Shown here: positions 1-64,000 of the stretch, piece after piece
How positions within the stretch are numbered: position 1 is the stretch's first letter
Layout of the letters: each line of letters begins with the position of its first letter
DNA from: Opisthorchis felineus
Lineage: Eukaryota > Platyhelminthes > Trematoda > Opisthorchiida > Opisthorchiidae
DNA length: 64,000 nucleotides
Assembly (NCBI GenBank): GCA_004794785.1
Contig: SJOL01007141.1
Coordinates: 919,763-983,762, forward strand
Reading direction: 5' to 3'
The notes under the pieces: generated by a model
The model's input: only the letters and a program-made list of their open reading frames with translations
Told to the model about the DNA's origin: nothing
Database searches by the model: none
Made by a program: the position numbers and the translations under genes

Positions 1-180
1 TAGACGTAATACACTACTCATAGGGTTGCTGAGTGTATTTCGCTGATTTTGTGCAATTTAGGTTCAAGTAGAATATAAGGTTGACGGAAACTCGGGGACT
101 GCACCTAATTGATGAGCCCGGAGAATGGCGAAACCGGTCGTGAGCTGTCGAAGCGTTTTCAGCAACCTTACGAGTAGTGT
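1..180 (+). ncRNA. Hammerhead-ribozyme repeat, copy 1 (reference copy)
   Basis: This copy shows the fold shared by the whole family. The arm AAGGTTGACGGAAACTC (77-93) can pair with GCGTTTTCAGCAACCTT (153-169) as an imperfect helix I. Between them lie the core TTGATGAG (first C of CTGATGA mutated to T, near 109-116), a short hairpin as helix II, CGAAAC (129-134) and the cleavage triplet GTC (147-149). This is the order of a type I hammerhead self-cleaving RNA. Bases 1-33 are an inverted copy of the distal end (ACTCATAGGGTTGCTGA against TCAGCAACCTTACGAGT), so the copy is bounded by terminal inverted repeats. Helix III is only about 2 bp. Such weak-helix-III hammerheads are known from Penelope-like elements and work best as dimers. 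The core mutation probably weakens this copy. Confidence 0.65.
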
Positions 181-1070
181 TTTGGGCCTAAAAATCAACC
201 ATAACGGAAATACGCACTGGATAAAACTAAGATTTCCGGTTTATTTTGGTCAGTACGGTTGTATGTAACAACTGAGTTATGATCAAAGCTGAACTGCCTG
301 GTTCAGTGCCCATTTATTTTTATTGACCTTTATTTTCACAACAAAACAAATACGCCTCCTCTGGAAGTTAGCTTTTTCGTGAATGAAACAGTAGTTGATG
401 CATGATAACAACACCACACCTAATCTATATTCCATTACAATTTTTGTTAAACCCTCTGAAAGAAACCTCTCTGTCAATACCAACCTCAAAGGACAAAGTC
501 TAATTGTATCCTGAAACGACCTGATGTTCATACGAAGATCAGTTGTTTCTTTTTGCTCACAAATCAGGTCCAAAGTGAAGATGTAGAGGTCATACATTGA
601 CGGCTAACAGATGACATATAATCTTCCGGCGAAACCTTGTCGGGTTAACTGACCTAACCAATTGACAAGTGGACAAAGACTGTAACTTGCCTCTCTGGGG
701 ATCAAGAATGACCTGGGTCGTTGTTGATGGTTGTGACATACAAAGCGACCTAGCTACAGCTAGGTTTAACCTTGGTCAGCTAAGCTGATATGCTCCCATG
801 CTAGTTTAAATGTATTCTATTTCGCCATAGTTATATGTATACAGACCAACGCGACTAAAGTGATCGACCCTGTTTAGTGCCATCCGATTGCCTGTTAACA
901 CAGAAAACGGCAACTACTTGTTCAAGCAGAGCCACGGTTTAGTCCACCCTATTCATAGGATTTTAGGGTATGACAACGAGGCTCCAGCCAGCGTGGAACC
1001 AGATTGACTGGGTGTTTATGCACTCTCTGATGGTGATGAAGAGATTTAGTGATCTCGTTGAGTCAGTCTA
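181..1070. other. Unassigned non-coding DNA
   Basis: No frame here resembles a known protein and no repeat seen elsewhere in the window was recognised. Open frames are about 100 codons or shorter and occur on both strands with no splice-site support. Confidence 0.5.
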
Positions 1071-1084
1071 CACTGAACAGCCGA

Positions 1085-1215
1085 GAAAAACGGTACAGCT
1101 GTTTCATCCTTTTTGAAGAACATCAGCAGTGCAAATCTAATAAAACCCAGAGAGTTTCGAACCCGTGACCTTCGCCCACTGCTTGATGACTTAACCGTTT
1201 GGCTACAATGTTGTA
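1085..1215 (-). mobile_element. tRNA-derived SINE-like element (Leu/Ser-like family), copy 1
   Basis: Read on the reverse strand this begins with AGCCAAACGGTTAAGTC, which resembles the A box of a tRNA-Leu/Ser head. It continues with GGTCACGGGTTCGAAAC, a B-box-like GGTTCGAAAC, and ends in a body with GCACTGCTGATG and GGATGAAACAGCTGT. The same order recurs near 28.0, 28.5, 29.5, 58.4 and 64.0 kb. RNA polymerase III heads of this kind are typical of SINEs, which are moved by LINE enzymes in trans. No terminal duplication was identified. Confidence 0.6.
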
Positions 1216-2009
1216 GGAAGCGTTTGCAAGATTGACCTTGGTTCCTGTAGAATGACGGAAACTTTGTGACCAATCCCCAAGGTCTCCGGTACTGTTTAAC
1301 AGTTTTGTTGATGCCCAGAAAGTACAACGGACGTTACACGCAAGTTAATCGAATCATGCGTATTTCCGCAACAAATTGAACTACAATCCAGGCTCTCACA
1401 CCTAAGACAACGATAAGTCTGCGGTCGGTAGGCACAGGAGTTTACCTACCTGACTGGCTCACATTGTCGCACGTTATTAGTTGGATGCTTTGGGTTGGAT
1501 GGAGAGAGAAGCCTTCGGGGTTTAGGACTTGTGGGGATGGATCGATGACGACTTGCATTGAGGAGTGGATGAAGTGATTTTATAGGATTCAGCACCTCAG
1601 TCCAATAAATCAACCCAAAAAAAACTTTACCTGTATCGTTTATCCACACCTTGAATATCACTGGGGCATATGAACCCTTTTTAAATCGGGCGCCATATAC
1701 GTGGATATTCTTAACAAACTCATCCACACTCAAAACACTTTCTGTGTCATCGCCAGTCCAAACTTAGTCAGTTTGTCAGTTACTATTTGCAGAAAGTACT
1801 GGGTAATACCTCATAAGTAACCTCGTTTTCCAGTAAATCAGTCGGAGGCTATCTTTGATCGCGATCTCTCTGGTTGCTGGGGTGTGGCCAACCCCATGTC
1901 CCTTGTAATAAGTTGCGTCTTCAGGTGTCTCTTAAATTTTGCCTTTGACGCAAAAGCTACTGCTTTTCTGATAAATCACTTAGCGAGTTAACAGACCTTG
2001 GGAACATTT
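1216..2009. other. Unassigned non-coding DNA
   Basis: No recognisable gene or repeat. A 95-codon reverse frame at 1446-1733 has no family resemblance and low-complexity composition near its end. Confidence 0.45.
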
Positions 2010-2815
2010 TGACGGAGGTATTCAAAGGAAGCAGCCTAAACAAGTGCACTTGTGTTGGCCACCATCAAGCATTGAAAAGTGCTTCTCCAGCCCTTCTTCC
2101 AATATGCCATTTAGTATTCCTTATTTTGATGAGATCCAACCAAAAACGGACTCGATTTCTTTAGAACCTCACAGGAGCGCCGTGTCTCCAGACCTCTTGC
2201 TGTATCTTTGACTCAGCTGTCGGGGAATTGCGGAGCACTTCTGAAAGTCAGTGGATAGACTTCTCATCTGGTGTCACAAGAACCCCCTAGGTCTTTGTCC
2301 AGTGTCATTTCTCTTATTAGGTAGCCAGCAATGGGATAATGTCAGGTGGCTTTGAAGGGCCAAACAGAAACATACAACATTTTGTGAAGTTGAGTAGAGG
2401 GTTTCTTCGGATAGACCAGTTGCGAAGTGCGTTTAGAGACGTCTGGAGAACCCCAAGGTCAATCTCATTCTCAACCACGATCCAGATCTTAAGGTCATCG
2501 GCACAAGTCAGACTGGAAAAGATAGCTAATAAGGTCATCCACGTAGACTTTGACGAATTCCAGCCCAAGTACTGAAGCTCGAGAAACGTTATTCTTTTAT
2601 TGACCCAAGCTTGCTCACCTTCACCCGCTTCGTACGTCCAACGATGAGGCCTCGAATCCTTATATAAGGCTCTCCGTTGATCGTCTAAGGAGCTAATTTT
2701 ATCAACGACCGCTCGTGAGGCGATGAATCAAATGCCTTGCTGACATCAACAAACACGACCAGGCCGCTGGTTTCCACTGCCTCAGCCCACTTTGGCTTCA
2801 AAGAGAACAGATTAT
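2010..2815 (-). mobile_element. CR1/Jockey-type LINE reverse transcriptase remnant
   Basis: Translating the reverse strand from about 2815 downward gives FVDVSKAFDSSPHE, the RT motif around the first catalytic aspartate (family form F-D--KAFD-V-H). Further on comes CADDLKIW (near 2470-2500), which matches the Y/FADD catalytic box, then LQTSLNALRNWS and NFTKCC, the usual post-catalytic helix. After a frame break, KDLGVLVTPDEKSIH follows, a CR1/Jockey hallmark. The order and strand are those of a non-LTR RT fingers-palm-thumb region. The endonuclease and 5' part are absent. Stop codons and frameshifts (for example between AFDSSP and CADD) show it is dead. Subfamily assignment is by motif memory. 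Confidence 0.75.
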
Positions 2816-2914
2816 TAGTGCAAGAAGTTTAATTGAGTTTCATGCTGTCCCGTTACACAGAGTCCATTCCTTTGAATTCGGCGGCCCATTCCTTCTGTAA
2901 CTGACCTTTCCAAG

Positions 2915-3035
2915 AAGAACATAAGGCTGAGGGAAACTCGGGGAGTGCGCCTATGTGATGCGCTTAAAAAAAGGGCGAAACCGGCGGTGGACTGTCCAGG
3001 TAACAAACTTTCCAATACTTTGCCTGGAATGGTCA
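2915..3035 (+). repeat. Hammerhead-repeat copy 2, degenerate core
   Basis: The family backbone is clear: ATAAGGCTGAGGGAAACTCGG, then GGGCGAAACCGG (2973-2984) and ACTGTCCAGG. The CTGATGAG box is mutated to GTGATGCG near 2954-2961 and helix II is largely lost, so this copy is unlikely to cleave. It lies about 100 bp beyond the end of the CR1-type remnant. Confidence 0.6.
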
Positions 3036-4999
3036 CAATTTTACCTGGACTCTAATTAGTTGGATCTCCTCTGAACAGTGGTTTCCCAATTCGCAGTTCT
3101 CGATTTCTTTGGTGGTTGACAGTCATTAACAGATCCTTAAGCATGTCCTGCTAGTTGCTTGCGAAAATGTGGGTCAAGTTCACCTGCTTCAGGTGAACTT
3201 GCTTCCTACCTGTCAGATTGCTAATCATCAGCTTTGACCTAATCATGTGGTGATTACGGATGCTTACCGCTTTCGGAGCACACCAACCACCCGTCTTCTC
3301 TTAGTGTGTTAGAGCAGTGGTGAAATCCCAGTCCTTTGCCGTCCAAGATCGTTTCATGCAAGGGCCTTTGTAGATGACACTGCTAGCCTCTCCTTGCAAG
3401 GCTATCGTTTCTCCTTTTCTCTTCCCAACAGAAAAATTTCTGCAGCATTTATATCTGGCGTAGTCTTCCGGGTTCAGTAGATGGTTGGAACAGTCCTAAA
3501 TCTTTTTTTGGAGGGGGGGGGCATTAAGTTATGGGCACCCATCAGCATCTGCCCAGGGTGTTGCTGTTCGTGTGTATCGTGTTGCGCACGGGAAGGTGGA
3601 CTTGTCGGTAATTTCACCAGATTTGCATCTTAAAGAAGATCACAAGACTTCAAGGTCATCTGGCAAGAAGTGTTTCCGGTCTGTTCTCGACGCTACTTAT
3701 GTTAGACCACCTTCGTGTTAAGCTCCGTTGATTTTCGGGGGACTCGCAGTAAATCTCGCTTTGATTGCATTTTGGGCGTCGAAATTCTGTCGTACACGAT
3801 GGGATAAATCCAGTGTATAAATCAATATGCAATTAAGGTAAACCTTGGATTCCGTCGAAGAGTGGTCACTTCAATGACCTTCCGGACCAGAATCCACCAA
3901 CTAAGAAGAAAGTAAACGTCGTCTTCTAATAATATCTTGTTTTTAAATCTTTTTGAGACGCTGCCCGGGAATATTGTCTGAGTTTGATGAAGGTCGGGTG
4001 GATCTTCCGTTCATAATCGTAGGCCACTTAAGGTAACCCTGAGACGTGACTATAGATACGCGCCATAGTTTTATATGACTATGTAGTATGCGTATAAAAT
4101 AATTACGGCATATGATATGATAATATGATAACAATATAATATAGCACAAATGATATACAATACATGACCATGCAGCAGTACATGGGATATACTTTACAAA
4201 TATGTTTTTCATCTCAGTGGCTGTGGAGTTATCTAGACGTATATAATACAAGGTTAAAGGATCTGCCATCAGTAGCTGAGACGACTGTTCCAAGACCGCG
4301 GACGATCCACTGTCAGTTTCGTTGTACTCGAGGCTCACCTGGCCGGTGTAGATTCCAACAATTCCGCAGATCAATCTCTGACATGAACAGCAGTTTGCTT
4401 TGAATGTTTACTTTTGAGCTCATATGCTTGTTGAAACTGACGAAACTGGAAACTTGGTGGAGGCCCTTTTAGTCAACAGTACGTCGATATTCTTCTCTAT
4501 ACCGTGTGGATTGAAGTAATTGTCCCGTTATACTTATGCCACACAAAAGCCTTTAGTAAATATCTTTGAGGAGGCCAGTGTTCTGCAGAATATGCGGAAG
4601 GATATTGCTATATAAGTGATTACAAATGACTCCACCGAATCTCTCCCTCCGGTAAATTCATCAAGCACATGACCTCAGAGAGTAGGAAGGAGCTGAGTCC
4701 ACCCGTAAGCACTGAGTCGAATCGCCACAGAATTCTTCCACTAATCGATTGTTATTGAAGAGATTATGCTACATTACCGATTTTCGTGCAACTAGCCTCT
4801 TGTATGCTACGGAGAGCGCAGTGTGATGCAACCGAACATCTTCAACTGTGTACAATCTCGTGTGACCATAAATTCTTAAGACCCTATGCGCTACCGCACG
4901 AAAAGGTTTTTAAAGAAATTTGGACATTACGCGCAAAATCTGATGTAAAAACTCCATCTCATTTGTTGCACACAATAAAAAAAACATTAAAAATATCAG
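3036..4999. other. Unassigned DNA with an AT-rich stretch
   Basis: About 4060-4165 is AT-rich with many TATA/ATAT steps. A 143-codon reverse frame (3943-4374) and a 72-codon forward frame (4786-5004) show no recognisable motif. A run of nine or more G lies near 3510-3520. I see no supported gene. Confidence 0.4.
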
Positions 5000-5002
5000 G
5001 AT

Positions 5003-5040
5003 GACGAGTTTTCAGCCAACTTATGAGTAGTATGCAACGT
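5003..5040 (+). repeat. Hammerhead-repeat fragment (helix I 3' arm only)
   Basis: GAGTTTTCAGCCAACTTATGAGTAG matches the distal helix I arm and terminal inverted repeat of the family, followed by the characteristic TATGCAACGT. The ribozyme core is missing. Confidence 0.55.
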
Positions 5041-5339
5041 CCGGCAACCTAACGATTTTGCCACTAAGCGCTGTCAGCGTTCAGCAGTTATTTACGAGAG
5101 CTAGGTAAAGTGTAGGCGATGCTGGATCACGATAACTGAAGAAATATCTGAGTTGTCATGCCATATGAAAGTTATCCCCACTAGGGTAGTGATGGTGATG
5201 TGATTTGTCTGCAGAGCAAAAAAGCGATCTGCCGGTTGTTATCAAAATTTATCTGACTGTTTGGAGTAACTTTTTGAGGTATTCAAGGATCTTCCTTGAA
5301 TACATTCGTTTTATCTCCATACTGTTTGTTATTCATCTC

Positions 5340-6420
5340 AGACAAAATCTGCTAATTGTAGCTGGCCAATCAGTGAGACATAATTTTTTCGTCAGGTGTG
5401 AGCTGGCTTTTAGCAGCAGTTTAGGTGTCAGTCGGCTGAGAGGACTGGATTTTCATCTAAATTTCAAGTCCCAAAGACAGACCATCATGCGACGATGGGA
5501 AATTCTGCACGCAGGAGTACTGTGCAGACGCCACCACCCATATAGGATTGACAGCGACGTAGAAGCCTTACCGGAGGTAATAATTCTGGACCTAGAAGAA
5601 GGACAACCTAGAGGGGTGCGTCATCTTCCTGAGCCTCTGTGCGTTCCCGTGCTGGTGCACGAGATACCCACATATCAGAATCCCTCCGCACGATATAACG
5701 AGTTCCTTAGCCCCGAAAGCCTCAAGAATGATTGGAAAATGCTGCAAAACAATCTTATACGTATGTCTACTTCACTTTGTCGGCTCTGTGGTACTGATAA
5801 GAAAAGGAGACTGAGAAGTTACGACTATTTTTTGACTGTCGAAGGCTGAATCATATCACTCGACATGTCGCGTTTCCACTACCGCGGGTGGACCATATAT
5901 TTGGAGCACTCGCTGGAGAAATCGATAAACCGAAAGTAGCTTTAACGTTGTCTACGGAATTATAAAAATTTTAGACAATGTTATTTGGGTTAGTAAACCC
6001 TCCAGAAATATTTCAGCGGACTATTGAGAACTCAATACAAGATCTCATTCCCCACAAGCGTCTGGTATACCCAGATGACGTCATTTTTCATAAGGAGCCT
6101 TCTCATAAGCTCCCCACAAACTCAGAGGGACAAGCAGTTTGTTGTATCAAGAATTCGTGTTTCTAGGACATACGATTTCATCAAAAGGCGTCTAAAGTGA
6201 TTCGAGCAAAGTAATTCACCTCTCTGCATTGACCAAAACAACAGAATTCAGAGGAAACAGGCAGCTTTATGGAACCTGTCTGATATTATAGAAGATCCAT
6301 AAAGGATTCTGCTTTGACTCAGAAGGGCACTTCATTCCATCCGGATGAACAGTGTGAGCACGCTTTCTAGGGGGCTGAAGCAAGGGCTATATTCGTCATC
6401 AACTATAAAACCTCAGTCAG
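5340..6420 (+). mobile_element. Ty3/Gypsy LTR-retrotransposon pol remnant
   Basis: The first part (about 5350-5480, within a 214-codon frame at 5205-5849) may be a protease-RT linker (LGVSRLRGLDFHLNFKSQ). In a second frame from about 5808 comes RLNHITRHVAFPLPRVDH, the Gypsy RT motif 'DYR-LN--T----YPLP-ID'. The middle of the RT is deleted. At 5978 the sequence resumes with MLFGLVNPPEIFQR (family MPFGL-NAP--FQR) and then VYPDDVIF, a mutated YLDD box. FLGHTISSKG follows near 6150-6190 and HPDEQCEHAF near 6340-6370, marking the RT/RNase H connection. Frame changes, stops and the internal deletion show a dead copy. No LTRs, gag or integrase were seen. Confidence 0.8.
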
Positions 6421-6454
6421 TGCTTGTCTGATTTATTTATTTGCATCTAGGAAG

Positions 6455-7960
6455 AGAAGGCTGCTCCAGACGACTGAGGAAATTCAATGATAGTGCCCAT
6501 TTTCAAAATAGTGGACAGCAATGTGTCTGATAATCACTGGGCGATCAGCTTGACTCCAGTCGTAACGAGACTCTTGGCGTAAATTGCCCTTTGTTGCCTA
6601 ATAGCGGTTCGTGATACATTGACTCGAGTGTAGCAACCGGTATTCGGGCTTGCTAGTGGTTGCGTTGACCAAATCTTCCCACTCTGTCAGCTGCCAGAAC
6701 GGCGCCATAAGTATAAACGAACCACACGTTTAGTAATCCTGGATTCCCAATGTGCAATTAACTCACTTGACCTGTCTGTTTTCCTTATCAGACTTTTTCA
6801 GCAAGGAATGCGCCGAAAGTTTGTGAGCATAAGTTGGACCTCGTCTTAGCAGACTTCCGGGCTTGTGGGAGTTTACGGAGAGCTCTCCAAAAGCTTCCGT
6901 AAACAAGGTGGTGTTTGACAAGGATGCTCGCACTATCCACTCATATTAACTTTCGTTATCTATGAGATGATGAATCGAACGCCCGGAGGTCTTCAGAACT
7001 CTGGTGTTTTGGTAGCTGCTGATGGGAAGCTTGTCGATCTCCAAGATGCAGATGGTATCGGTCTAGTCCTCGAAGAGGAGAGGAAGGCACATATGTTTCT
7101 GGATGAACTGAACTCTTCCTTTGGCATGCGCATTGAACCCATAAAGCGTAATGTCGTGCTCTTGCACATGCAGTCACTGAACGTGCCACTTACAATCCAA
7201 GGAGAGGTTGTGGGGCGTCTTATACACGTTGGAAGTTGTGTTAGTAGTGATTACAGTGTGACCAGTGAGGTCAGTGCACGAATCCCTAAGTCTCAGGTCA
7301 CGTCTGCTAAATTGAGCCACCTATGGCAGCGAAAACGAATACCCCTGAATCTCAAGGAATGTGTGTATCGGGCTACGGTACGGGCTGTTTTGTTGTATGG
7401 CTGTGAGACCTGGTCTGTTCAAGCAGCGGAAGTGACAGGTCTTCAGGTATTCGACAACCGTTGTCTCAGAACCATAGCTCGTGTGGGCTGGCACCGGCGA
7501 ATCCGTAACAAGGCAATTAGCAATCAAGTGTTTGGTTGTGCAGTGGTGACTTCAGTCGGAGAATGTGTCCAGCACCAGAGGCTGAGCTGGTTAGGTCATG
7601 TAGTTCACATGCCGAATCATTTTTTTGCCGAGGAGAGTAGCATTTTTCATGCCCAGTTCAGGGTGGTGCAAACATAGACTTGATCAGACTTTGACGTGAC
7701 AGAGGGTTATGAAAGAGACTACGAAACCTCTACGTGCTGTTGCTGTGATTAGTCATCTCCAGTGTTCATAGTTAGAGGCAACACCAGATGTGGCTACTAA
7801 TCGATGCGAACGGTGTTGTTGTTCTCAATTTCTATCCAGATTGTCTGAATGAGCGTCTGGAGGTGTAGGCACGTCGTAATGATTGTGGTAGGCTAGCACT
7901 AGTTCCCTTCCCCGTCCACGTTTCCTCTTTTCTTCACAATAAGGCTTTCAAGGAAACTAT
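6455..7960 (+). mobile_element. RTE-type LINE reverse transcriptase with 3' tail
   Basis: The 5' part has frameshifts but reads MIVPIFK, then ISLTPVVTRLLA (6543-6580), GCVDQIF (about 6660) and YGELSKSF (about 6873), the ordered RT blocks of the RTE-like LINEs common in flukes. The longest open part (6967-7677) carries the palm and C-terminal region. The catalytic YADD is replaced by DADG at 7045-7056. It continues with VLLYGCETWS, FDNRCLRTIARVGW and HQRLSWLGHVVHMPNH, the conserved LINE C-terminus. The 3' untranslated tail (about 7840-7960, GGCTAGCACTAGTTCCC then CTCTTTTCTTCAC) recurs beside the copies at 20.3 and 44.8 kb, marking the true 3' end, and runs into an ATT-rich microsatellite. The endonuclease is missing, and the loss of YADD makes it inactive. 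It starts where the Gypsy remnant ends. Confidence 0.85.
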
Positions 7961-8098
7961 ATTATCATTACTATTATTATTATTATTATTATATTGTTAT
8001 TATTATTATTGTAAATGGTATACTGTGAAGCATCAGTGTTGGACGAATATGCGAAGTTTCCTATGATGATGATGGTGATGATGATGATGATGGTCATG
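7959..8098 (+). repeat. ATT- and ATG-type trinucleotide microsatellites
   Basis: An (ATT)n-like run spans 7959-8011 and an (ATG/GTG)n run spans about 8062-8095. The first follows the 3' end of the RTE element directly, which fits a microsatellite tail left by RTE-type reverse transcription. Confidence 0.8.
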
Positions 8099-11000
8099 CT
8101 GTGTAGTTCCTGAAGATCTTCAGTTACCTCATTCTTGGAAGGCATTTTACCGCCCAGACAGATAGTCAGTCGCCCTGATGACTGCGGAACATTGGACGCA
8201 GACGACCTGACAGCCTGGTGTCGAAAAATCCCCCAGAAGTGAGATTTTGAATGCACCCACCCAAAGAGCACAGCAATGCCAACTCATTTAGGACCAAAAG
8301 TACCTACTCGTGTGCTGATAAATCGTTTAAGAAAGAGCTATAAATGGAGATGATGCTGAGGCGCTCATTCTGCGGTCAGCACAGATCACCTGGCCAACCT
8401 CACTGCCAAGCCCTGAGGTCACCTAAGCCACTCGCAGACTACACGGTACCAAGTAAGTACCATCGGTCTCGTTTGGCCTGGTCATCTCTTTACCACAACC
8501 TGATAACACCATCATGGCCTCATACGAGTCAGATGTAGACGCGCACTTTGTTAGTGGTCATGTATGCATGATATGTTTGATCTCCAGTAATTTCAGTTAT
8601 CACAAGATAAAGGCAACCATCGGTTGCCACTGGATTCAACTGAATCAATCTGACTTCGTTAGTTTCTATACTGGGTGACTTTGATCAATGCTTAATCCCT
8701 GTATTCGATAAACCGTACGCACCCCCGCTCCAATATTTCAGGGATAGTCGCGCTTTGTAGGTAGACAGATTCGGCGAGCTGCACGAATATCTGAACAACT
8801 GTCGCTGACAAAACTACTGTTTTTGGGAAAGAGGGTCTTTCGAACTTCCACTGAAAGCATTTGAAACATTGCTGATTGTACCATCACGTTCAATGCCTGA
8901 TTATGCCTCTCCTGATCTCCAACTTCTTGGCTTATGACTGCCAAACTCAATCGGACTGAAAAAACACCACAAAAAACTATTGTTCGTGTACACAAATGAG
9001 TCAAAGCACGTATAGTGTGGGTAGTTAAATTGGTGATTATGAGTCTACAAGGCTAGCCAGCAGAAACAGTATCCCATAGTCATGATAGTATATCACATTG
9101 ACGGAAAGAAGTCATCCATACATCCGTATCATTTGAAAACGGCCCGCGGGATTACCACACCGGAACATCTGGAGTAGCAAAATATCCCTGTCTACCATCA
9201 TGTGACATGACAGTTTTGTACAGCTATTCCCTACATTCTCCGGCATCATAGAGACAATCCAACGGCATTTTATCAATCTAATGGCATGCCCTTGAATCGG
9301 CACAATGCAGTGTTTACGACCCCTAATATGTGACTCACGCTAATCACCGTTTGTTCCTTCCGCAATGCAACTTCTCCTTTCACTCCAAAGTGATTTTACA
9401 ACGTTATCTTGTGAGAGTTACTCCATCTCGAAAAGTCATTCCGATGTTTCGGAGAACCCCAACTGTTCTTCCATGTCGGCATGTGCAATTAAGCATTTCA
9501 CATTTCGAGCAATGTTCCCATTTGATGATATGCTTTCAGGTATGTTTTGCCTTTTCCAATGTATTTCAAAATTATTACCTTCATGACCATATCATTCCAG
9601 TTACGATAAGTGTTATCTGAGAAGACCGCTTGCAGCGTGCTTCTTGGACCCTTACTTGTGGCGGATTTGTTCCACTGAACGGGGAACTATTTCCGACCGT
9701 TTCACTCCGTTTAATGAAAATAACTCATCGAACAAAAACGTGATCTGCATTAATTTATGTATCCCAGAATGAATGCTAGTAAGAGACTAGGTTGGTAGCT
9801 GATAACAGTATGAACATTTTGGCTGCACTCAGCCACAAGGAGAGGCCAGGTAGCAGGATGCCTGTCACTGCTGCTGAAGACTAACTGTTGCTCAGCGTAT
9901 ATTTGAAGAAGAAATCAACCATCATTGTGCTCTGCCTCCATACAAACCATATACCAATGAATGCGTCTGAAGAACTGAGGTGCTTTGATATCTTCCGGTT
10001 ATGCCGGAACTCTTGGTGTGGGACAAGTCAATGATTGGTTCTCAACAAAAAAGGTCTTTCAATAAACAAGGCAAAACAGTAGTGCAGAGTCGGACGGCAG
10101 TTTATGGGAATCCAGTCGAGTCTTGAAGCCTCAGACCGCAAAATTAGTACTGTATCAACAACTCCAACAACAACAACGCAGCCCGACTTTGTTACACAAA
10201 GTTCGTGGTCGATAGATAGAACGAGTTCTGTGAACTTAACCATTGTAACTGGGTCTTGTGTGATAGATTTAAGCATCAAGGGTAAATTGACAAAGAGAGA
10301 GAAAGAGAGTGACTTATTAGCCACTTTACTTAAGGTTCTAAACACAAAATGTCTGCAGTAAAAACGGGAGAACGAAGCCTGATTATCCAACGTAAAACGA
10401 CGAATTCGATCGATGGCGTGCAGTCGGTTACTTCCCTGGATTCCTGACGGATGTGTCAACAGTAATGACCCACACAAGGCTGATGAGTAGGCGGGATAGC
10501 AGAGGAGTTAGGGAATAGAAATACAGACCGATTGGGGGCATCATCGACCGCGCTGTATACAACCAGTAAGGTAACCCAATTGATATCAGTGTGCGACGGC
10601 TGATGTGACATGAAGATGTATTCGTTTGTGAACTTCGTGTTTGGGGTGCTCATTGCGTACTCAAACTTAAAAAGGTGGACAAGAAAAATCTAACGAAAAA
10701 GCCTGACCACAAAGCAAACGCGGTCAGGGCAAAACTAAGGGGACAAATTTGCTCAGTTGTTCCAACTCACAACCTGGTTGACCAAGAGACTGTGTTTGTC
10801 AGACCTCTGTTCACTGACCAACCTGAGCATTCTGCAACACAGCAGAATGGGTGACCGCAACACAAAACCCATCTCACGGCGATACGGTCTTTTCACGACA
10901 GTAGTGATGATGCGTTTAGAGTTGAGCACCATGATGGTGTGCGCTGAGTTCTACTCCAAATCATTATAGGATGTGTTTGATATTGTCTTTGATTTGAATA

Positions 11001-11312
11001 ACAACCCTAATTCTAGCGTCTTGCGGACGTATTGGCCCGATGAATCACTATGTCTCACTCTCTTGCTGAGCAGTTCACTCGCGAAAGATCACAACTGAGA
11101 CGGTATTTTGCAGCTTATCATGGCAAAGGCTGACATGAAGAACAGCCAACATTTAACGCACCTAGTTGTGTCAATGAAGCCATTTAGCCTTACAGCAGAT
11201 GAATGACGCTCCACTGACATTCAGTCGACTGCGATGCTCCAGAACTCACCGCACAAATACGCCGGTTTACTAAATCATGATTAGTAGAGAAAGGTAGAAT
11301 AAAACTAAATTT
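8099..11312. other. Unassigned non-coding DNA
   Basis: No recognisable gene or repeat in about 3.2 kb. The longest frames (149 codons reverse at 10028-10477, 96 codons forward at 9330-9620) overlap frames on other strands and show no domain, signal peptide or convincing splice sites. Confidence 0.45.
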
Positions 11313-11510
11313 ATAAAGGGAACTACTCACAAGGTTGCTGAAAACTCTTCGACCGCAACCTTGTGAGTAGTTTCCTTTATAGAAATATACTGCGATATCT
11401 CGAATATCGTACCAACTGAAACAAGAGGCGGCTTTTGTACGGCACATTCAGTTGAAGAATATCATAAACGAGAGTTTCAGTTGTCTCCCGTGAAAGCCAA
11501 ATTGATTTGC
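11313..11510 (+). repeat. Hammerhead-repeat copy with core deleted; near-perfect hairpin
   Basis: Bases 11313-11338 and 11355-11380 are 26-nt inverted arms matching at 25 positions, with a 16-nt loop (TGAAAACTCTTCGACC). The arms are the terminal inverted repeats of the family, and the loop retains only a scrap of the ribozyme. The unit body follows (GCGATATCTCGAATATCGTACC, AACGAGAGTTTCAG, GTCTCCCGTGAAAGCC) to about 11510. Confidence 0.75.
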
Positions 11511-11944
11511 AAACGAGTGTTTTTGTTGAAAATTAAGTTATTTATGTCTTTTCTGAGTGGCGTAATGCGGGTGAATGAGCTGAGGTTAGGTTCGATCTTG
11601 AATCTGTAACTTGCATCGACACAGAAGACGAAAGCTGAAAGATGCATTGCGAAACAGGTCCACTCATCATGGCCTTGTTTGGGCGGATTTTGCATAGTGT
11701 TTTCCTCACTTTGTCTGACTGTTGACTAACTTACTCTATAGCCCGTTTCTGTTTATTTTATATGACTTTCCAAATCTTTACATCCACATCCTTACACTGG
11801 CAGACACACATCCATACACCGGCGCTCGCGGTCTGGCAATTTGCTCAGTTCCATCATCGCTCACGTTCGAACTCCGTCGTTAAGTGACTGTAGTTTTGAC
11901 TAGGTAAACTGTTGTCAACTGCTGTGCGGCCTTGGTGGCTTCGG

Positions 11945-12065
11945 ATTGAGCAAATTAAACCCTATGTAGGGACAACTTGGAGGTGTACGTGCCTCATGAG
12001 CTGCAAGAGGAACAAAACTGGTGCTGGGCTCTCGAGGAATTTTAAGCAACCTTATGTATGTTGTG
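11945..12065 (+). ncRNA. Hammerhead-repeat copy, diverged
   Basis: GGGACAACTTGGAGGTGTACG, then CTCATGAG (11993-12000, one change from CTGATGAG), CTGC-AAGAGG, ACAAAAC in place of CGAAAC, GGGCTCTCGAGGAATTTT and AAGCAACCTTATG follow the family order. The core has two or more mutations, so activity is doubtful. Confidence 0.5.
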
Positions 12066-13067
12066 TCAATACAATGCATCGCGAATTCTGTCTGTCGGTG
12101 GAAGTCGGATTGCGATCATCAGCTTTTACAAACTAGATATGGAGATGAACTGTGTTCTCATACGTGGTGGACATAAACTCTGTTTACTTCTTATCACACT
12201 GTTGAAATTCCTTGGAATGTTTTATTTTTCGGCTGAATTGGGACTCGAAACTGTTATTTTCATCTTAAATCCACTGCAACTGTACAGTACAGTACCTAAC
12301 GATAGGGAGTACTGAACACGCGCGGAGAGCGGCGAAACATGCAGTCAAATGTCCCAGAACTGACAGCTGTCTTTGAGTAGAGTCAAGTAACCGGTAAAAA
12401 GTAACAAGTAAATAGACGGCAGAAGCTACAAATCAAGGTGCGTATGATCGATGTGAGACCAGCTGACAGTGATGGATAATTTGTTGTTATGGACTTACCG
12501 GATTGTTGTTTCACAAACTATTGCACTTGAGGTGTTCAGAAAGCCACCTGAAACGAAAACTGGGATTTGCTGGCATAAATAAACGAGAATACACGTGTGG
12601 ACCGTATCAGTGAAGTGATCAGTGAAGTGGGGAACGTCTGCAACTGATATTAACTATGCAGACTTCTCAAATACCCATCGCGCTGAAACAGAGCACCATT
12701 TCAAGCCGATTACCCGAACAAAACGGTGAAGGTTGATATCAGAGGACAAACAGGGTAAAAAAAACCAGACGAAGCTTGTGTGTGCTCATATCAGTGAAGT
12801 AATTCAATAAATGGTGCTACTTTCTCAGGTCAACACAACCAGTGTGGCAAAAGCGGTCGGCAAATGCCTGATCTGTCACTAGGCACACTCAGTCAGCTGC
12901 GTTCAGATCGTCGATAGGGCTGTGTAAACACTTTGCTGCACAAAATATGGGAGGGTTTGGCGATCGGTAAATAGCATACCACACCCTATCACCCGCAATA
13001 TAACCGGTTGGACAAACAGAGTCCTCATGTTTCTTGAATGTATCTGTTGTAGGTGGTCTCGGGAGTG
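12066..13067. other. Unassigned non-coding DNA
   Basis: Nothing recognised. A forward 85-codon frame (12058-12315) has a hydrophobic stretch but no supporting start context or splice sites. Confidence 0.4.
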
Positions 13068-13115
13068 TTAGAATTCGCGTTCACATCACTCTCGTTTGAA
13101 TGTATTTGCCAAAAA
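13068..13115 (-). mobile_element. SINE-2 terminal fragment
   Basis: GCGTTCACATCACTCTCGTTTG matches the end of the SINE-2 copies at 26.3 and 58.9 kb. The tRNA-like head is absent here. Confidence 0.4.
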
Positions 13116-14302
13116 GCACCGTGTGCGTGGGGACAAGTTCTGCCAAGAAGCATTTAACATATAGAATTTTGGTCCACAGCCCGTCGCTCAAGCATATTCT
13201 ATCACGTGAACAGGGCATGAAAGCGGAGTACTCAGTGGTATGAGACTGCCAACACTATCACCAAATCCAACTACAGCCACAGGCTACTTCCAACAAATTG
13301 TAACAGGCCTTCAGCAAGCACATTAGATGGCTCGGAGCTTCCTCAGAGTCACACCACGATATCAAAAGAACTATTGTGACAGGAGGACATTTAATACTTT
13401 CGTTAAAACCGGAGATACCGTTTAGCTGCGGAGCGGTAGAACTGACTCAAATATTCCAGACAATCTATAATCATAATAGAAAGACTAGTTGCGGCAGGAA
13501 GGCTGTATACCGCTCAAATAACAGTTTAAGCAACGCTAGATTTACTCATTTCAACGAACTCAAAGCCTGCAGTGAGAAAACTGAGGTGACTCAAGCGAGA
13601 AGCCATCAGAAAGCGCCCTAAAGGTTGACATTTAGGGTAGGGCAATGTACGGTGACAGCAAAGGCAGAGTGCGAACCTCTTTGTACGCTAACCTATTCTC
13701 TACTTGGTTAGCAGACTTCTTGGGTGGCGAACCACCGGTATATTTAGCCGAATGATCAGCACCAGCTGACCTGCATGCAAATTCCCATTACTATTCCACC
13801 AAATTCCTATTTTTATCAGTAAAGTTCTTTTGACTGAAACAGTTCTCTTCACTTGAAATAGAATGTTCATATTAACTGTAAATCTTTAATTCGTCTCGTA
13901 TCAATTGTTCCAACTGTTTGATGGTGAAAATAAAAAACGCCTATTTGTCTGCCAGAAGCTTTTGTAACAGGAATTTGAAATTTTTCACTAAAACGTGCCT
14001 CGTAGAGAGCTCTCAAAGAGTACCGTCTAAGAAAGTGTGAACACCAGTAGAGTTCGATAGATGGGAGCTGAACTTCCAGTCTGTCCCAATTTCAGAATGC
14101 GATGCAGAGAAGCCAAGCCATAAAGACAACAGCACGTGGTTTGTTAAAGAAAACCGTTACAGTACCAAGCACCTTATTCCGATGAAAGGTTACAAAACAC
14201 ACAAAAAGCAGCTTGGAACCATGAAAGTGGATCAGTACCGCAAAAGACTCCTATGGATTACAACAAACCGAGAAAATGTGATTGTATTTATGTGAGAGTC
14301 TT
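13116..14302. other. Unassigned non-coding DNA
   Basis: No repeat or gene recognised. An 81-codon forward frame (13376-13621) has no identifiable motif. Composition becomes AT-rich near 13790-13990. Confidence 0.4.
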
Positions 14303-14642
14303 CTATTGAGGAAAATGTTGGTAGCTCAGGTAGCGTAGACGGTCGTTGGCTTGTTCGCTGAGCTGGGCAATTTGATTGCAAACGTTTCATTGCCAATCGA
14401 GGTGACATCATCAGTGCGTTATTGGGGAGCGTAGTGATGCGTAGCGATGGGTTGGTGGTTGTGCCAACCAAAACCACCAACAACCAAAAACCACAACCAC
14501 CACCACCACAACCACCGACCCATCGCTACGCATCACTACGATCCCCAATAACGCACTGATGATGTCACCTCGATTGGTGATGAAACGTTTGCAATCAAAT
14601 TGCCCAGCTCAGCGAACAAGCCAACGACCATGTGAGAGTCTT
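14290..14642. mobile_element. Inverted dimer (palindrome) of a dispersed repeat with a 13-bp flanking duplication
   Basis: Arms at 14341-14463 and 14507-14629 are reverse complements with only a few mismatches over 123 bp. They are separated by a 43-nt spacer rich in CCA/CAA. The 13-mer ATGTGAGAGTCTT occurs at 14290-14302 and again at 14630-14642, as expected for a target-site duplication. The left end extends outward (GGAAAATGTTGGTAGCTCAG) as does the related copy at 18.5 kb, whereas the right arm stops at GACC. Each arm carries, on one strand, CTGATGATGTCACC...GGTGATGAAACG. Related copies lie near 18.4, 39.7, 43.8 and 53.8 kb. The mechanism that made the inverted dimer is unknown. Confidence 0.8.
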
Positions 14643-15560
14643 GTTGTGAGAATCAACGACGCGACCTGGTACATATTAGGGGTAGCAAATTTGAGGGCGA
14701 AATTCCTGGAGATAACAATCTACACTAGGACCCGGTGTAGAGTTGGTCGATGCTAAGTTTTACACACTTGAGTGCACTCAAGCCCGTTAGGATAACGAGA
14801 AATGAATACACTCGGTTTGCACCAAAATCGTGAAAAAACCCTCAGCTGATACACACGCAACAAAGGTCAAACGAATATTCACAGCACGGGAAGTCATTTG
14901 GAAGTCTTGACCAACCAGTAAACACAAATGGTAACCGGATAGTTGTTGCCTGCTTCTCTTACGAAAACCACGGCAAAGTCACAGTGAAAAACATCAGTAG
15001 CTGGTCGAAATTTGGCCAGCAAGTGGACTGCTCAAATGCATTTTACTAGGTTTGGACAAACTATTCCAGGGGATTTCCTATAAGGATTTTGTCAACAGCT
15101 GAAACCAGAATTCATAAATTTGGGACCTGAGTTTTTCCGAAGCTGATAGCCGATCTGATCTTTTGCCATGGCCTTAGGACTGCAGGGAATAGGTACCAGT
15201 TCACTGTTACTGCTTCCCATACTGTGGAAATTTCCTACCTTAATGGCGCGTTTATCAGCTGAGAATTTTGTTAGAGCTTTCATTGAGTTGATTGGCTGTT
15301 CTTCTTCAACGTGTTAATTGCCACTGAGTTTCTATAGCCAACCTGATCCCATGTAACAGTGTTCTGAATGAGTTTCATTTCCTGAAGTGAAACTACTTCA
15401 CTATCTCCGCTTCTTTTGTTTGACTATAAGCTGAGAATGTAGTGGTAGAACTATTCTTCACTATTCTGTAATAGAGCAGGAAAACATAAAAGTTCGAACC
15501 ACAATTTTTACAGTTTCATTTAGTGCTGGCAACACCTCTTGGTCTCCACCGATGATAGTT
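14643..15560. other. Unassigned non-coding DNA
   Basis: No gene or repeat recognised. Frames are short and not supported by splice signals. Confidence 0.4.
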
Positions 15561-15589
15561 CACATGAAAAGTATGACATATATTAGAGA

Positions 15590-15850
15590 ATAGGGAACAT
15601 ACCTGATGAGCCCCAAGAAGGGTGAAACAGGTCATGGGCTATAGAAGAGTTTTCAGCAACTTTATGAGTAGTGTGTTACGTCTACACAGTGTATTGCGAT
15701 ATCTCAAATATCGTACCAATTCAAATATTCGGCAGCCTGATCCAACACATTCGGTAGAAGAGCAGCATTAGAATATACACATTCAGGTGGGGTTCAGGTG
15801 AGTCTCCCGTGAAAAATTTGGTATGCAGATAAGTGCAACCATCGAATTTC
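15590..15850 (+). ncRNA. Hammerhead-repeat copy with exact CTGATGAG core and full body
   Basis: CTGATGAG is exact (15603-15610). Helix II is CCCC-AAGAA-GGGT, followed by GAAAC (15623-15627). The expected GTC has become ATA (GGGCTATAGAAGAG), which would impair cleavage. GAGTTTTCAGCAACTTTATGAGTAG then leads into the best-preserved unit body: TGTTACGTCTACACAGT, GCGATATCTCAAATATCG and GGTGAGTCTCCCGTG. The upstream helix I arm is lost. The length from the cleavage site to the end of the body gives about two thirds of the unit. Confidence 0.7.
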
Positions 15851-16320
15851 GTGCATGATTGCATGGCAACGAACCTTCATTGCTCAACACGGATTTTTTG
15901 CTATATATGCTGCCCGCGCTGTTGCTGCTTGCGATGATGGTAACGACAATGATTAGCATCACCTATACCGCTGTTGAATGTTCGTCAGCAGACTACCTGA
16001 TAAACACTGGGTAGAACCTGACCGATATTAAGCGGCCGCTGTTTTAATGATCAACAGCATCGACAACGGAGAAATCTTTGACGGATGACCCCTTGCTTCA
16101 ACGTCTATCTCTGAACCGGTTCTAGTTTTTACTGTACCACTTGGTGTTTTTATTGACTTTTACAACTATCGTTCTCAGGACTGATAAGAAGCCGGGGTTT
16201 TTGACCCTTAGGTTGTGCGCTAAACCATCTAATCTCGGACTTGAATCCACCGTGATTTGGACCTATAAGTTTGTCAGTGTAGGTCACTTGGCGACTTGAC
16301 CTAAATCACCAAAAGTGTCC
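15851..16320. other. Unassigned non-coding DNA
   Basis: No gene recognised. A tRNA-like sequence around 16195-16265 (GGTTGTGCGCTAAACC, GGACTTGAATCC) might be a decayed SINE head but has no second copy in the window. Confidence 0.35.
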
Positions 16321-16321
16321 T

Positions 16322-16350
16322 CCCATTGGTCATGGTCAGCTCGTATAAAA
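16322..16350 (+). promoter_or_regulatory. Possible polymerase II core promoter
   Basis: An inverted CCAAT box (CCATTGG, 16322-16328) lies about 20 bp upstream of TATAAAA (16344-16350), and an ATG that opens a signal-peptide-like exon follows at 16407. The spacing is ordinary for a TATA promoter. It is a motif match only. Confidence 0.3.
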
Positions 16351-16406
16351 TGAAACTTTTGTAGAAAAGCGGACTTGGATGCCTAGCAAACACTCACTTG
16401 CTGAGT

Positions 16407-16909
16407 ATGATATTCTGGTTGGTGTTCGCAGTTTTTCTAACCGTTGGTGAGTCGTTTCATTTATGCATCCACAACAAATTTGTTGATTTTGGAACAGTTC
16501 TTGTTGGCTATCTTAATCGTAGGGCTCGATTCTGCCAAAAATCGATTTCATTTTTTTCATACCAAAAGGCGTTCCCATTTCATGCTCCCTACAAAACAAA
16601 CACCGAAGAGATGGTCATTCAGACAGAGTGGTCGCTTGGGGGGGGGGATGAGTAAATTAAATCCTTCGTGTGTTTTCCAGTTTTCTTGTTTTCACTTGTG
16701 CACAAACCAGACTAGCAGTTGGTGATGTGATTTTGGAATTTAAAATAGAGATTTCGTCCTGGACTAAAGCCTGTCTATACTTAAAGGCCGAGAAGAACGG
16801 AGTAGTTTCTGGCTCGAACGATTTCGGTTCAGGTGAAAGAAGAATATACTATTCGTTTCCCCCGATCCTTAGAAAAACCTTGACTGATTCCTCTCACAAG
16901 CTTACATGA
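16407..16909 (+). CDS. Candidate two-exon small secreted protein gene
   Basis: Exon 1 (16407-16446) encodes MIFWLVFAVFLTV, which looks like a signal peptide, and stops at a GTGAGT donor (16447). A 272-nt T-rich intron ends at ACTAGCAG, and exon 2 runs 16719-16909 in compatible phase (one base plus two) to TGA. The predicted product is 76 residues, mature part starting near VGDVILEFKIEISSW, with one cysteine. No family is recognised. A TATA box lies 57-63 bp upstream of the ATG, and AATAAA occurs near 17175. Alternative acceptors (for example TTTTCCAG at 16680) would put a stop in frame. The model is an inference from splice phase, hydrophobic start and promoter motifs; the short frame could be chance. 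Confidence 0.3.
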
Positions 16910-17314
16910 TATTACTTTTTACATAATAGTCAGATGTTTCGGTATTTCGCAATTCCACGTCTTATGAGAACTACCTGCATTTTCATACCTTTATTTTATT
17001 GTATCTGTTCTTATTGAACTTCCCCTCTCCGCACTAGAAGTTGCCCAATTGCTTATCCTAATAATCTGTGCCAAACAAACATGTGAAAGTAACTAGACCA
17101 TTTTCTTGTGTTGTTCGGCGAACCTGTGCTACAGACAGTTATCAAAATTATTAGGCAGCCGAGTGGGGAGCCATGAATAAACTCTATTTACCGGTGCCAT
17201 CCTGATCCTAGCATCTTCCAAGAGAAACCATCCTCTGGATTATGAAGGAATATCGTTGTTTACATTCAACGCGCTGCACATTAGGTTACTTAAAACTTTA
17301 CGACAGCCCACTAC
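16910..17314. other. Unassigned downstream region
   Basis: AT-rich with a possible poly(A) signal AATAAA near 17175-17182. Nothing else recognised. Confidence 0.35.
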
Positions 17315-17405
17315 CAAGCCATTATAAACGAGAGATTCAGCTGAATTCAGTGGAGTCACTTGTCAAAACCATATTCGTGTGCAACTGAGAGTACTTGTTG
17401 AATGA
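17315..17405 (+). repeat. Hammerhead-repeat body fragment
   Basis: CCATTATAAACGAGAGATTCAG, then TCAGTGGAGTCACTTGTC and GTGTGCAACTGAGAG match the body segment that precedes the ribozyme in other copies. The ribozyme itself is absent. Confidence 0.6.
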
Positions 17406-18352
17406 ATGTCATTTAGAGTGACCGTCAATTTTAAAATTGAATCGACACTGCTCTGTTACCGAGTAAGTTTGACTAAATCTGGCCTCCTTGTTCTCATTGT
17501 TTTAGCCAATTCGTTGTCGTGGAAGAAGTGTGAGTTTTTCGGTTCTGTTTTATATTCCTACGTGTATGAGGAGAGTACTCGCATACACCAACGGAGTGAT
17601 TTTACAAAGTTTTATCGGTTACCACAGATTGTATAAGGTCCACGTCTAACATCTTGCACCCAGTGTATCCGATAATATTTTCGCCAGTTTTTCATCGACT
17701 CTCTAATTCCCTCTCACCTCTTGATGGTAGTCACACCACATTAAGATAGTCCTTGGAATAGCCCCTTCACATGCAGCTTTCCTATAAAGAACGGAAGGAC
17801 GAACTACGATGCATCATGTGGCAAAAAGCTGAGAGCCTCAAAATTTATTGACCGAACACGGAACTTGATATCACGTCACAAAACATATTATCTTGGTTCA
17901 TAATAGTTGGTCCATAAATTGTGTTTCTTCTGGAATGTTTATCTTCCGGCTGTTATACAGATGGCCTTTCTTAATCGACTGCACTGAAGGCAAACAGCTG
18001 TAAATTCCGTCATTCTTGTCGGATTTCACAGGGCAATTGGAACATGGATGAAGCTGAGAAACTCCTTGTCAAGCGACCTTAAGGTCATTCATCACTGCAG
18101 AATCTTCAACCCATCAGATTCTCCGTTTCGGTTGTAATTTGCTCCCTGTTTCAGTGAACAGTAAAAAGATGCAGCCTGTGAAGAGAATGCCCCCCGTGTT
18201 AGCAACAACCTGAGGGGGTGCGTGGCTTTCACAAAAAAACAGGTCACCCTGAAAAGAGACTGAATACTTCCTCAAGCTATCTCCTCTTTGGTGGATTATT
18301 CCCTACGATTCTCTATTTTTGGAGGTTTCGCCAGCTGTCGTCCAACAACATG
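17406..18352. other. Unassigned non-coding DNA
   Basis: A 76-codon forward frame (17406-17636) has a hydrophobic centre but no recognised motif. No repeats identified. Confidence 0.4.
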
Positions 18353-18355
18353 ACT

Positions 18356-18545
18356 ATATATATATATATATATTAGAGAGCTTAATGAAGCGTAGCGATG
18401 GGTCGGTGGTTGTGCTATAACAACGCACTGATGATGCCACCTCGATTGGTGATGAAACGTTTGCAATCAAATTGCCCAGCTCATCGAACAAATCAACGAC
18501 CATCTATGCTACCTGAGCTACTAACATTCTCCTCTATAGCAAACG
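18356..18545 (+). mobile_element. Single copy of the palindrome repeat, next to a (TA)n run
   Basis: A (TA)n run (18356-18374) is followed by AGCGATGGGTCGGTGGTTGTG, then CGCACTGATGATGCC and CCTCGATTGGTGATGAAACG, and the unique end CTACCTGAGCTACTAACATTC. It corresponds to one arm of the 14.3-14.6 kb palindrome with an internal deletion of about 20-30 bp after the GGTTGTG segment. It shows how far the repeat extends beyond the arm (to about 18545). Confidence 0.75.
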
Positions 18546-19125
18546 GTTTACTATAATGGAGGCAGATACTTTTCTACACATTGTATCTTATTGAAAATCC
18601 CAGAGTTTAAACCGAAAAACAAGGTCTGTCAACCCAGGGCAAGACATTTATGTCGAATGGGAATCAAACTATCTTGAGTATGCGTATCCCGAAAAGATTT
18701 CTTGCTACGTTTGCACGTAACTAAAGTTCAACCAAAGTAATAGTGTGACAGTAGTGCGGTCACTGAACGGGACTTTTGTTGAATAGGTCACTAATTTATA
18801 CCGGTGCCTGTTGTACAGCCAACACACACCTGCATTATACATAAAAAATCACGTCAAACGCATTCTGAACCTAACGGAAGCGTGAATTGCTCACTAATTG
18901 TTTCGGATACTCATATCTGCAAAGCATCCGGGTGGGAACTAGAAGCAAACGCCCCGACCAGAAAAATAAAGCTTGGAGTTCGCGAAGTGCACTCTAACGG
19001 CAGGCTTAGTTAAATCTCAGCTAAATCCCTCTTTTATGATATTAGTCTACCAAATGCGCTGCGTTATTCATACGAGAGTGATCTGAACGTGAATCCCACA
19101 AACGTTGCGACCACCCACAAAGCTT
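18546..19125. other. Unassigned non-coding DNA
   Basis: Only short frames; nothing recognised. Confidence 0.4.
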
Positions 19126-19372
19126 CCGGATTCATTCAGTTGTAGAAAACCATAAACGGCGGATTCGACTGGTATTCAGTTGAGTTTTCCGTAAAAGCCA
19201 AATCGGGGTCCAAATGAGGGTATTTGTTGACTTTTGTACAATTTGGTTCATGCAGAACATGGGGTTGACTGAAGAGAAGCTCGGGGACTGCGACGAACTG
19301 ATGAACCTTAATAGGAAAGAAGAAACCGATTGTAGGCTGTCAAAGAGTTTTCAGCAACCGTATGAGTAATCT
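19126..19372 (+). ncRNA. Hammerhead-repeat copy with exact CTGATGA core
   Basis: The body (CATAAACGGCGGATTCGACTG, GTTTTCCGTAAAAGCC, TTGTACAATTTGGTTC) leads into the ribozyme here. CTGATGAA lies at 19298-19305, GAAAC at 19322-19326 and the cleavage triplet GTC at 19339-19341, followed by AAAGAGTTTTCAGCAACC. Helix II (ACCTTAATAGGAAAGA) is partly unpaired. This copy shows that the body lies upstream of the ribozyme, while at 15.6 kb the same body lies downstream, so the family is circularly permuted. Confidence 0.7.
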
Positions 19373-19769
19373 CTTCCAAGAAAGCATGAAGTTACCAGGG
19401 GAAGCACACATACTCAAGCGGTGGTTGAGAACTGAAAAATATTCAGCGAGCTACTTCGTAAAATTACCGTGCATTCACTGAAACGAAGCTTCTAGTCTGT
19501 CATAGACTCAAAGGATACTATAAAACTGCAGATATCTTGAGAAAGTATTCATACCTTTTTAGTAGATAGATCATTTTCTGAGGCAGCTCTTACAAGTAGA
19601 CAGTGTTAACTGCGTTCACAACACACGTCTGACATTTAGGGCTTTACGAATTAACGAGAACCAGAAAACTTAGTCCTCCATGTCGAGAAAAAGTTCTGCT
19701 AATAGATCGTAAACTCAGATTGTAACTTTGATCCGTGTTTTGCTGGGTTTTTAAGAGGATAGGTTTTAT

Positions 19770-20340
19770 GTAATAAGCTTATGGATAGAACACGCCCTGT
19801 ATTGTTGTATGGGTGAGAGGCATGGCCTCTGCGAACAGATGCCCTGTCTTCAGGTTTTTAACCAACGATATCTCAAAAGCATTACTGGTGTCAGATGGCG
19901 TCAACGAATTTGTAAGTAGGTAATTCGAAAATGGGTATTTGGTTGTGAAGTGGGCTTTTCAGACATAAAAAATCCAGCCTCGGCTATCTGGTACACTTGT
20001 TGAAACGTTGTCTACCGAGAAGGGTGTTGTTCTTTGTACCTCGTCCAGAATGGCGCAAACTGCGAGGCGGACAACTTGTGTCTTGGGAGGAGGGTGTGAA
20101 AGAGATTATGAAGAATTTTGACTTTGTTGATTTGGTCGGCCTTCCAGGATGGTGGTTCAGTGACCCCTCTGCACATGACTGGAGATACTGCAAGAAATGA
20201 CAGCCAGTCGATACCAGATTGTTTGACTAAGTGCTTGGGGATGTGGGCACTTCAGAATACTTGCGACAGGCTAGCACTAGGTTTTTAACTCACCCACCCT
20301 CTTCGGTTTTTTCACTTTAAGTCTTTAAGTGTAGTTAAAT
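19770..20340 (+). mobile_element. RTE-type LINE C-terminus and 3' tail
   Basis: Forward frames with shifts give the RTE C-terminal block: LLYG-like text near 19800, then LKRCLPRRVLFFVPRPEW and LRGGQLVSWEEGVKEI (19997-20200), the signature (H-LPRR--F-----EWRK-RGGQ---W--G-KE) seen at the end of the 6.5-7.9 kb element's family. The 3' tail GGCTAGCACTAGG then TTTTTTCACTTTAAGTC (20270-20335) matches the other RTE copies. It is a 5'-truncated insertion. The reverse frame on 19984-20193 is a shadow. Confidence 0.85.
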
Positions 20341-22874
20341 GAACTTTGTTCTTGTACGGTGATAAAGCCTCAGTGTCAACTCTGATGCTCCTATCTTTGA
20401 TGATGATGCCACGTTGAAGTAAGCTATCTAGTCTCCACTGAGAGGAGATTCCAGGAACTTTCGAACTAACTCCTACCTGAAGGGGAACCCTAATTTTCGT
20501 CTCCATTACGAAGTTGTCCTTCTTCGAAGGGAAATCTCTGTCGGTGGTATCACTGTATGTTTTTACATTAGCTTAAATGCAAGATTTATCTCATGTGTCC
20601 TTTGAATTTGTGATGAACAAATCGCACGACGGAAACGTTTGAGAAACACTAGTGTGAACTGAGGCATTCAATAAAATCTCCGTTTAAGAGTATACACGAC
20701 TCAAGTACTACTTGGCATCGTTTCGCGAATTTTAGGCGTCTAAAGACTACTGTGTTCCTTTTGGATTTGTTTTTAAAATAAGCGCTCCAAACCGGATTGC
20801 TATCTGGTGAAAATTTAAGTGAAAGTTAGCTGAAATCCAACTGAGTGTGCAAAAGACCGTCTTGTTTGTCATTTGTAACTACAGTCGAGTAGCCTCCGTT
20901 TTAGGTAGCCACTCTTGTTGCGTTTGTGAATAACGCTTTCTTCACCTTATTCTAAATAAAATCTTCCGCCAGCCGTGCCTATTGATTAGCGGATCCAAGT
21001 TAAGATTTTAATTTTTGTACTAATCACTATTGAAGTTCGATTATCTTGATGAGTCACGCATAAATTTTGACAAAATGTTCCGTTAAAAATACACTTGACA
21101 TTTCTAGTTTCATAGAGATTTAGAAAGATATCTGGTTCGGTTCCAACAATCCTGTTACATAGCAAAATGATATCAGGTGCAGAAAAGTAGGGGAGCATTT
21201 CTGCAAAATAAGTTCATTTGGCTTCTTTAAATCACTTGTGCTACCCGGTTTTAAAGCGAGCAGGTAACCATGGAAACTGACACGCTTGTTTCAGTTAATG
21301 TTTAGTTCGCTTACATATCTTTTAGGAGGCTAAAGCATCGTCTTCATTTCATTTGATATGATGAGCAATTTGGTTGCCAACCCATCACCACCAAGCGAAA
21401 GTCCTTTTTTCGCGTGACCTTCCAGCATTCTGCTAAACGGCCATTTCATGAGAATCTTGCATCAAAGCCCAAAGATTAGGTCTGGTGACAACGATTAGAC
21501 GTCGTAAAATTCTAAATATCTCTTCGTTTTAGTTACTGCTAGCCAGTACTGGCCAGTGTAAAAACAATTACTAATAACTCATTGATCCGCTGCCTGATCA
21601 ATAACTGCGGTTCAAACGAAAATCCATTTTTCCGCGTGCATTCATTCACGCATTCTTAGCCCGTTTATGAATATTTGTCATGGAATGACACGGATGAAAG
21701 ACTTTATGCCAAAGATATTTTGTACTACTGTAAAAGAGAGGCTACATAATCCTTTATTCGCATTGAATGGACACATCCAAATGTGGCTTCAGGGTTTGCG
21801 TTGTATCGTGGAGTGGGTATGCCGGTAAGTTTCCGTTGAGAACTAGCAGCCGTAACCACAGCCGCTTTCTAAGTTGGTGAAAAGTGTAGCCAATAAAACT
21901 GGAAGAAATTATGAGGAAATTTTAGTCCACATTACAACTTATATTATATGAATGTCTACTTTCAGACGATTCTATTGGTCATAGCAGAAGTTAACGGACG
22001 CTCAGTGTAAGACAAGGACTTCCGTACGGTTTTGATTCGACTATTTCTTGCTAATGAGAACTGAGTCTTTACACCGTCACATGTCATCCGAAAATTTACG
22101 GTAGTTTTTAGACCCAAGGATATGTTTGAGAACAGGGAGAATTATAGATACAAACATTTCATTTTGTCTCGTCAGCCAGAAAAAGGGAAGAGGATGGGCT
22201 TTATGGCAGCTTTAAAAACAGACATTTCCATGTGAGTACAGATGGAGTAGGTCCGTTTTGGGAACGGGACGACCATACAAAATGCTTATATCTACCAGTT
22301 CCCGTGTTTTCCTTGTGTTATTCAAACTTCTGCCGGAGGAATGGCCGTCTTAAATTTCCCAAATAGGATTAGCAGAACACGCGAGATTTGATCGTTTCCT
22401 CTGTAAATTTCGGTTACATCTTCATAGAGGTCAAACTATTTTGAGCTGTAACCCCAAGTCATCTGAACAAAATGAATCTTGACAGCCCGTTCAGGTTGTT
22501 ATCGGATGATCAGAGTTCTCTGTTCTCTTGATGCATAGATAAGCACGGTGTTCTATTACATCATCATTTTTACCGTCTTTTTATTTCTTTCTGGAGGGCA
22601 GCCAACTGCTCCTAAAAATGTGCGAGACTGTTAAAAGGTTCGGGTGATAAAAAACATATTCAGAATATGCAGCGAAATGAGGACACACGGAAAAATGACT
22701 CTGGTGAACAGCTACCTATTTTGCTTGTTGGACCAAGTAGCCAATGGACTCCGCGTAACTAATGAGTGTACACTCGAATCTGGGTCACAATAACACAGAA
22801 TGCTGACGTCTTCAGCGAACGCGTAAAGGAGTGGAGTGTTACACTAAACGACGTCACCGGGTGAAACGATTATC
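20341..22874. other. Unassigned non-coding DNA
   Basis: About 2.5 kb with no recognised gene or repeat. Frames are 70 codons or shorter. This could be unique intergenic or intronic sequence, or very old repeats. Confidence 0.45.
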
Positions 22875-22879
22875 AGGAT

Positions 22880-23050
22880 ATTTTCGCAAATGAAACTGTT
22901 CACAAGGACATTGAAAACTCTTCGACAGCTGGCAACCGTTTTCGCCCTTCCTATTCGGGCTGACCAGGTAGCTGTGGTCCCCTAGTTTCCCTTCAGTCAA
23001 CGTTACATTCTGTTTGGACCCAAATTCTACGAAATTCTCCAACTACGCGA
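22880..23050 (-). repeat. Hammerhead-repeat copy, reverse strand, degenerate core
   Basis: On the reverse strand the order is AGCTACCTGGTCAGCCC, a hairpin CCCGAATAGGAAGGG, CGAAAACGG and CAGCTGTCGAAGAGTTTTCA. The GTC triplet and distal arm are intact, but CTGATGAG has become CTGGTCAG. Upstream body sequence (TAGAATTTGGGTCC) extends to about 23050. Confidence 0.65.
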
Positions 23051-25853
23051 CATTTGTAGGATTCACGTTCGCAACACTGTCGCATGAACAGTCCTCCATC
23101 CATCCTAACGCGTTGATCAGGATAGCCTGATGTAAAAATGAACTGCCATTCCGAACATATGCTCCGTGGTCGTGTGAACATGTAGTGCAGGTCGCTTCGG
23201 AGCAGCAACGTGGAGACATCGGACTATTGAATACTGCGTTGTTAGAACTCTAAGCAAGTGTGTATTTGCTTTCTATGCGAAGCTACAGTCATTCACTGTC
23301 AGAAAACCCCATGTCATTTAGGAAACCTTGGTTCCGCCACGATATCGATTCAAAAGATGATTGGAGACTGATTAGTCTTATCTAGGTGTTCAAAGTATTT
23401 ATGTGATTAGTCCATTACTGCAGTACGTTATTGTCTGCAATGTGTCTACGATCTCCGCTGGACGTATGGAACGCATTGTCGATCTAATCCAGCGGCCACA
23501 CGAAGTTAATCATCTATTTGGACTTTTTGTGGCGAAGCTGTTTATCTTGGTAACTGTCGTGTGGGCTGAACTGGTAACTTGCCTGACATTACAATGGAAA
23601 CCGCTATGTAGCAACGTAAAAAGGCGTGAGGCGAGTCACTCCTTGGTAGCCTGCTACTTGTGTAATTTATTTCACCTCCGTAATGTAGACAGGCCAGATG
23701 TAGTGAACTTGAACAGCTGGAGGGCAAAATTATCTCTTCAAAGTCCTGCACCTAAAACAGAAGACAGCAAGGATGCGAGTCAATCAAGTTGGACGGATGG
23801 CCACAAAAGAGGAGACATAAATATCAATCATCCAAGAGCTATTAGTGAGCATATTGATCTCAGTGTAGACAGTTTTGCAGCTTAAAAAAGCTGTTTTCAA
23901 CTGCTCCTTATATTGTATTCATCTTGATCCGATTTGTTGACCTGGTGTTCACATAAATTCCAGAGAGTTCAGCAATTTGTCTTTCAATGAGCCAAGCGAC
24001 GGAGCACAACACCGAAGGCGATCACACGCTGGGCAACTGATCACGATATAACTCCAAGCTAGCCATTTTTCAGCGGCTGTTTCGGTTTACTAATCACACG
24101 TCACCCTACCAGTGAGTTCACAACAGGCGCCAAAGTCAGAAACATTTTACCAGAAAGTTGAAAATGGCACCTGTGGGATAATACACCTGGTCTGACGAAA
24201 AATCTATGCTGGTTTGGATATTCCGGTACACTCCAAAACGATGCTGTACAGGTCGCGGAATAGAAATAATTTTTTAAGCTAGTGGTGGTCCTGGGCCATT
24301 TGAGGCAAGCTCAAAAGATCAATTAAAAGGTTAGAGAAGAGTTGATAGAATCGTCCAATTGTAACTATTGGTGTTAGTTAGTTCCGTAATATGGAGATCG
24401 CACCTCCCTTACGATAGGAACATCTGGCATGCTTATTCCTCATCTTACCCCTAAAACCATCTTACAATACTGTTATGCTTGGTATTTGGCTTGCTGTTCC
24501 ACCCACTATGAAATATGAAAAGATCTAATGACTTCGGGCAGTCCTCAATGAAAAAAATTGCCGTAATTTGTAGAGCGATCACAAAATTCTCCACAAGGTC
24601 AAGCCAGAATCCTCGTGACGGGTCGAAAGGCGCCGAGTTGAATGTTCTCGATTCTGGTTGGCTCCTACTTTGACCAATGAGAGCATGCTTTCTCCTTTTT
24701 CGCAGCCGGTTCGCGACACACCCGTTCAAGCGACCTAATGATCGCTTATATCGAGCGGCTAATCTCCGGACAATTACATATCATATAATCATTCAGTAGT
24801 GCTGAGAAATCATCTAAATGTCGCCGTCGCATAGAATTCCTCAAGATCTTTCGCGGACAACACAGTACGGACGTTCGACTCAAGTAGTCAAGTCTAAATA
24901 GTTAGCAATTTTTCAACCTGCAAAGGATTGACGATTAACTAAAGCTTGAGTGTATAGAAGTATTTTTTCATTCGCCTTACTCATAAAGTCAAGGAAATCA
25001 CTACCAATTGTTATGAAATTCGGAGACCAGGTCTATCAATGAGCTCCATAAATAGAAACACTGATGATTGGCTGTCCCGAGTTTTCATCGGCTTTAAGAG
25101 TAGCTCGAACATCCAGAATTTGATCAGAATTGGCTCTCCTGGTGCACGACAGAAAATGTGATGCCACATTTATTCCACGGTAAAGTGGCCATGAATTCAT
25201 CGAACGTCACAATTAAAAGTCGGATTTACTGGCTGCCACTGGCGAGTTAGGCTTTCCTTCAAATTCAGCGTACCTGATCTCGTCTGACACGAAAATTTGA
25301 AAAGGTCATGAAATAAATTAAAGTTCAAGGATATCAGTCTACTCCGAAAAGTGAAGATACACTTCAAATCACATTAGTTTTTGTGACAAATCTTTAAAGC
25401 AACGTTAAAATTTTGCGGAATAAGGAATGGTAAGAGGAACAATCATATTAATAACTGGCCTGGTACTTAAAACCCTTTTGTTTAAAGAAATACGGAAAGT
25501 TGGGATGGAATCTGTAACAGACGAACATCACCTAGACATGCGGCTTACCGCACAACGGGTCCCTTTCAAGGTTCAAATAATATAAAACATTTCGAAGTCG
25601 ACTGGCCTAGTTGAGATCTATAGCTGTGTAGGCCAATTCCAGGCATGCGTAAATTTCACTCTGCTAGGTTGGATAATTCGACTCACTTGCGCATGGTGAG
25701 TAGGTTCTTATATTAGAGGTGACTTCGGAGACCATTGTTCATGAATACACTTATGCATACATATGTTGTATCAAACATAAAATAACCCTCTAAACAGTCA
25801 GTTAACGTGCCATGGAAGACAAATTTGAAGGTAAAGCACATTCTGCTGTATAG
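23051..25853. other. Unassigned DNA with one 160-codon frame
   Basis: The frame at 23403-23885 (+) is the longest in the window not explained by a repeat. Its first in-frame ATG is near 23463. It has one hydrophobic stretch (GLFVAKLFILVTVVW) and an acidic/serine-rich end, with no recognised domain. No donor or acceptor was chosen. The rest of the span shows nothing recognisable. Confidence 0.3.
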
Positions 25854-25891
25854 TGCTATACACTGCTATATACTGTTAAGCATCCTTCCAG

Positions 25892-26174
25892 ACCAGAAAC
25901 TCCAGAAATTACACGCAAGGCGCATCTCATCCTGGAAACAAAAATTTCAAACATACATACTTCAAAATTACCAGCAACTGTGTGGCAATTTGTCTCGGTG
26001 ACGCAAAAAAAACTTGTTATGTTGGATGTACAACACCCATTGATTAGTCCTGTCTTCTTCAACTCCTGTTCAGCTTATCTAATTGAAGGAGTTGTCAAAA
26101 AACACGATGGTTCTCCATACTACTGTAATGATGAACGATCAAAAGCAAACGCAATTAAAGAGTTGCGGCAAATG
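25892..26174 (+). CDS. Candidate internal coding exon A
   Basis: The frame is open from 25854 to a GTAAGT donor at 26175 and reads QFVSVTQKKLVMLDVQHP, then SAYLIEGVVKKHDGSPYYC and KANAIKELRQM. Composition is mixed polar/hydrophobic, as in a globular protein. The donor falls exactly after a codon (phase 0). The best acceptor is the pyrimidine-led CATCCTTCCAG ending at 25891, but AG at 25880 is also possible. I recognise no family. The next phase-0 exon candidate on this strand is at 33494. The call rests on open frame, composition and donor. Confidence 0.4.
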
Positions 26175-26299
26175 GTAAGTGACTTTATCTTTTTGTACTT
26201 TTGTTGTTTTCGTCATTTTTTTGCTTTTCGAAAAGAATATTCAACAATTTGAATAGTATATTGAGTTTTCCATCAAGATCCACCGCTCAGTGGTATGTG

Positions 26300-26567
26300 G
26301 TAGCGTTCACTTTCACATTACTCTCGTTTGAATAATCATCCTGTTGTCCTGGTGCAATTTTTCTCATGAATCCACACGAAGGGGGGAAGCAATGGTCTCG
26401 AATTTCACCCATACTCGGACTCATGTGCAGTGCACATCCTTGGCCACCTTGGGGTTTTAACGCCGGATATCTGACATACAAGGCGAGCGTGTCAGCACTA
26501 CTTTGCTCTACTAGCGAACGTTGGACGCACCTGAATCCTCACGTTTGAACAGGCAGCGGTGTTCACC
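26300..26567 (-). mobile_element. SINE-2 element, copy 1
   Basis: Read in reverse: CGTGAGGATTCAGGTGCG, a tRNA-like head with TAGAGCAAAGTAGTGCTGAC, a degenerate B-box region, CAAGGTGGCCAAGGATGTG and, at the far end, GCACCAGGACAACAGGATG followed by CAAACGAGAGTAATGTGA. The same order occurs at 57.6 and 58.9 kb in reverse and at 32.7 kb forward. The repeat is interpreted as a tRNA-headed SINE of about 250 bp. Confidence 0.6.
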
Positions 26568-27999
26568 CTTGAGAGATGTGATTGGTTAGCCCGACGGCAA
26601 CCCAATAACTGCTCTGATAGTATGGATCGACTGTGCCGTCTGTCAAGATTTCCCATTTACAGACTTCCGCCACGGACGCCTGATATCTGCTGGACAATTT
26701 TTGATAAGTCGTTGGTGGTTTCCCGTCAGGTTTCGAGCTCCCATGGTGCTACCTGACTGAGAAGTCCTGACAAGCGAGTCAGTCGGCTGACACAACCATT
26801 TATCCCAATTAGGTAGGCCTTCGACTGCTAATCTAAACGGAGACCAAACACCGTTTGAGACGCCTAAATCAAATAGACAGTGATGTTGCCACGAGAAAGG
26901 TTGGGGATCATTTTATAATTATCCTAACATGGAACGACTGGAAGCGATCCCCATAGCGGCATGATTAAACACACCCATTCGGCTGCGGGCAGTCGGTCAG
27001 CAACCTAAATGGTTAAATCGGTCGACTCGTTAGGTTGTTATCTGCTTAGAAAAGCAGATACCGTTCAATAACATGGGTCTTACATTTGGAAATTTATCAA
27101 GGTAACGGTCGGCTAACGTCAAATGGAGTTGGCCAACACAGGCCCACCCCCACAGTAATACACGCTCAAGCCTTCGGGCCAGACTAGTCTAACAATGCCC
27201 GTTGCGTTGACTCATCATCTGACTAGCAGTATTGTCAAGCTCTCCACTGAAATTAGCAGTTCAGTCAGTCTTACGTCTTGGTTGGCTGACATCAGACAGC
27301 TGATCGAATTAAGCCAGATGCCATCACAAGCCGGAATCACAACCTCGTGCAAGTTACAACAACTGGTTCTAAAGAGGCCTAAACGTTGCTTTGCTCAGCT
27401 GATTGGGAAATAAAAGTATTTGCGAAGAATCCGCGCTTCATGTACCAAGAATGTGCGAGTCAACGAATTGTTTGACAAGTCTATGCTTCACCGGGCTACC
27501 GTTGATGCCTCCGACAATCTATGGCATAAAATTGGGTCTCTTACACGAAATTCGAACCTGGATAACATGTTCTGTTAAAGGTGGTCACTGAAGGATTGTG
27601 GGACGTCCTACCAACATCAAGGCTATCCGGAGTAAAATCTTCGCCACACACACGACTTTCTGGTTCTGCAGCATTATACACAAAATGGGGAGAATCAAGT
27701 CCATCGAGGTTTGTAAAACGTCGAGCCTTCCAAAAGTTCCATTCGTTCCCCGTAGATTCGGAACCAAGCCAAGCCTGAATGAAAAGAAACCCTAAAGAGA
27801 GTTTTCGACAATTCTCAACACACTGGCCATTCTCATTCCTTGCTTGGGCCACTAGTTGGTTTAATATTTGGTCATAGCTCACAAGATAAAAAGGATTTGA
27901 TTCTACCTACATTGTTAGTAGTGTGAACAGATTTGAGAAATTTACTGGAGACTTCGTTTTGTAAGTGAGGCCAATCTATGCTTAAGAGTCGAGAAGCAC
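26568..27999. other. Unassigned DNA within the possible intron between exons A and B
   Basis: A 113-codon reverse frame (27541-27882) overlaps several frames on the opposite strand, and none has a recognised domain. No repeat was identified here. Confidence 0.35.
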
Positions 28000-28142
28000 T
28001 ATACAGCTGTTTTATCCTTATTGGGAATCAGTAGCAATGAACAGCTCACAAAACTCAAACATTTTCGAACCCACAACAGTCCGACCCGTGTTTGGATACT
28101 TAACCGTTCGGCCAGGAGCGGCTGCACAGCAGTGTGATTAGA
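28000..28142 (-). mobile_element. Leu/Ser-like SINE, copy 2
   Basis: The reverse strand reads TGGCCGAACGGTTAAGTATC (strong A-box match), a middle segment with TTCGAAAA as the B-box remnant, and the tail CCCAATAAGGATAAAACAGC. The part upstream of the head (CACTGCTGTGCAGCCGCTCC) is shared with the copy at the window's right edge, so the family extends beyond the tRNA head. Confidence 0.65.
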
Positions 28143-28244
28143 TTTTACTTGGACGGGATAGAGCGCTGCTCATCCTCCAACCACTGAAACCAGATCTCGT
28201 GTTCATGCATTGATGGGCTCATCGAGTGGTGACTCATCAGGCGC

Positions 28245-28300
28245 ACATCGCTGTTGAGTCCCAATAAGGATGAAACAGCATAGATTGGCTCCACTGACAG
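28245..28300 (+). mobile_element. Leu/Ser-like SINE tail fragment
   Basis: GCGCACATCGCTGTTGAGTC followed by CCCAATAAGGATGAAACAGC is the tail of the family on the forward strand, about 100 bp from an oppositely oriented copy. Confidence 0.5.
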
Positions 28301-28504
28301 GGTGAAATCTCTACTGAAAATCTCCGCACATCACCATCAGTCTATGATTAGCTCGGAGGAAGAATAAATTCACAAGATGAGTGAAACTCCTTTCTGAGAA
28401 GTCATCATTCGACAGGCATGACCACGTGATGTGGCTCCTGGTATTGAAGTACGAGCGGTACTTTATTCTGTCTAAGTGAAAGCTAATGAAACTACTGATC
28501 AGTC

Positions 28505-28640
28505 GCTCGTGGCCTACCGGTTCAATGTCAAGATATTGAACGTGTGGTCTTGAGTTCGAAACTTCCTACTGGAATTTTGTGAGGTGCGCACTGCTTATGG
28601 TTCTCAATAAGAAGGGGAAACCGTTTCCTGCTTGCCCAAT
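28505..28640 (+). mobile_element. Leu/Ser-like SINE, copy 3
   Basis: CTCGTGGCCTACCGGTTCAA gives the A-box-like head and GAGTTCGAAACTTCC the B box. GTGAGGTGCGCACTGCTTATG and TCTCAATAAGAAGGGGAAAC form the conserved body. No poly(A) or flanking duplication was found. Confidence 0.6.
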
Positions 28641-28784
28641 CTAAGATGAAACTTGAGGATTCTAGGCCAATGGACAATGCTGGTGATTTATTTCCCTTCA
28701 GTGAAATTCTGAACATTTACAATTTACAGATGCAGTTGCAGAACACTTGTCTCTTTCTGAAGGATTGAACTTATGTGTAATGAT

Positions 28785-29060
28785 CAACAGACGTAATGTG
28801 CCACACATAGGGTTGGTGAACACTCTTCAACAGCCCACAACAAGTTTCGTCAATCCTATTCGGGCTTATTAGGTAGGCGCAGTCCCCGAGTTTCCGTCAA
28901 CCTTATGTTCTATTTGAACCGAAATTGCACGAAAGTTGACTGATACACCCATCCGCATACCAATTTGGTTTTGACGGGCGACTCACCTGGGACCCAATTG
29001 AATCTCTGTTTTAGGGCGCTCTTATTCAACTGAACCTTATGAGTGTGTAACACTCAAGTT
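28785..29060 (-). repeat. Hammerhead-repeat copy, reverse strand, long
   Basis: Reverse-strand order: body (AGAGATTCAATTGGGTCCCA, GTGAGTCGCCCGTCAAAACC, TTTCGTGCAATTTCGGTTC), helix I arm AAGGTTGACGGAAACTCGGG, core CTAATAAGCCCGAATAGG, ACGAAAC, then GTTGAAGAGTGTTCACCAAC. Two core changes (CTGATGAG to CTAATAAG, GTC to GTT) are present, and GTT is still a permitted NUH site. The copy also holds a partial forward terminal repeat at 29031-29052 (CTGAACCTTATGAGTGTG). Confidence 0.7.
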
Positions 29061-29529
29061 TTCCTTGAACTGCTCGACCAAAATCCTTTAATTTACGCAA
29101 GGACTAGTTATATGACGGATAGATAAATGCGGTAGCCTCATACTGACGATAAAAAGGGCGATCCGTTCGTTTAGTCAAAATGAAATGCTTTACCAATGCA
29201 CATCGTCAGGGACGGACCAAAGCGAACGAGACTGAGCGACTGTGTCCAAGAAAGCTCTTCAAACTGCGATAGCACCAATTTTTATTACTAAAAAATCAAG
29301 GTGCTTTACCCGGCGATATCCTGTCTGTCCCTGTTCCATGACTTTTGAAATAAAGGCTCTTAACTAGCCAAATATGCTAACACCATGAGGACACAAGTGC
29401 GCAGCTTGATATTTGATTGCCGAAACTTGAAACCGTGGGTAATCAAAGCGATGCTGATAGAAGGGATCCTTCCACCGACCTTCAAAAAATGCATTTCATG
29501 AATAATTATGAAATGCGAGTTAGACTCAT
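29061..29529. other. Unassigned non-coding DNA
   Basis: Nothing recognised apart from a small palindrome TGCATTTCATGAATAATTATGAAATGCG near 29489-29516. Confidence 0.35.
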
Positions 29530-29652
29530 TACTGGTCAGCCGAACGGTTTAGTGGTCTACTCCTAGTCGAAGGATCGCGAGGTTGAAAATCCCTGAGGTT
29601 TTGTAAGATGCCGTCTGCTTATGATTTTCAATAAGGATGATACATCCAAACG
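29530..29652 (+). mobile_element. Leu/Ser-like SINE, copy 4
   Basis: CAGCCGAACGGTTTAGTGG is an A-box-like head, and GGATCGCGAGGTTGAAAATC a mutated B box. GTAAGATGCCGTCTGCTTATG and CAATAAGGATGATACATCC form the body. It has decayed relative to copy 3. Confidence 0.6.
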
Positions 29653-31224
29653 AATATACCCTTCTCACTTTTCGGTATAGATTGACTTCGATTACAGGAG
29701 GAAATCTTGACGCAAATTAGAAATACGGCCACCGGCGGTGGAAGCAGTGCGCTGATTGATAGGTGCACTTCGAAAACAACAATGCGAAAAAACATCACTG
29801 CCATGTCTCACATCTTTCAATGCACGATTTATCCTGGTTAAACACTGTTATATCTGACTGCTGTCCCCCGCTCCAGTGTCTGATGCCAGAAAAAGACTCG
29901 CCGACAAGGAACACAACAGCTTTATTGCGAACAAGCGAGTGCGAGAGTGTGAGTGCGAAAATACAACGGCCCCAAGCTGTTTTATTGAAGGGGCACTGTC
30001 TGACCTTGGTCCAACACTGACTCGCGCTATCTGGCTTTGATACAAGACTGTCGCGCGCTGCATATTGAGGGGGCGTTGTCTGTCTGGCCAGCATCTAGTG
30101 GAGTTGAGGGTCTCAGTAGATTTCGGGCATTTATTGGTTACTTTCAGGAATCTGACCTTCCTGATAAACATCTACATTCCGGATGAACTGCTTGCCCTCA
30201 GACTTCCCACTGGTCCAAGTGGATCGAAATTTAACTTGAAAGAAAACTACTGATGTAACATACAAGTAGATGCTGGTCAGGTGTCAAAGTTCAGATGGCT
30301 TAGTTTGTGTTGGTCAGTGGAAAACTCATATTTTCACTAGCAGTGGCGTCCTAATGTATCTAAATCGGCGGTGATCCTGGGGCTGAAAGGTTAACTTCGT
30401 TGTTTTTTCCTCAAGTATAGGATCTGTCTATTTTGTTAAGGTCCAGGTTCTTCAGCACTGTAAATATCTGCCTTAGATCGGAGTGTCCCCGCAATCAGTT
30501 AAGAGGAACTTCCGACGGTTTTTTTAAACTTTAGTCTATTACAGAGACTTTGTGCATTCCTCTGGTTTGAGGTAACATAAATCAAATTCGAGTACTTTTT
30601 ACGGGGGCTTATGGGACGAAAGGACATTGTAAATTTTACAGCTAAGGGCCAGGATAATCTTCACTAGGCTTTCATAATCATGCTTGTCTTGTATACTTGT
30701 AGACGGAAGACATATTTACTTACGTCTGACCGCTGCGTCATCCGAGTTTTACGTACCTGTACTCTGAAGTGAACCGCCAAACACCAACGAACTAAATAAT
30801 GTTGAAACCGAAGGCGTATCCTGATTATGAATAACTTTGGTCACCACTAACGTCTGGTGGGACAACAAATTCCACTGTTTATAAAGGTGAAAACCTGTTG
30901 ATGCAATAAGACGCGCTTTCTTGTATTCTGGAGTTCTGTCTGGACTTAGTGTTGCCCATGAGCTCGGACCGTTCCACGCCTGCTGCACGAATGACATTCA
31001 CGCGGTGCAAAAAATACACAGAGACGGGGATAAGACTGTGATAAAAGTGTTCCATTAAAAAAAATGAGATGCGCAAGCCGGACATCCTGTAAGCAAAAGT
31101 TTTGTTGCTCTCAAGTAATGGAAATAAATTACAGGTGATAAATTTTATCGCAACTGCCACACAGATCTAAACAAACTCACTGGCACTTTCCTCGCGAGGG
31201 TTAGTAACATTTCGACAAATACAC
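29653..31224. other. Unassigned non-coding DNA
   Basis: Overlapping frames on both strands of 29763-30171 and 30749-31160 are short and unsupported. No repeat recognised. Confidence 0.4.
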
Positions 31225-31357
31225 TCATTTGCGTATCACGGGAGACCCAACTGAATCGATTTATGATATTCTTCAACTGAGTGTGACGCACAGAGCCTGC
31301 TTCATGTTTCAGTTGGTATGATATTCGAGATATCGCAGTATATTTTCATAGAGGAAA
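31225..31357 (-). repeat. Hammerhead-repeat body fragment, reverse strand
   Basis: ATACACTCATTTGCGTATCACG, then ATGATATTCTTCAACTGAG and GATATTCGAGATATCGCAG match the reverse complement of the unit body. It ends before the terminal inverted repeat and ribozyme. Confidence 0.65.
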
Positions 31358-32159
31358 GGTCGTAATATTATCCGTTTGGATGCACACATATCCACGGGGA
31401 CCAAGTCTCCGACTGAAGACACCATTCATAAAAGACGTTACTTTGAACTGGCAGAAGCTGCCCGAAAGGAGCCAACAGTCCGCCCAAGGCGCTTCGGTTT
31501 ATGTTAAAGTGCAGTGTTCCAGAAATCTGTGTTCTGCTGCATGACCTGTTCAGCCGTCTCCCAAATGATCTTCAATTGCCGGTGAACGCACGACTGTCGG
31601 AATAACTTTTGTACCCCAGGCCTGCCAATTCAACAAAATTTCATTAAGTTTCATCAACAACCATTTTGCTGGCAGTGCAGAAGCCTCACTGAGCACTTCC
31701 GGTGACGTACGCCGATTCACGTACAAGGCGCATAGTTCCAACGCAGGTACAGTAGCCTGCCCGCGGTACACAGTTCTGAAAGCTTGACTTGTCAGAATGC
31801 AATGATTCTGGGTCTGGTTTTGCAGGATTCAGCAGTGCCTTCGATTCATCTGACCGCAAACTCCTGCTGCATAAACTTTCTCACACAACTAATTTGCCGA
31901 TCGAAAGCTGTTGAAGGCTTATCATCAAAGCTGGCTCTTCTACAGAAGCTGTTATGTCACTGTTTTTATTCACAATATGCATAGACATTTCGTAACTTGC
32001 CACATAATACACGTTCAGAAAATAACTGAGCCACATTTCTGTTGTGCAGCATGCCAGATGTCTGATTTTTTTAAACAGGTAATCAGAACCTCGTGTCAGT
32101 GGATTCAATACACGGCGCTACAAGTGAATCTTTCCAAACGCACCTAGATTGCCTAAACA
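31358..32159. other. Unassigned non-coding DNA
   Basis: Short overlapping frames only; no motif or repeat recognised. Confidence 0.4.
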
Positions 32160-32397
32160 TAACACTGTACTCATAAGGTTACTAAAAAGATAACCTTCGA
32201 TGACAACCTTATGAGTAGAGTGTTACCCTTAGAGTCTATTGCGATATCGCATATATCATTACAACTGGAATATGAGCAGGCCCGCAGCACACCCAGTTGA
32301 AGTGGGCCATTATAAACGAAAGTTTCAGCTGGATTCAATTGGTTTCCCTGTCAAAAGCAAATTTGTGTGCAACTGGGTGTATTTGTTGAATACCGAG
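32160..32397 (+). repeat. Hammerhead-repeat copy with core deleted
   Basis: ACTCATAAGGTTACTAAAAAG and CAACCTTATGAGTAGAGTG are inverted terminal repeats around a short loop, as at 11.3 kb, and the body follows to about 32395 (GCGATATCGCATATATC, AACGAAAGTTTCAGCTGG, GTGTGCAACTGGGTG). Two independent copies have lost the ribozyme in nearly the same way. Confidence 0.7.
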
Positions 32398-32684
32398 ACT
32401 GTATTCATACTGAGCTAGGCAAGGTAGCTCGAGTCGATTTCATGCTAATCGCCTTTTCTGTGTCAACTCGGATGAACTGATAAAGCTCTCCACAAGCATG
32501 CCAGTTCCACGCCTATATAATTCACGCGGGGACGCTTAACGATTCCCTCTGCCGTGAGCAACAGCTGTCGTAGTATGAACTGCAATCCTTGCCTCGAAAC
32601 ATTTCCAAACAGTTTCCGGATCTATTCTGGGTCTGATGCGAGGGTTTAGATACCGCGCGGTTCAAATGAGAGAATTCACCTGCT

Positions 32685-32885
32685 TCGAGCACGCACTGGT
32701 GCAGTAGTGGTAAGACGCTCGTCTCTCACGTCTGACGTCCGGAGTCCGAACCCAGGAACGGCCAAGGATATGCACCGTTCATAGGCTCTGATAAGAACGA
32801 AACTCGAGTCCAGGGATTCCCCATGTTTGGTGTGGACTCGCCTGAATAATAGCATCAGGTCAAACAAAAGTCGTGTTATGGTGAA
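32685..32885 (+). mobile_element. SINE-2 element, copy 2 (forward)
   Basis: GTAGTGGTAAGACGCTCGTC provides an A-box-like head and GGAGTCCGAACCC a B-box-like segment. ACGGCCAAGGATATGCACCG matches the body (GGCCAAGGATATGC) seen in reverse at 59.05 kb. The distal part (ATAGCATCAGGTCAAAC) is diverged. Confidence 0.55.
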
Positions 32886-33260
32886 TTCTAAAAATCCCAC
32901 AAACACCAATCACAGGATATCCTCAGTTCGCACTGCACTTCGGTAGACATCTTCTGTGCCTATTATTAGCATTCAACCTAACTTTGCCTACACCAAACCG
33001 GTCATTTTGCATCGGGCTTGGCAACGAGCGACTTAACAAGCCGTCGGTGTAAGTTCGTTTCCGGAAAATCTCAATTATTTCCCTCTCTTACTGCATACGG
33101 CCCAAGAAGGCAGTGCACCAGTAATGGGCTCTAAATTCGTGCCGATTCTAATTTGGAGATGTAACACTAATAGAAGTGGTTGATGTTGTCCCCTTTTGGA
33201 CACAAACGGCTTATTACCCCTAAATAGCACATAATCTCACTAAATGGTTTGTCTTCATCT

Positions 33261-33300
33261 CTGTTAGTATCTGTTAGTATCTGGCAGTCTCTGGCAGTAT
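33261..33300 (+). repeat. Four-unit 10-bp tandem repeat
   Basis: CTGTTAGTAT occurs twice, followed by CTGGCAGTCT and CTGGCAGTAT. The units are head to tail with stepwise substitutions. Confidence 0.8.
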
Positions 33301-33493
33301 CCCAGCCCTCGTGCTTCCCTCGGGTGGCATGGCAGCTAAGCCCCGAAAAGGTGTTACAGCTGTCATGCAGAAAGCTTGGTTTAAACGAGGGAAGCCTATT
33401 ATGGCTAAGGAGATGAACCGTTAAAGTAGCTTCTATCGATCGACAACCGGTACATGTCATTTCAACGATTATGACAAATTTTCCCTATTTCAG

Positions 33494-33710
33494 GCAGGTA
33501 AAGTGATCTTCGGCTCAAGCTTCAAGAGCGTCACACTGAGAGAACAAAGTGGGCAGTGCCGTGCGTCCCTTGAAGTGGCGGTGAATATGCTAGGTCGGGC
33601 AAAGCTGAGGATGCTCAAGCCGGGTCAAGATGTTGGCGCGTTCATCGCAAGAAAATTCCAGGATTACATGCCAAAAAGTGGTGTGTTATTTAGAGCAGAA
33701 TCTCCTATGT
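33494..33710 (+). CDS. Candidate internal coding exon B
   Basis: A strong acceptor (TTTTCCCTATTTCAG, ending 33493) opens a frame that begins AGKVIFGSSFKSVTLREQ and continues EVAVNMLGRAKLRMLKPG and FIARKFQDYMPKSGVLF to a GTAAGT donor at 33711. The 217-nt exon has phase 0 at its start and phase 1 at its end. It reads like a globular mixed alpha/beta segment, but I recognise no family. Exon A's phase-0 donor at 26175 is compatible with this acceptor across a 7.3-kb intron that would contain SINE and hammerhead repeats. Linking them is an inference. Confidence 0.5.
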
Positions 33711-33789
33711 GTAAGTCTAGCAGTTATAAAAGATATTTTTCTTAACGTGATCAAAATTTGGCTACAGGGATCATTTGAATACACGTTAG

Positions 33790-34152
33790 AATATTATCGA
33801 TCTGAAAACCCACGAATTGCTTCCAGTGAAACATGTGGCTACGGTGGATTTTGAGCTGAATCCAATACATAATTACCAGCAGCAGGCCATTATTGATATT
33901 GTTGCAAACTCATCAGAAATTTCGCCTGCCTTAGGTTTTTACCTCAAAAATTACCACAACGGAGAGCTACCAATAGTTCACTTGTCAGCGTCTACAGCGC
34001 TCCAGCAGCCTATCTTCGGTGCTGTCATGATCCTGCGGGCTACGCTTGCTGAAACTCGGTCCTTTAAGTTTCAGCCATTCCTGAAAGGTCAACCAGGAGC
34101 ACTCCGACGGAGAGAGCAGCGAGTCCTCGTACTACGCGAAATCGTATTGTAG
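33790..34152 (+). CDS. Open frame downstream of exon B, uncertain coding status
   Basis: The frame is open from 33790 to the TAG at 34150-34152. It reads HVATVDFELNPIHNYQQQ, then EISPALGFYLKNYHNGELP and a basic C-terminus (GALRRREQR). It looks protein-like but begins without a good acceptor, and the nearby AG at 33776 leads into a different frame. A phase-1 exon from exon B cannot be joined directly. It may be a separate exon, an old element or chance. Confidence 0.25.
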   Translation, partial: NIIDLKTHELLPVKHVATVDFELNPIHNYQQQAIIDIVANSSEISPALGFYLKNYHNGELPIVHLSASTALQQPIFGAVMILRATLAETRSFKFQPFLKGQPGALRRREQRVLVLREIVL

Positions 34153-34519
34153 GGCGGTCCGGGGTTAGAGTCGCACTTTTCTCTACGAAAGGAGTATGAG
34201 AACGGTAAGATGTTTTCACTAGGCGACCATCACCTCTATAGTTATGGAAGCAGCGAAGCTCCCTACTTCCGAGGAAGGACGGGTTAGGAAGATCAGCCCT
34301 TAGAACCGCACAATCTGGTCGATTAAAAGTTGACCGTGACAGCCTCCAAATTCTCCAATACGATCGAAATACTTTTAAAAATAAAGAACTTGGTGCTAGT
34401 TAAAAGATTTCTATTGTACGCAGAGGCATTAGGGGTCAAACTTCCAAGCCTCATCCCCTACGCCCTTGGGCTGGGTCTGCCCACAACTGCCCTTGGGATA
34501 CCAATATAAATCCCCCAGT

Positions 34520-36240
34520 TCCAGGCTTAGCAGACTAAAACTTGGAACTTGATCTGGAATGTGAAACCTGCCCTGGATAAGGAGGTAAGAGACCAGCCTG
34601 AAGGACCATGCGGCGAATGAGACCAAATGCTACAGAATGGACCTAGGTGCACTCAGTGAGACCATACCAGCCGTTCAGGTGAAGCTCAGGTATATTTACT
34701 TTGGTTCTACCTCCTACTGCCTAGGGAAAACATAAGAAAGCTAACGTGGACACTGTGTCTAAAAGATGAATACTCAATTTCAGCTGTGGATCGCAAGGTT
34801 TACCATATTTACCAGGGCCAGCGGCCTCACAGCGTGTCACCCAGATGAGGAAAAGAAGTTTTTCCATCCGCTGTGGGACCTGGTAAGGGCTGCACCTCCA
34901 AACTGCCTGCCCTTCTTTTTGGGCGATTTCAGTACTCGGGTTTTTAAAAAGTATGAAATCCGGAGAGAACTATTGGGTCCACTTGAAATCGGATCAACCA
35001 GCAAGGATGGCGGAAGACTACTGACAATGTGTGAAAAATCTGCACCCTCAAACATTTAGTTTCAATGGAATGCGCATATCGCTCGCTACGTGGGCTCATC
35101 CAAAAAGTGGACGTGGATACCTAGCTGACAATGCGCAGAAAAGTACCTCAGTAAAATACTGACCACAGAAGTGCTACCTGGAGCTGAGTGCAATATGGAT
35201 AACGCTCTGATGTATTCCATACTGCGCGTCACACTTGGGGGATCAGGTGGAAACCCGTTCACATAGGATGTAAGAAAACTAATGAAACCCGATACTGCAT
35301 TGAATTGGATAACCAAGTTCTAAGCACATAAAAACCAGTGGACCCTGAACAAAAACACATATCCAAGCAGCTGTTGTAGATACAATCGGACATGGGTTCC
35401 AGCTGCTAGAGTTTCGATCATCGGCAAACGGGAGTGTGTGGGATCTACAGCCAAGCGTTGGAGGTGATGGCATATCTGCCTAGTTCGGAAACTGAGTAGC
35501 TAACGTATTGAAGGCGATAGCTTTGATGCATGAGCGTCATTGACTGCGCGATTGGACCATTTCTGCCAATGTCATTAACCATTGGTGAGGTGAGTCCCGG
35601 GGTCCCCATTCAGGGAGGCGGCTGTTGCCGACCCGACTAAGTTTACTGGTTAGTGTTTTCGTACTTCGTTGCCAGGTCATACACTGTCCACCTCTCAGTC
35701 TCTTCCACCCAGCTTGGGGACACAACTTTTCAGCACTAACCATTCAGCCAGGAGATGTTGATTTGGGCCATTTGTTTCAGTGGCCAACTCAACTCTGAAA
35801 CAAAGATATATTATACGACTTACCCACAAGCACAGAACTGTTAAAGCCCAAAAACCGAGTGCAAAGTGAGGAAGTAGTGGAATCCGTTCAAGCAGGAAGG
35901 ACTGATATTGCAGTACGAACTTCCTCACCTGTTATGCCGAACTTGGGAGGAAGAAAGCATTCCGCAAGATCTCAAGGATGAAACGATAGTTCCTCTCCAT
36001 AGTAGGATTTTTCCTACCGATTGTTCCTACGCTAGCTTAGTGAACCTACTGAACCCCCAGGCTAGTGGGCGCCTGAAACAACCCCATCGATACACTCACT
36101 ACACTGCGTGTAATTGGACTGCGGCACATACAAAAAATGGCCTAGGAAAATGCAGAAATTTATCAGATTCCGCATCGCTTTTTGAAATTGTACATTACAT
36201 ACCTAACCGGTTCCACCCCTTTGCTTTCGTAGTATAGTAG
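34520..36240 (+). mobile_element. LINE endonuclease-RT element remnant (forward)
   Basis: Shifted forward frames give LGALSETIPAVQ (about 34645), the APE-endonuclease 'ALSET' block. FFHPLWDLVRAAPPNCLPFF then LGDFSTRV (34855-34945) correspond to the 'GDFNARVG' block, and LLGPLEIGS then GGRLLTMCEK (34970-35040) complete it. Near 35935 IPQDLKDETIVPLH marks the start of the RT domain. The catalytic palm is not seen, so the element is truncated at its 3' side. A reverse-strand LINE tail is embedded at 35537-35743. Stops and shifts are frequent. Confidence 0.75.
35537..35745 (-). mobile_element. LINE C-terminal tail nested in another LINE
   Basis: A 68-codon reverse frame reads GWKRLRGGQCMTWQRSTK, then RLPEWGPRDSPHQWLMTL and AEMVQSRSQ. 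This is the C-terminal signature (GW-K-RGGQ-MTW ... LPGWGPRD---QWLETL-DMAQNRSQW) of a LINE family common in flukes. It is complete to the usual end but lacks the RT. Its orientation is opposite to the surrounding element, so it inserted later or was brought in by rearrangement. Only the first 20-30 residues upstream are missing from the recognisable signature. Confidence 0.85.
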
Positions 36241-39200
36241 TATGCTGTGAAGTCAGCAAGGATCCAAAGCTTGAATCCTGCTACGATCCTCGGATCCGAG
36301 CGAGCAAGTTTCAAACTCAGAGACTAAGACTGCTGTCACAGTTGACTTACCCTTCATGTTCGTTAAAAGCCGTTTCATATGCCATAAAAAAAGCAAGCTT
36401 ACAAACGGGACAACTGTACAGTCAAGTCTCTGCACAGACAAACAAACCAACTAATAAACTCAGTTTCTTCACCCGGATGTATCTTGTTGAGTAGGAGTAT
36501 GGTGGTTTGTTGGCATAATTTGTCTGAAACTCCTCGTTGTCCCCAAAAAAGTCCAAACAATCAAGTTGAAGTAAAGCACATTTTTCTAAACGTTTCTGAA
36601 AAAGACGATTGAATACAGACGAAGCCTTTACATCTGGAGACCCATAAGCGCGACATTTTACAGTTTTGTTTATGTGGACATGGACAAAAACGAAACGGAT
36701 GTCAAGAAATGGATCAGAATGAATAATACTACTACTATACAATATGAGTAGATAGAGTGTCAGCAATCCACAGTGTTGATTCAAAAAGTAAATACACTGG
36801 AGCATCCTCTGTGTATTACCCACTGCACCGGCCTCATCTGGTTCTGGAACTTGCTGATTCCAGCAAGTTCTTCCTCCATATTCTCACACGAGCTCGGAAT
36901 TGATTTCTTACAGCCATGTTTGCGAGTAGCTACATCTCCTAGTAACAGCAAGTGTCAGCGACCTTTCAGAGATCCTGTTGTCAGTATTGTTCACTCACAG
37001 ACACTGCATGCAGAATTTCTGACGTCACCTATATGAAGGTCCTGTTATCCCATCACAGTTACTATTAATAATCTTACGTAGTACACATTGATATTTCTGC
37101 TTGGCATTTGTCTCAGAGATCCTGTCTTCTATTAAGCAAAACGTTTTTTCTTAGGTTTACACGGGAGATTCCATGGAAATTTCGGTCGGTCAAAGACGTC
37201 ACCTGAATCAACAGGTCCATTCCGAGTATTGACACTCCGGATGGACTGAGGTGTACTACTTGTTGACTGAGATCTCCAGCAATGAGGGCTATATTCGAAG
37301 TTTTGCTGCTGAAGAGTAGTGTGATTAGTTCTCTTAAAAAGCGTATTTAATGAAACCAGACATGAAGCTGGTTAATGCACAGGCAGAAACCACGAAAAGC
37401 GATCAACATCTGGACTGGTACCAGTCTCTGTCGAAGCTGACAGATGATATCCAGATATCGAAGGTACCACAATCTCAAATATGAGTTTGAAGATGAAAGA
37501 GTTCAGGAGGCGTATTTTTTGTTTCGTCGTAAAAAATACGGATGACTACATAACGGGTATATTGAATGAAACCCTCCGAAATTTCGAGCACCAAGATTGC
37601 ATTTCTAGTCATTGATCTTGTTTGTATTCGGGTTTCAAAACTGAGACAAACTTTATTCAATAATATATCAATTGTGTGCGAAAAAGCCGCTTGTTGACCG
37701 GTTTGCTTGTAGCTTGGAACGTCAATGGCTTCAGTAAAAACGGGAAAAGTGGTCTTATCGTAAAAAATTGAGAGGTTATGTGTGGGAAGTGATATGCGGT
37801 TAGTCGCAAGGCCTGGATGCCTGACAGACTTGCCTATAACCGAAATCTAATTATGATTGTTTATCAAGCTGGACAGGAGGAGAAGTGGGAAAGACAGCAG
37901 TGAAGAAAGATGTGAGGCATCAGTAATCGCATGTCTTCGCTCACGCGCCCTGCTGTGTTCAGCACGTAATCCACCCGGATGATGTCACCACGCGAAGCCA
38001 ATGTAGGATAAAGGCCCCTGTTCTCGCGATTCACTGTTTTATGTGCCCTGAGATGCTGTCGGGGTTCCCAAACTTATGGAGGAAAAGTGGGATCATCAGC
38101 CAAATCCTTTGGTTCAAAATCCTGAATGCAAAGTAGCGGCAGTCGACGTAAAATCATCGCAGTAGTGTAAAGTTTACTGAACAGGCTCCAACACTTATTC
38201 CAACCACTAACAGTCTGTTGACCAATCATGAGAGATTATGTGGATGCAGCATAGGCATCACCCACCATAACTTAATCGGTTGCAAAGGTAAGCATACGGT
38301 GATAGCACAAAGCTCCAATCTTTTCGCGCGCATACTTTAGTACCATTTTGACTCAAGCAGAACGAAAAAAACAAAACTGCAAGGGACAGAAACGAAGTGA
38401 TGCAAGGAGAACATAGAAAAGATAAAGGGTACGGAAAAAAGCGCACCATCAATAGTTTTGTCGGTCGAGTTAAATTATCTTCGAGGTGGGTAAGAAAGGG
38501 TCATGATCCAGGAAGTCGGTCAAGAAAAAGCCTTGGTTCGCTCCTGGAAACCCCTTTATTTTATTAAGGAAAATCATTATGTTTTCGTTATTGTACAGTC
38601 ATTCTTCCCGGTTGCCGTTCAGAATTCTCCATTCGCTGCTCGAAGTCGCTTGATTGTGATTGGTACGGCTCATGATTGGTTGTATCAGGCGACCGCTGTT
38701 TGTTTGCGCCAACCCCACTTGTTTAACTGCGTTGCTGAGCGAAGCAAATGAAGACTGCTGACTCGACGACCTTGTCTTGTGTTGACATTCAAGTGTACAC
38801 AGTGAAATACGGAGACGATTGGCCGACAGGTTTCAAACCGGTTTCGGAAATTTATCGGCTGACCGTCTTGCTTTGTAAACTTTTGTGGGCTCCTATCGTT
38901 ACAGAAAGTTTGACGCAGAAACACTCGAGGAGAAACCGGAAGCTGAGGAGATGACAAACAGTGTGCAATGCTCTACAAGGCACAGAAATCGCTGGCCTAG
39001 TAAAGACTCACACATCAAGCACCAAGTGTTCATCATACAGCATCAGGTGTGAAAGAAAGAATACTCAACCCTATGTATTGAGCATAAAGTATCGTAAGTG
39101 CGGCGACAGCCAAAAAAATGACGAGTATAGTGGTTGACACGATGGTACCGATACAGTGTAACTGTTCGAACGCGTACTTATCCACGAGACTCTCGCTCCG

Positions 39201-39684
39201 ATCAGAGATCAAAAAGCCACTGCTGTGCGGACGGAAGTAGCAAGACGAACCGCACGGGACCATCCACTGGGAAAATTGAAAAGCGCAGTGACGCTATTCA
39301 GAATACAGCTAAACGAAGATTACGTAACGAAACTCGAATGGAGATAAGCTATAAATTCATGGTAGAAAGCGAAAAAGGTCGGCATGTGCCTGTACACAAA
39401 ATAAATTAACCCATAGTTTGTCACAAGGGGTGGGAAGTTTGAGGATGACCACAATGGATTTAGAAACACCCGGTCCAACAGCAACAGCCTTGGCGGATTG
39501 ACAAAAGCGGATATCTAGATCTGAAGTGGTCGATGGTTTGTGAACCAAAATATCAACATTTCAGTCGATGACACACATAGCTCAGCTAATAGCGGCAGAA
39601 CACTTACCATCACCACACTTATGCATTTTCTCACCCCACGCAGCCATTCCGATTCTACTCAGGAGTATTTTGACGTCTGTCACC
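36241..39684. other. Unassigned non-coding DNA
   Basis: About 3.4 kb with no recognised gene or repeat. A 133-codon reverse frame (36422-36823) and a reverse frame with a possible membrane segment (39033-39263, TTILVIFLAVAALTILYA) are the most protein-like, but neither has supporting splice signals. Confidence 0.4.
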
Positions 39685-39795
39685 GTCATTGGTTGTTGAT
39701 CAGGTGGCTGTTGATCTGTTCGCCGAGCTTGGCAATTGGCTTGCGAACGTTCTGTCACCATACGAAGAGACATCATCAGTGTGCAGTTGGGTGGG
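39685..39795 (-). mobile_element. Diverged copy of the palindrome repeat
   Basis: In reverse: CTGATGATGTCTCTTCGTAT, then GGTGACAGAACGTTCGCAAG, GCCAATTGCCAAGCTCGGCG and AACAGATCAACAGCC. It matches the arm of the 14.3-14.6 kb palindrome through the CTGATGATGTC and TTGCCNAGCTC blocks. Confidence 0.65.
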
Positions 39796-40544
39796 TGTCA
39801 CCGTTGCTTGACTCACCCGAACAGCGATCGCTTAAAGTATGACAGGAGAAGTCTAAGTAGATGCTGTCATCAAAGACGGTATATTCAGAAGACCGAGAGG
39901 TTTTTCGAGTTCCTTTGCAACACGCAGGAGTGTAGACTATGGACCAAACTCCCATACTGACCACAGCTTTCGTGATAAAAGACCGTATGTTCACGAAGAC
40001 CACACCGGACGTTGCGTCGGCGCTGGGTTCGGAAACACGCGTTCCGAAAACCTAATCCATCAATCCGAAGGAGGCAGTGACCAACTCTTTTAACCCACGA
40101 CCATCAATGCTCTTGTGCAAACCGTCGAACCAAGCAGCCACAAATTCTTCCTTGGTGTTTGCGCACGTACGCTGGACCCGGATTGGAAGACTGAGGTGCC
40201 GAACAGCCTTGCCAAATGCAGTATCATTAACCGGACTGCTTGGTACTCAGGACTGCGTCGACAGGAACTTCTGCATCGGTGCAGTTTGCAGTATCAGGAT
40301 ATTTGTACTCAAGATTAGGATATAGCATCCTACACGTTGTTTGTCGGCGTGGGTTTAGCTGATTGGGATATACTTTGACAAACATAGCAAGCCACAAGTA
40401 GACGGCTCGAAATGAGAATCCAATCTTTTGGGAGTACTACGGTGCATCTACTCAACTGTTAGCTCACCCAGATTGACCTCTGAGCTAGCCAGTTGGTACC
40501 ATGAGGATGCGGTTTAGCACAGGACTACTAATAGTTGTAATGAC
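39796..40544. other. Unassigned non-coding DNA
   Basis: Short frames only. Nothing recognised. Confidence 0.4.
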
Positions 40545-40680
40545 GCATACACTATACAATATACTATACTATAATATACTATACTACTATACTATACTAT
40601 ACTATAATATAATATAATACTATACTATACTATACTACTACTATACTATAATATACTATACAGTACAGCACTGTACTATC
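40545..40680 (+). repeat. TATAC/TATAATA-type microsatellite
   Basis: Imperfect repeats of ATACTAT and ATAATAT units with interruptions. Simple-sequence DNA, with no coding potential. Confidence 0.85.
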
Positions 40681-42230
40681 CTGTACTGCATCATAATACA
40701 GTGTAATTAACTAAGCTATAGTATGCTTTACTAAACCATAAAATATCTTGCTAAACCGATATATATGTGATTCAGGACCCCATGCAGTTATCACTCTACG
40801 ATTTTTGAAACCTCTACCACCGACCAAATTTGCTCACAATAGCTTCAGCGTATATATCGCATTGAAGCATCTATTTTTTTAAAGCCGTACTCACCTTTTG
40901 GCTGCCCAGGTCCGTTCAAAGGTAGCCTGACTGAACATCCTATTTCCTTCGATAAACAAGGAGAGTCTGTAGAGTTTCGGGCCAAACTCGCCTCGGATTT
41001 TGTTAAAAAGCTTGAGCGACATGTGATCTAGAATATGGAACCTTTTAAAGTCAAAACACAGCGTTGTGGAATGAAATGTTAGAATCCTACTTTTCGGTTG
41101 CCGTGGGCAACCTTTCTCAAGTATTTCTACAATCAAATGAATGTTTCACGCACAAAATTAATGTACTTAATAATAGTGAAAATATCAATTTTACCTAAAC
41201 TACCCCCCCCCACACACACACACCACTTATTTTTCAGCACGGGCAGGTCAAGAAATGGTCAAATTCTCCCCATCAACGGTGGCAATATGTTTCCCTTTCG
41301 TACTTCGTATTTTGGATTTGTGATTGCTGGGATTCGGGATAGGTAAATTGTGTACACAACCAAATACTTTCTACCTTTTTGGTTTTCTAATAAGAATTGA
41401 TGATGATTTGCACATTACAACCGGGTGAGATACCCCTTATTGAGTGAAGAAAACCAAACTTAGCCGAGCAAATGAAATAAAAATGACCATGGGATGGGCG
41501 GGACAGTCCGTAGGGTTTTGTTAAACGTGACCGGTGTAATCTCATCATAGAATTGATGCCTTTATGAGTAGAAAAACATCCACCCAAATGGTTGTACCTA
41601 TCCTTCTATCCCTCTCTTTGTCAAATGGAGGAAGACTGCTGAACCATAAATCAGCTACCAATTACTGGGAAACAACTAGCCTGTGCAAGATGGCCATCTA
41701 CCGTCTTCTGAAAACTGACAAAAACAGACAAGGCAAAGGGTCTTTCCAAAATGACTGGTTGTCATCTTGGTACTCCTACCTGAATTCCGACAGCTGCTCA
41801 TTTCTCGTGTTCCTCGAACACTGCGGGATTTCTCGGAATTTTACACAAAACCTAGCATTCACACATGAAAACGGACTTAGGACGACTACACACCTTCTTT
41901 TGTAAAGTTTGGAGTACGCGACTTACGCAATTAATGCTCTGTGCTTCAGGTACGGTATGCCTGTGGTTTGTCCTCGCTATACACTTTGTGAGCAGTAGAA
42001 AGTGCATAGAGTGGTCCTCCTGAAGAAGGCCACTTCCGGGGAACGGTCTAATCAGTCTCAGTTGGAGGGATTTATTTTACTTTAAATGAAGGAACAGTCC
42101 GATCTATCGGCTGTGATTAAGTGCAATTTAAATAATAATGATAATCATAACACCGTAGTACGGCCAGGCTTATGAAATGAAATTTTGACCCTTTTTTATA
42201 TAACACACGCTACGCAACAAACATATGGTA
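40681..42230. other. Unassigned non-coding DNA
   Basis: A C7/CA-rich tract lies near 41203-41223. A 113-codon forward frame (41564-41905) has no recognised motif. No supported gene. Confidence 0.4.
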
Positions 42231-42234
42231 TGTG

Positions 42235-42440
42235 TTGAACTCGAGATACCTCAGTGACTAAGGTGCAAACTTACTGGCTGGAAGGTCTGTGGTTCGAAAC
42301 GAACCCCGGCATGACACCTGCTCCAGTTTAGGCTTTGGCAACCTGGCAATATCTTATCCCCCGTTCCACTTCGGGGTGAAATGATAGCCAGGAACTGAGA
42401 GTGTATTATACCTGAACAATTCTTATTATTATTACATAAC
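42235..42440 (+). mobile_element. Third tRNA-derived SINE-like element with TTA tail
   Basis: TACCTCAGTGACTAAGGTGC resembles a tRNA A-box region and GTCTGTGGTTCGAAACGAAC contains a good B box (GGTTCGAAAC). A unique body (CTTATCCCCCGTTCCACTTC) follows, and the copy ends in TTCTTATTATTATTAC. The head-body-tail layout is that of a SINE with an RTE-type microsatellite tail. It is a single copy in this window. Confidence 0.55.
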
Positions 42441-43774
42441 GGACACTTTCTATGAAGATAAAGGTGTCGTGAAAACAAGAGCTAAGACATCTTCGCTCCA
42501 GACACCGACTGGAAGGGCGACCGTTTAAACCATGGGTTGCACGATTGGGAACTTCAGATATCAGAAAACGGCTGTAAATGGGTTTTCATTAAATGAAGAA
42601 CTTATCGTGTCAACAAGGAACCATAGTTTTTATTAAACAAGATTGTAGCTGAATGCAGTATGTGAATTTGGCGCGGAAAAACGACGACAACACTACCAAG
42701 GTCAGTCCATATGGTTATAGGCGTATCTGCATTGTTTTAATCCCCTTCAAAACGCAGCATAGTAAGGCCGGCAAGTCCACTCATGTGACCACCACAGTTC
42801 AAGAAGTCCGACGTCAGATGTCACAAGTGGTTGTCACAACTGCCTCTTACGGAGTGACTTTACCAGTAAAACACGATAGGCCAGACAGTACAGATCCTGT
42901 CGATCTGTTTCAGGCGTTGGGCGAACTAAGCGTGAACAGGTTAACCCATTCAGAAGTGATAATTCGGGTGTGTCCAACTCGCATTACCCATCAGCTGCCT
43001 AAATGTCAAATCCCGACATGCACATACACTGCTGATGAGCACTCACAGCAGTGAGACTGGAGTGTGGTGCTCTCCTTCTTTAATGTGGAATGATCTGAAG
43101 GATTGTGGTAGGGCAGTAGGAGACATTTTCAACTTACAGTAATGTCAATGCGAAGTCGCAATATTTTGGGTATATCTAACGAAGCTGAACCTTTCGGAAG
43201 ATTGGTCCCATCTAGGAGAATCGTGAATGTGGAAAGAAGTTTCCCTAGACCAATCAAAACAGGTCCTACATGAGAAGTGGCTGCTAGTTGGGGGCTATCT
43301 CTACAAAGAAGAATAAAACTAATAGCGGGTCTGTCTAAATTGATGTGTTAAGTCTGAAGTGTTACAGCTGACTTTCATTGGGTGATGTTGATATGAACAG
43401 CACTGTGAAATCCTGCAGAAACATTGTCGTTTTTCATAACGTTCCTTAGGGGCAAATTTGGTGGTTTTGTCGTTTTTGTTGTTCCATCATAAAGAAGACA
43501 TCCTCTAGTTGGGTCATTTGTGTTCAGCACGTGAAGCACAAATGAGTAGCTAGATCCCTTCCAGAAGAATCTGTATTTGGTCGCCTAGTTGATTTGTTCT
43601 TTTCAAGAAACAGATGTTCTATACTGCCACTCGGAATCAACTCTGTTTTGCTGTTTCCCAACAGTTCATTATTTTTGGGATTTTACTGGTTTAGTGAAGT
43701 CTGGTGAATGGAACAACAAGCCCACTGATTTTGCACTCCCTGGTCAAAATAACTTTCCCGGTTTTGTTTTCCTC
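42441..43774. other. Unassigned DNA with one 133-codon frame
   Basis: The frame at 42653-43054 (+) starts with ATG and is basic and threonine/valine-rich (SKAGKSTHVTTTVQEV), with no recognised domain. It ends in TGA. No promoter or splice site was identified. Nothing else stands out. Confidence 0.25.
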
Positions 43775-43855
43775 GGAGCTTGGCAGCTTACTTGAATAAA
43801 AAGTTTTCTCACTAATCGGGGAGACATGATCAGTGTGCGAAGGGGCCCAGCATGT
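43775..43855 (-). mobile_element. Decayed copy of the palindrome repeat
   Basis: The reverse strand reads CTGATCATGTCTCCCCGATT, AGTGAGAAAACTTTTTATTC and AAGCTGCCAAGCTCCG, following the same order of blocks as the 39.7 kb copy. Confidence 0.45.
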
Positions 43856-44565
43856 AGATCAGCACAATGTGAAATGCTACTCAGTCGCCTAGGAGAACAA
43901 CTTTGTTTTTGCTAATGGTCAGGTACCTCAGTGATGGCCGATTACGTGCAAGTCCAGCTCACGAATTTCGCACGAACAGATTTAGGGTGGCATTTTTAGT
44001 ATCCAGGAATCGCTCCCCACAATATATCCATTTCTAGTCATTTCTGGGTGACCTAGCCATCAAATCGATACAGAAACCGTACTTAGTCGTGAAAAACCGT
44101 GAGGGTTCCATTATCTCCCATTTACGTTTGCTCGGTTACGTACATGTGAGTAATCAAGTCAGTGAATATACGAGTGTGTCAGGTATCGACTTCGGGTAAC
44201 AGAGTGCCCAACTAGGAAATAGAGGACGCGTACATAAGTCAGCCTCGCACCACATAACTAATCTACCTATTCTTTCTCACCTTTCTACATTACAGCCCAC
44301 ACGTTTTGGATAAAAATCTACACAGGATTGCACCTCTTTACCTTCTAATATAGCTTGGAGACTTTCCTTGCTCGGTCAGTATTCTAACTCTTCGACGCGT
44401 GTTGGTTTCCCATTACTCTGCACGTCGACTTATTTTCGTCTGTCTGAACTTGCCTTTGATACTGACACACCGAACAAAAATGTCCTGTGGTATACCTTTC
44501 GTTGTTGTTATACAATGTTGGGGCACGGTGGAGCTTACGGTTTGGATGGCAAATTGATGGTTTAC
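43856..44565. other. Unassigned non-coding DNA
   Basis: No recognised gene or repeat before the CAT array. Confidence 0.4.
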
Positions 44566-44722
<157 letters not shown>

Positions 44723-44811
44723 GTAGCCGTCGTCGTCGTCGCCTTCGGAAACAGCGACATCAGTGTTCACGTCAATACTTCACTGCCGTACAGCCACAAA
44801 GTTTATTCAGT

Positions 44812-45300
44812 CATACTTAAAGACTTAAGGTGAAAAGAGGAGAAAAGCGTGGAACCAGCAGAACCTGGTGCTGGTTTATGAGAAGCATTATGAAGTGTCA
44901 ACACTTTCAAGGGCTTAGTCAGGTAATCTGGGAAGAAACTGACGATTGGCTGCAATGGCTTGCAATTTCTCCAGCCAAGCACAGAGGCTGGCATGACATC
45001 TGTACACCGAAAGGCTCTTCTACGTGGACGATAGTTATTTACTAAGCGTGGGTCAGAGTTCTCGGGGATCTCACCCTGGAAGGCGTATCCCACCAATATC
45101 ACCTAGACTCTTCGCAATCTCTTTCACACCCTTCTGCCAAGTCATACGATTTCCACCTTGAAGTTTGTGCTATTCCGGAGGAGGCACGAAGAACAACACT
45201 CGTGTCGATAGGCGATGGTTCGACATGGCAGTTGATGCTGCTGGATGTCTTCCACGGTCACGTGCAACAGCCGAAAAGTGATCAGTAAAGCACCTTACCC
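44812..45300 (-). mobile_element. RTE-type LINE C-terminus and 3' end, reverse strand
   Basis: Reverse frames give VVLRASSGIAQ and, with a shift, GGNRMTWQKGVKEI then SLGDIGGIRLPG, the RTE C-terminal signature. The 3' end CTCTTTTCACCTTAAGTCTTTAAG (near 44835-44812) matches the tail at 20320-20340, fixing the terminus. Together with the endonuclease fragment at 46.55-47.76 kb on the same strand it could be one element interrupted by a hammerhead repeat and unknown DNA. Confidence 0.75.
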
Positions 45301-45417
45301 ATGAATCGGTCACAATCTTAAGTGAATTTCACAGAATATTGAATCCAAGCGACCGTAGCGCGATTGATAAACACTTTTAGGCACAAAACGGAAATATGCA
45401 ATATTCTTGAAGGAAAC

Positions 45418-45630
45418 AGCTCATATAGTCGCTGAAAACTCCTTGACAGCCCAAAAACCGGTGTCGCCCTTTCCCTTCGGGTTCAATAGGTAGGCGCATT
45501 TCCCGAGTTTCCGTCAACCTTATTTTTTACTTGGTCCAAATTGTACAAAATTCATGAAATACACTCAGCCGCACGCACATTCACTTGAAGAATATCATAA
45601 ACGAGAGATTCAGCTGGAATTCAGGAGATC
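45418..45630 (-). repeat. Hammerhead-repeat copy with inverted body segment
   Basis: The ribozyme part is reverse-oriented: GGAAACTCGGGAAATGCGCC, then CTATTGAACCCGAAGGG and GGGCGACACCGG, with TGTCAAGGAGTTTTCAGC. CTGATGAG has decayed to CTATTGAA. From about 45580 the body switches to the forward orientation (ACTTGAAGAATATCATAAACG, AGAGATTCAGCTGG), so two units meet head to head. Confidence 0.7.
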
Positions 45631-46547
45631 TGTAATGTCTAAGCAACAAGGTTTCAGTGAAGTTCAGTGCTATTGAGGAAATTGCGTTAGGATGAAAAGC
45701 ACTGAATGAATTTCAACCAAATGGCCAGTTTTGATATTCACTAAACCTTGTCTGTTCAAAAATGATTTTATTGTTCGTTATTACTGAAGTTAACGGGAAT
45801 TTATTGATTACCCACCATGGACAAAAACTTTAAGTTCCTAGTCTACTTCATTTACTAGTGTGGTTGGCACACGCCTAGCGGACTTAACTGATTTTGTTAA
45901 CTAAGTTAACTAACTAAGTTAACTAAGTTTGCGCGCTTACATGTGCTTCGAGTGGACGTGATATGCAACTGATAAAAGACCACTCCAACTTTATTTAATA
46001 TCACGACCCGTAACTTTATTCACTTACCTGAAAGTTTGGTCTGATTCTGAAAACTTCATCTGACAGTGTTGACAAGATCACATGTGTCCGGGGCCAGCAG
46101 CAAATCTTAATAACCGAACTTCGCGTCGAGTGGACGGTCACGGGTTACGGACCAAACAAGGGCATGACCCGACCGACCAGGATGTCAGCAAAGCAGGATC
46201 GAGCATTCCTAACTCGGCGCTCCTCGACCCCCCCTCCCCTCAAGAAGATTCTAGCGGGAACTTCCAGAATAGTCTTGGATTGCCTTATAAATACGGTTGT
46301 AATGATTTTCCTTCGTCTCCATAAAGGGTTGTCTCAAGCTACCGTGCATTTCGATACGCCATAGTGGGGAGAACAGCAAGCCAAGGACCGACACAGAAGT
46401 TGCACTGCCATCAGCAAGGCATAACAAGGTGCGTCAGCAGTCACGACCACATTTGTTCACTTGGTTCCTGAAAGCCACGCTCCAGTATTGGGTGCTTTCC
46501 TGTAGTGGGCTTGTCGCACACTGTGTTCGTTTTCTTCGATAAGGCAA
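45631..46547. other. Unassigned DNA with short GTTAAC tandem
   Basis: GTTAACTAA units repeat at 45890-45929. No other structure recognised; RT motifs expected if the flanking RTE pieces were continuous are not seen. Confidence 0.4.
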
Positions 46548-47765
46548 TTAGAGCACTGCACATAGGAAGGATGAAGTTACAGTTAACGAACTGACCGATA
46601 AGCAACGATAATGAACCTGACCCTCAGTTATCAGTAACTCACTCCATATTGACGGATGGTTCCATACTGGTGGGGCTGGTCCATAAATTGTCCATTCCGA
46701 TTGGAGAAACATCAGACAAAGGGGAATAAAGTACGCATACACGTTTTCATAGGTAGATTCAAGTGGTAAGAGGAGGCTGTCTTCAGATATTCCCAGCTTT
46801 GTTGGCTCTCCTGTTTCCTTAGCCTTTCGTGTCCACCAGGCTTCACGGTCGGTGCGCACCCTGAGTTTCACTTGACATCTGATATTTCGTCCGGCTGAGT
46901 TGTACTCGGAACAGGCCACAGTTCTGTTTGATATCCAGTTCTTGAGCAGACCTGGTAGCACTGTGTTACAGGTGGGACTCCCTGCACTGTACAAAAATAT
47001 GACGATCTCGTTCCAGTGCGAACTGACATCAGACGGTCGAGCCATTGGAGACTCAAGAGGACGGTTCTGAAAACCGCGTATGACTTCGGGACCTGCAAGC
47101 TTTTTATCTGCCGGGCGATATGTTCTCCTCTTACGCTGACCTGAAAAGCGAAGACTTCAGCGAATCCACAAGAACAGACGGTTAGAATTCACACAAATGT
47201 TCCAAAACGAGCAGCAGTCGGTCAGCCATGGGTGGCCAACGGCGATGCAATCAATTTGAGTCCGTACTCGGCAGGCTGTTGGATGGTCCAATGTGGCCAG
47301 ACGATTTCGGTTATTTCGAAAGTTAGTACTGTATGAAACAGTCCACGGTCAGCACATACTTGAATCAGTCGTTTGCTATCTTCCGTAAGTACAGAGTCTA
47401 ATCCACATCAACCATCCAATTGAGTCTCAGATGAGCTAAGCCTGCTCAGTCCTGCATTCAATTCTCCGGCAGTGATAACGAATTCTGAGTTCCTACCCCA
47501 CCTACATGGCATTCAAGGTGTCATACAACCAGCCCTTGATGGTGCCAGAGCCACAGTCGATTGTGGAGTAAGCAAACACGACAGACAGATGACGGTCAAC
47601 TTCCAGCTTGTGAGGCTCCTTCACGGATGTTACCAGACAAACCGCACAGAGACGACCATCCATGGGCATTCAGTTGCGCAATGATCCACCCAATCAAGCC
47701 AATCAGTCGTGATGTAAACACCTTTCACTCTCACCCGTGGACTGACGGAACTTTGGAATGACTTC
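46548..47765 (-). mobile_element. RTE-type LINE endonuclease and linker, reverse strand
   Basis: Reverse translation with frameshifts gives AGELNAGLSRLSSSETQL (endonuclease GDLNAQVG-L block, about 47460), GLDSVLTEDSKRLIQVCADR (NG-RLL-LC block) and, after decayed sequence, KLRVRTDREAWWTRKAKE (46810-46870). This last is the linker motif between endonuclease and RT in fluke RTE-like LINEs. The 165-codon frame 46548-47045 continues it. The RT catalytic region is absent downstream. Stop codons and a missing histidine/aspartate catalytic set mark it as dead. Confidence 0.7.
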
Positions 47766-48180
47766 AGTGTGTGCATTGCTAACTCGCTTTCGCGGTAGGC
47801 TTGTTGAAACGAAAATACTTATCGCTTTCCTAGAAGGTCGCATTGGAAAAAAATTCTTATCCCCATAATTCTACGTTGCATTTGAGGCTCTAGATCGTTT
47901 GAAAGCCACACCCTCAACCGAACACAAATTCTACATGAGATTTCATCAAAATTTTAACGATGTTCTAACCGGTGATAACGACCGTCTCCGGTTCTCGGAC
48001 TTTGTGCAATAGTTTGTAAAAAAATATACACATACTTAAGTAAACGATAGTGTGATAAAAAAAACCTCGGTCACAATGTTCAAGTTATCCTAGAAAGTAT
48101 GTCCATTACTTTTTCGGAGTACAATTCGTAACCACTTTATATGAAGTTTTTTACCCTAGGCACAAATGTCATCGCACATT
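47766..48180. other. Unassigned, possibly the 5' part of the Penelope-like element
   Basis: Short frames without clear motifs. Sequence such as KFYMRFHQNFNDVLTG near 47920-47970 could belong to the element that follows, but this is weak. Confidence 0.3.
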
Positions 48181-49190
48181 TACAGACCTTGCCCCATACT
48201 CGATAGAGACACCTAAAAAATTCAAATCGGATCTTGTCGGTTGCTGCCACCAATACGTCTCTACTTGTCCAAACCCTAAGCGTAATTTAACAGGCAGACA
48301 TGTTAAGGCACTTAAGTCATTATGCAGCCCCCAAGACTGTCCTCTTGCTTTTGGATAAGGGGTGTGGCATAGTGATTATGAAAGAGAATGAATCTTGAAA
48401 AGATGGTCGTGGTTCTGAATGACCAAATTATATTCAGAAAAAACTGTCCCGACAAAGACAAACCCGCTAAACTGAGAACAAGCTACTTACCACCTTGAAG
48501 CGAATAAAAGATGCAGGTACCATTGCCCAGACCGCCTTTGGTAACATCGAAATCCGAGTCTCTGTTGACTACATAAAATCCACAGATCAGATCGTCCAAT
48601 TAGACCTAACCTTGATGGGTTCAGATCCACTTATCTTGCAACGGCCAAGGTGCTAGCGAAAGTTCTTGAACCGATCCGTCGTAAGACTTGTCAGTACAGT
48701 TTTTGAGACATGTTTACGTTTGTAGACGCAACCAAGGAAGTCACTGAGGACAAGAACGACGTGATTCCGTCAGAGTTATCTTCATTTTTTACTCCCACCT
48801 ACAGAAACCATCTATTATCTGTGTGATTACATAGAGGAAAACAATATGGACTTGAATATTCCTATTAACGATGCGAAGTAATTACTATTGTAATGCACTT
48901 TTCATGTGTAAATTCAATTTAACAAGACCCTGTGCCAATAAGTTGACGGTATTACACTTGGTTCTCCTCTAGGTGCACTCGTCGCTGGTGTTTTCATTGG
49001 ATGGCTGGAGAATTACTAACACCGCTTATGTAAAGCGAACACACGCCTGTACAGACGACAGGTAGACTCGTAGCTTCGCCATCAAAGACAAACCCCCAGA
49101 GCTATCAGAGACTTTTAGCGAATTTTAATCAAGTACTTCCAATAATTCGTATCATGAACTTCTGTTCAGACCAAGAACCATCCACGGTTG
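48180..49190 (+). mobile_element. Penelope-like element reverse transcriptase remnant (PLE-A)
   Basis: Forward frames give VLLLLDKGCGIVIMKENE (about 48330), LTTLKRIKDAGTIAQTAFG (about 48490), TYLATAKVLAKVLEPIRR (about 48625-48680) and DGITLGSPLGALVAG (48943-48985), then GWLEN. These blocks, in this order, are specific to Penelope-like RTs (for example the -ATAKWLA-LEPI- and DGVAMGSPLGP-LA motifs). The catalytic YVDD has become QVDS followed by a stop at about 49050. The RT is therefore inactive. At about 49195 the sequence passes straight into a hammerhead-repeat body, as expected if that repeat is the element's pseudo-LTR. Confidence 0.8.
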
Positions 49191-49192
49191 GT

Positions 49193-49390
49193 GAAATACA
49201 CTCAATTTCACACCAGTTTGGTTTTAAAGGAAGACTCAGAGGAATCCCAGGTGCATCCCCTGTTTACGATGTTATCCCGCTGAATGTGCTGCACAAAGGT
49301 CGTCTACTTTTTCAGTTGGTATGATATTCAAGATATCGCTATATCTTTTCTTGAAAGAAACTCCTTATAAGGTTGCTGATTCTCCGAAGA
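49193..49390 (-). repeat. Hammerhead-repeat body abutting PLE-A
   Basis: GAAATACACTCAATTTCACACC, CCGCTGAATGTGCTGCACAA and GATATTCAAGATATCGC follow the reverse complement of the body, ending in ACTCCTTATAAGGTTGCTG, the terminal repeat, where the ribozyme would start but is broken off. It begins within a few bases of the last Penelope-like RT sequence. Confidence 0.75.
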
Positions 49391-50334
49391 CAGTAATGGT
49401 CAGACAATGAATGTTTTCTAACGTCCGCAACGCACAGCAGCCTGGTTTCTGACCCATATAACAATACGAAATATGGAGCCCACCACACCATTGTACATTA
49501 GACCCTCGACAGATAAGCCGATGTCATTTCTGTGCAACAGATGACGCAGGTTCATCAAAGTTGCCATGTCCTTCCAAGTCTTTGGATGATATTGTCGCCA
49601 GGATAATACAGCTGTCTGCAACTTCAATCGGTTCAACCGCAAGCATTGAGTTCGCTTCATATGAACGGATGTCAGTACATCCATAACACAAGATCCGGAA
49701 ACAGCACCAGGAACGAACTCCAGGTGTATTGCATGCGGAGTATTTGATTCATCAAGTATCAGAGATTTGGGGGTGACCTACATTTTCCACCAAGTTTGCT
49801 GGAGGAATGACATTTTCCAAATTTTCTTTCTCAAGACGCAAGTGTGACGTGCGAGCTTGTTATGATGTACACCAGTTTACGTGTCTTTGTGGAGAGCACG
49901 GACGATATTCAGGAAAGTTCAGCTAGACTCAACACCGGCAACTCGACACATCGACATAACTCACAATCTAAACTCTTCCAATCAGTTGAATTTCTGGCGC
50001 GTGGGCCAGACGACGGTCGTTCCGGCTGTGATGCACCAAACATAAGACTTGTTGTGACGTTTTTTTTCTGCTTCATTCTCTCTGCCTACGTTGATCCTAC
50101 GTTTAAAATTGTAGTGTATGACGACCTCCCTGGCTTCTTCTGGAAGAATGTAGAATGAGTTTCCGCCCTTAGATCGAGTCACGGCCGGAATAATCCAGTT
50201 CGCTGATCGTAAGAAGCTTGACCATAATGCAAGATAGCCGATTTTCAACTTCAAATACGGACGAAAAGAAACGCTGCAGTCTAGCTCAAAGAAGTTAACC
50301 ACCTTCTGTTTTATATCTTGTAGTGGTGCTGAAC
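49391..50334. other. Unassigned non-coding DNA
   Basis: Frames at 49844-50158 (+) and 49982-50302 (-) overlap each other and have no recognised motif. Confidence 0.4.
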
Positions 50335-50585
50335 TGTCTGACTAGTTCTCGATAAGTAATTCCATGTGTATACGAATTTGGTTTTGACAAATCTCTCGTT
50401 TATAATGGTCTGCTTCAACTGGATGTGCTACACCAAGCCACCTCATGTTTCACTTGGTACGATATTTGAGATGTCACAATACGTTGTTGTGCTGATATGA
50501 CATGCTACTCATAAGGTTGCTGAAAACTCCTTGAAAGTCCACGACCGGTTTCGCCCCTCTTGGAGCTCATCAGTTGACTAATCGA
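50335..50585 (-). ncRNA. Hammerhead-repeat copy with intact core, reverse strand
   Basis: This is the best-preserved catalytic core in the window. In reverse: CTGATGAG (50573 down to 50566), helix II GCTCC-AAGA-GGGGC (five pairs, one wobble), CGAAAC (50553-50548) and CGGTCGTGGACTTTC, giving a TTC cleavage triplet, then AAGGAGTTTTCAGCAACC. The downstream body continues to about 50335. The 5' helix I arm is cut after GTCAAC, so helix I cannot form fully in this copy alone. Confidence 0.75.
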
Positions 50586-50884
50586 ACAAAGAAGCGCCAC
50601 GCAGAAAACCGAAAATGAACCAGACGGAAGCTGCGTATGGGAATTAGCCACAGAACAGCATGCAAACAAAAGAGCGCCACTATCAACAGTGGATGCCGAG
50701 CAAGGTCAGTTGCTGAAAACAGGTGCGGGTCAGCCGACAAACGTCAGCATAAAACTTGGTCTAATGAGAACGAGTGGAAATAGTTAGCTGTTACAACTTT
50801 CCATTTGGTATGGATAAACCATAATAAATGATCAGGGTAGGAGTAGGATAGTGGGATGCAGAGTTGTGAATAAGAAAGCTAAAT
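50586..50884. other. Unassigned non-coding DNA between repeat copies
   Basis: Nothing recognised between two reverse-oriented terminal repeats. Confidence 0.35.
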
Positions 50885-50935
50885 GGATGTAGACGTAATA
50901 CACTGCTCATAAGGTTGCTGAAACTCTTCTATGTT
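50885..50935 (-). repeat. Hammerhead-repeat terminal fragment
   Basis: TAGACGTAATACACTGCTCAT then AAGGTTGCTGAAACTCTTC matches the reverse complement of the end of the unit, identical in layout to bases 1-33. Confidence 0.7.
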
Positions 50936-51059
50936 TCACCGCTACTGTGGATAGCTCCCTTTTAGTTTCATCTTCTTATGGGTTTAGAATGTAGACCTAT
51001 CTCATGCGTTATCCTCAAAGCGTACGTATGTTGCGCAATAAATTAATGTTGGCGCAGAC

Positions 51060-51230
51060 TCAACTCGAATTCACCGGAACCTCGTTATACTACTCTTTAA
51101 CTGAATGTGCAAGTACCAAGTGAAACTGATGGGACTCCGGAGACTAGGCTTACCTGATGAGCCCAGACAAAAGTGAAACCTGTAATTGGCTCTCCAGAGT
51201 TTGCACTGGCCTTATGAGTGTGCTAAAGCT
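51060..51230 (+). ncRNA. Hammerhead-repeat copy with exact CTGATGAG core
   Basis: CTGATGAG is exact (51154-51161), followed by CCCAGACAAAAGTGAAAC with a poor helix II (GCCC/AAGT) and GAAAC at 51175-51179. The GTC has become CTC (GGCTCTCCAGAG). CAGAGTTTGCACTGGCCTTA is a decayed distal arm. Upstream the helix I arm is reduced (GGGACTCCGGAGACTAGGC). Confidence 0.6.
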
Positions 51231-51289
51231 TACTTCCACATCCTGAACACCGTGCTAACTGGAGTTTGAGGAGGCCTTTGCACGACATA

Positions 51290-51350
51290 CTTTGTTAAAG
51301 AATAATACAGACGAGAGTTTTAAGTGACGTTCAGCCGAGTCTCTCGATGA
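51290..51350 (+). repeat. Hammerhead-repeat body fragment
   Basis: AAGAATAATACAGACGAGAG and GTTCAGCCGAGTCTCTCG correspond to the middle of the unit body, about 60 bp after the preceding copy. Confidence 0.45.
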
Positions 51351-52078
51351 TTTGCTGCTGGGAGAGGGTTACTGTGCAATACTTGCTGCCATCGTTTCAA
51401 AGAGTTAAGGGATTCCCAAATTTTGGCGTAAGAAAATCTCTTCTTATCGATGAAAGAAAAGTCTTTAAAATGTGGTAGTTTATTCAGTAATCCAACAGAC
51501 GTGAAGATTTGTTTTGCAGGAAATTTGTTAAGCGGTCACTGCATGGTGACGCGCTGCCTATTAACCCCGTAGATTTGTTGTATTCAGGTGGACTGGTATA
51601 GCCCTGTTTAAGAAAAAAAAACCATGCGGCTGTCACCAAAATGCAGTGGTGACCTGATTGTATAGAGGTCAGCAAAAGACCATTACTACTACAAAAGAAC
51701 TACACATATGCTTATTAAGACGTCCTATATCTGTTGTTCTATTTGCGTTGTGCCTTATTAAAGATTTGACCAAAGTGGCTGACCTTAGGTATAGCAGAAA
51801 GAATCTGCTATGCAGCTACCGATCAAAGTTCATACGAATCACCGCCCAACACAATGGCATGTTGAAATACAAGGTCTCTTTTTTAACGGTCCTCATTCGG
51901 GGACCGCATAGGGTCAGCGGTTTTGAGCGCTAATCTTTAAGGCCGCTCAGCAGACGAACGGAAAGAGTTAGTTATGTGATTGAAATGTTTTTTCTTTTGT
52001 AGATAGACTTTCCGATATTCTCACCTGCTAACCCATTGTTTCACCTCCTGACTCAATTAACCGGTACAAATTCTAATG
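51351..52078. other. Unassigned non-coding DNA
   Basis: A 91-codon forward frame (51658-51933) without recognised motifs. Nothing else. Confidence 0.35.
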
Positions 52079-52245
52079 AAAGAAACTACTCACGAGGTTG
52101 CTAAAAACTTTTCAACAACCCATGATCTTTTTCCACGGTCTTGAGGCACATCAAGTAGCCGTAGTCCTCGAGTTTCCGTCAACTACTTAAACCCAAATTA
52201 CACGGAATTCGACATATACACTCATTTCTACGCCACTGTGTTATA
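52079..52245 (-). repeat. Hammerhead-repeat copy, reverse strand, degenerate
   Basis: ACTACTCACGAGGTTGCTAAA, TTTTCAACAACCCATGATC and CCTCGAGTTTCCGTCAAC show both helix I arms in reverse orientation. The core (CTTGATGTGCCTCAAGACCG) retains only TGATG. CGAAAC is destroyed. Confidence 0.6.
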
Positions 52246-53784
52246 AATTCTACGGAATTTCGAGTGTTCCTCTATCCACCTTTTTGCCCAGGCCCAAAGC
52301 AACACTTTTTCAGCCGATAAACATTTTAACTACTCCTGGGTCAAAAACTTCCAGCTTTATTTTGACTTTTATTTCGGTCTTTGCGATGACTTTGTCGAAA
52401 ACCCCTGTTTCGTGAGAGTGGTGAAGTGCTATGTGCAATTTTTGAGCAGGACTTGAATGTCTCAATTTGAAAATGGTGGCACTAAGTTTGGATGTGATAA
52501 GGTGCTAAGTGCATCGCGTTGATTGGGACTCATCAGTTTGCGGTTACAAACTTGGCAATTCAACACACTGAGAAACAGTTCCCACCGCCTCGTGGCCATT
52601 AGTCGGATTGATTCTAATGTCATGGTTAAAAACGCGTCCGTAAAGTGTTCCCCAGCATGGGACGTTTCACACGTATTGAGGACTCCAAGATTATCCTTAT
52701 CGAAACTCCTTTTTAACCCAAGGACATTTCTCAGGTTTCGGAAAGGAAAGTCTGTGGTACACGTATAGGACAGATTACCTGATAAATGGGAGGAGTATGC
52801 TTCCAAATTTGAAAATACTGTATGCTGATGATCTGCTGCATTTGAACTAATTCCAGAAACGGACCAATGGACCAATGTTCGTCAGTCTACAATCCTTAAA
52901 TCGGCAAAGGTAGTTACAGGAGTTTTTCGCCCACGCGTAATGTCAAAAACAACTCTTCATAGCCTCTGATCAAAAACGCACATCCTAATGTGTACAGAAA
53001 TGTTATTCACTGCAGCTGGGATACGCGGTGGCCTCAAACGGAGGACACAAATCATAAAGTAATTTGCTCGGTTACCTAGAGGAAGTAGGCCAAAGGAGAT
53101 TTCTAGAAAGTGAATAGTCTTGTAGTGTGTTCCATCGACAAGACTTGGGAGAATATTTAAACGTGTTTTTAGATACCTTTAATCGATCCGATATCCCGAT
53201 GAAATGTGTTCCGGTGGGCTCAGTATCTGGCGTCAGACCCAGAATATTGCTTATGCCTTACTCAGTACGCAGAAATTTAGATTCAGGTCACCTTCACACT
53301 TCTATGGAGACATTCTGAGACTCATATAGATTCATTTCAGGATGTCTGTCATTGCAAAACCTCGCTGGATGGATGATAATGGTGAACAGTTGGGTCTAGC
53401 TGATCAAACGATTAAACTTGAATGAGGCTACCGGTTTCCCAATACCACTCGTATGTACACTGTTGAAGTCCAAAGAGCTATACGCTCATTAAAAGCGATC
53501 CGTATTTTTGGTTGTACGGTGTCTCGTTTGATGCATTAAAAAGCAGGTATACTCGAGTTCTAACGACATCGTTTTCCGTAATAGAACTGAACGTCCACAA
53601 AACTAGAAAAGAGGAGTCTATATTTTTTCCCTACGTAGGCTGGAATGATTTTCTTAGATTGGCTTGCGCTCCAAAAGTGGACAGTCAGTCGGGTATGCAT
53701 GTTTCATCCTACAATTCCACATAACCGACGAAAGGGTTTTCTCGCATTGACACGTCAACGTGGCTGATCGATGACTTTTATTAT
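52246..53784. other. Unassigned non-coding DNA
   Basis: A 137-codon reverse frame (52462-52875) is unusually long and mixed in composition but shows no recognised motif. It may belong to an unrecognised part of a Penelope-like element. Confidence 0.3.
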
Positions 53785-53860
53785 GTCCGAAGAGATTGGC
53801 AAATCGGTTGAAAAAATTTCGCCCCCAGTCGAGGAGACATCATCAGTGCTCAGTCACACA
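53785..53860 (-). mobile_element. Decayed copy of the palindrome repeat
   Basis: The reverse strand reads CTGATGATGTCTCCTCGACT, GGGGGCGAAATTTTTTCAAC and CGATTTGCCAATCTC, preserving block order and spacing with the 39.7 kb copy. Confidence 0.55.
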
Positions 53861-54263
53861 ACGGAAGCTATTTGAAGAGTTGAATCAACCGCGGTCCGGG
53901 TAACTTACGGCTATATCGCGTCCGTTATTGCAGGATTTACGCGGGCCATAGTCGCATATAAGAAAAGCTGAACAGTAGTCGTTACTACTTGGATTGAATG
54001 AAACGTACATTGGTACGTTTCTCCTCACCCGTTCTAAAAGACTAAAGAGTCATTCAGCTGATGCATGGTAATGAAAATTGGACATACCCAGGATGGGCCT
54101 GAGAAGTATATTGGGTTTATGCACTTTAGGGAGACCTTAAAGCCAAGGAATTGTTGTACCAGTGGGGTGACTACGCTCGAGAGTAATGGCTTCCAGATTT
54201 TCCAAGGTGTCGTAATAATTTGGACACGGTCTAATCAATCATCTACGTATTCTCTTTGTAGGT

Positions 54264-54765
54264 TTACGTTTTCTTAAACTTTGATCTGTCTGAGAGGATT
54301 GTAATAACCATATCGGTGTCGTCCGACTTATCCATCAAGACAATTCCTGTGCCCTTATTTAGCTTGGACAGTAAAACCTCGTCGTTCTGCTGTAAATGTT
54401 TCTCGGCTTCAAAAGGCTTCGTTGTCAAAAAGTGTTTAAAGCCTGGGCCTGTAGCTGAGGTATTCATGACACGAAGTGACTTATACTGACTTCATTTGTC
54501 CAGCATCAAACTCACACAAAAGTACTAGCTGGGATAGCTGACTGACTTCAAGCTTGTGATTGGGAGAACAAAATCTTTGGTGTTTGGTAGCGCTTCCAAA
54601 AGAGTGGTGTCCAGCGTTGACAAAGAAAACTGTGCACCCACCTCTCTGAATTGGACCGAAACATCTTGCACAACATCACGGGATTGAGCTGGCTGACGAG
54701 TTTTTTCCTCTTTGACATTAGTCCGCCTTGCAAAACTGAGTCGAAAGCATGCGTACATGCAATTT
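54264..54765 (-). mobile_element. Penelope-like element N-terminal region (PLE-B), reverse strand
   Basis: The upper frame (54525-54758) reads SFARRTNVKEEKTRQPAQSR and LPNTKDFVLPITSLKSVS, the N-terminal region ahead of the RT in fluke Penelope-like elements. The lower frame (54264-54467) continues with NDEVLLSKLNKGTGIVLMDK and TILSDRSKFKKT, corresponding to the conserved 'KADKG--VV-MD---Y' and 'LL-D---F' blocks at RT motif 0/1. A frameshift separates them. RT core blocks are not seen below 54264. It points away from the GIY-YIG fragment at 55.1 kb. Confidence 0.7.
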
Positions 54766-54844
54766 AATCAGAAACCTGACTTAGAGAAGAATGAAGGTAT
54801 ATTCCTGTGTCCGTTAACAAGGGAAACTGAGGTTCGCAATGCAC

Positions 54845-54980
54845 TACTGAAAAATGAGGCGGCCTGGTGCAGCACATTCAGTTGCCTGGAAACATCACAA
54901 AAGAGATGTTCAGCTGGGTTCCAGGTGAGTCTCTCGCAAAACCAAATTTGTGTGCAGATGAGTGTATTTCGGAAACTGAG
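54845..54980 (+). repeat. Hammerhead-repeat body between two Penelope-like fragments
   Basis: AAATGAGGCGGCCTGGTGCA, GCACATTCAGTTG, TTCAGCTGGGTTCCAGGTG and AGTCTCTCGCAAAACC match the body exactly in order. It lies between PLE-B (reverse) and PLE-C (forward), about 80-100 bp from each. Confidence 0.75.
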
Positions 54981-55084
54981 GTTCTTTGGACACACGTTCT
55001 TGCAGAACGGACATTCTGAACAGTTTGCCCTCAAAACTATACAGTCTATGAAGCACAGTACTAAACAATACTCAGTTTGAAAGA

Positions 55085-55550
55085 GGTATGTTTACATAAG
55101 GCTTTCATTCAAAGGTGACTCGGTTACCAAACTTAGAAGGCATGAACCTGGAAATTCTGTTGACACAACATACATTGCCGATAATCTGTGCTTGGATTTC
55201 AGTTCCACTCCCACTGTCAAGTCCCGTCTGAAAGACAAGTTTCTATGATCTACCAACAGCTTTTGCGTGTACTCATTTGTATGCGTGAGCCGAATATCAT
55301 ACGTTGGTCGTACGACGAGGCGTTTGTCGGATAGTTTACGAGAACGCAGTACCGTGTCCCCAAGTAGTGGTTGGAGAAAACCGGCTCAATTGCTACTACG
55401 TTACATCTGTTATCGACAAAGAGCACGCCTTTAATGTCATATAGCGGATAGGGCTAAACGAACCACGACTGGTACGACCCAGACTATTATCGATTGTGAG
55501 GCGACCGAAATGTGACTACATGACCCACAGATTTGCTTTTAAAATAGACT
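55085..55550 (+). mobile_element. Penelope-like GIY-YIG endonuclease fragment (PLE-C)
   Basis: The forward strand reads TPTVKSRLKDKFL (about 55210), CVYSFVCVSRISYVGRTTRR (55264-55322) and LSDSLRER, the GIY-YIG domain's C-x-C and YVGRT-RRL-RR--EH blocks that define the C-terminal endonuclease of Penelope-like elements. After one frameshift, FNVI-RIGLNEPRLVRPRLL then EATEM-LHDPQIC (55430-55535) gives the domain's tail with its EA-AIR--P-LC motif. The catalytic arginine-containing YVGRTTRR is present, but the GIY side is mutated (the expected Y-C-C-G-YVG becomes SRISYVG). No RT sequence precedes it. Confidence 0.8.
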
Positions 55551-55904
55551 TGTGGGACTTCTGAAAGTGAGCTAGCCTGCAAAAATCCTATCCCACTAGC
55601 TTGTCATTTGATTCCACAACCCAGTGACCCATATGACTTATGTGCCAACGCCCCATCAATCTTCTTTTCTATTGAGTTTGTACTCGGGGTTTTCACGTGG
55701 GCTTTTCTCGTGATTTCTCACATCGTATAAATTTGCGATGTATTGGCCAACAGTACCAACATCAAGAAACCTGCTCTGTATACTACTTTCGTTTTTCCCA
55801 TGACTTACACGAGTATGTTCAATCACCTGAAGCTATACAAACTTATTTGGTACTAATATGATTTCCGATGGGAAGAAGAGAAGTGCAAATGAGCAGACTG
55901 ATGT
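55551..55904. other. Unassigned non-coding DNA
   Basis: Nothing recognised downstream of the GIY-YIG fragment; short frames only. Confidence 0.35.
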
Positions 55905-55980
55905 ATAATACAATAAAATAAAAATAAAATATAATGATAATAATAAAATAAATAAAATAAAATAAATAAATAATAAAGCA
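55905..55980 (+). repeat. AATAA-rich low-complexity tract
   Basis: Runs of AATAAAATAAAT with ATAATAATAA. Simple sequence without a fixed period. Confidence 0.8.
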
Positions 55981-56930
55981 ATTGTGCTTAACAAAGAAAA
56001 CTCTGTTGTGGTATCCAGTGGCCAATCTAGTGTAAGACGAATAAGTGGTGCTCACGAGTTTACTCGGTAATACCAGTACAAAGAGGCCTCATGATTTGGA
56101 TTCTTGGGCACAGTCAAACTGATGAAGTTGGCTTTAGTGGCTAGACACGACTAATGGTTTCTGAATTCTCGTGATCTGATCAGCGTTCATGGGACATTAG
56201 GAAAGTTTTGTTATGTGAGTGGCGTTTTCATGATCCGTAGGAACCAAGCTGGGGCAATATTTCAATTTGTCACCAAACAACCTCCACAGAAATATGGTAT
56301 TTATATTTGAAGCTAAAACAAAAAACAGCAGGATGGTCTTTGGTATCCCGCTGACCTTTTGACAACATTGCTTTCTGTGGCGTCTAGGGACATTCCAAAT
56401 GATTCAGACAATATATGTATTTCTCTGTACTCTGAAAAGGATACCGGCTTCAAAACTATGTAACAAGTTGCATCAGATAGAAGCACGGTAGACCTAGACG
56501 TTCGTCCACTGAAGGATATTTTAATGTAGAATGGGTGCTTACCCAGATTTAGTGAAATGCATTTCAAACCCAGAACAACTCGAGCTGTATTTTTAAATGT
56601 TCCCCGAAGACTGACTTACCTTCCATTGCCTTTCAAAAGTGTTCTCTACCATCAAGCATTTTTGGAACGCGACACTAAAATAGACATTGAAGGCCATCCG
56701 GTTGATGGTTACGGAGGAATCCATGCTTATTTGCAGTACCTTAGTGAAGGATCGCGTGACTCTACTCATCAGTGGTAACGTCATTCATCAGCTTGTTTTT
56801 ACCTGCAGAGCCAGGTTTATCAGCCTGACCACGAGACGTCTCGGGGCTAGTATTGCCAAACTTATCCCTAAGTGGCTCCAAAACTCAGGCATTGGTAATG
56901 AAACAACGCATTGCGTCCAATTGGGGTCGA
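55981..56930. other. Unassigned non-coding DNA
   Basis: Forward (56557-56778) and reverse (56313-56567) frames have mixed composition but no recognised motif or clear splice sites. Confidence 0.35.
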
Positions 56931-56934
56931 CGTA

Positions 56935-57056
56935 AACATAAAGTTGACGAGAACTTAGGGACCGCGCCTAACTGATGAGTCCGTGAGGGATAAAATCGAC
57001 AGTGGACTGTCGAAGAATTTTTACTAACTTTGTGTGTAGTGTTCCTTCAAGTTTTT
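56935..57056 (+). ncRNA. Hammerhead-repeat copy with textbook helix II
   Basis: CTGATGAGTCCGTGAGG (from 56972) is identical to the classical hammerhead core plus helix II found in plant-pathogenic and satellite RNAs. The expected CGAAAC is mutated to ATAAAATC. Helix III is extended in this copy: CGACAG-TGGA-CTGTCG (56997-57012) is a perfect six-pair hairpin that includes the GTC triplet at 57009-57011. Helix I arms AAGTT/AACTT remain. The core change probably abolishes cleavage, but the copy shows the ancestral architecture most clearly. Confidence 0.75.
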
Positions 57057-57579
57057 AAAGTTGTTTTTAGACCCAACTACGGATGATGAATACTAAATCT
57101 TCCTGAGACTGCTGCCGTCCGCCTTTTAAAATCTCTCTTTGTTCAGGCAAAGAACAACTCATTAGCTGCAGCTTTTCAATCGGGTATTGCAACCTCATTT
57201 TCTTTACTGAGTTTACTTATCCCTCATTTTTGATTTATTAACCTCTTACTGACTTGCTTACGACTTGCTTCGTCATATTCCATTCCATATTACGCCTAAC
57301 TTTGCTTATACCGATTTTTCGAGTTGAAATCACCCCACTGACATCCAACTCAATCGAACGAGCTCGCCACCATGCGATTTTAATTGAAGCAGAGACTGTT
57401 GTTCGTTTTTGGACTTCCTCATACACATGTGATATGACCTTTTGAACGTCTGCGGATGTCATTTATGATAAAAATAAATGTAATATTTGAGCCGCGCTTG
57501 AGGGGTTCTTAAGTGGAGGACATCTTGAACCGCGGATCGGTCTCTTTTCAGTTTAATTCCTGATTTTTTAGGTTTACTC

Positions 57580-57782
57580 GTTTGAACAGTCATTCTCATG
57601 TCGTGATACATTATGGGAGGAATCACGGGACTCGAGTCCCGATCTTGTTGAGCCTCACTCGATTGGACCAGAATCTGAACCCGATATCTGAGATAGGAGG
57701 CGAACGCGTCATGACTGCTCCACCAACGGTCTCTGGAAGCACCCAGATTTTCACGTCTTAATGAGCTAAGGTGTTCCACACT
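57580..57782 (-). mobile_element. SINE-2 element, copy 3
   Basis: The order of blocks in reverse (CACCTTAGCTCATTAAGACG, TGGTGGAGCAGTCATGACGC, TATCGGGTTCAGATTC and ATGACTGTTCAAACGAG) follows the SINE-2 copies, with GGGTTCAGATT as a degenerate B box. Confidence 0.5.
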
Positions 57783-58339
57783 TGACCAATGTGATTCACT
57801 TTTGCTCTACTGAGTTGATCAACTGCACAAATTGACTGTATTAACGCCCACTACCTGCATGATTCAACCGCTCTTCATTTGGTTCACCTCGAAGGTGGCA
57901 ACTTCATAACCCGTACAGAATAATGGCTATGATTCTGTGAGCAGGGCACGAATTTATCTTAGCGTTAGCATGCAATGGCGTACTAGGTGGCCATCCGTCT
58001 ACCAACTAACTACGGCTCCATCATTTTTGTACCAGAAAAATCTCCTTCCAAACCATCACTGAACGTCACTACCACGAAGCTCATGCCATAAACATATTGG
58101 GCCACCTGGAACTTCAAATCATTCTGTATCATGTTTTTTCATTGACGGCAGTATTCACTGGCTGTTCAACCGGATTTATCTAACCCTGTTTGTTAGCAGC
58201 TTTACGCAAGGGGAGAATGCAATTATCATGATTTCTTCCTAGGAAATCAACCGGAGAGATGACTGTTTTTGTGTGCAATCCCTTGGTTATTTAACTTATA
58301 ATGGAGAGTTTGTCCCGTAATTGAAAACAGTTTATGCTT
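57783..58339. other. Unassigned non-coding DNA
   Basis: Nothing recognised. Confidence 0.35.
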
Positions 58340-58450
58340 AAAATCCACTGGAAAGCTGTCTCACCCTCACTGGGAATCACCAGCAGTGCGCATCTTTTGA
58401 AACCCCAGGGAGTCTGTAACCCGCGACCTCCCGGCTAGTAGTTTGAACAT
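58340..58450 (-). mobile_element. Leu/Ser-like SINE, copy 5
   Basis: In reverse: AGGTCGCGGGTTACAGACTC as a mutated B box, then CCTGGGGTTTCAAAAGATGC, GCACTGCTGGTGATTCCCAG and GAGGGTGAGACAGC. The A-box head is lost. Confidence 0.5.
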
Positions 58451-58929
58451 TTGACGTGTTTGTACTCGTTCAAATTTTGGCAGTGATCCTCAAAATATTA
58501 CCTTTCAAATGAATCGGATAACGTACCCACCTGTTTTTTTTACGTGGTATGCGTGCACGGTGATCAATAAGCACACATCATTGACACGATCTTCTATTAC
58601 AAATATTCATGGATTAGTTTGGAAACTTGCGCACAAAACTTGATACTCGGAATTTGGCATAACTGTTATTTGTGGGGTGAAAGACAGCGGAGCTACCCAG
58701 GTAAAATTGGAAGCCTTCATTTAAATTTCGCCTAGAAGAATTTGTTATTGGTAGTTTTTCGCCAGTACATGCAGTATGTTTATAAACCTCAACTTAGTCT
58801 GCCCTTCATCGTTATGTAATTTTTAAGCGAGCAAATGCTGATGCATGCTGCAAAGTTTGATATCCCTCTTTACGTTCGTCCATAGCATTATTTTGTTATC
58901 TGAACACGTAAGTTCGTCGTAAGTGTTTT
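58451..58929. other. Unassigned non-coding DNA
   Basis: Nothing recognised. Confidence 0.35.
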
Positions 58930-59187
58930 CGTGGTTATTACGTTTACATCACACTCGTTTGAACAGTCGTCCTCCTGTTCTGGTGCAAGTATTCTGATGA
59001 GCCCATACCAGGAGGGTTGGGGAAGCATCGGACTCGAATTTTCTGTTATTAGAGCTCATCAGCCATGCATATCCTTGGCCATGCGGAGTTTCGAACTCCG
59101 CACGTCTGACTTGCGAGGTGAGTGTGTTAGCACTACTCGACTACTCCGGACACATCCGAATTTTCACGTCTGAACAGGCGCACATTT
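58930..59187 (-). mobile_element. SINE-2 element, copy 4 (best preserved)
   Basis: In reverse: CCTGTTCAGACGTGAAAATT, head GGAGTAGTCGAGTAGTGC, AGACGTGCGGAGTTCGAAAC with a good B box (GAGTTCGAAAC), GCATGGCCAAGGATATGCAT, then CAGAACAGGAGGACGACTGT and the distal end CAAACGAGTGTGATGTAAAC. The two ends are themselves related (GTTCAGACGT, GTTCAAACGAG). About 255 bp. Confidence 0.7.
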
Positions 59188-60370
59188 GTTTATCACCACC
59201 AGGACAGGAGGACGATATGGACGTGAATACATAAGTGTAGTCACCGGCAAGTACTGGTCTGTTACACTGATCACCACAACCTTGAAATTGTTGTTTCAGC
59301 TTCAGGTTGTAACACACAAAATCATGATATTTTGGTCATTTATGGAAATTAGTCTCAACAGGATTGCAGCTCAAAACGCAAAAACTTGAACAGCCTTCAT
59401 AGGCAGCTCGTTGGCTTCCCTTTTGCCGCACGTTTACAGTACAATGACGATTTTCGCTATTCTGTTGATCATACTCTTAGAAGGCGCTTTGCTCTCGTTC
59501 ATGAGACAACTCCAAACCTGAGTGAAATACTTAAAGCAGGGAGTTGTGGTGAACAAGTCATAAAATTTCGTAAAATTACACGCAGCCTCGGAGGTCTTGA
59601 GCTCAATACCTTTGACAAAACGTACCTGACTTGAAGCCTTTTGATGAGGAGTATTCTTGTCTGAGTCCTTGCATAAATCATGCAACCAGCTACTGGTCAC
59701 CTGCTGTGATGCAAACATAGATAGCATATTTTGAGGATGGCATTCAAAGAATTCATACAAGTGTTCATATAAGGTAAGTTATTTGGTCTGCTGAATTGTC
59801 AGATCGTACAATGCGATGCCTCTTAGTTTGGTCACAGTTGGCGAGGTCATTCTTCGTTGCCACTTCTCCTTTTTGGTTAAATGACCCAGGATCAGACTCA
59901 TCATGGTCTGAATAAACGTGTTGAATGTGGTCAGTAGTGAATGCATGCTGACCGACTGCATCATTCAAATTCGTTTCTGGTGGAAGAACTGCCATTTATA
60001 CTTTCGAATTCGAACACGGCGGCTTTTGAGCTTTCGCATATATTAGGTGCAAAAACAATCGCATAACTTTCAGGAAAGCAGTGACCTTTAATTTGACTCA
60101 AAGTACTGTTTTGACTTGTCCCTTTTAGGGAAAAGTTTATTGATTGTTGGCCTTGTCAGGCCTCGTTTAATAAGATGCTTGCCCAGAGCTGTCCTCTGTT
60201 CTTCGGGCTTCATGCAAAAGGAAAGTTTGCTCCTGGCAGGTCTTTTATGTTCAACATCAGAAGTTTGCTCGAATGGGCTGGGATTACCGAGTTATCTATC
60301 AGAGGAACAAGCGTATTTACCACCTGACCAGTGTAACAAGATGATTGAAAAATAACCTGAGTTTTGTGGA
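59188..60370. other. Unassigned non-coding DNA
   Basis: Frames at 59386-59634 (+) and 59434-59760 (-) overlap in opposite directions. Neither is recognised, and no splice support was found. Confidence 0.35.
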
Positions 60371-60374
60371 AGTA

Positions 60375-60535
60375 ACACATTGCTCATAAGGTTGCTGAGA
60401 AAGCTTCTACAGCCAACGACCGGTTTCGCTCTTCTTGGTGTTTATCAGGTGGGTGCACTCCCCGAGTCTCCCTCTACCTTTTGTTCCAGATGAGACCAAA
60501 CTGCACGAAATTAGCGAAATACACTCATTTGCATA
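60375..60535 (-). ncRNA. Hammerhead-repeat copy, left half of an inverted pair
   Basis: Reverse strand: AGAGGGAGACTCGGGGAGTG, CACCTGATAAACACCAAGAAG with CTGATAAA in place of CTGATGAG, GCGAAACCGGTCG, then GGCTGTAGAAGCTTTCTCAG and CAACCTTATGAGCAATG. The triplet is GTA, still a NUH site. Helix II is weak. Confidence 0.65.
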
Positions 60536-60860
60536 CCAATTTGGATTTGAATGGAAAATGAAGTTTAGGGACACTCGGGGACTGCGTCCACCCCATAATC
60601 CCCAAGAAAGGCGGAACGGTCGCTGGCTGTCGAGGAGTTTTCAGCAGCCTCATGAGTAGGGTACTATTTCTATACAATGTACAGCGATACTGGCCTACCG
60701 TACGAACTGAAAAATGAGGAGGCCTGGTGCAGCACATTCAGAACACAATAAAAAACCGAGAGATTCAGCTGGGATGCAGGTGAGCCCTCCCCCCTCCTTC
60801 GTAAAAACCAAACAGGCAAGCAACTGAGTGTATTCCGTCAAGCTGAGCTTCCATTTTGTG
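60536..60860 (+). repeat. Hammerhead-repeat copy, right half of the inverted pair plus body
   Basis: ACACTCGGGGACTGCGTCCA, AGGCGGAACGGTCGCTGG and CTGTCGAGGAGTTTTCAGCA, with CTCATGAGTAGGG at the end. CTGATGAG is lost (CCCCATAATC). The body follows to about 60850 (TGAGGAGGCCTGGTGCAGCA, GAGAGATTCAGCTGGG). With the preceding copy it forms a palindrome of about 270 bp with its centre near 60520. Confidence 0.7.
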
Positions 60861-62214
60861 TATGTGAGTTTTTTTTTGGAATGTTTTACTGTGATAATAA
60901 TCAACCTTAGTTCCTGAATTTTGCTATGTAACAGAGCACTGCTTGTGATTACATGCGGAATTCCTTAACTACCGGTGTAAGGAGGGAAGCTCTTCACCGC
61001 AAAGTCGTTTATTAGCAAATACCAAATAAACAGTTACAAACTATTGGACAGGAAAGTAAACGTCTCATATGCACTTTATTTCTAAAAACTGAACATTCTG
61101 CCTCGTCCTCTTCAACTTTCGTGGATATTCATTGACCATCAAGCAATTGTAAACGAGCGCTGCAAAGCAGTTCCATCAGTTCCGTAATAGGCCCCACCTT
61201 CCATTAAACGCGACGTGGAGATACGAGAAAATCATACACTACTCGCATGCCTCATCAGTAGTAGCCGCCGTTACACTGATAGAGTGTTAATAACGCGATC
61301 ACACAGTGTCCCATCTAAGTCATTGTTCTGGAAAGAATCGAGTCTCTTAAGTGTGATGCGAATTCTCTGAGAATTTGGGATAAAACCTGATTAATCACCA
61401 TAATCCAATACTTGCTACGAGTGGTCTACTGAGATGTTATACGACTCTATCGATTGCACGCCGAGTGAGTAGGTTGGACTTACTATCATCCCTTATCTAG
61501 CTTTTCGGTCAGTACAGGTGAAGAACGATCACTGTTTGAATAACAACGACTCCTCTTCAAGGGATTTTTCTGAAGAGAAGTCATCGCCACCGGGAGCGAT
61601 TTCTCTCGGTAACTACTTGATACCATTGAATATAGTTTAGAGAGAACACTATAGAAGAAAACGATGGATTGGCAGTTAACGTGATACCGTAAGAATTTTT
61701 TGGAGATGGGTAAGTCTAAGTTGGAAATACTCCACCAACAGCCGGACATGACCGCAATCACAAGGCATGTATGAATAACGGGGACAACCGTATCAAGCTA
61801 CAATATTCACTCAAAAATGTACGTAGGTCACTCCTGGTGAGCATGGAAAAGAAAGTGTTTGCTCGTGTCAAGAATTATTGGAATGTACATCTGGTTGATT
61901 GTTTCACTGGACTATTTCGTCGAAGACACTTTGCAATCCAGCTATTTTGGACAGTCTGTAATTTTAATTTATGGGCACTGTAAGATACCGAGACGTGTAC
62001 ACGTTACAGTTCACCCGAGCACTCTCGTCTTTCTCCGTCGTGCCGCCTAACTACACGTCTTGACAAGGTGCCTAGTGGACAAGATCTGTTTCACTGACGT
62101 GCAATAATGTCAATTTATTTGACGAAAGCCTTATACTGGGAGGAAGAAAGAAACGGGACAGGGAGGAGACCTTGGGCTAGCCTACAACAAACGTCTGATG
62201 TGCATATTCGTTTA
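60861..62214. other. Unassigned non-coding DNA
   Basis: No recognised gene or repeat. Frames of 70-91 codons on both strands lack support. Confidence 0.4.
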
Positions 62215-62218
62215 GCAT

Positions 62219-62595
62219 TCAGACGCACAATCCGGACAGAATCTGACAGCATGAGTGTCGCTGACATCCGTTAGGCGCCATATCGCTCACCGGGAGGGTC
62301 AAGTGGATCCCACCGTTGAAGGCGAACAGTACCAACAGCGCCCAAACTTTTCGTAACGTCCTGTATTCCCTTCCGGTATGTCCAACTCTGTCCACTTTTA
62401 GGTTTTGGCCACTCCAAATAGGGAACAGAAAACAGCGCTCGTCTGAGCAGGTGGCAACTCGGCAAGCACAAAACAGCCTAGCCACCTTGGCTTGCATTGT
62501 GGATACATTCTCTGAGAAAAGTACGCACAGCTTCACCAAAGACCCCGTTTCCTGATCACCTTGTTGTGCATTTGCTCCTTGCAGGCGATTCAAGC
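62219..62595 (-). mobile_element. RTE-type LINE C-terminal fragment, reverse strand
   Basis: Two reverse frames together read RRALFSVPYLEWPKPKSGQS, TYRKGIQDVTKSLGAVGTVR and, after a shift, MAPNGCQRHSCCQILSGL. This is the family C-terminus (RR-LFS-P--EWRK-RGGQ ... KEIT-LGAVG--RLPGW-P ... DMAANRCQWRSCCQFLS). The 124-codon frame starting at 62593 includes unrelated upstream sequence. RT and tail are absent. Confidence 0.8.
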
Positions 62596-63389
62596 TATAC
62601 CTTTAGTACATTGATTTTCAAAGACGAGAATATATCTCACATCCTTCGCTGAAAGCGGCCAAGAATAGTATAGTACATACTATAGCCGTGTACATGCGTC
62701 ATTTGAGACCGAATGGTGTCTTCCCAATAACATGTAGCGCCACTTGAAGAGCGCAATTCTCGTTTTTGAGATTCCTCCACTGACTGCCTTTCACATTATC
62801 GTCAGAGCTAACGCAACTTCCGAGTTAAGAATAATGTTCCACAAATTCCAGTGTAAGTTCAATAGCCGTACTTGAGTCTTGAATTCTAGCTTCAGAGAGA
62901 TAGCATGCGTCAGTAGAAATCAAGTCCAACAAACACACAAGAGCAGTCTGTCGTCTAGCTTGTTTTAGAGTGCTAGCATTAAAAGCTACCAAATGAACTG
63001 TGTGTTGGTGTTCGAAGAATGATTTTTGAGTGTCTGTGACCGTGGTGACCGATTTAACCGTAAATACTGCAGCTAGTGGCAATGGACGGATTTGTTAGTC
63101 CCAAAGAATGAGCCTACGGAGATAACGCTATCAACTGAGTGAACGGGAAGAAGAACGAATCACCATCATGGCCATCAGTATCATCGGCAGCTTGAAGTCA
63201 GCTTTCAACACTTATGCTTTACTGCTATACAACCATAATTCATTTGAAGGCCTTATTGTGGAGAAGAGGACAAAAGTGGATGGGGGAGGGGACTTAGTGC
63301 AAGCCTACCACACACACATTCCAGGGAGCCTATACCAGCAGAAACTCATTCAGTCAATCTGGATACACATTGAAATCAAGGCCATTGAT
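62596..63389. other. Unassigned non-coding DNA
   Basis: No motif or repeat identified in the short frames (62825-63082 reverse, 63168-63407 forward). Confidence 0.35.
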
Positions 63390-63870
63390 ATCGATCAGCA
63401 ACTGTAACTTGCAGCGTCTCCTGCCAAGCATAGTGCAGATCACGCGCATCCCATTCCGGAAGGCGAGTCGCACCGACTGCACCCGGACTTTTCGCGATCC
63501 CTTTTATACCAGGTCACAGGTTGTCCACGATTCTGTTTGTGTCACTCTGAACTGGACACGGAACACAGCACACTTCGCCGAACGATGATTCGGCACGTGT
63601 AACACACGGCTTTTGGTGTTTGTCAGATTCGTAGATGAAAGTTCGTGTTGCGCAACCGAACACTGGCTTCCCAATTGCCTCGTTACGGATTCGCCAACAC
63701 CAATCTACATGAACTGTGGTTCTGAGACAACGGCTGTCGAGGTCTTGAAGATGTCCTAGTTTGGCTTCTCGTATAGGCCCTGTTCAACAGCCGTGACAAA
63801 TCAGCCCATACTGTAACCTGATACACACGTTCTCTGGGATTTCGGGATAGGCCGCTTTATCGCCATAGGT
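63390..63870 (-). mobile_element. RTE-type LINE C-terminal fragment, reverse strand, strongly decayed
   Basis: From about 63835 downward, RERVYQVTV gives the 'K-RVY-A-VRA-LLYGCETW' block. Text then corresponding to 'FDNRCLR' and VPNHRSAKCAVF appears in changing frames, then GQPVTWYKRDREKSG (RGGQP-TW---MKE). Many small indels separate the blocks. Same strand and family as the 62.2 kb copy. Confidence 0.55.
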
Positions 63871-63944
63871 GTGTCAAATCAACACATGTAACCCGAGCCT
63901 TAGAGATTCGTGGATTTGTTTTGTTTGTCGCACTCAACTTTTTA

Positions 63945-64000
63945 TTTTGAGAACCTAACCCTTCGGCCACCAGCGGCTGGTCAGCAGTGTGATTAACTCT
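63945..64000 (-). mobile_element. Leu/Ser-like SINE running off the window
   Basis: Reverse strand: CAGCCGCTGGTGGCCGAAGG and GTTAGGTTCTC, with CACTGCTGACC upstream. It matches the 28.1 kb copy across the head and flank. The rest lies beyond base 64000. Confidence 0.5.

Follow-up and report, generated by a model that had tools for sequence, protein, structure and literature searches.

Metazoan retrozymes lack a conserved motif that would reveal the autonomous element they use, according to part of a 2020 review (PMC7761336), and the enzyme that spreads animal retrozymes is an open question. PLEs have been put forward as strong candidates for mobilising them, on the grounds that both have hammerheads and tandem copies and that they occur together (Cervera and de la Pena 2020, PMC7229834, in part). 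PLE insertions carry head-to-head inverted copies with palindromic junctions, duplications of 8-10 bp and, on one of the two inverted arms, a 30-40 bp tail (section of PMC3846280), and during insertion both target strands are cut and extended, with two internal start sites (section of PMC11167929). In the open-licence literature, we found no paper linking Opisthorchis with a hammerhead ribozyme, and the Clonorchis papers sampled there do not name a ribozyme in the title or at the start of the abstract, though one of them, on egg RNAs of Schistosoma japonicum, may do so further on.

Here we describe a family of old, decayed repeats with a hammerhead consensus in one 64,000-nucleotide stretch of Opisthorchis felineus DNA (the window). 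Between positions 1 and about 60837, a 305-bp unit recurs in circularly permuted form, its 29 arms being distributed over 21 loci. The unit is non-coding and has 46.6% GC; the initial annotation of a dispersed repeat of about 300 nt is thus borne out. As in the metazoan non-LTR retrozymes described in part of PMC7229834, a type I hammerhead lies in a non-coding unit of 150-450 bp with GC below 50%, the RNA may be strongly self-paired (circular minimum free energy of the unit -101.7 kcal/mol, z -4.5 against 100 mononucleotide shuffles, 63.6% paired) and target duplications, where present, exceed 4 bp. A weak helix III with dimer action, here predicted, recalls the amphibian retrozymes of the same source. 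In contrast to metazoan retrozymes, for which head-to-tail tandems are normal, the family has none in the window (no same-strand neighbours within 100 bp among the 29 arms); it also has a loopless helix III and a very long helix I, and it occurs in head-to-head inverted pairs, a feature that the sections of PMC7229834 consulted do not mention.

Like PLEs (parts of PMC11167929 and PMC3846280), the family has inverted copies placed head-to-head and internal 3' starts a short way past the hammerhead; it also resembles them in an extension confined to one arm and, less surely, in possible short target duplications at some loci. The minimal hammerheads of PLEs, as partly described, likewise have a reduced helix III and need dimers for cleavage, as predicted here. 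The family differs from the PLEs in these excerpts, which encode RT plus GIY-YIG, in having no reading frame and a long helix I extension, and its one-arm extension measures 93-168 nt rather than 30-40 nt. Trematode repeats bearing hammerheads are known from Schistosoma as Sm-alpha and the W-element (PMC8490949, in part). A tRNA part is reported for the repeats of schistosomes (section of PMC4918200), whereas the consensus of our family matched no pol III box pattern, and ARAGORN, run with the bacterial code, found no tRNA gene in the window. The initial suggestion of an undescribed system is not supported, since metazoan retrozymes and PLE hammerheads are already known kinds.

Copies were delimited by a family scan in which 33 local matches exceeded 118, the top score of six mononucleotide shuffles on two strands. 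Leaving out three matches and merging two pieces of one copy gave the 29 arms. The matches at 172-75(-) and 28805-28907(+) are opposite-strand shadows of a self-complementary stem, and that at 20938-20700(-) was marginal (score 121). A recognisable core is present in 15 copies, where at least ten had been proposed, and the remaining 14 of the 29 arms consist of body or terminal sequence or lack the core, in agreement with the further dozen first listed. The exact core CTGATGAG was found again at all four positions given for it, 15603(+), 51154(+), 56972(+) and 50573(-); these are the only family members among 13 exact matches in the window, where shuffling predicts 2.27. An exact 23-mer of the site-A arm had no match in the genome and viral contig sets searched, from which the source genome is possibly absent.

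The majority consensus contains all parts of the type I descriptor (CUGANGA, helix II, GAAA, helix III, NUH and helix I), in order and paired, supporting the type I signal order and long helix I first proposed. Among the 15 core copies, the successive core columns hold C 12, T 13, G 10, A 13, T 15, G 11 and A 13 times, and the GAAA columns 12, 14, 13 and 15 times. The predicted helices are a core helix I of 6 bp (GCCTAC/GTGGGC), extended by the long arm, a helix II of 4 bp (GCCC/GGGC) and a helix III of 3 bp (ACC/GGU) without a loop. By inspection, the helix I arms AAGGTTGACGGAAACTC and GAGTTTTCAGCAACCTT form 14 Watson-Crick pairs and one wobble with two mismatches, the same pairing as in the initial annotation (14 of 17 plus one wobble). 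RNAfold recovers helices I and II from the consensus unprompted. No individual copy in the window passes the full descriptor, and all of 20,000 sequences obtained by shuffling the consensus fail it as well.

Judged from the pairing, cleavage would most likely fall at the first GGTC^GTGGGC rather than at the later CTGTC^GAAGAG, because a core helix I of 6 bp forms at the former alone. With the GGTC site, 63.3% of core helix I cells are paired across the copies, against 37.5% with the later GTC (unit 289-291) and a separate helix I, which we judged the worse site for this reason. If the initial annotation meant to place the cut at the GTC preceding the GAGTTTTC arm, the same figures speak against it. 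No base holds a majority at the H position of NUH (C 6, T 4, G 3, A 2; n=15). As the loopless ACC/GGU helix cannot close inside one ribozyme, cleavage would need two together; helix III is short and self-complementary, and in this respect compatible with the dimer action first suggested from its weakness. When a single consensus unit is folded to minimum energy, CGG takes up the core CUG, and the structure predicted for a monomer is therefore not the active one.

An Rfam covariance search of the window gave nothing at gathering score, and its two matches at E<=10 were both hammerhead models on our family. Hammerhead_HH9 (RF02275), which has the same core and loop spacing and the same ACC/GGU helix III, was the best sub-threshold match, reaching 25.1 bits (E=0.067) at 50576-50540 and 21.2 bits (E=1.2) at 15591-15649, against a gathering score of 52. 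A narrow scan of 60340-60740 returned HH9 (16.5 bits, E=0.25) together with a microRNA model (E=0.69), and one of 1-400, covering the first pair, gave no match. Helix covariation among the copies scored 0.183 against 0.191 for shuffles, 355 of 500 of which were as high. The two checks named at the outset, a significant covariance score and helix covariation, thus both came out negative for the window copies. We read the copies as fossils that decayed independently of one another from a single ancestor with a ribozyme. A set of such copies from one master would also yield no covariance score, and absent covariation is expected if copies decay after insertion; consequently, the consensus test is the informative one.

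The 3' ends of the arms are concentrated. Fifteen of 28 arms end within 35 nt at site A (one of 20,000 random sets was equally extreme), seven at site B and six in other places, both site ranges having been drawn after the ends had been seen. The 5' starts of the 29 arms do not cluster (P about 0.13 and 0.41). Eight of these starts lie at unit 278-305, around the predicted ribozyme cleavage site; as the clustering scan was not significant, we make no case for the copying of cleaved 5' ends.

The orientation of the family is also far from random. Eight neighbouring pairs are head-to-head and none shows any of the other three arrangements, while random placement gave a mean of 0.76 head-to-head pairs, a maximum of 6, and no case of eight in 100,000 simulations. 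In the first pair, an inverted arm cut by the window edge (1..32(-), unit 301 to 332, numbered through a tandem unit) faces the copy 33-190 (unit 176 to 332, site A), whose hammerhead region is 77..173(+). The second pair comprises 11322..11356(-) (unit 286 to 320, site A) and 11355..11524(+) (unit 304 to 488, site B), and the third 17249..17315(-) (unit 278 to 343, site A) and 17320..17414(+) (unit 106 to 202, site B). In the fourth, 18997..19062(-) (unit 85 to 150) accompanies the core-bearing 19133..19375(+) (unit 91 to 325, site A), and in the fifth, 32145..32188(-) (unit 298 to 341, site A) accompanies 32204..32384(+) (unit 305 to 488, site B). The sixth joins a core-bearing left arm, 45391..45574(-) (unit 166 to 353, site A), to 45575..45628(+) (unit 88 to 141). 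The seventh has a left arm with a degraded middle, 50880..51120(-) (unit 79 to 341, strict part 50890-50929, site A), and a right arm with the core, 51107..51346(+) (unit 204 to 454). Both arms of the eighth carry the core: 60362..60536(-) (unit 164 to 337, site A), which holds the 16.5-bit HH9 match, and 60537..60837(+) (unit 197 to 490, site B).

In all seven scorable pairs exactly one arm ends at A and the other passes it (484 of 50,000 permutations were as extreme). The longer arm exceeds its partner by 93-168 nt, and by about 155 nt where site B is reached; three of the seven longer arms end at unit 141-150 instead.

The other 13 loci are single arms. Six of them carry the core and end at or near site A: 11974..12089(+) (unit 231 to 352, near A), 22895..23056(-) (unit 169 to 320), 25015..25103(+) (unit 229 to 319, core degraded), 28789..29034(-) (unit 93 to 331, a near-complete head plus hammerhead), 52065..52240(-) (unit 157 to 341) and 56910..57042(+) (unit 189 to 322). 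The copy at 2911..2996(+) (unit 207 to 291) includes the core, and the short one at 5003..5041(+) (unit 292 to 330) ends at site A. Two singles gave the Rfam matches of the window-wide search: 15600..15855(+) (unit 248 to 503), which begins at the CTGATGAG core and ends near site B, and 50390..50573(-) (unit 251 to 428), the top scorer among the copies. Body copies lie at 49193..49379(-) (unit 301 to 489, site B), 54846..54971(+) (site B) and 31236..31357(-) (unit 19 to 141 in strict alignment); the next bases of the last, AAATGAGTGTATTTG, suggest that it really extends to site B after a deletion.

Target duplications are few. The best, a perfect 14-bp repeat of GGAAACTGAGGTTC flanking 54846..54971 and a 10/11-bp repeat flanking 52065..52240, each belong to a single copy. 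Duplications reached p<=0.045 at six of 20 loci against 380 crossed flanks, where about one is expected by chance; of the seven pairs tested, only the fourth (13/16) is among these six.

The back-to-back seating of the copies suggests which class of enzyme inserted them. With somewhat better than even confidence, we propose that the family is a non-autonomous, non-coding, retrozyme-like element copied by PLE-type machinery. In this model, a master RNA of the roughly 305-nt element would have carried a type I hammerhead cleaving after GGTC; we infer that it was active, that it worked as a dimer, that the template was circular or multimeric and that a PLE supplied the enzyme. The PLE-type machinery would cut the target DNA, and reverse transcription would begin inside the RNA, downstream of the ribozyme, at one of two positions: site A, which lies about 50 nt beyond the point of cleavage, or site B, about 155 nt further. 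Copying would reach 5' points that vary from insertion to insertion and would often start on both strands of the target; the result would be head-to-head pairs in which one side ends at A and the opposite arm is longer. A search of ten window ORFs for a PLE protein was negative, with no Pfam match to RT or GIY-YIG. If the model is true, it adds a hammerhead retroelement family in a fluke. More tentatively, at a little under even chance, the insertion pattern may be a readable fingerprint of PLE enzymes mobilising animal hammerhead retrozymes, from two fixed internal starts and on both cut strands at once, giving pairs of a short and a long arm; the preferred pair of 3' ends, together with head-to-head insertions, would then offer a test for any genome.

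The alternative to which we give most weight, though it is unlikely, is a SINE-like retroelement moved by a LINE, with the pairs as ordinary twin-priming 5' inversions and the hammerhead as a passenger. Variable 5' truncation, clustered 3' ends and duplications of 8-14 bp also suit target-primed reverse transcription of the LINE type, and positions 6919-7674 hold a fragment of RT that is related to proteins of flukes. However, twin priming fixes one outer end only, whereas both outer ends, A and the longer one, are placed in seven of seven pairs. Moreover, no A run longer than 4 occurs within 20 nt after any of the 28 ends, and the consensus does not match pol III A or B box patterns.

Ranked after it, and likewise improbable, is the idea that an autonomous PLE, with its coding part outside the window, left the repeats behind as solo pseudo-LTRs. 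It would explain the PLE-like insertion pattern, and an anole PLE hammerhead spans the pLTR-ORF junction (section of PMC11167929). Against it, the ribozyme has unit 91-185 on its upstream side in the copies at 19133 and 29034 and directly downstream in those at 49379, 15600 and 32204, with no coding sequence between the two, and the longest stop-free stretch of the tandem unit is 46 codons on the ribozyme strand (+) and 68 on the other (-).

We consider it very improbable that the family is a DNA transposon of the foldback or MITE type, whose termini are inverted and whose hammerhead-like sequence is there by accident. Some pairs do form near-perfect hairpins (11312-11381, 96% complementary; 32153-32232, 86%), but 13 of the 21 loci are single arms, none with a convincing inverted partner (two weak matches, p=0.050 and 0.025, among 13 tested), arm lengths within pairs are unequal, and the consensus ribozyme is left unexplained. 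That the hammerhead resemblance arose by chance in a structured repeat fits the missing covariation and gathering-score matches, and is nevertheless hardly credible given the failure of every consensus shuffle.

As a case for comparison, which favours the PLE reading of the 305-bp family, a second, hammerhead-like repeat is present in the window as a single head-to-head pair, at 14303-14463 (minus) and 14507-14629 (plus). Rfam hammerhead models do not match it; microRNA and other models do so without reaching their gathering scores (the best is MIR8643, with 68.8 bits where 135 are required), which we attribute to its near-perfect palindrome. Its 123-nt arms are 97% alike, the minus arm is longer by 38 nt, and the whole span, 14303..14629, is probably a PLE. 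This pair shows the head-to-head order, the one-arm tail and a perfect 13-bp target duplication, ATGTGAGAGTCTT, at 14290..14302(+) on the left and 14630..14642(+) on the right.

Iterated local alignment confirmed that the dispersed repeat of about 300 nt described in the initial annotation is a genuine unit, closing on itself at 305 bp. The family comprises 29 arms (an arm being one copy in one orientation) at 21 loci, eight paired and 13 single, obtained from 33 alignment matches after three were dropped and one split copy was joined. All family results come from this one 64-kb window, and the arms are 68-95% identical to the consensus. Because positions 91-185 of the circularly permuted unit lie upstream of the ribozyme in some copies and downstream in others, the template must have been circular, in tandem or repeated at its ends. 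No accepted copy in the window is longer than one unit; 60485-60837, covering 346 unit positions in a permissive alignment, was rejected, since over its first 52 bases it runs into the opposite arm, where the sequence is self-complementary.

The majority consensus carries, in order, CTGATGAG, a GCCC/GGGC hairpin, GAAAC, CGGTC and GTGGGC. It was first drawn by eye, and an independently made MAFFT consensus of 15 cores agrees with it around the core, except at the H of the NUH triplet, which has no majority base (C in 6 and non-G in 12 of the 15 cores). The consensus satisfies a hammerhead descriptor (CUGANGA, helix II, GAAA, helix III, NUH and helix I in order, with minima of 3, 3 and 4 bp for the three helices); it has 4, 3 and 6 bp in helices II, III and I. 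Of 20,000 dinucleotide shuffles, 0 satisfied the descriptor on either strand, and no stretch of the window itself did so. RNAfold formed the long arm, a GAC/GTC stem, the 6-bp core helix I and helix II; helix III was absent, the core CUG pairing with CGG instead. ACC lies next to GGU, which leaves helix III able to form only across two molecules or units. Such pairing is described for the hammerheads of the newt and of Penelope-like elements (PLEs) in PMC6155905 and PMC7761336. We infer that the family consensus would be an active ribozyme acting as a dimer.

Rfam agreed with the hammerhead assignment of the initial annotation below gathering score: the only two window matches at E<=10 were both to Hammerhead_HH9 (50576-50540 and 15591-15649). 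In the match at 50576-50540, GGUC takes the place of the cleavage triplet and ACC/GGU that of helix III, and these sub-gathering matches support the cleavage register of the consensus. In the 15 aligned cores (17 listed spans, less two shadows and one core-less arm, plus one added), 69.4% of helix cells are paired, and covariation did not rise above shuffles (0.183 versus 0.191). Slid versions of the helices pair less (35.5-53.0%), which the common consensus alone would be enough to give. Therefore, the copies do not show selection after insertion, and they point to descent from a common ancestor that had the hammerhead structure. CTGATGAG is in excess even off the family: 9 of its 13 exact sites lie there, and 2.27 would be expected across the entire window. 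The site at 58994 does not satisfy the descriptor and lies inside one copy of a further dispersed repeat (26309-26554, 32703-32823 and 58940-59179; 69-74% mutual identity).

A scan test, in which observed and random sets were alike scored by their best window at each width, found the 5' starts of the 29 arms unclustered on the unit (that of the left arm of pair P7 being a permissive boundary) and the 3' ends of 28 arms clustered, the left arm of P1 being cut by the window edge. With ranges picked after the data were seen, 15 of the 28 ends fall at site A (unit 14-48), about 50 nt beyond the cleavage site, seven at site B (183-202), four at 141-150 and two elsewhere. One of the four, the 31236 copy, probably reaches site B after a deletion, because AAATGAGTGTATTTG comes next. 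Beside site A, copies ending near 45412, 49380, 52079, 19376 and 11322 carry about TTTCCTTCAAGAA in place of GTGTTACGTCTA, a variant that suggests at least two subfamilies.

Neighbouring arms no more than 100 bp apart are head-to-head in eight cases (P1-P8 along the window) and in any other arrangement in none; random placement of 29 arms gave a mean of 0.76 head-to-head neighbours and a maximum of 6 in 100,000 trials. P7 is included through a permissive left-arm boundary; strict alignment leaves a 177-bp gap there and seven pairs. In all seven of P2-P8, one arm stops at A and its partner goes further, an outcome reached by shuffled end classes in 484 of 50,000 trials. The longer arm extends by 93-168 nt. 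Target duplications stand out at few loci, 6 of 20 reaching p<=0.045; the boundaries were chosen by eye, and that of 54845 was moved once its duplication had been noticed. Near the family copy at 28789, the stretch 27935-28611 holds inverted repeats nested within one another (34-48 nt, 73-85% complementary).

LINE insertion with twin priming could be proposed as the origin of the pairs. It would place one of the outer ends at random, whereas P2-P8 combine an end at A on one arm with a longer partner, and the A runs after the 28 3' ends never exceed 4. The insertion pattern fits PLEs better, because the anole PLE enzyme cuts and extends both strands with internal starts at two sites (PMC11167929). 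In rotifers, Penelopes mostly lie head-to-head; their junctions are palindromic, and one of the inverted arms may bear a tail (PMC3846280). The family pairs share the head-to-head order with the latter. We infer a link between the hammerhead family and PLEs.

A second repeat provides a comparison. CTGATGATGTCACCTCGATTGGTGATGAAACG... occurs at 14556(+), 14414(-), 18428(+), 39779(-) and 53846(-), in the regions 14290-14642, 18371-18539, 39702-39781 and 53784-53849. By inspection it is hammerhead-like (CTGATGA, stem, GAAACG) and has an ATG at the place given for the anole PLE start codon; it had no match to hammerhead models. It is probably the pseudo-LTR/ORF junction of a PLE. Two of its copies make up a head-to-head pair at 14303-14629, with arms 97% identical, the minus arm longer by 38 nt, flanked on both sides by a perfect 13-bp duplication (14290-14302 and 14630-14642). 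This single pair represents a young insertion with the PLE pattern, which suggests past activity of PLE-type machinery in the host genome. No PLE protein was demonstrated in the window.

The window looks eukaryotic, with few long ORFs, as only five of at least 150 aa occur in 64 kb. The ORF at 6919-7674 has no Pfam match of its own and 29 homologues, proteins with RT domains among them; those with a named organism come from Opisthorchis viverrini and Clonorchis sinensis (37-72% identity) and rank after four JGI proteins. The DNA is taken to be that of a probable opisthorchiid-like fluke. Repeats overlapping this ORF are found again at 63649-63912 and 19797-19953, and a perfect CAT microsatellite of 52 units lies at 44566-44722.
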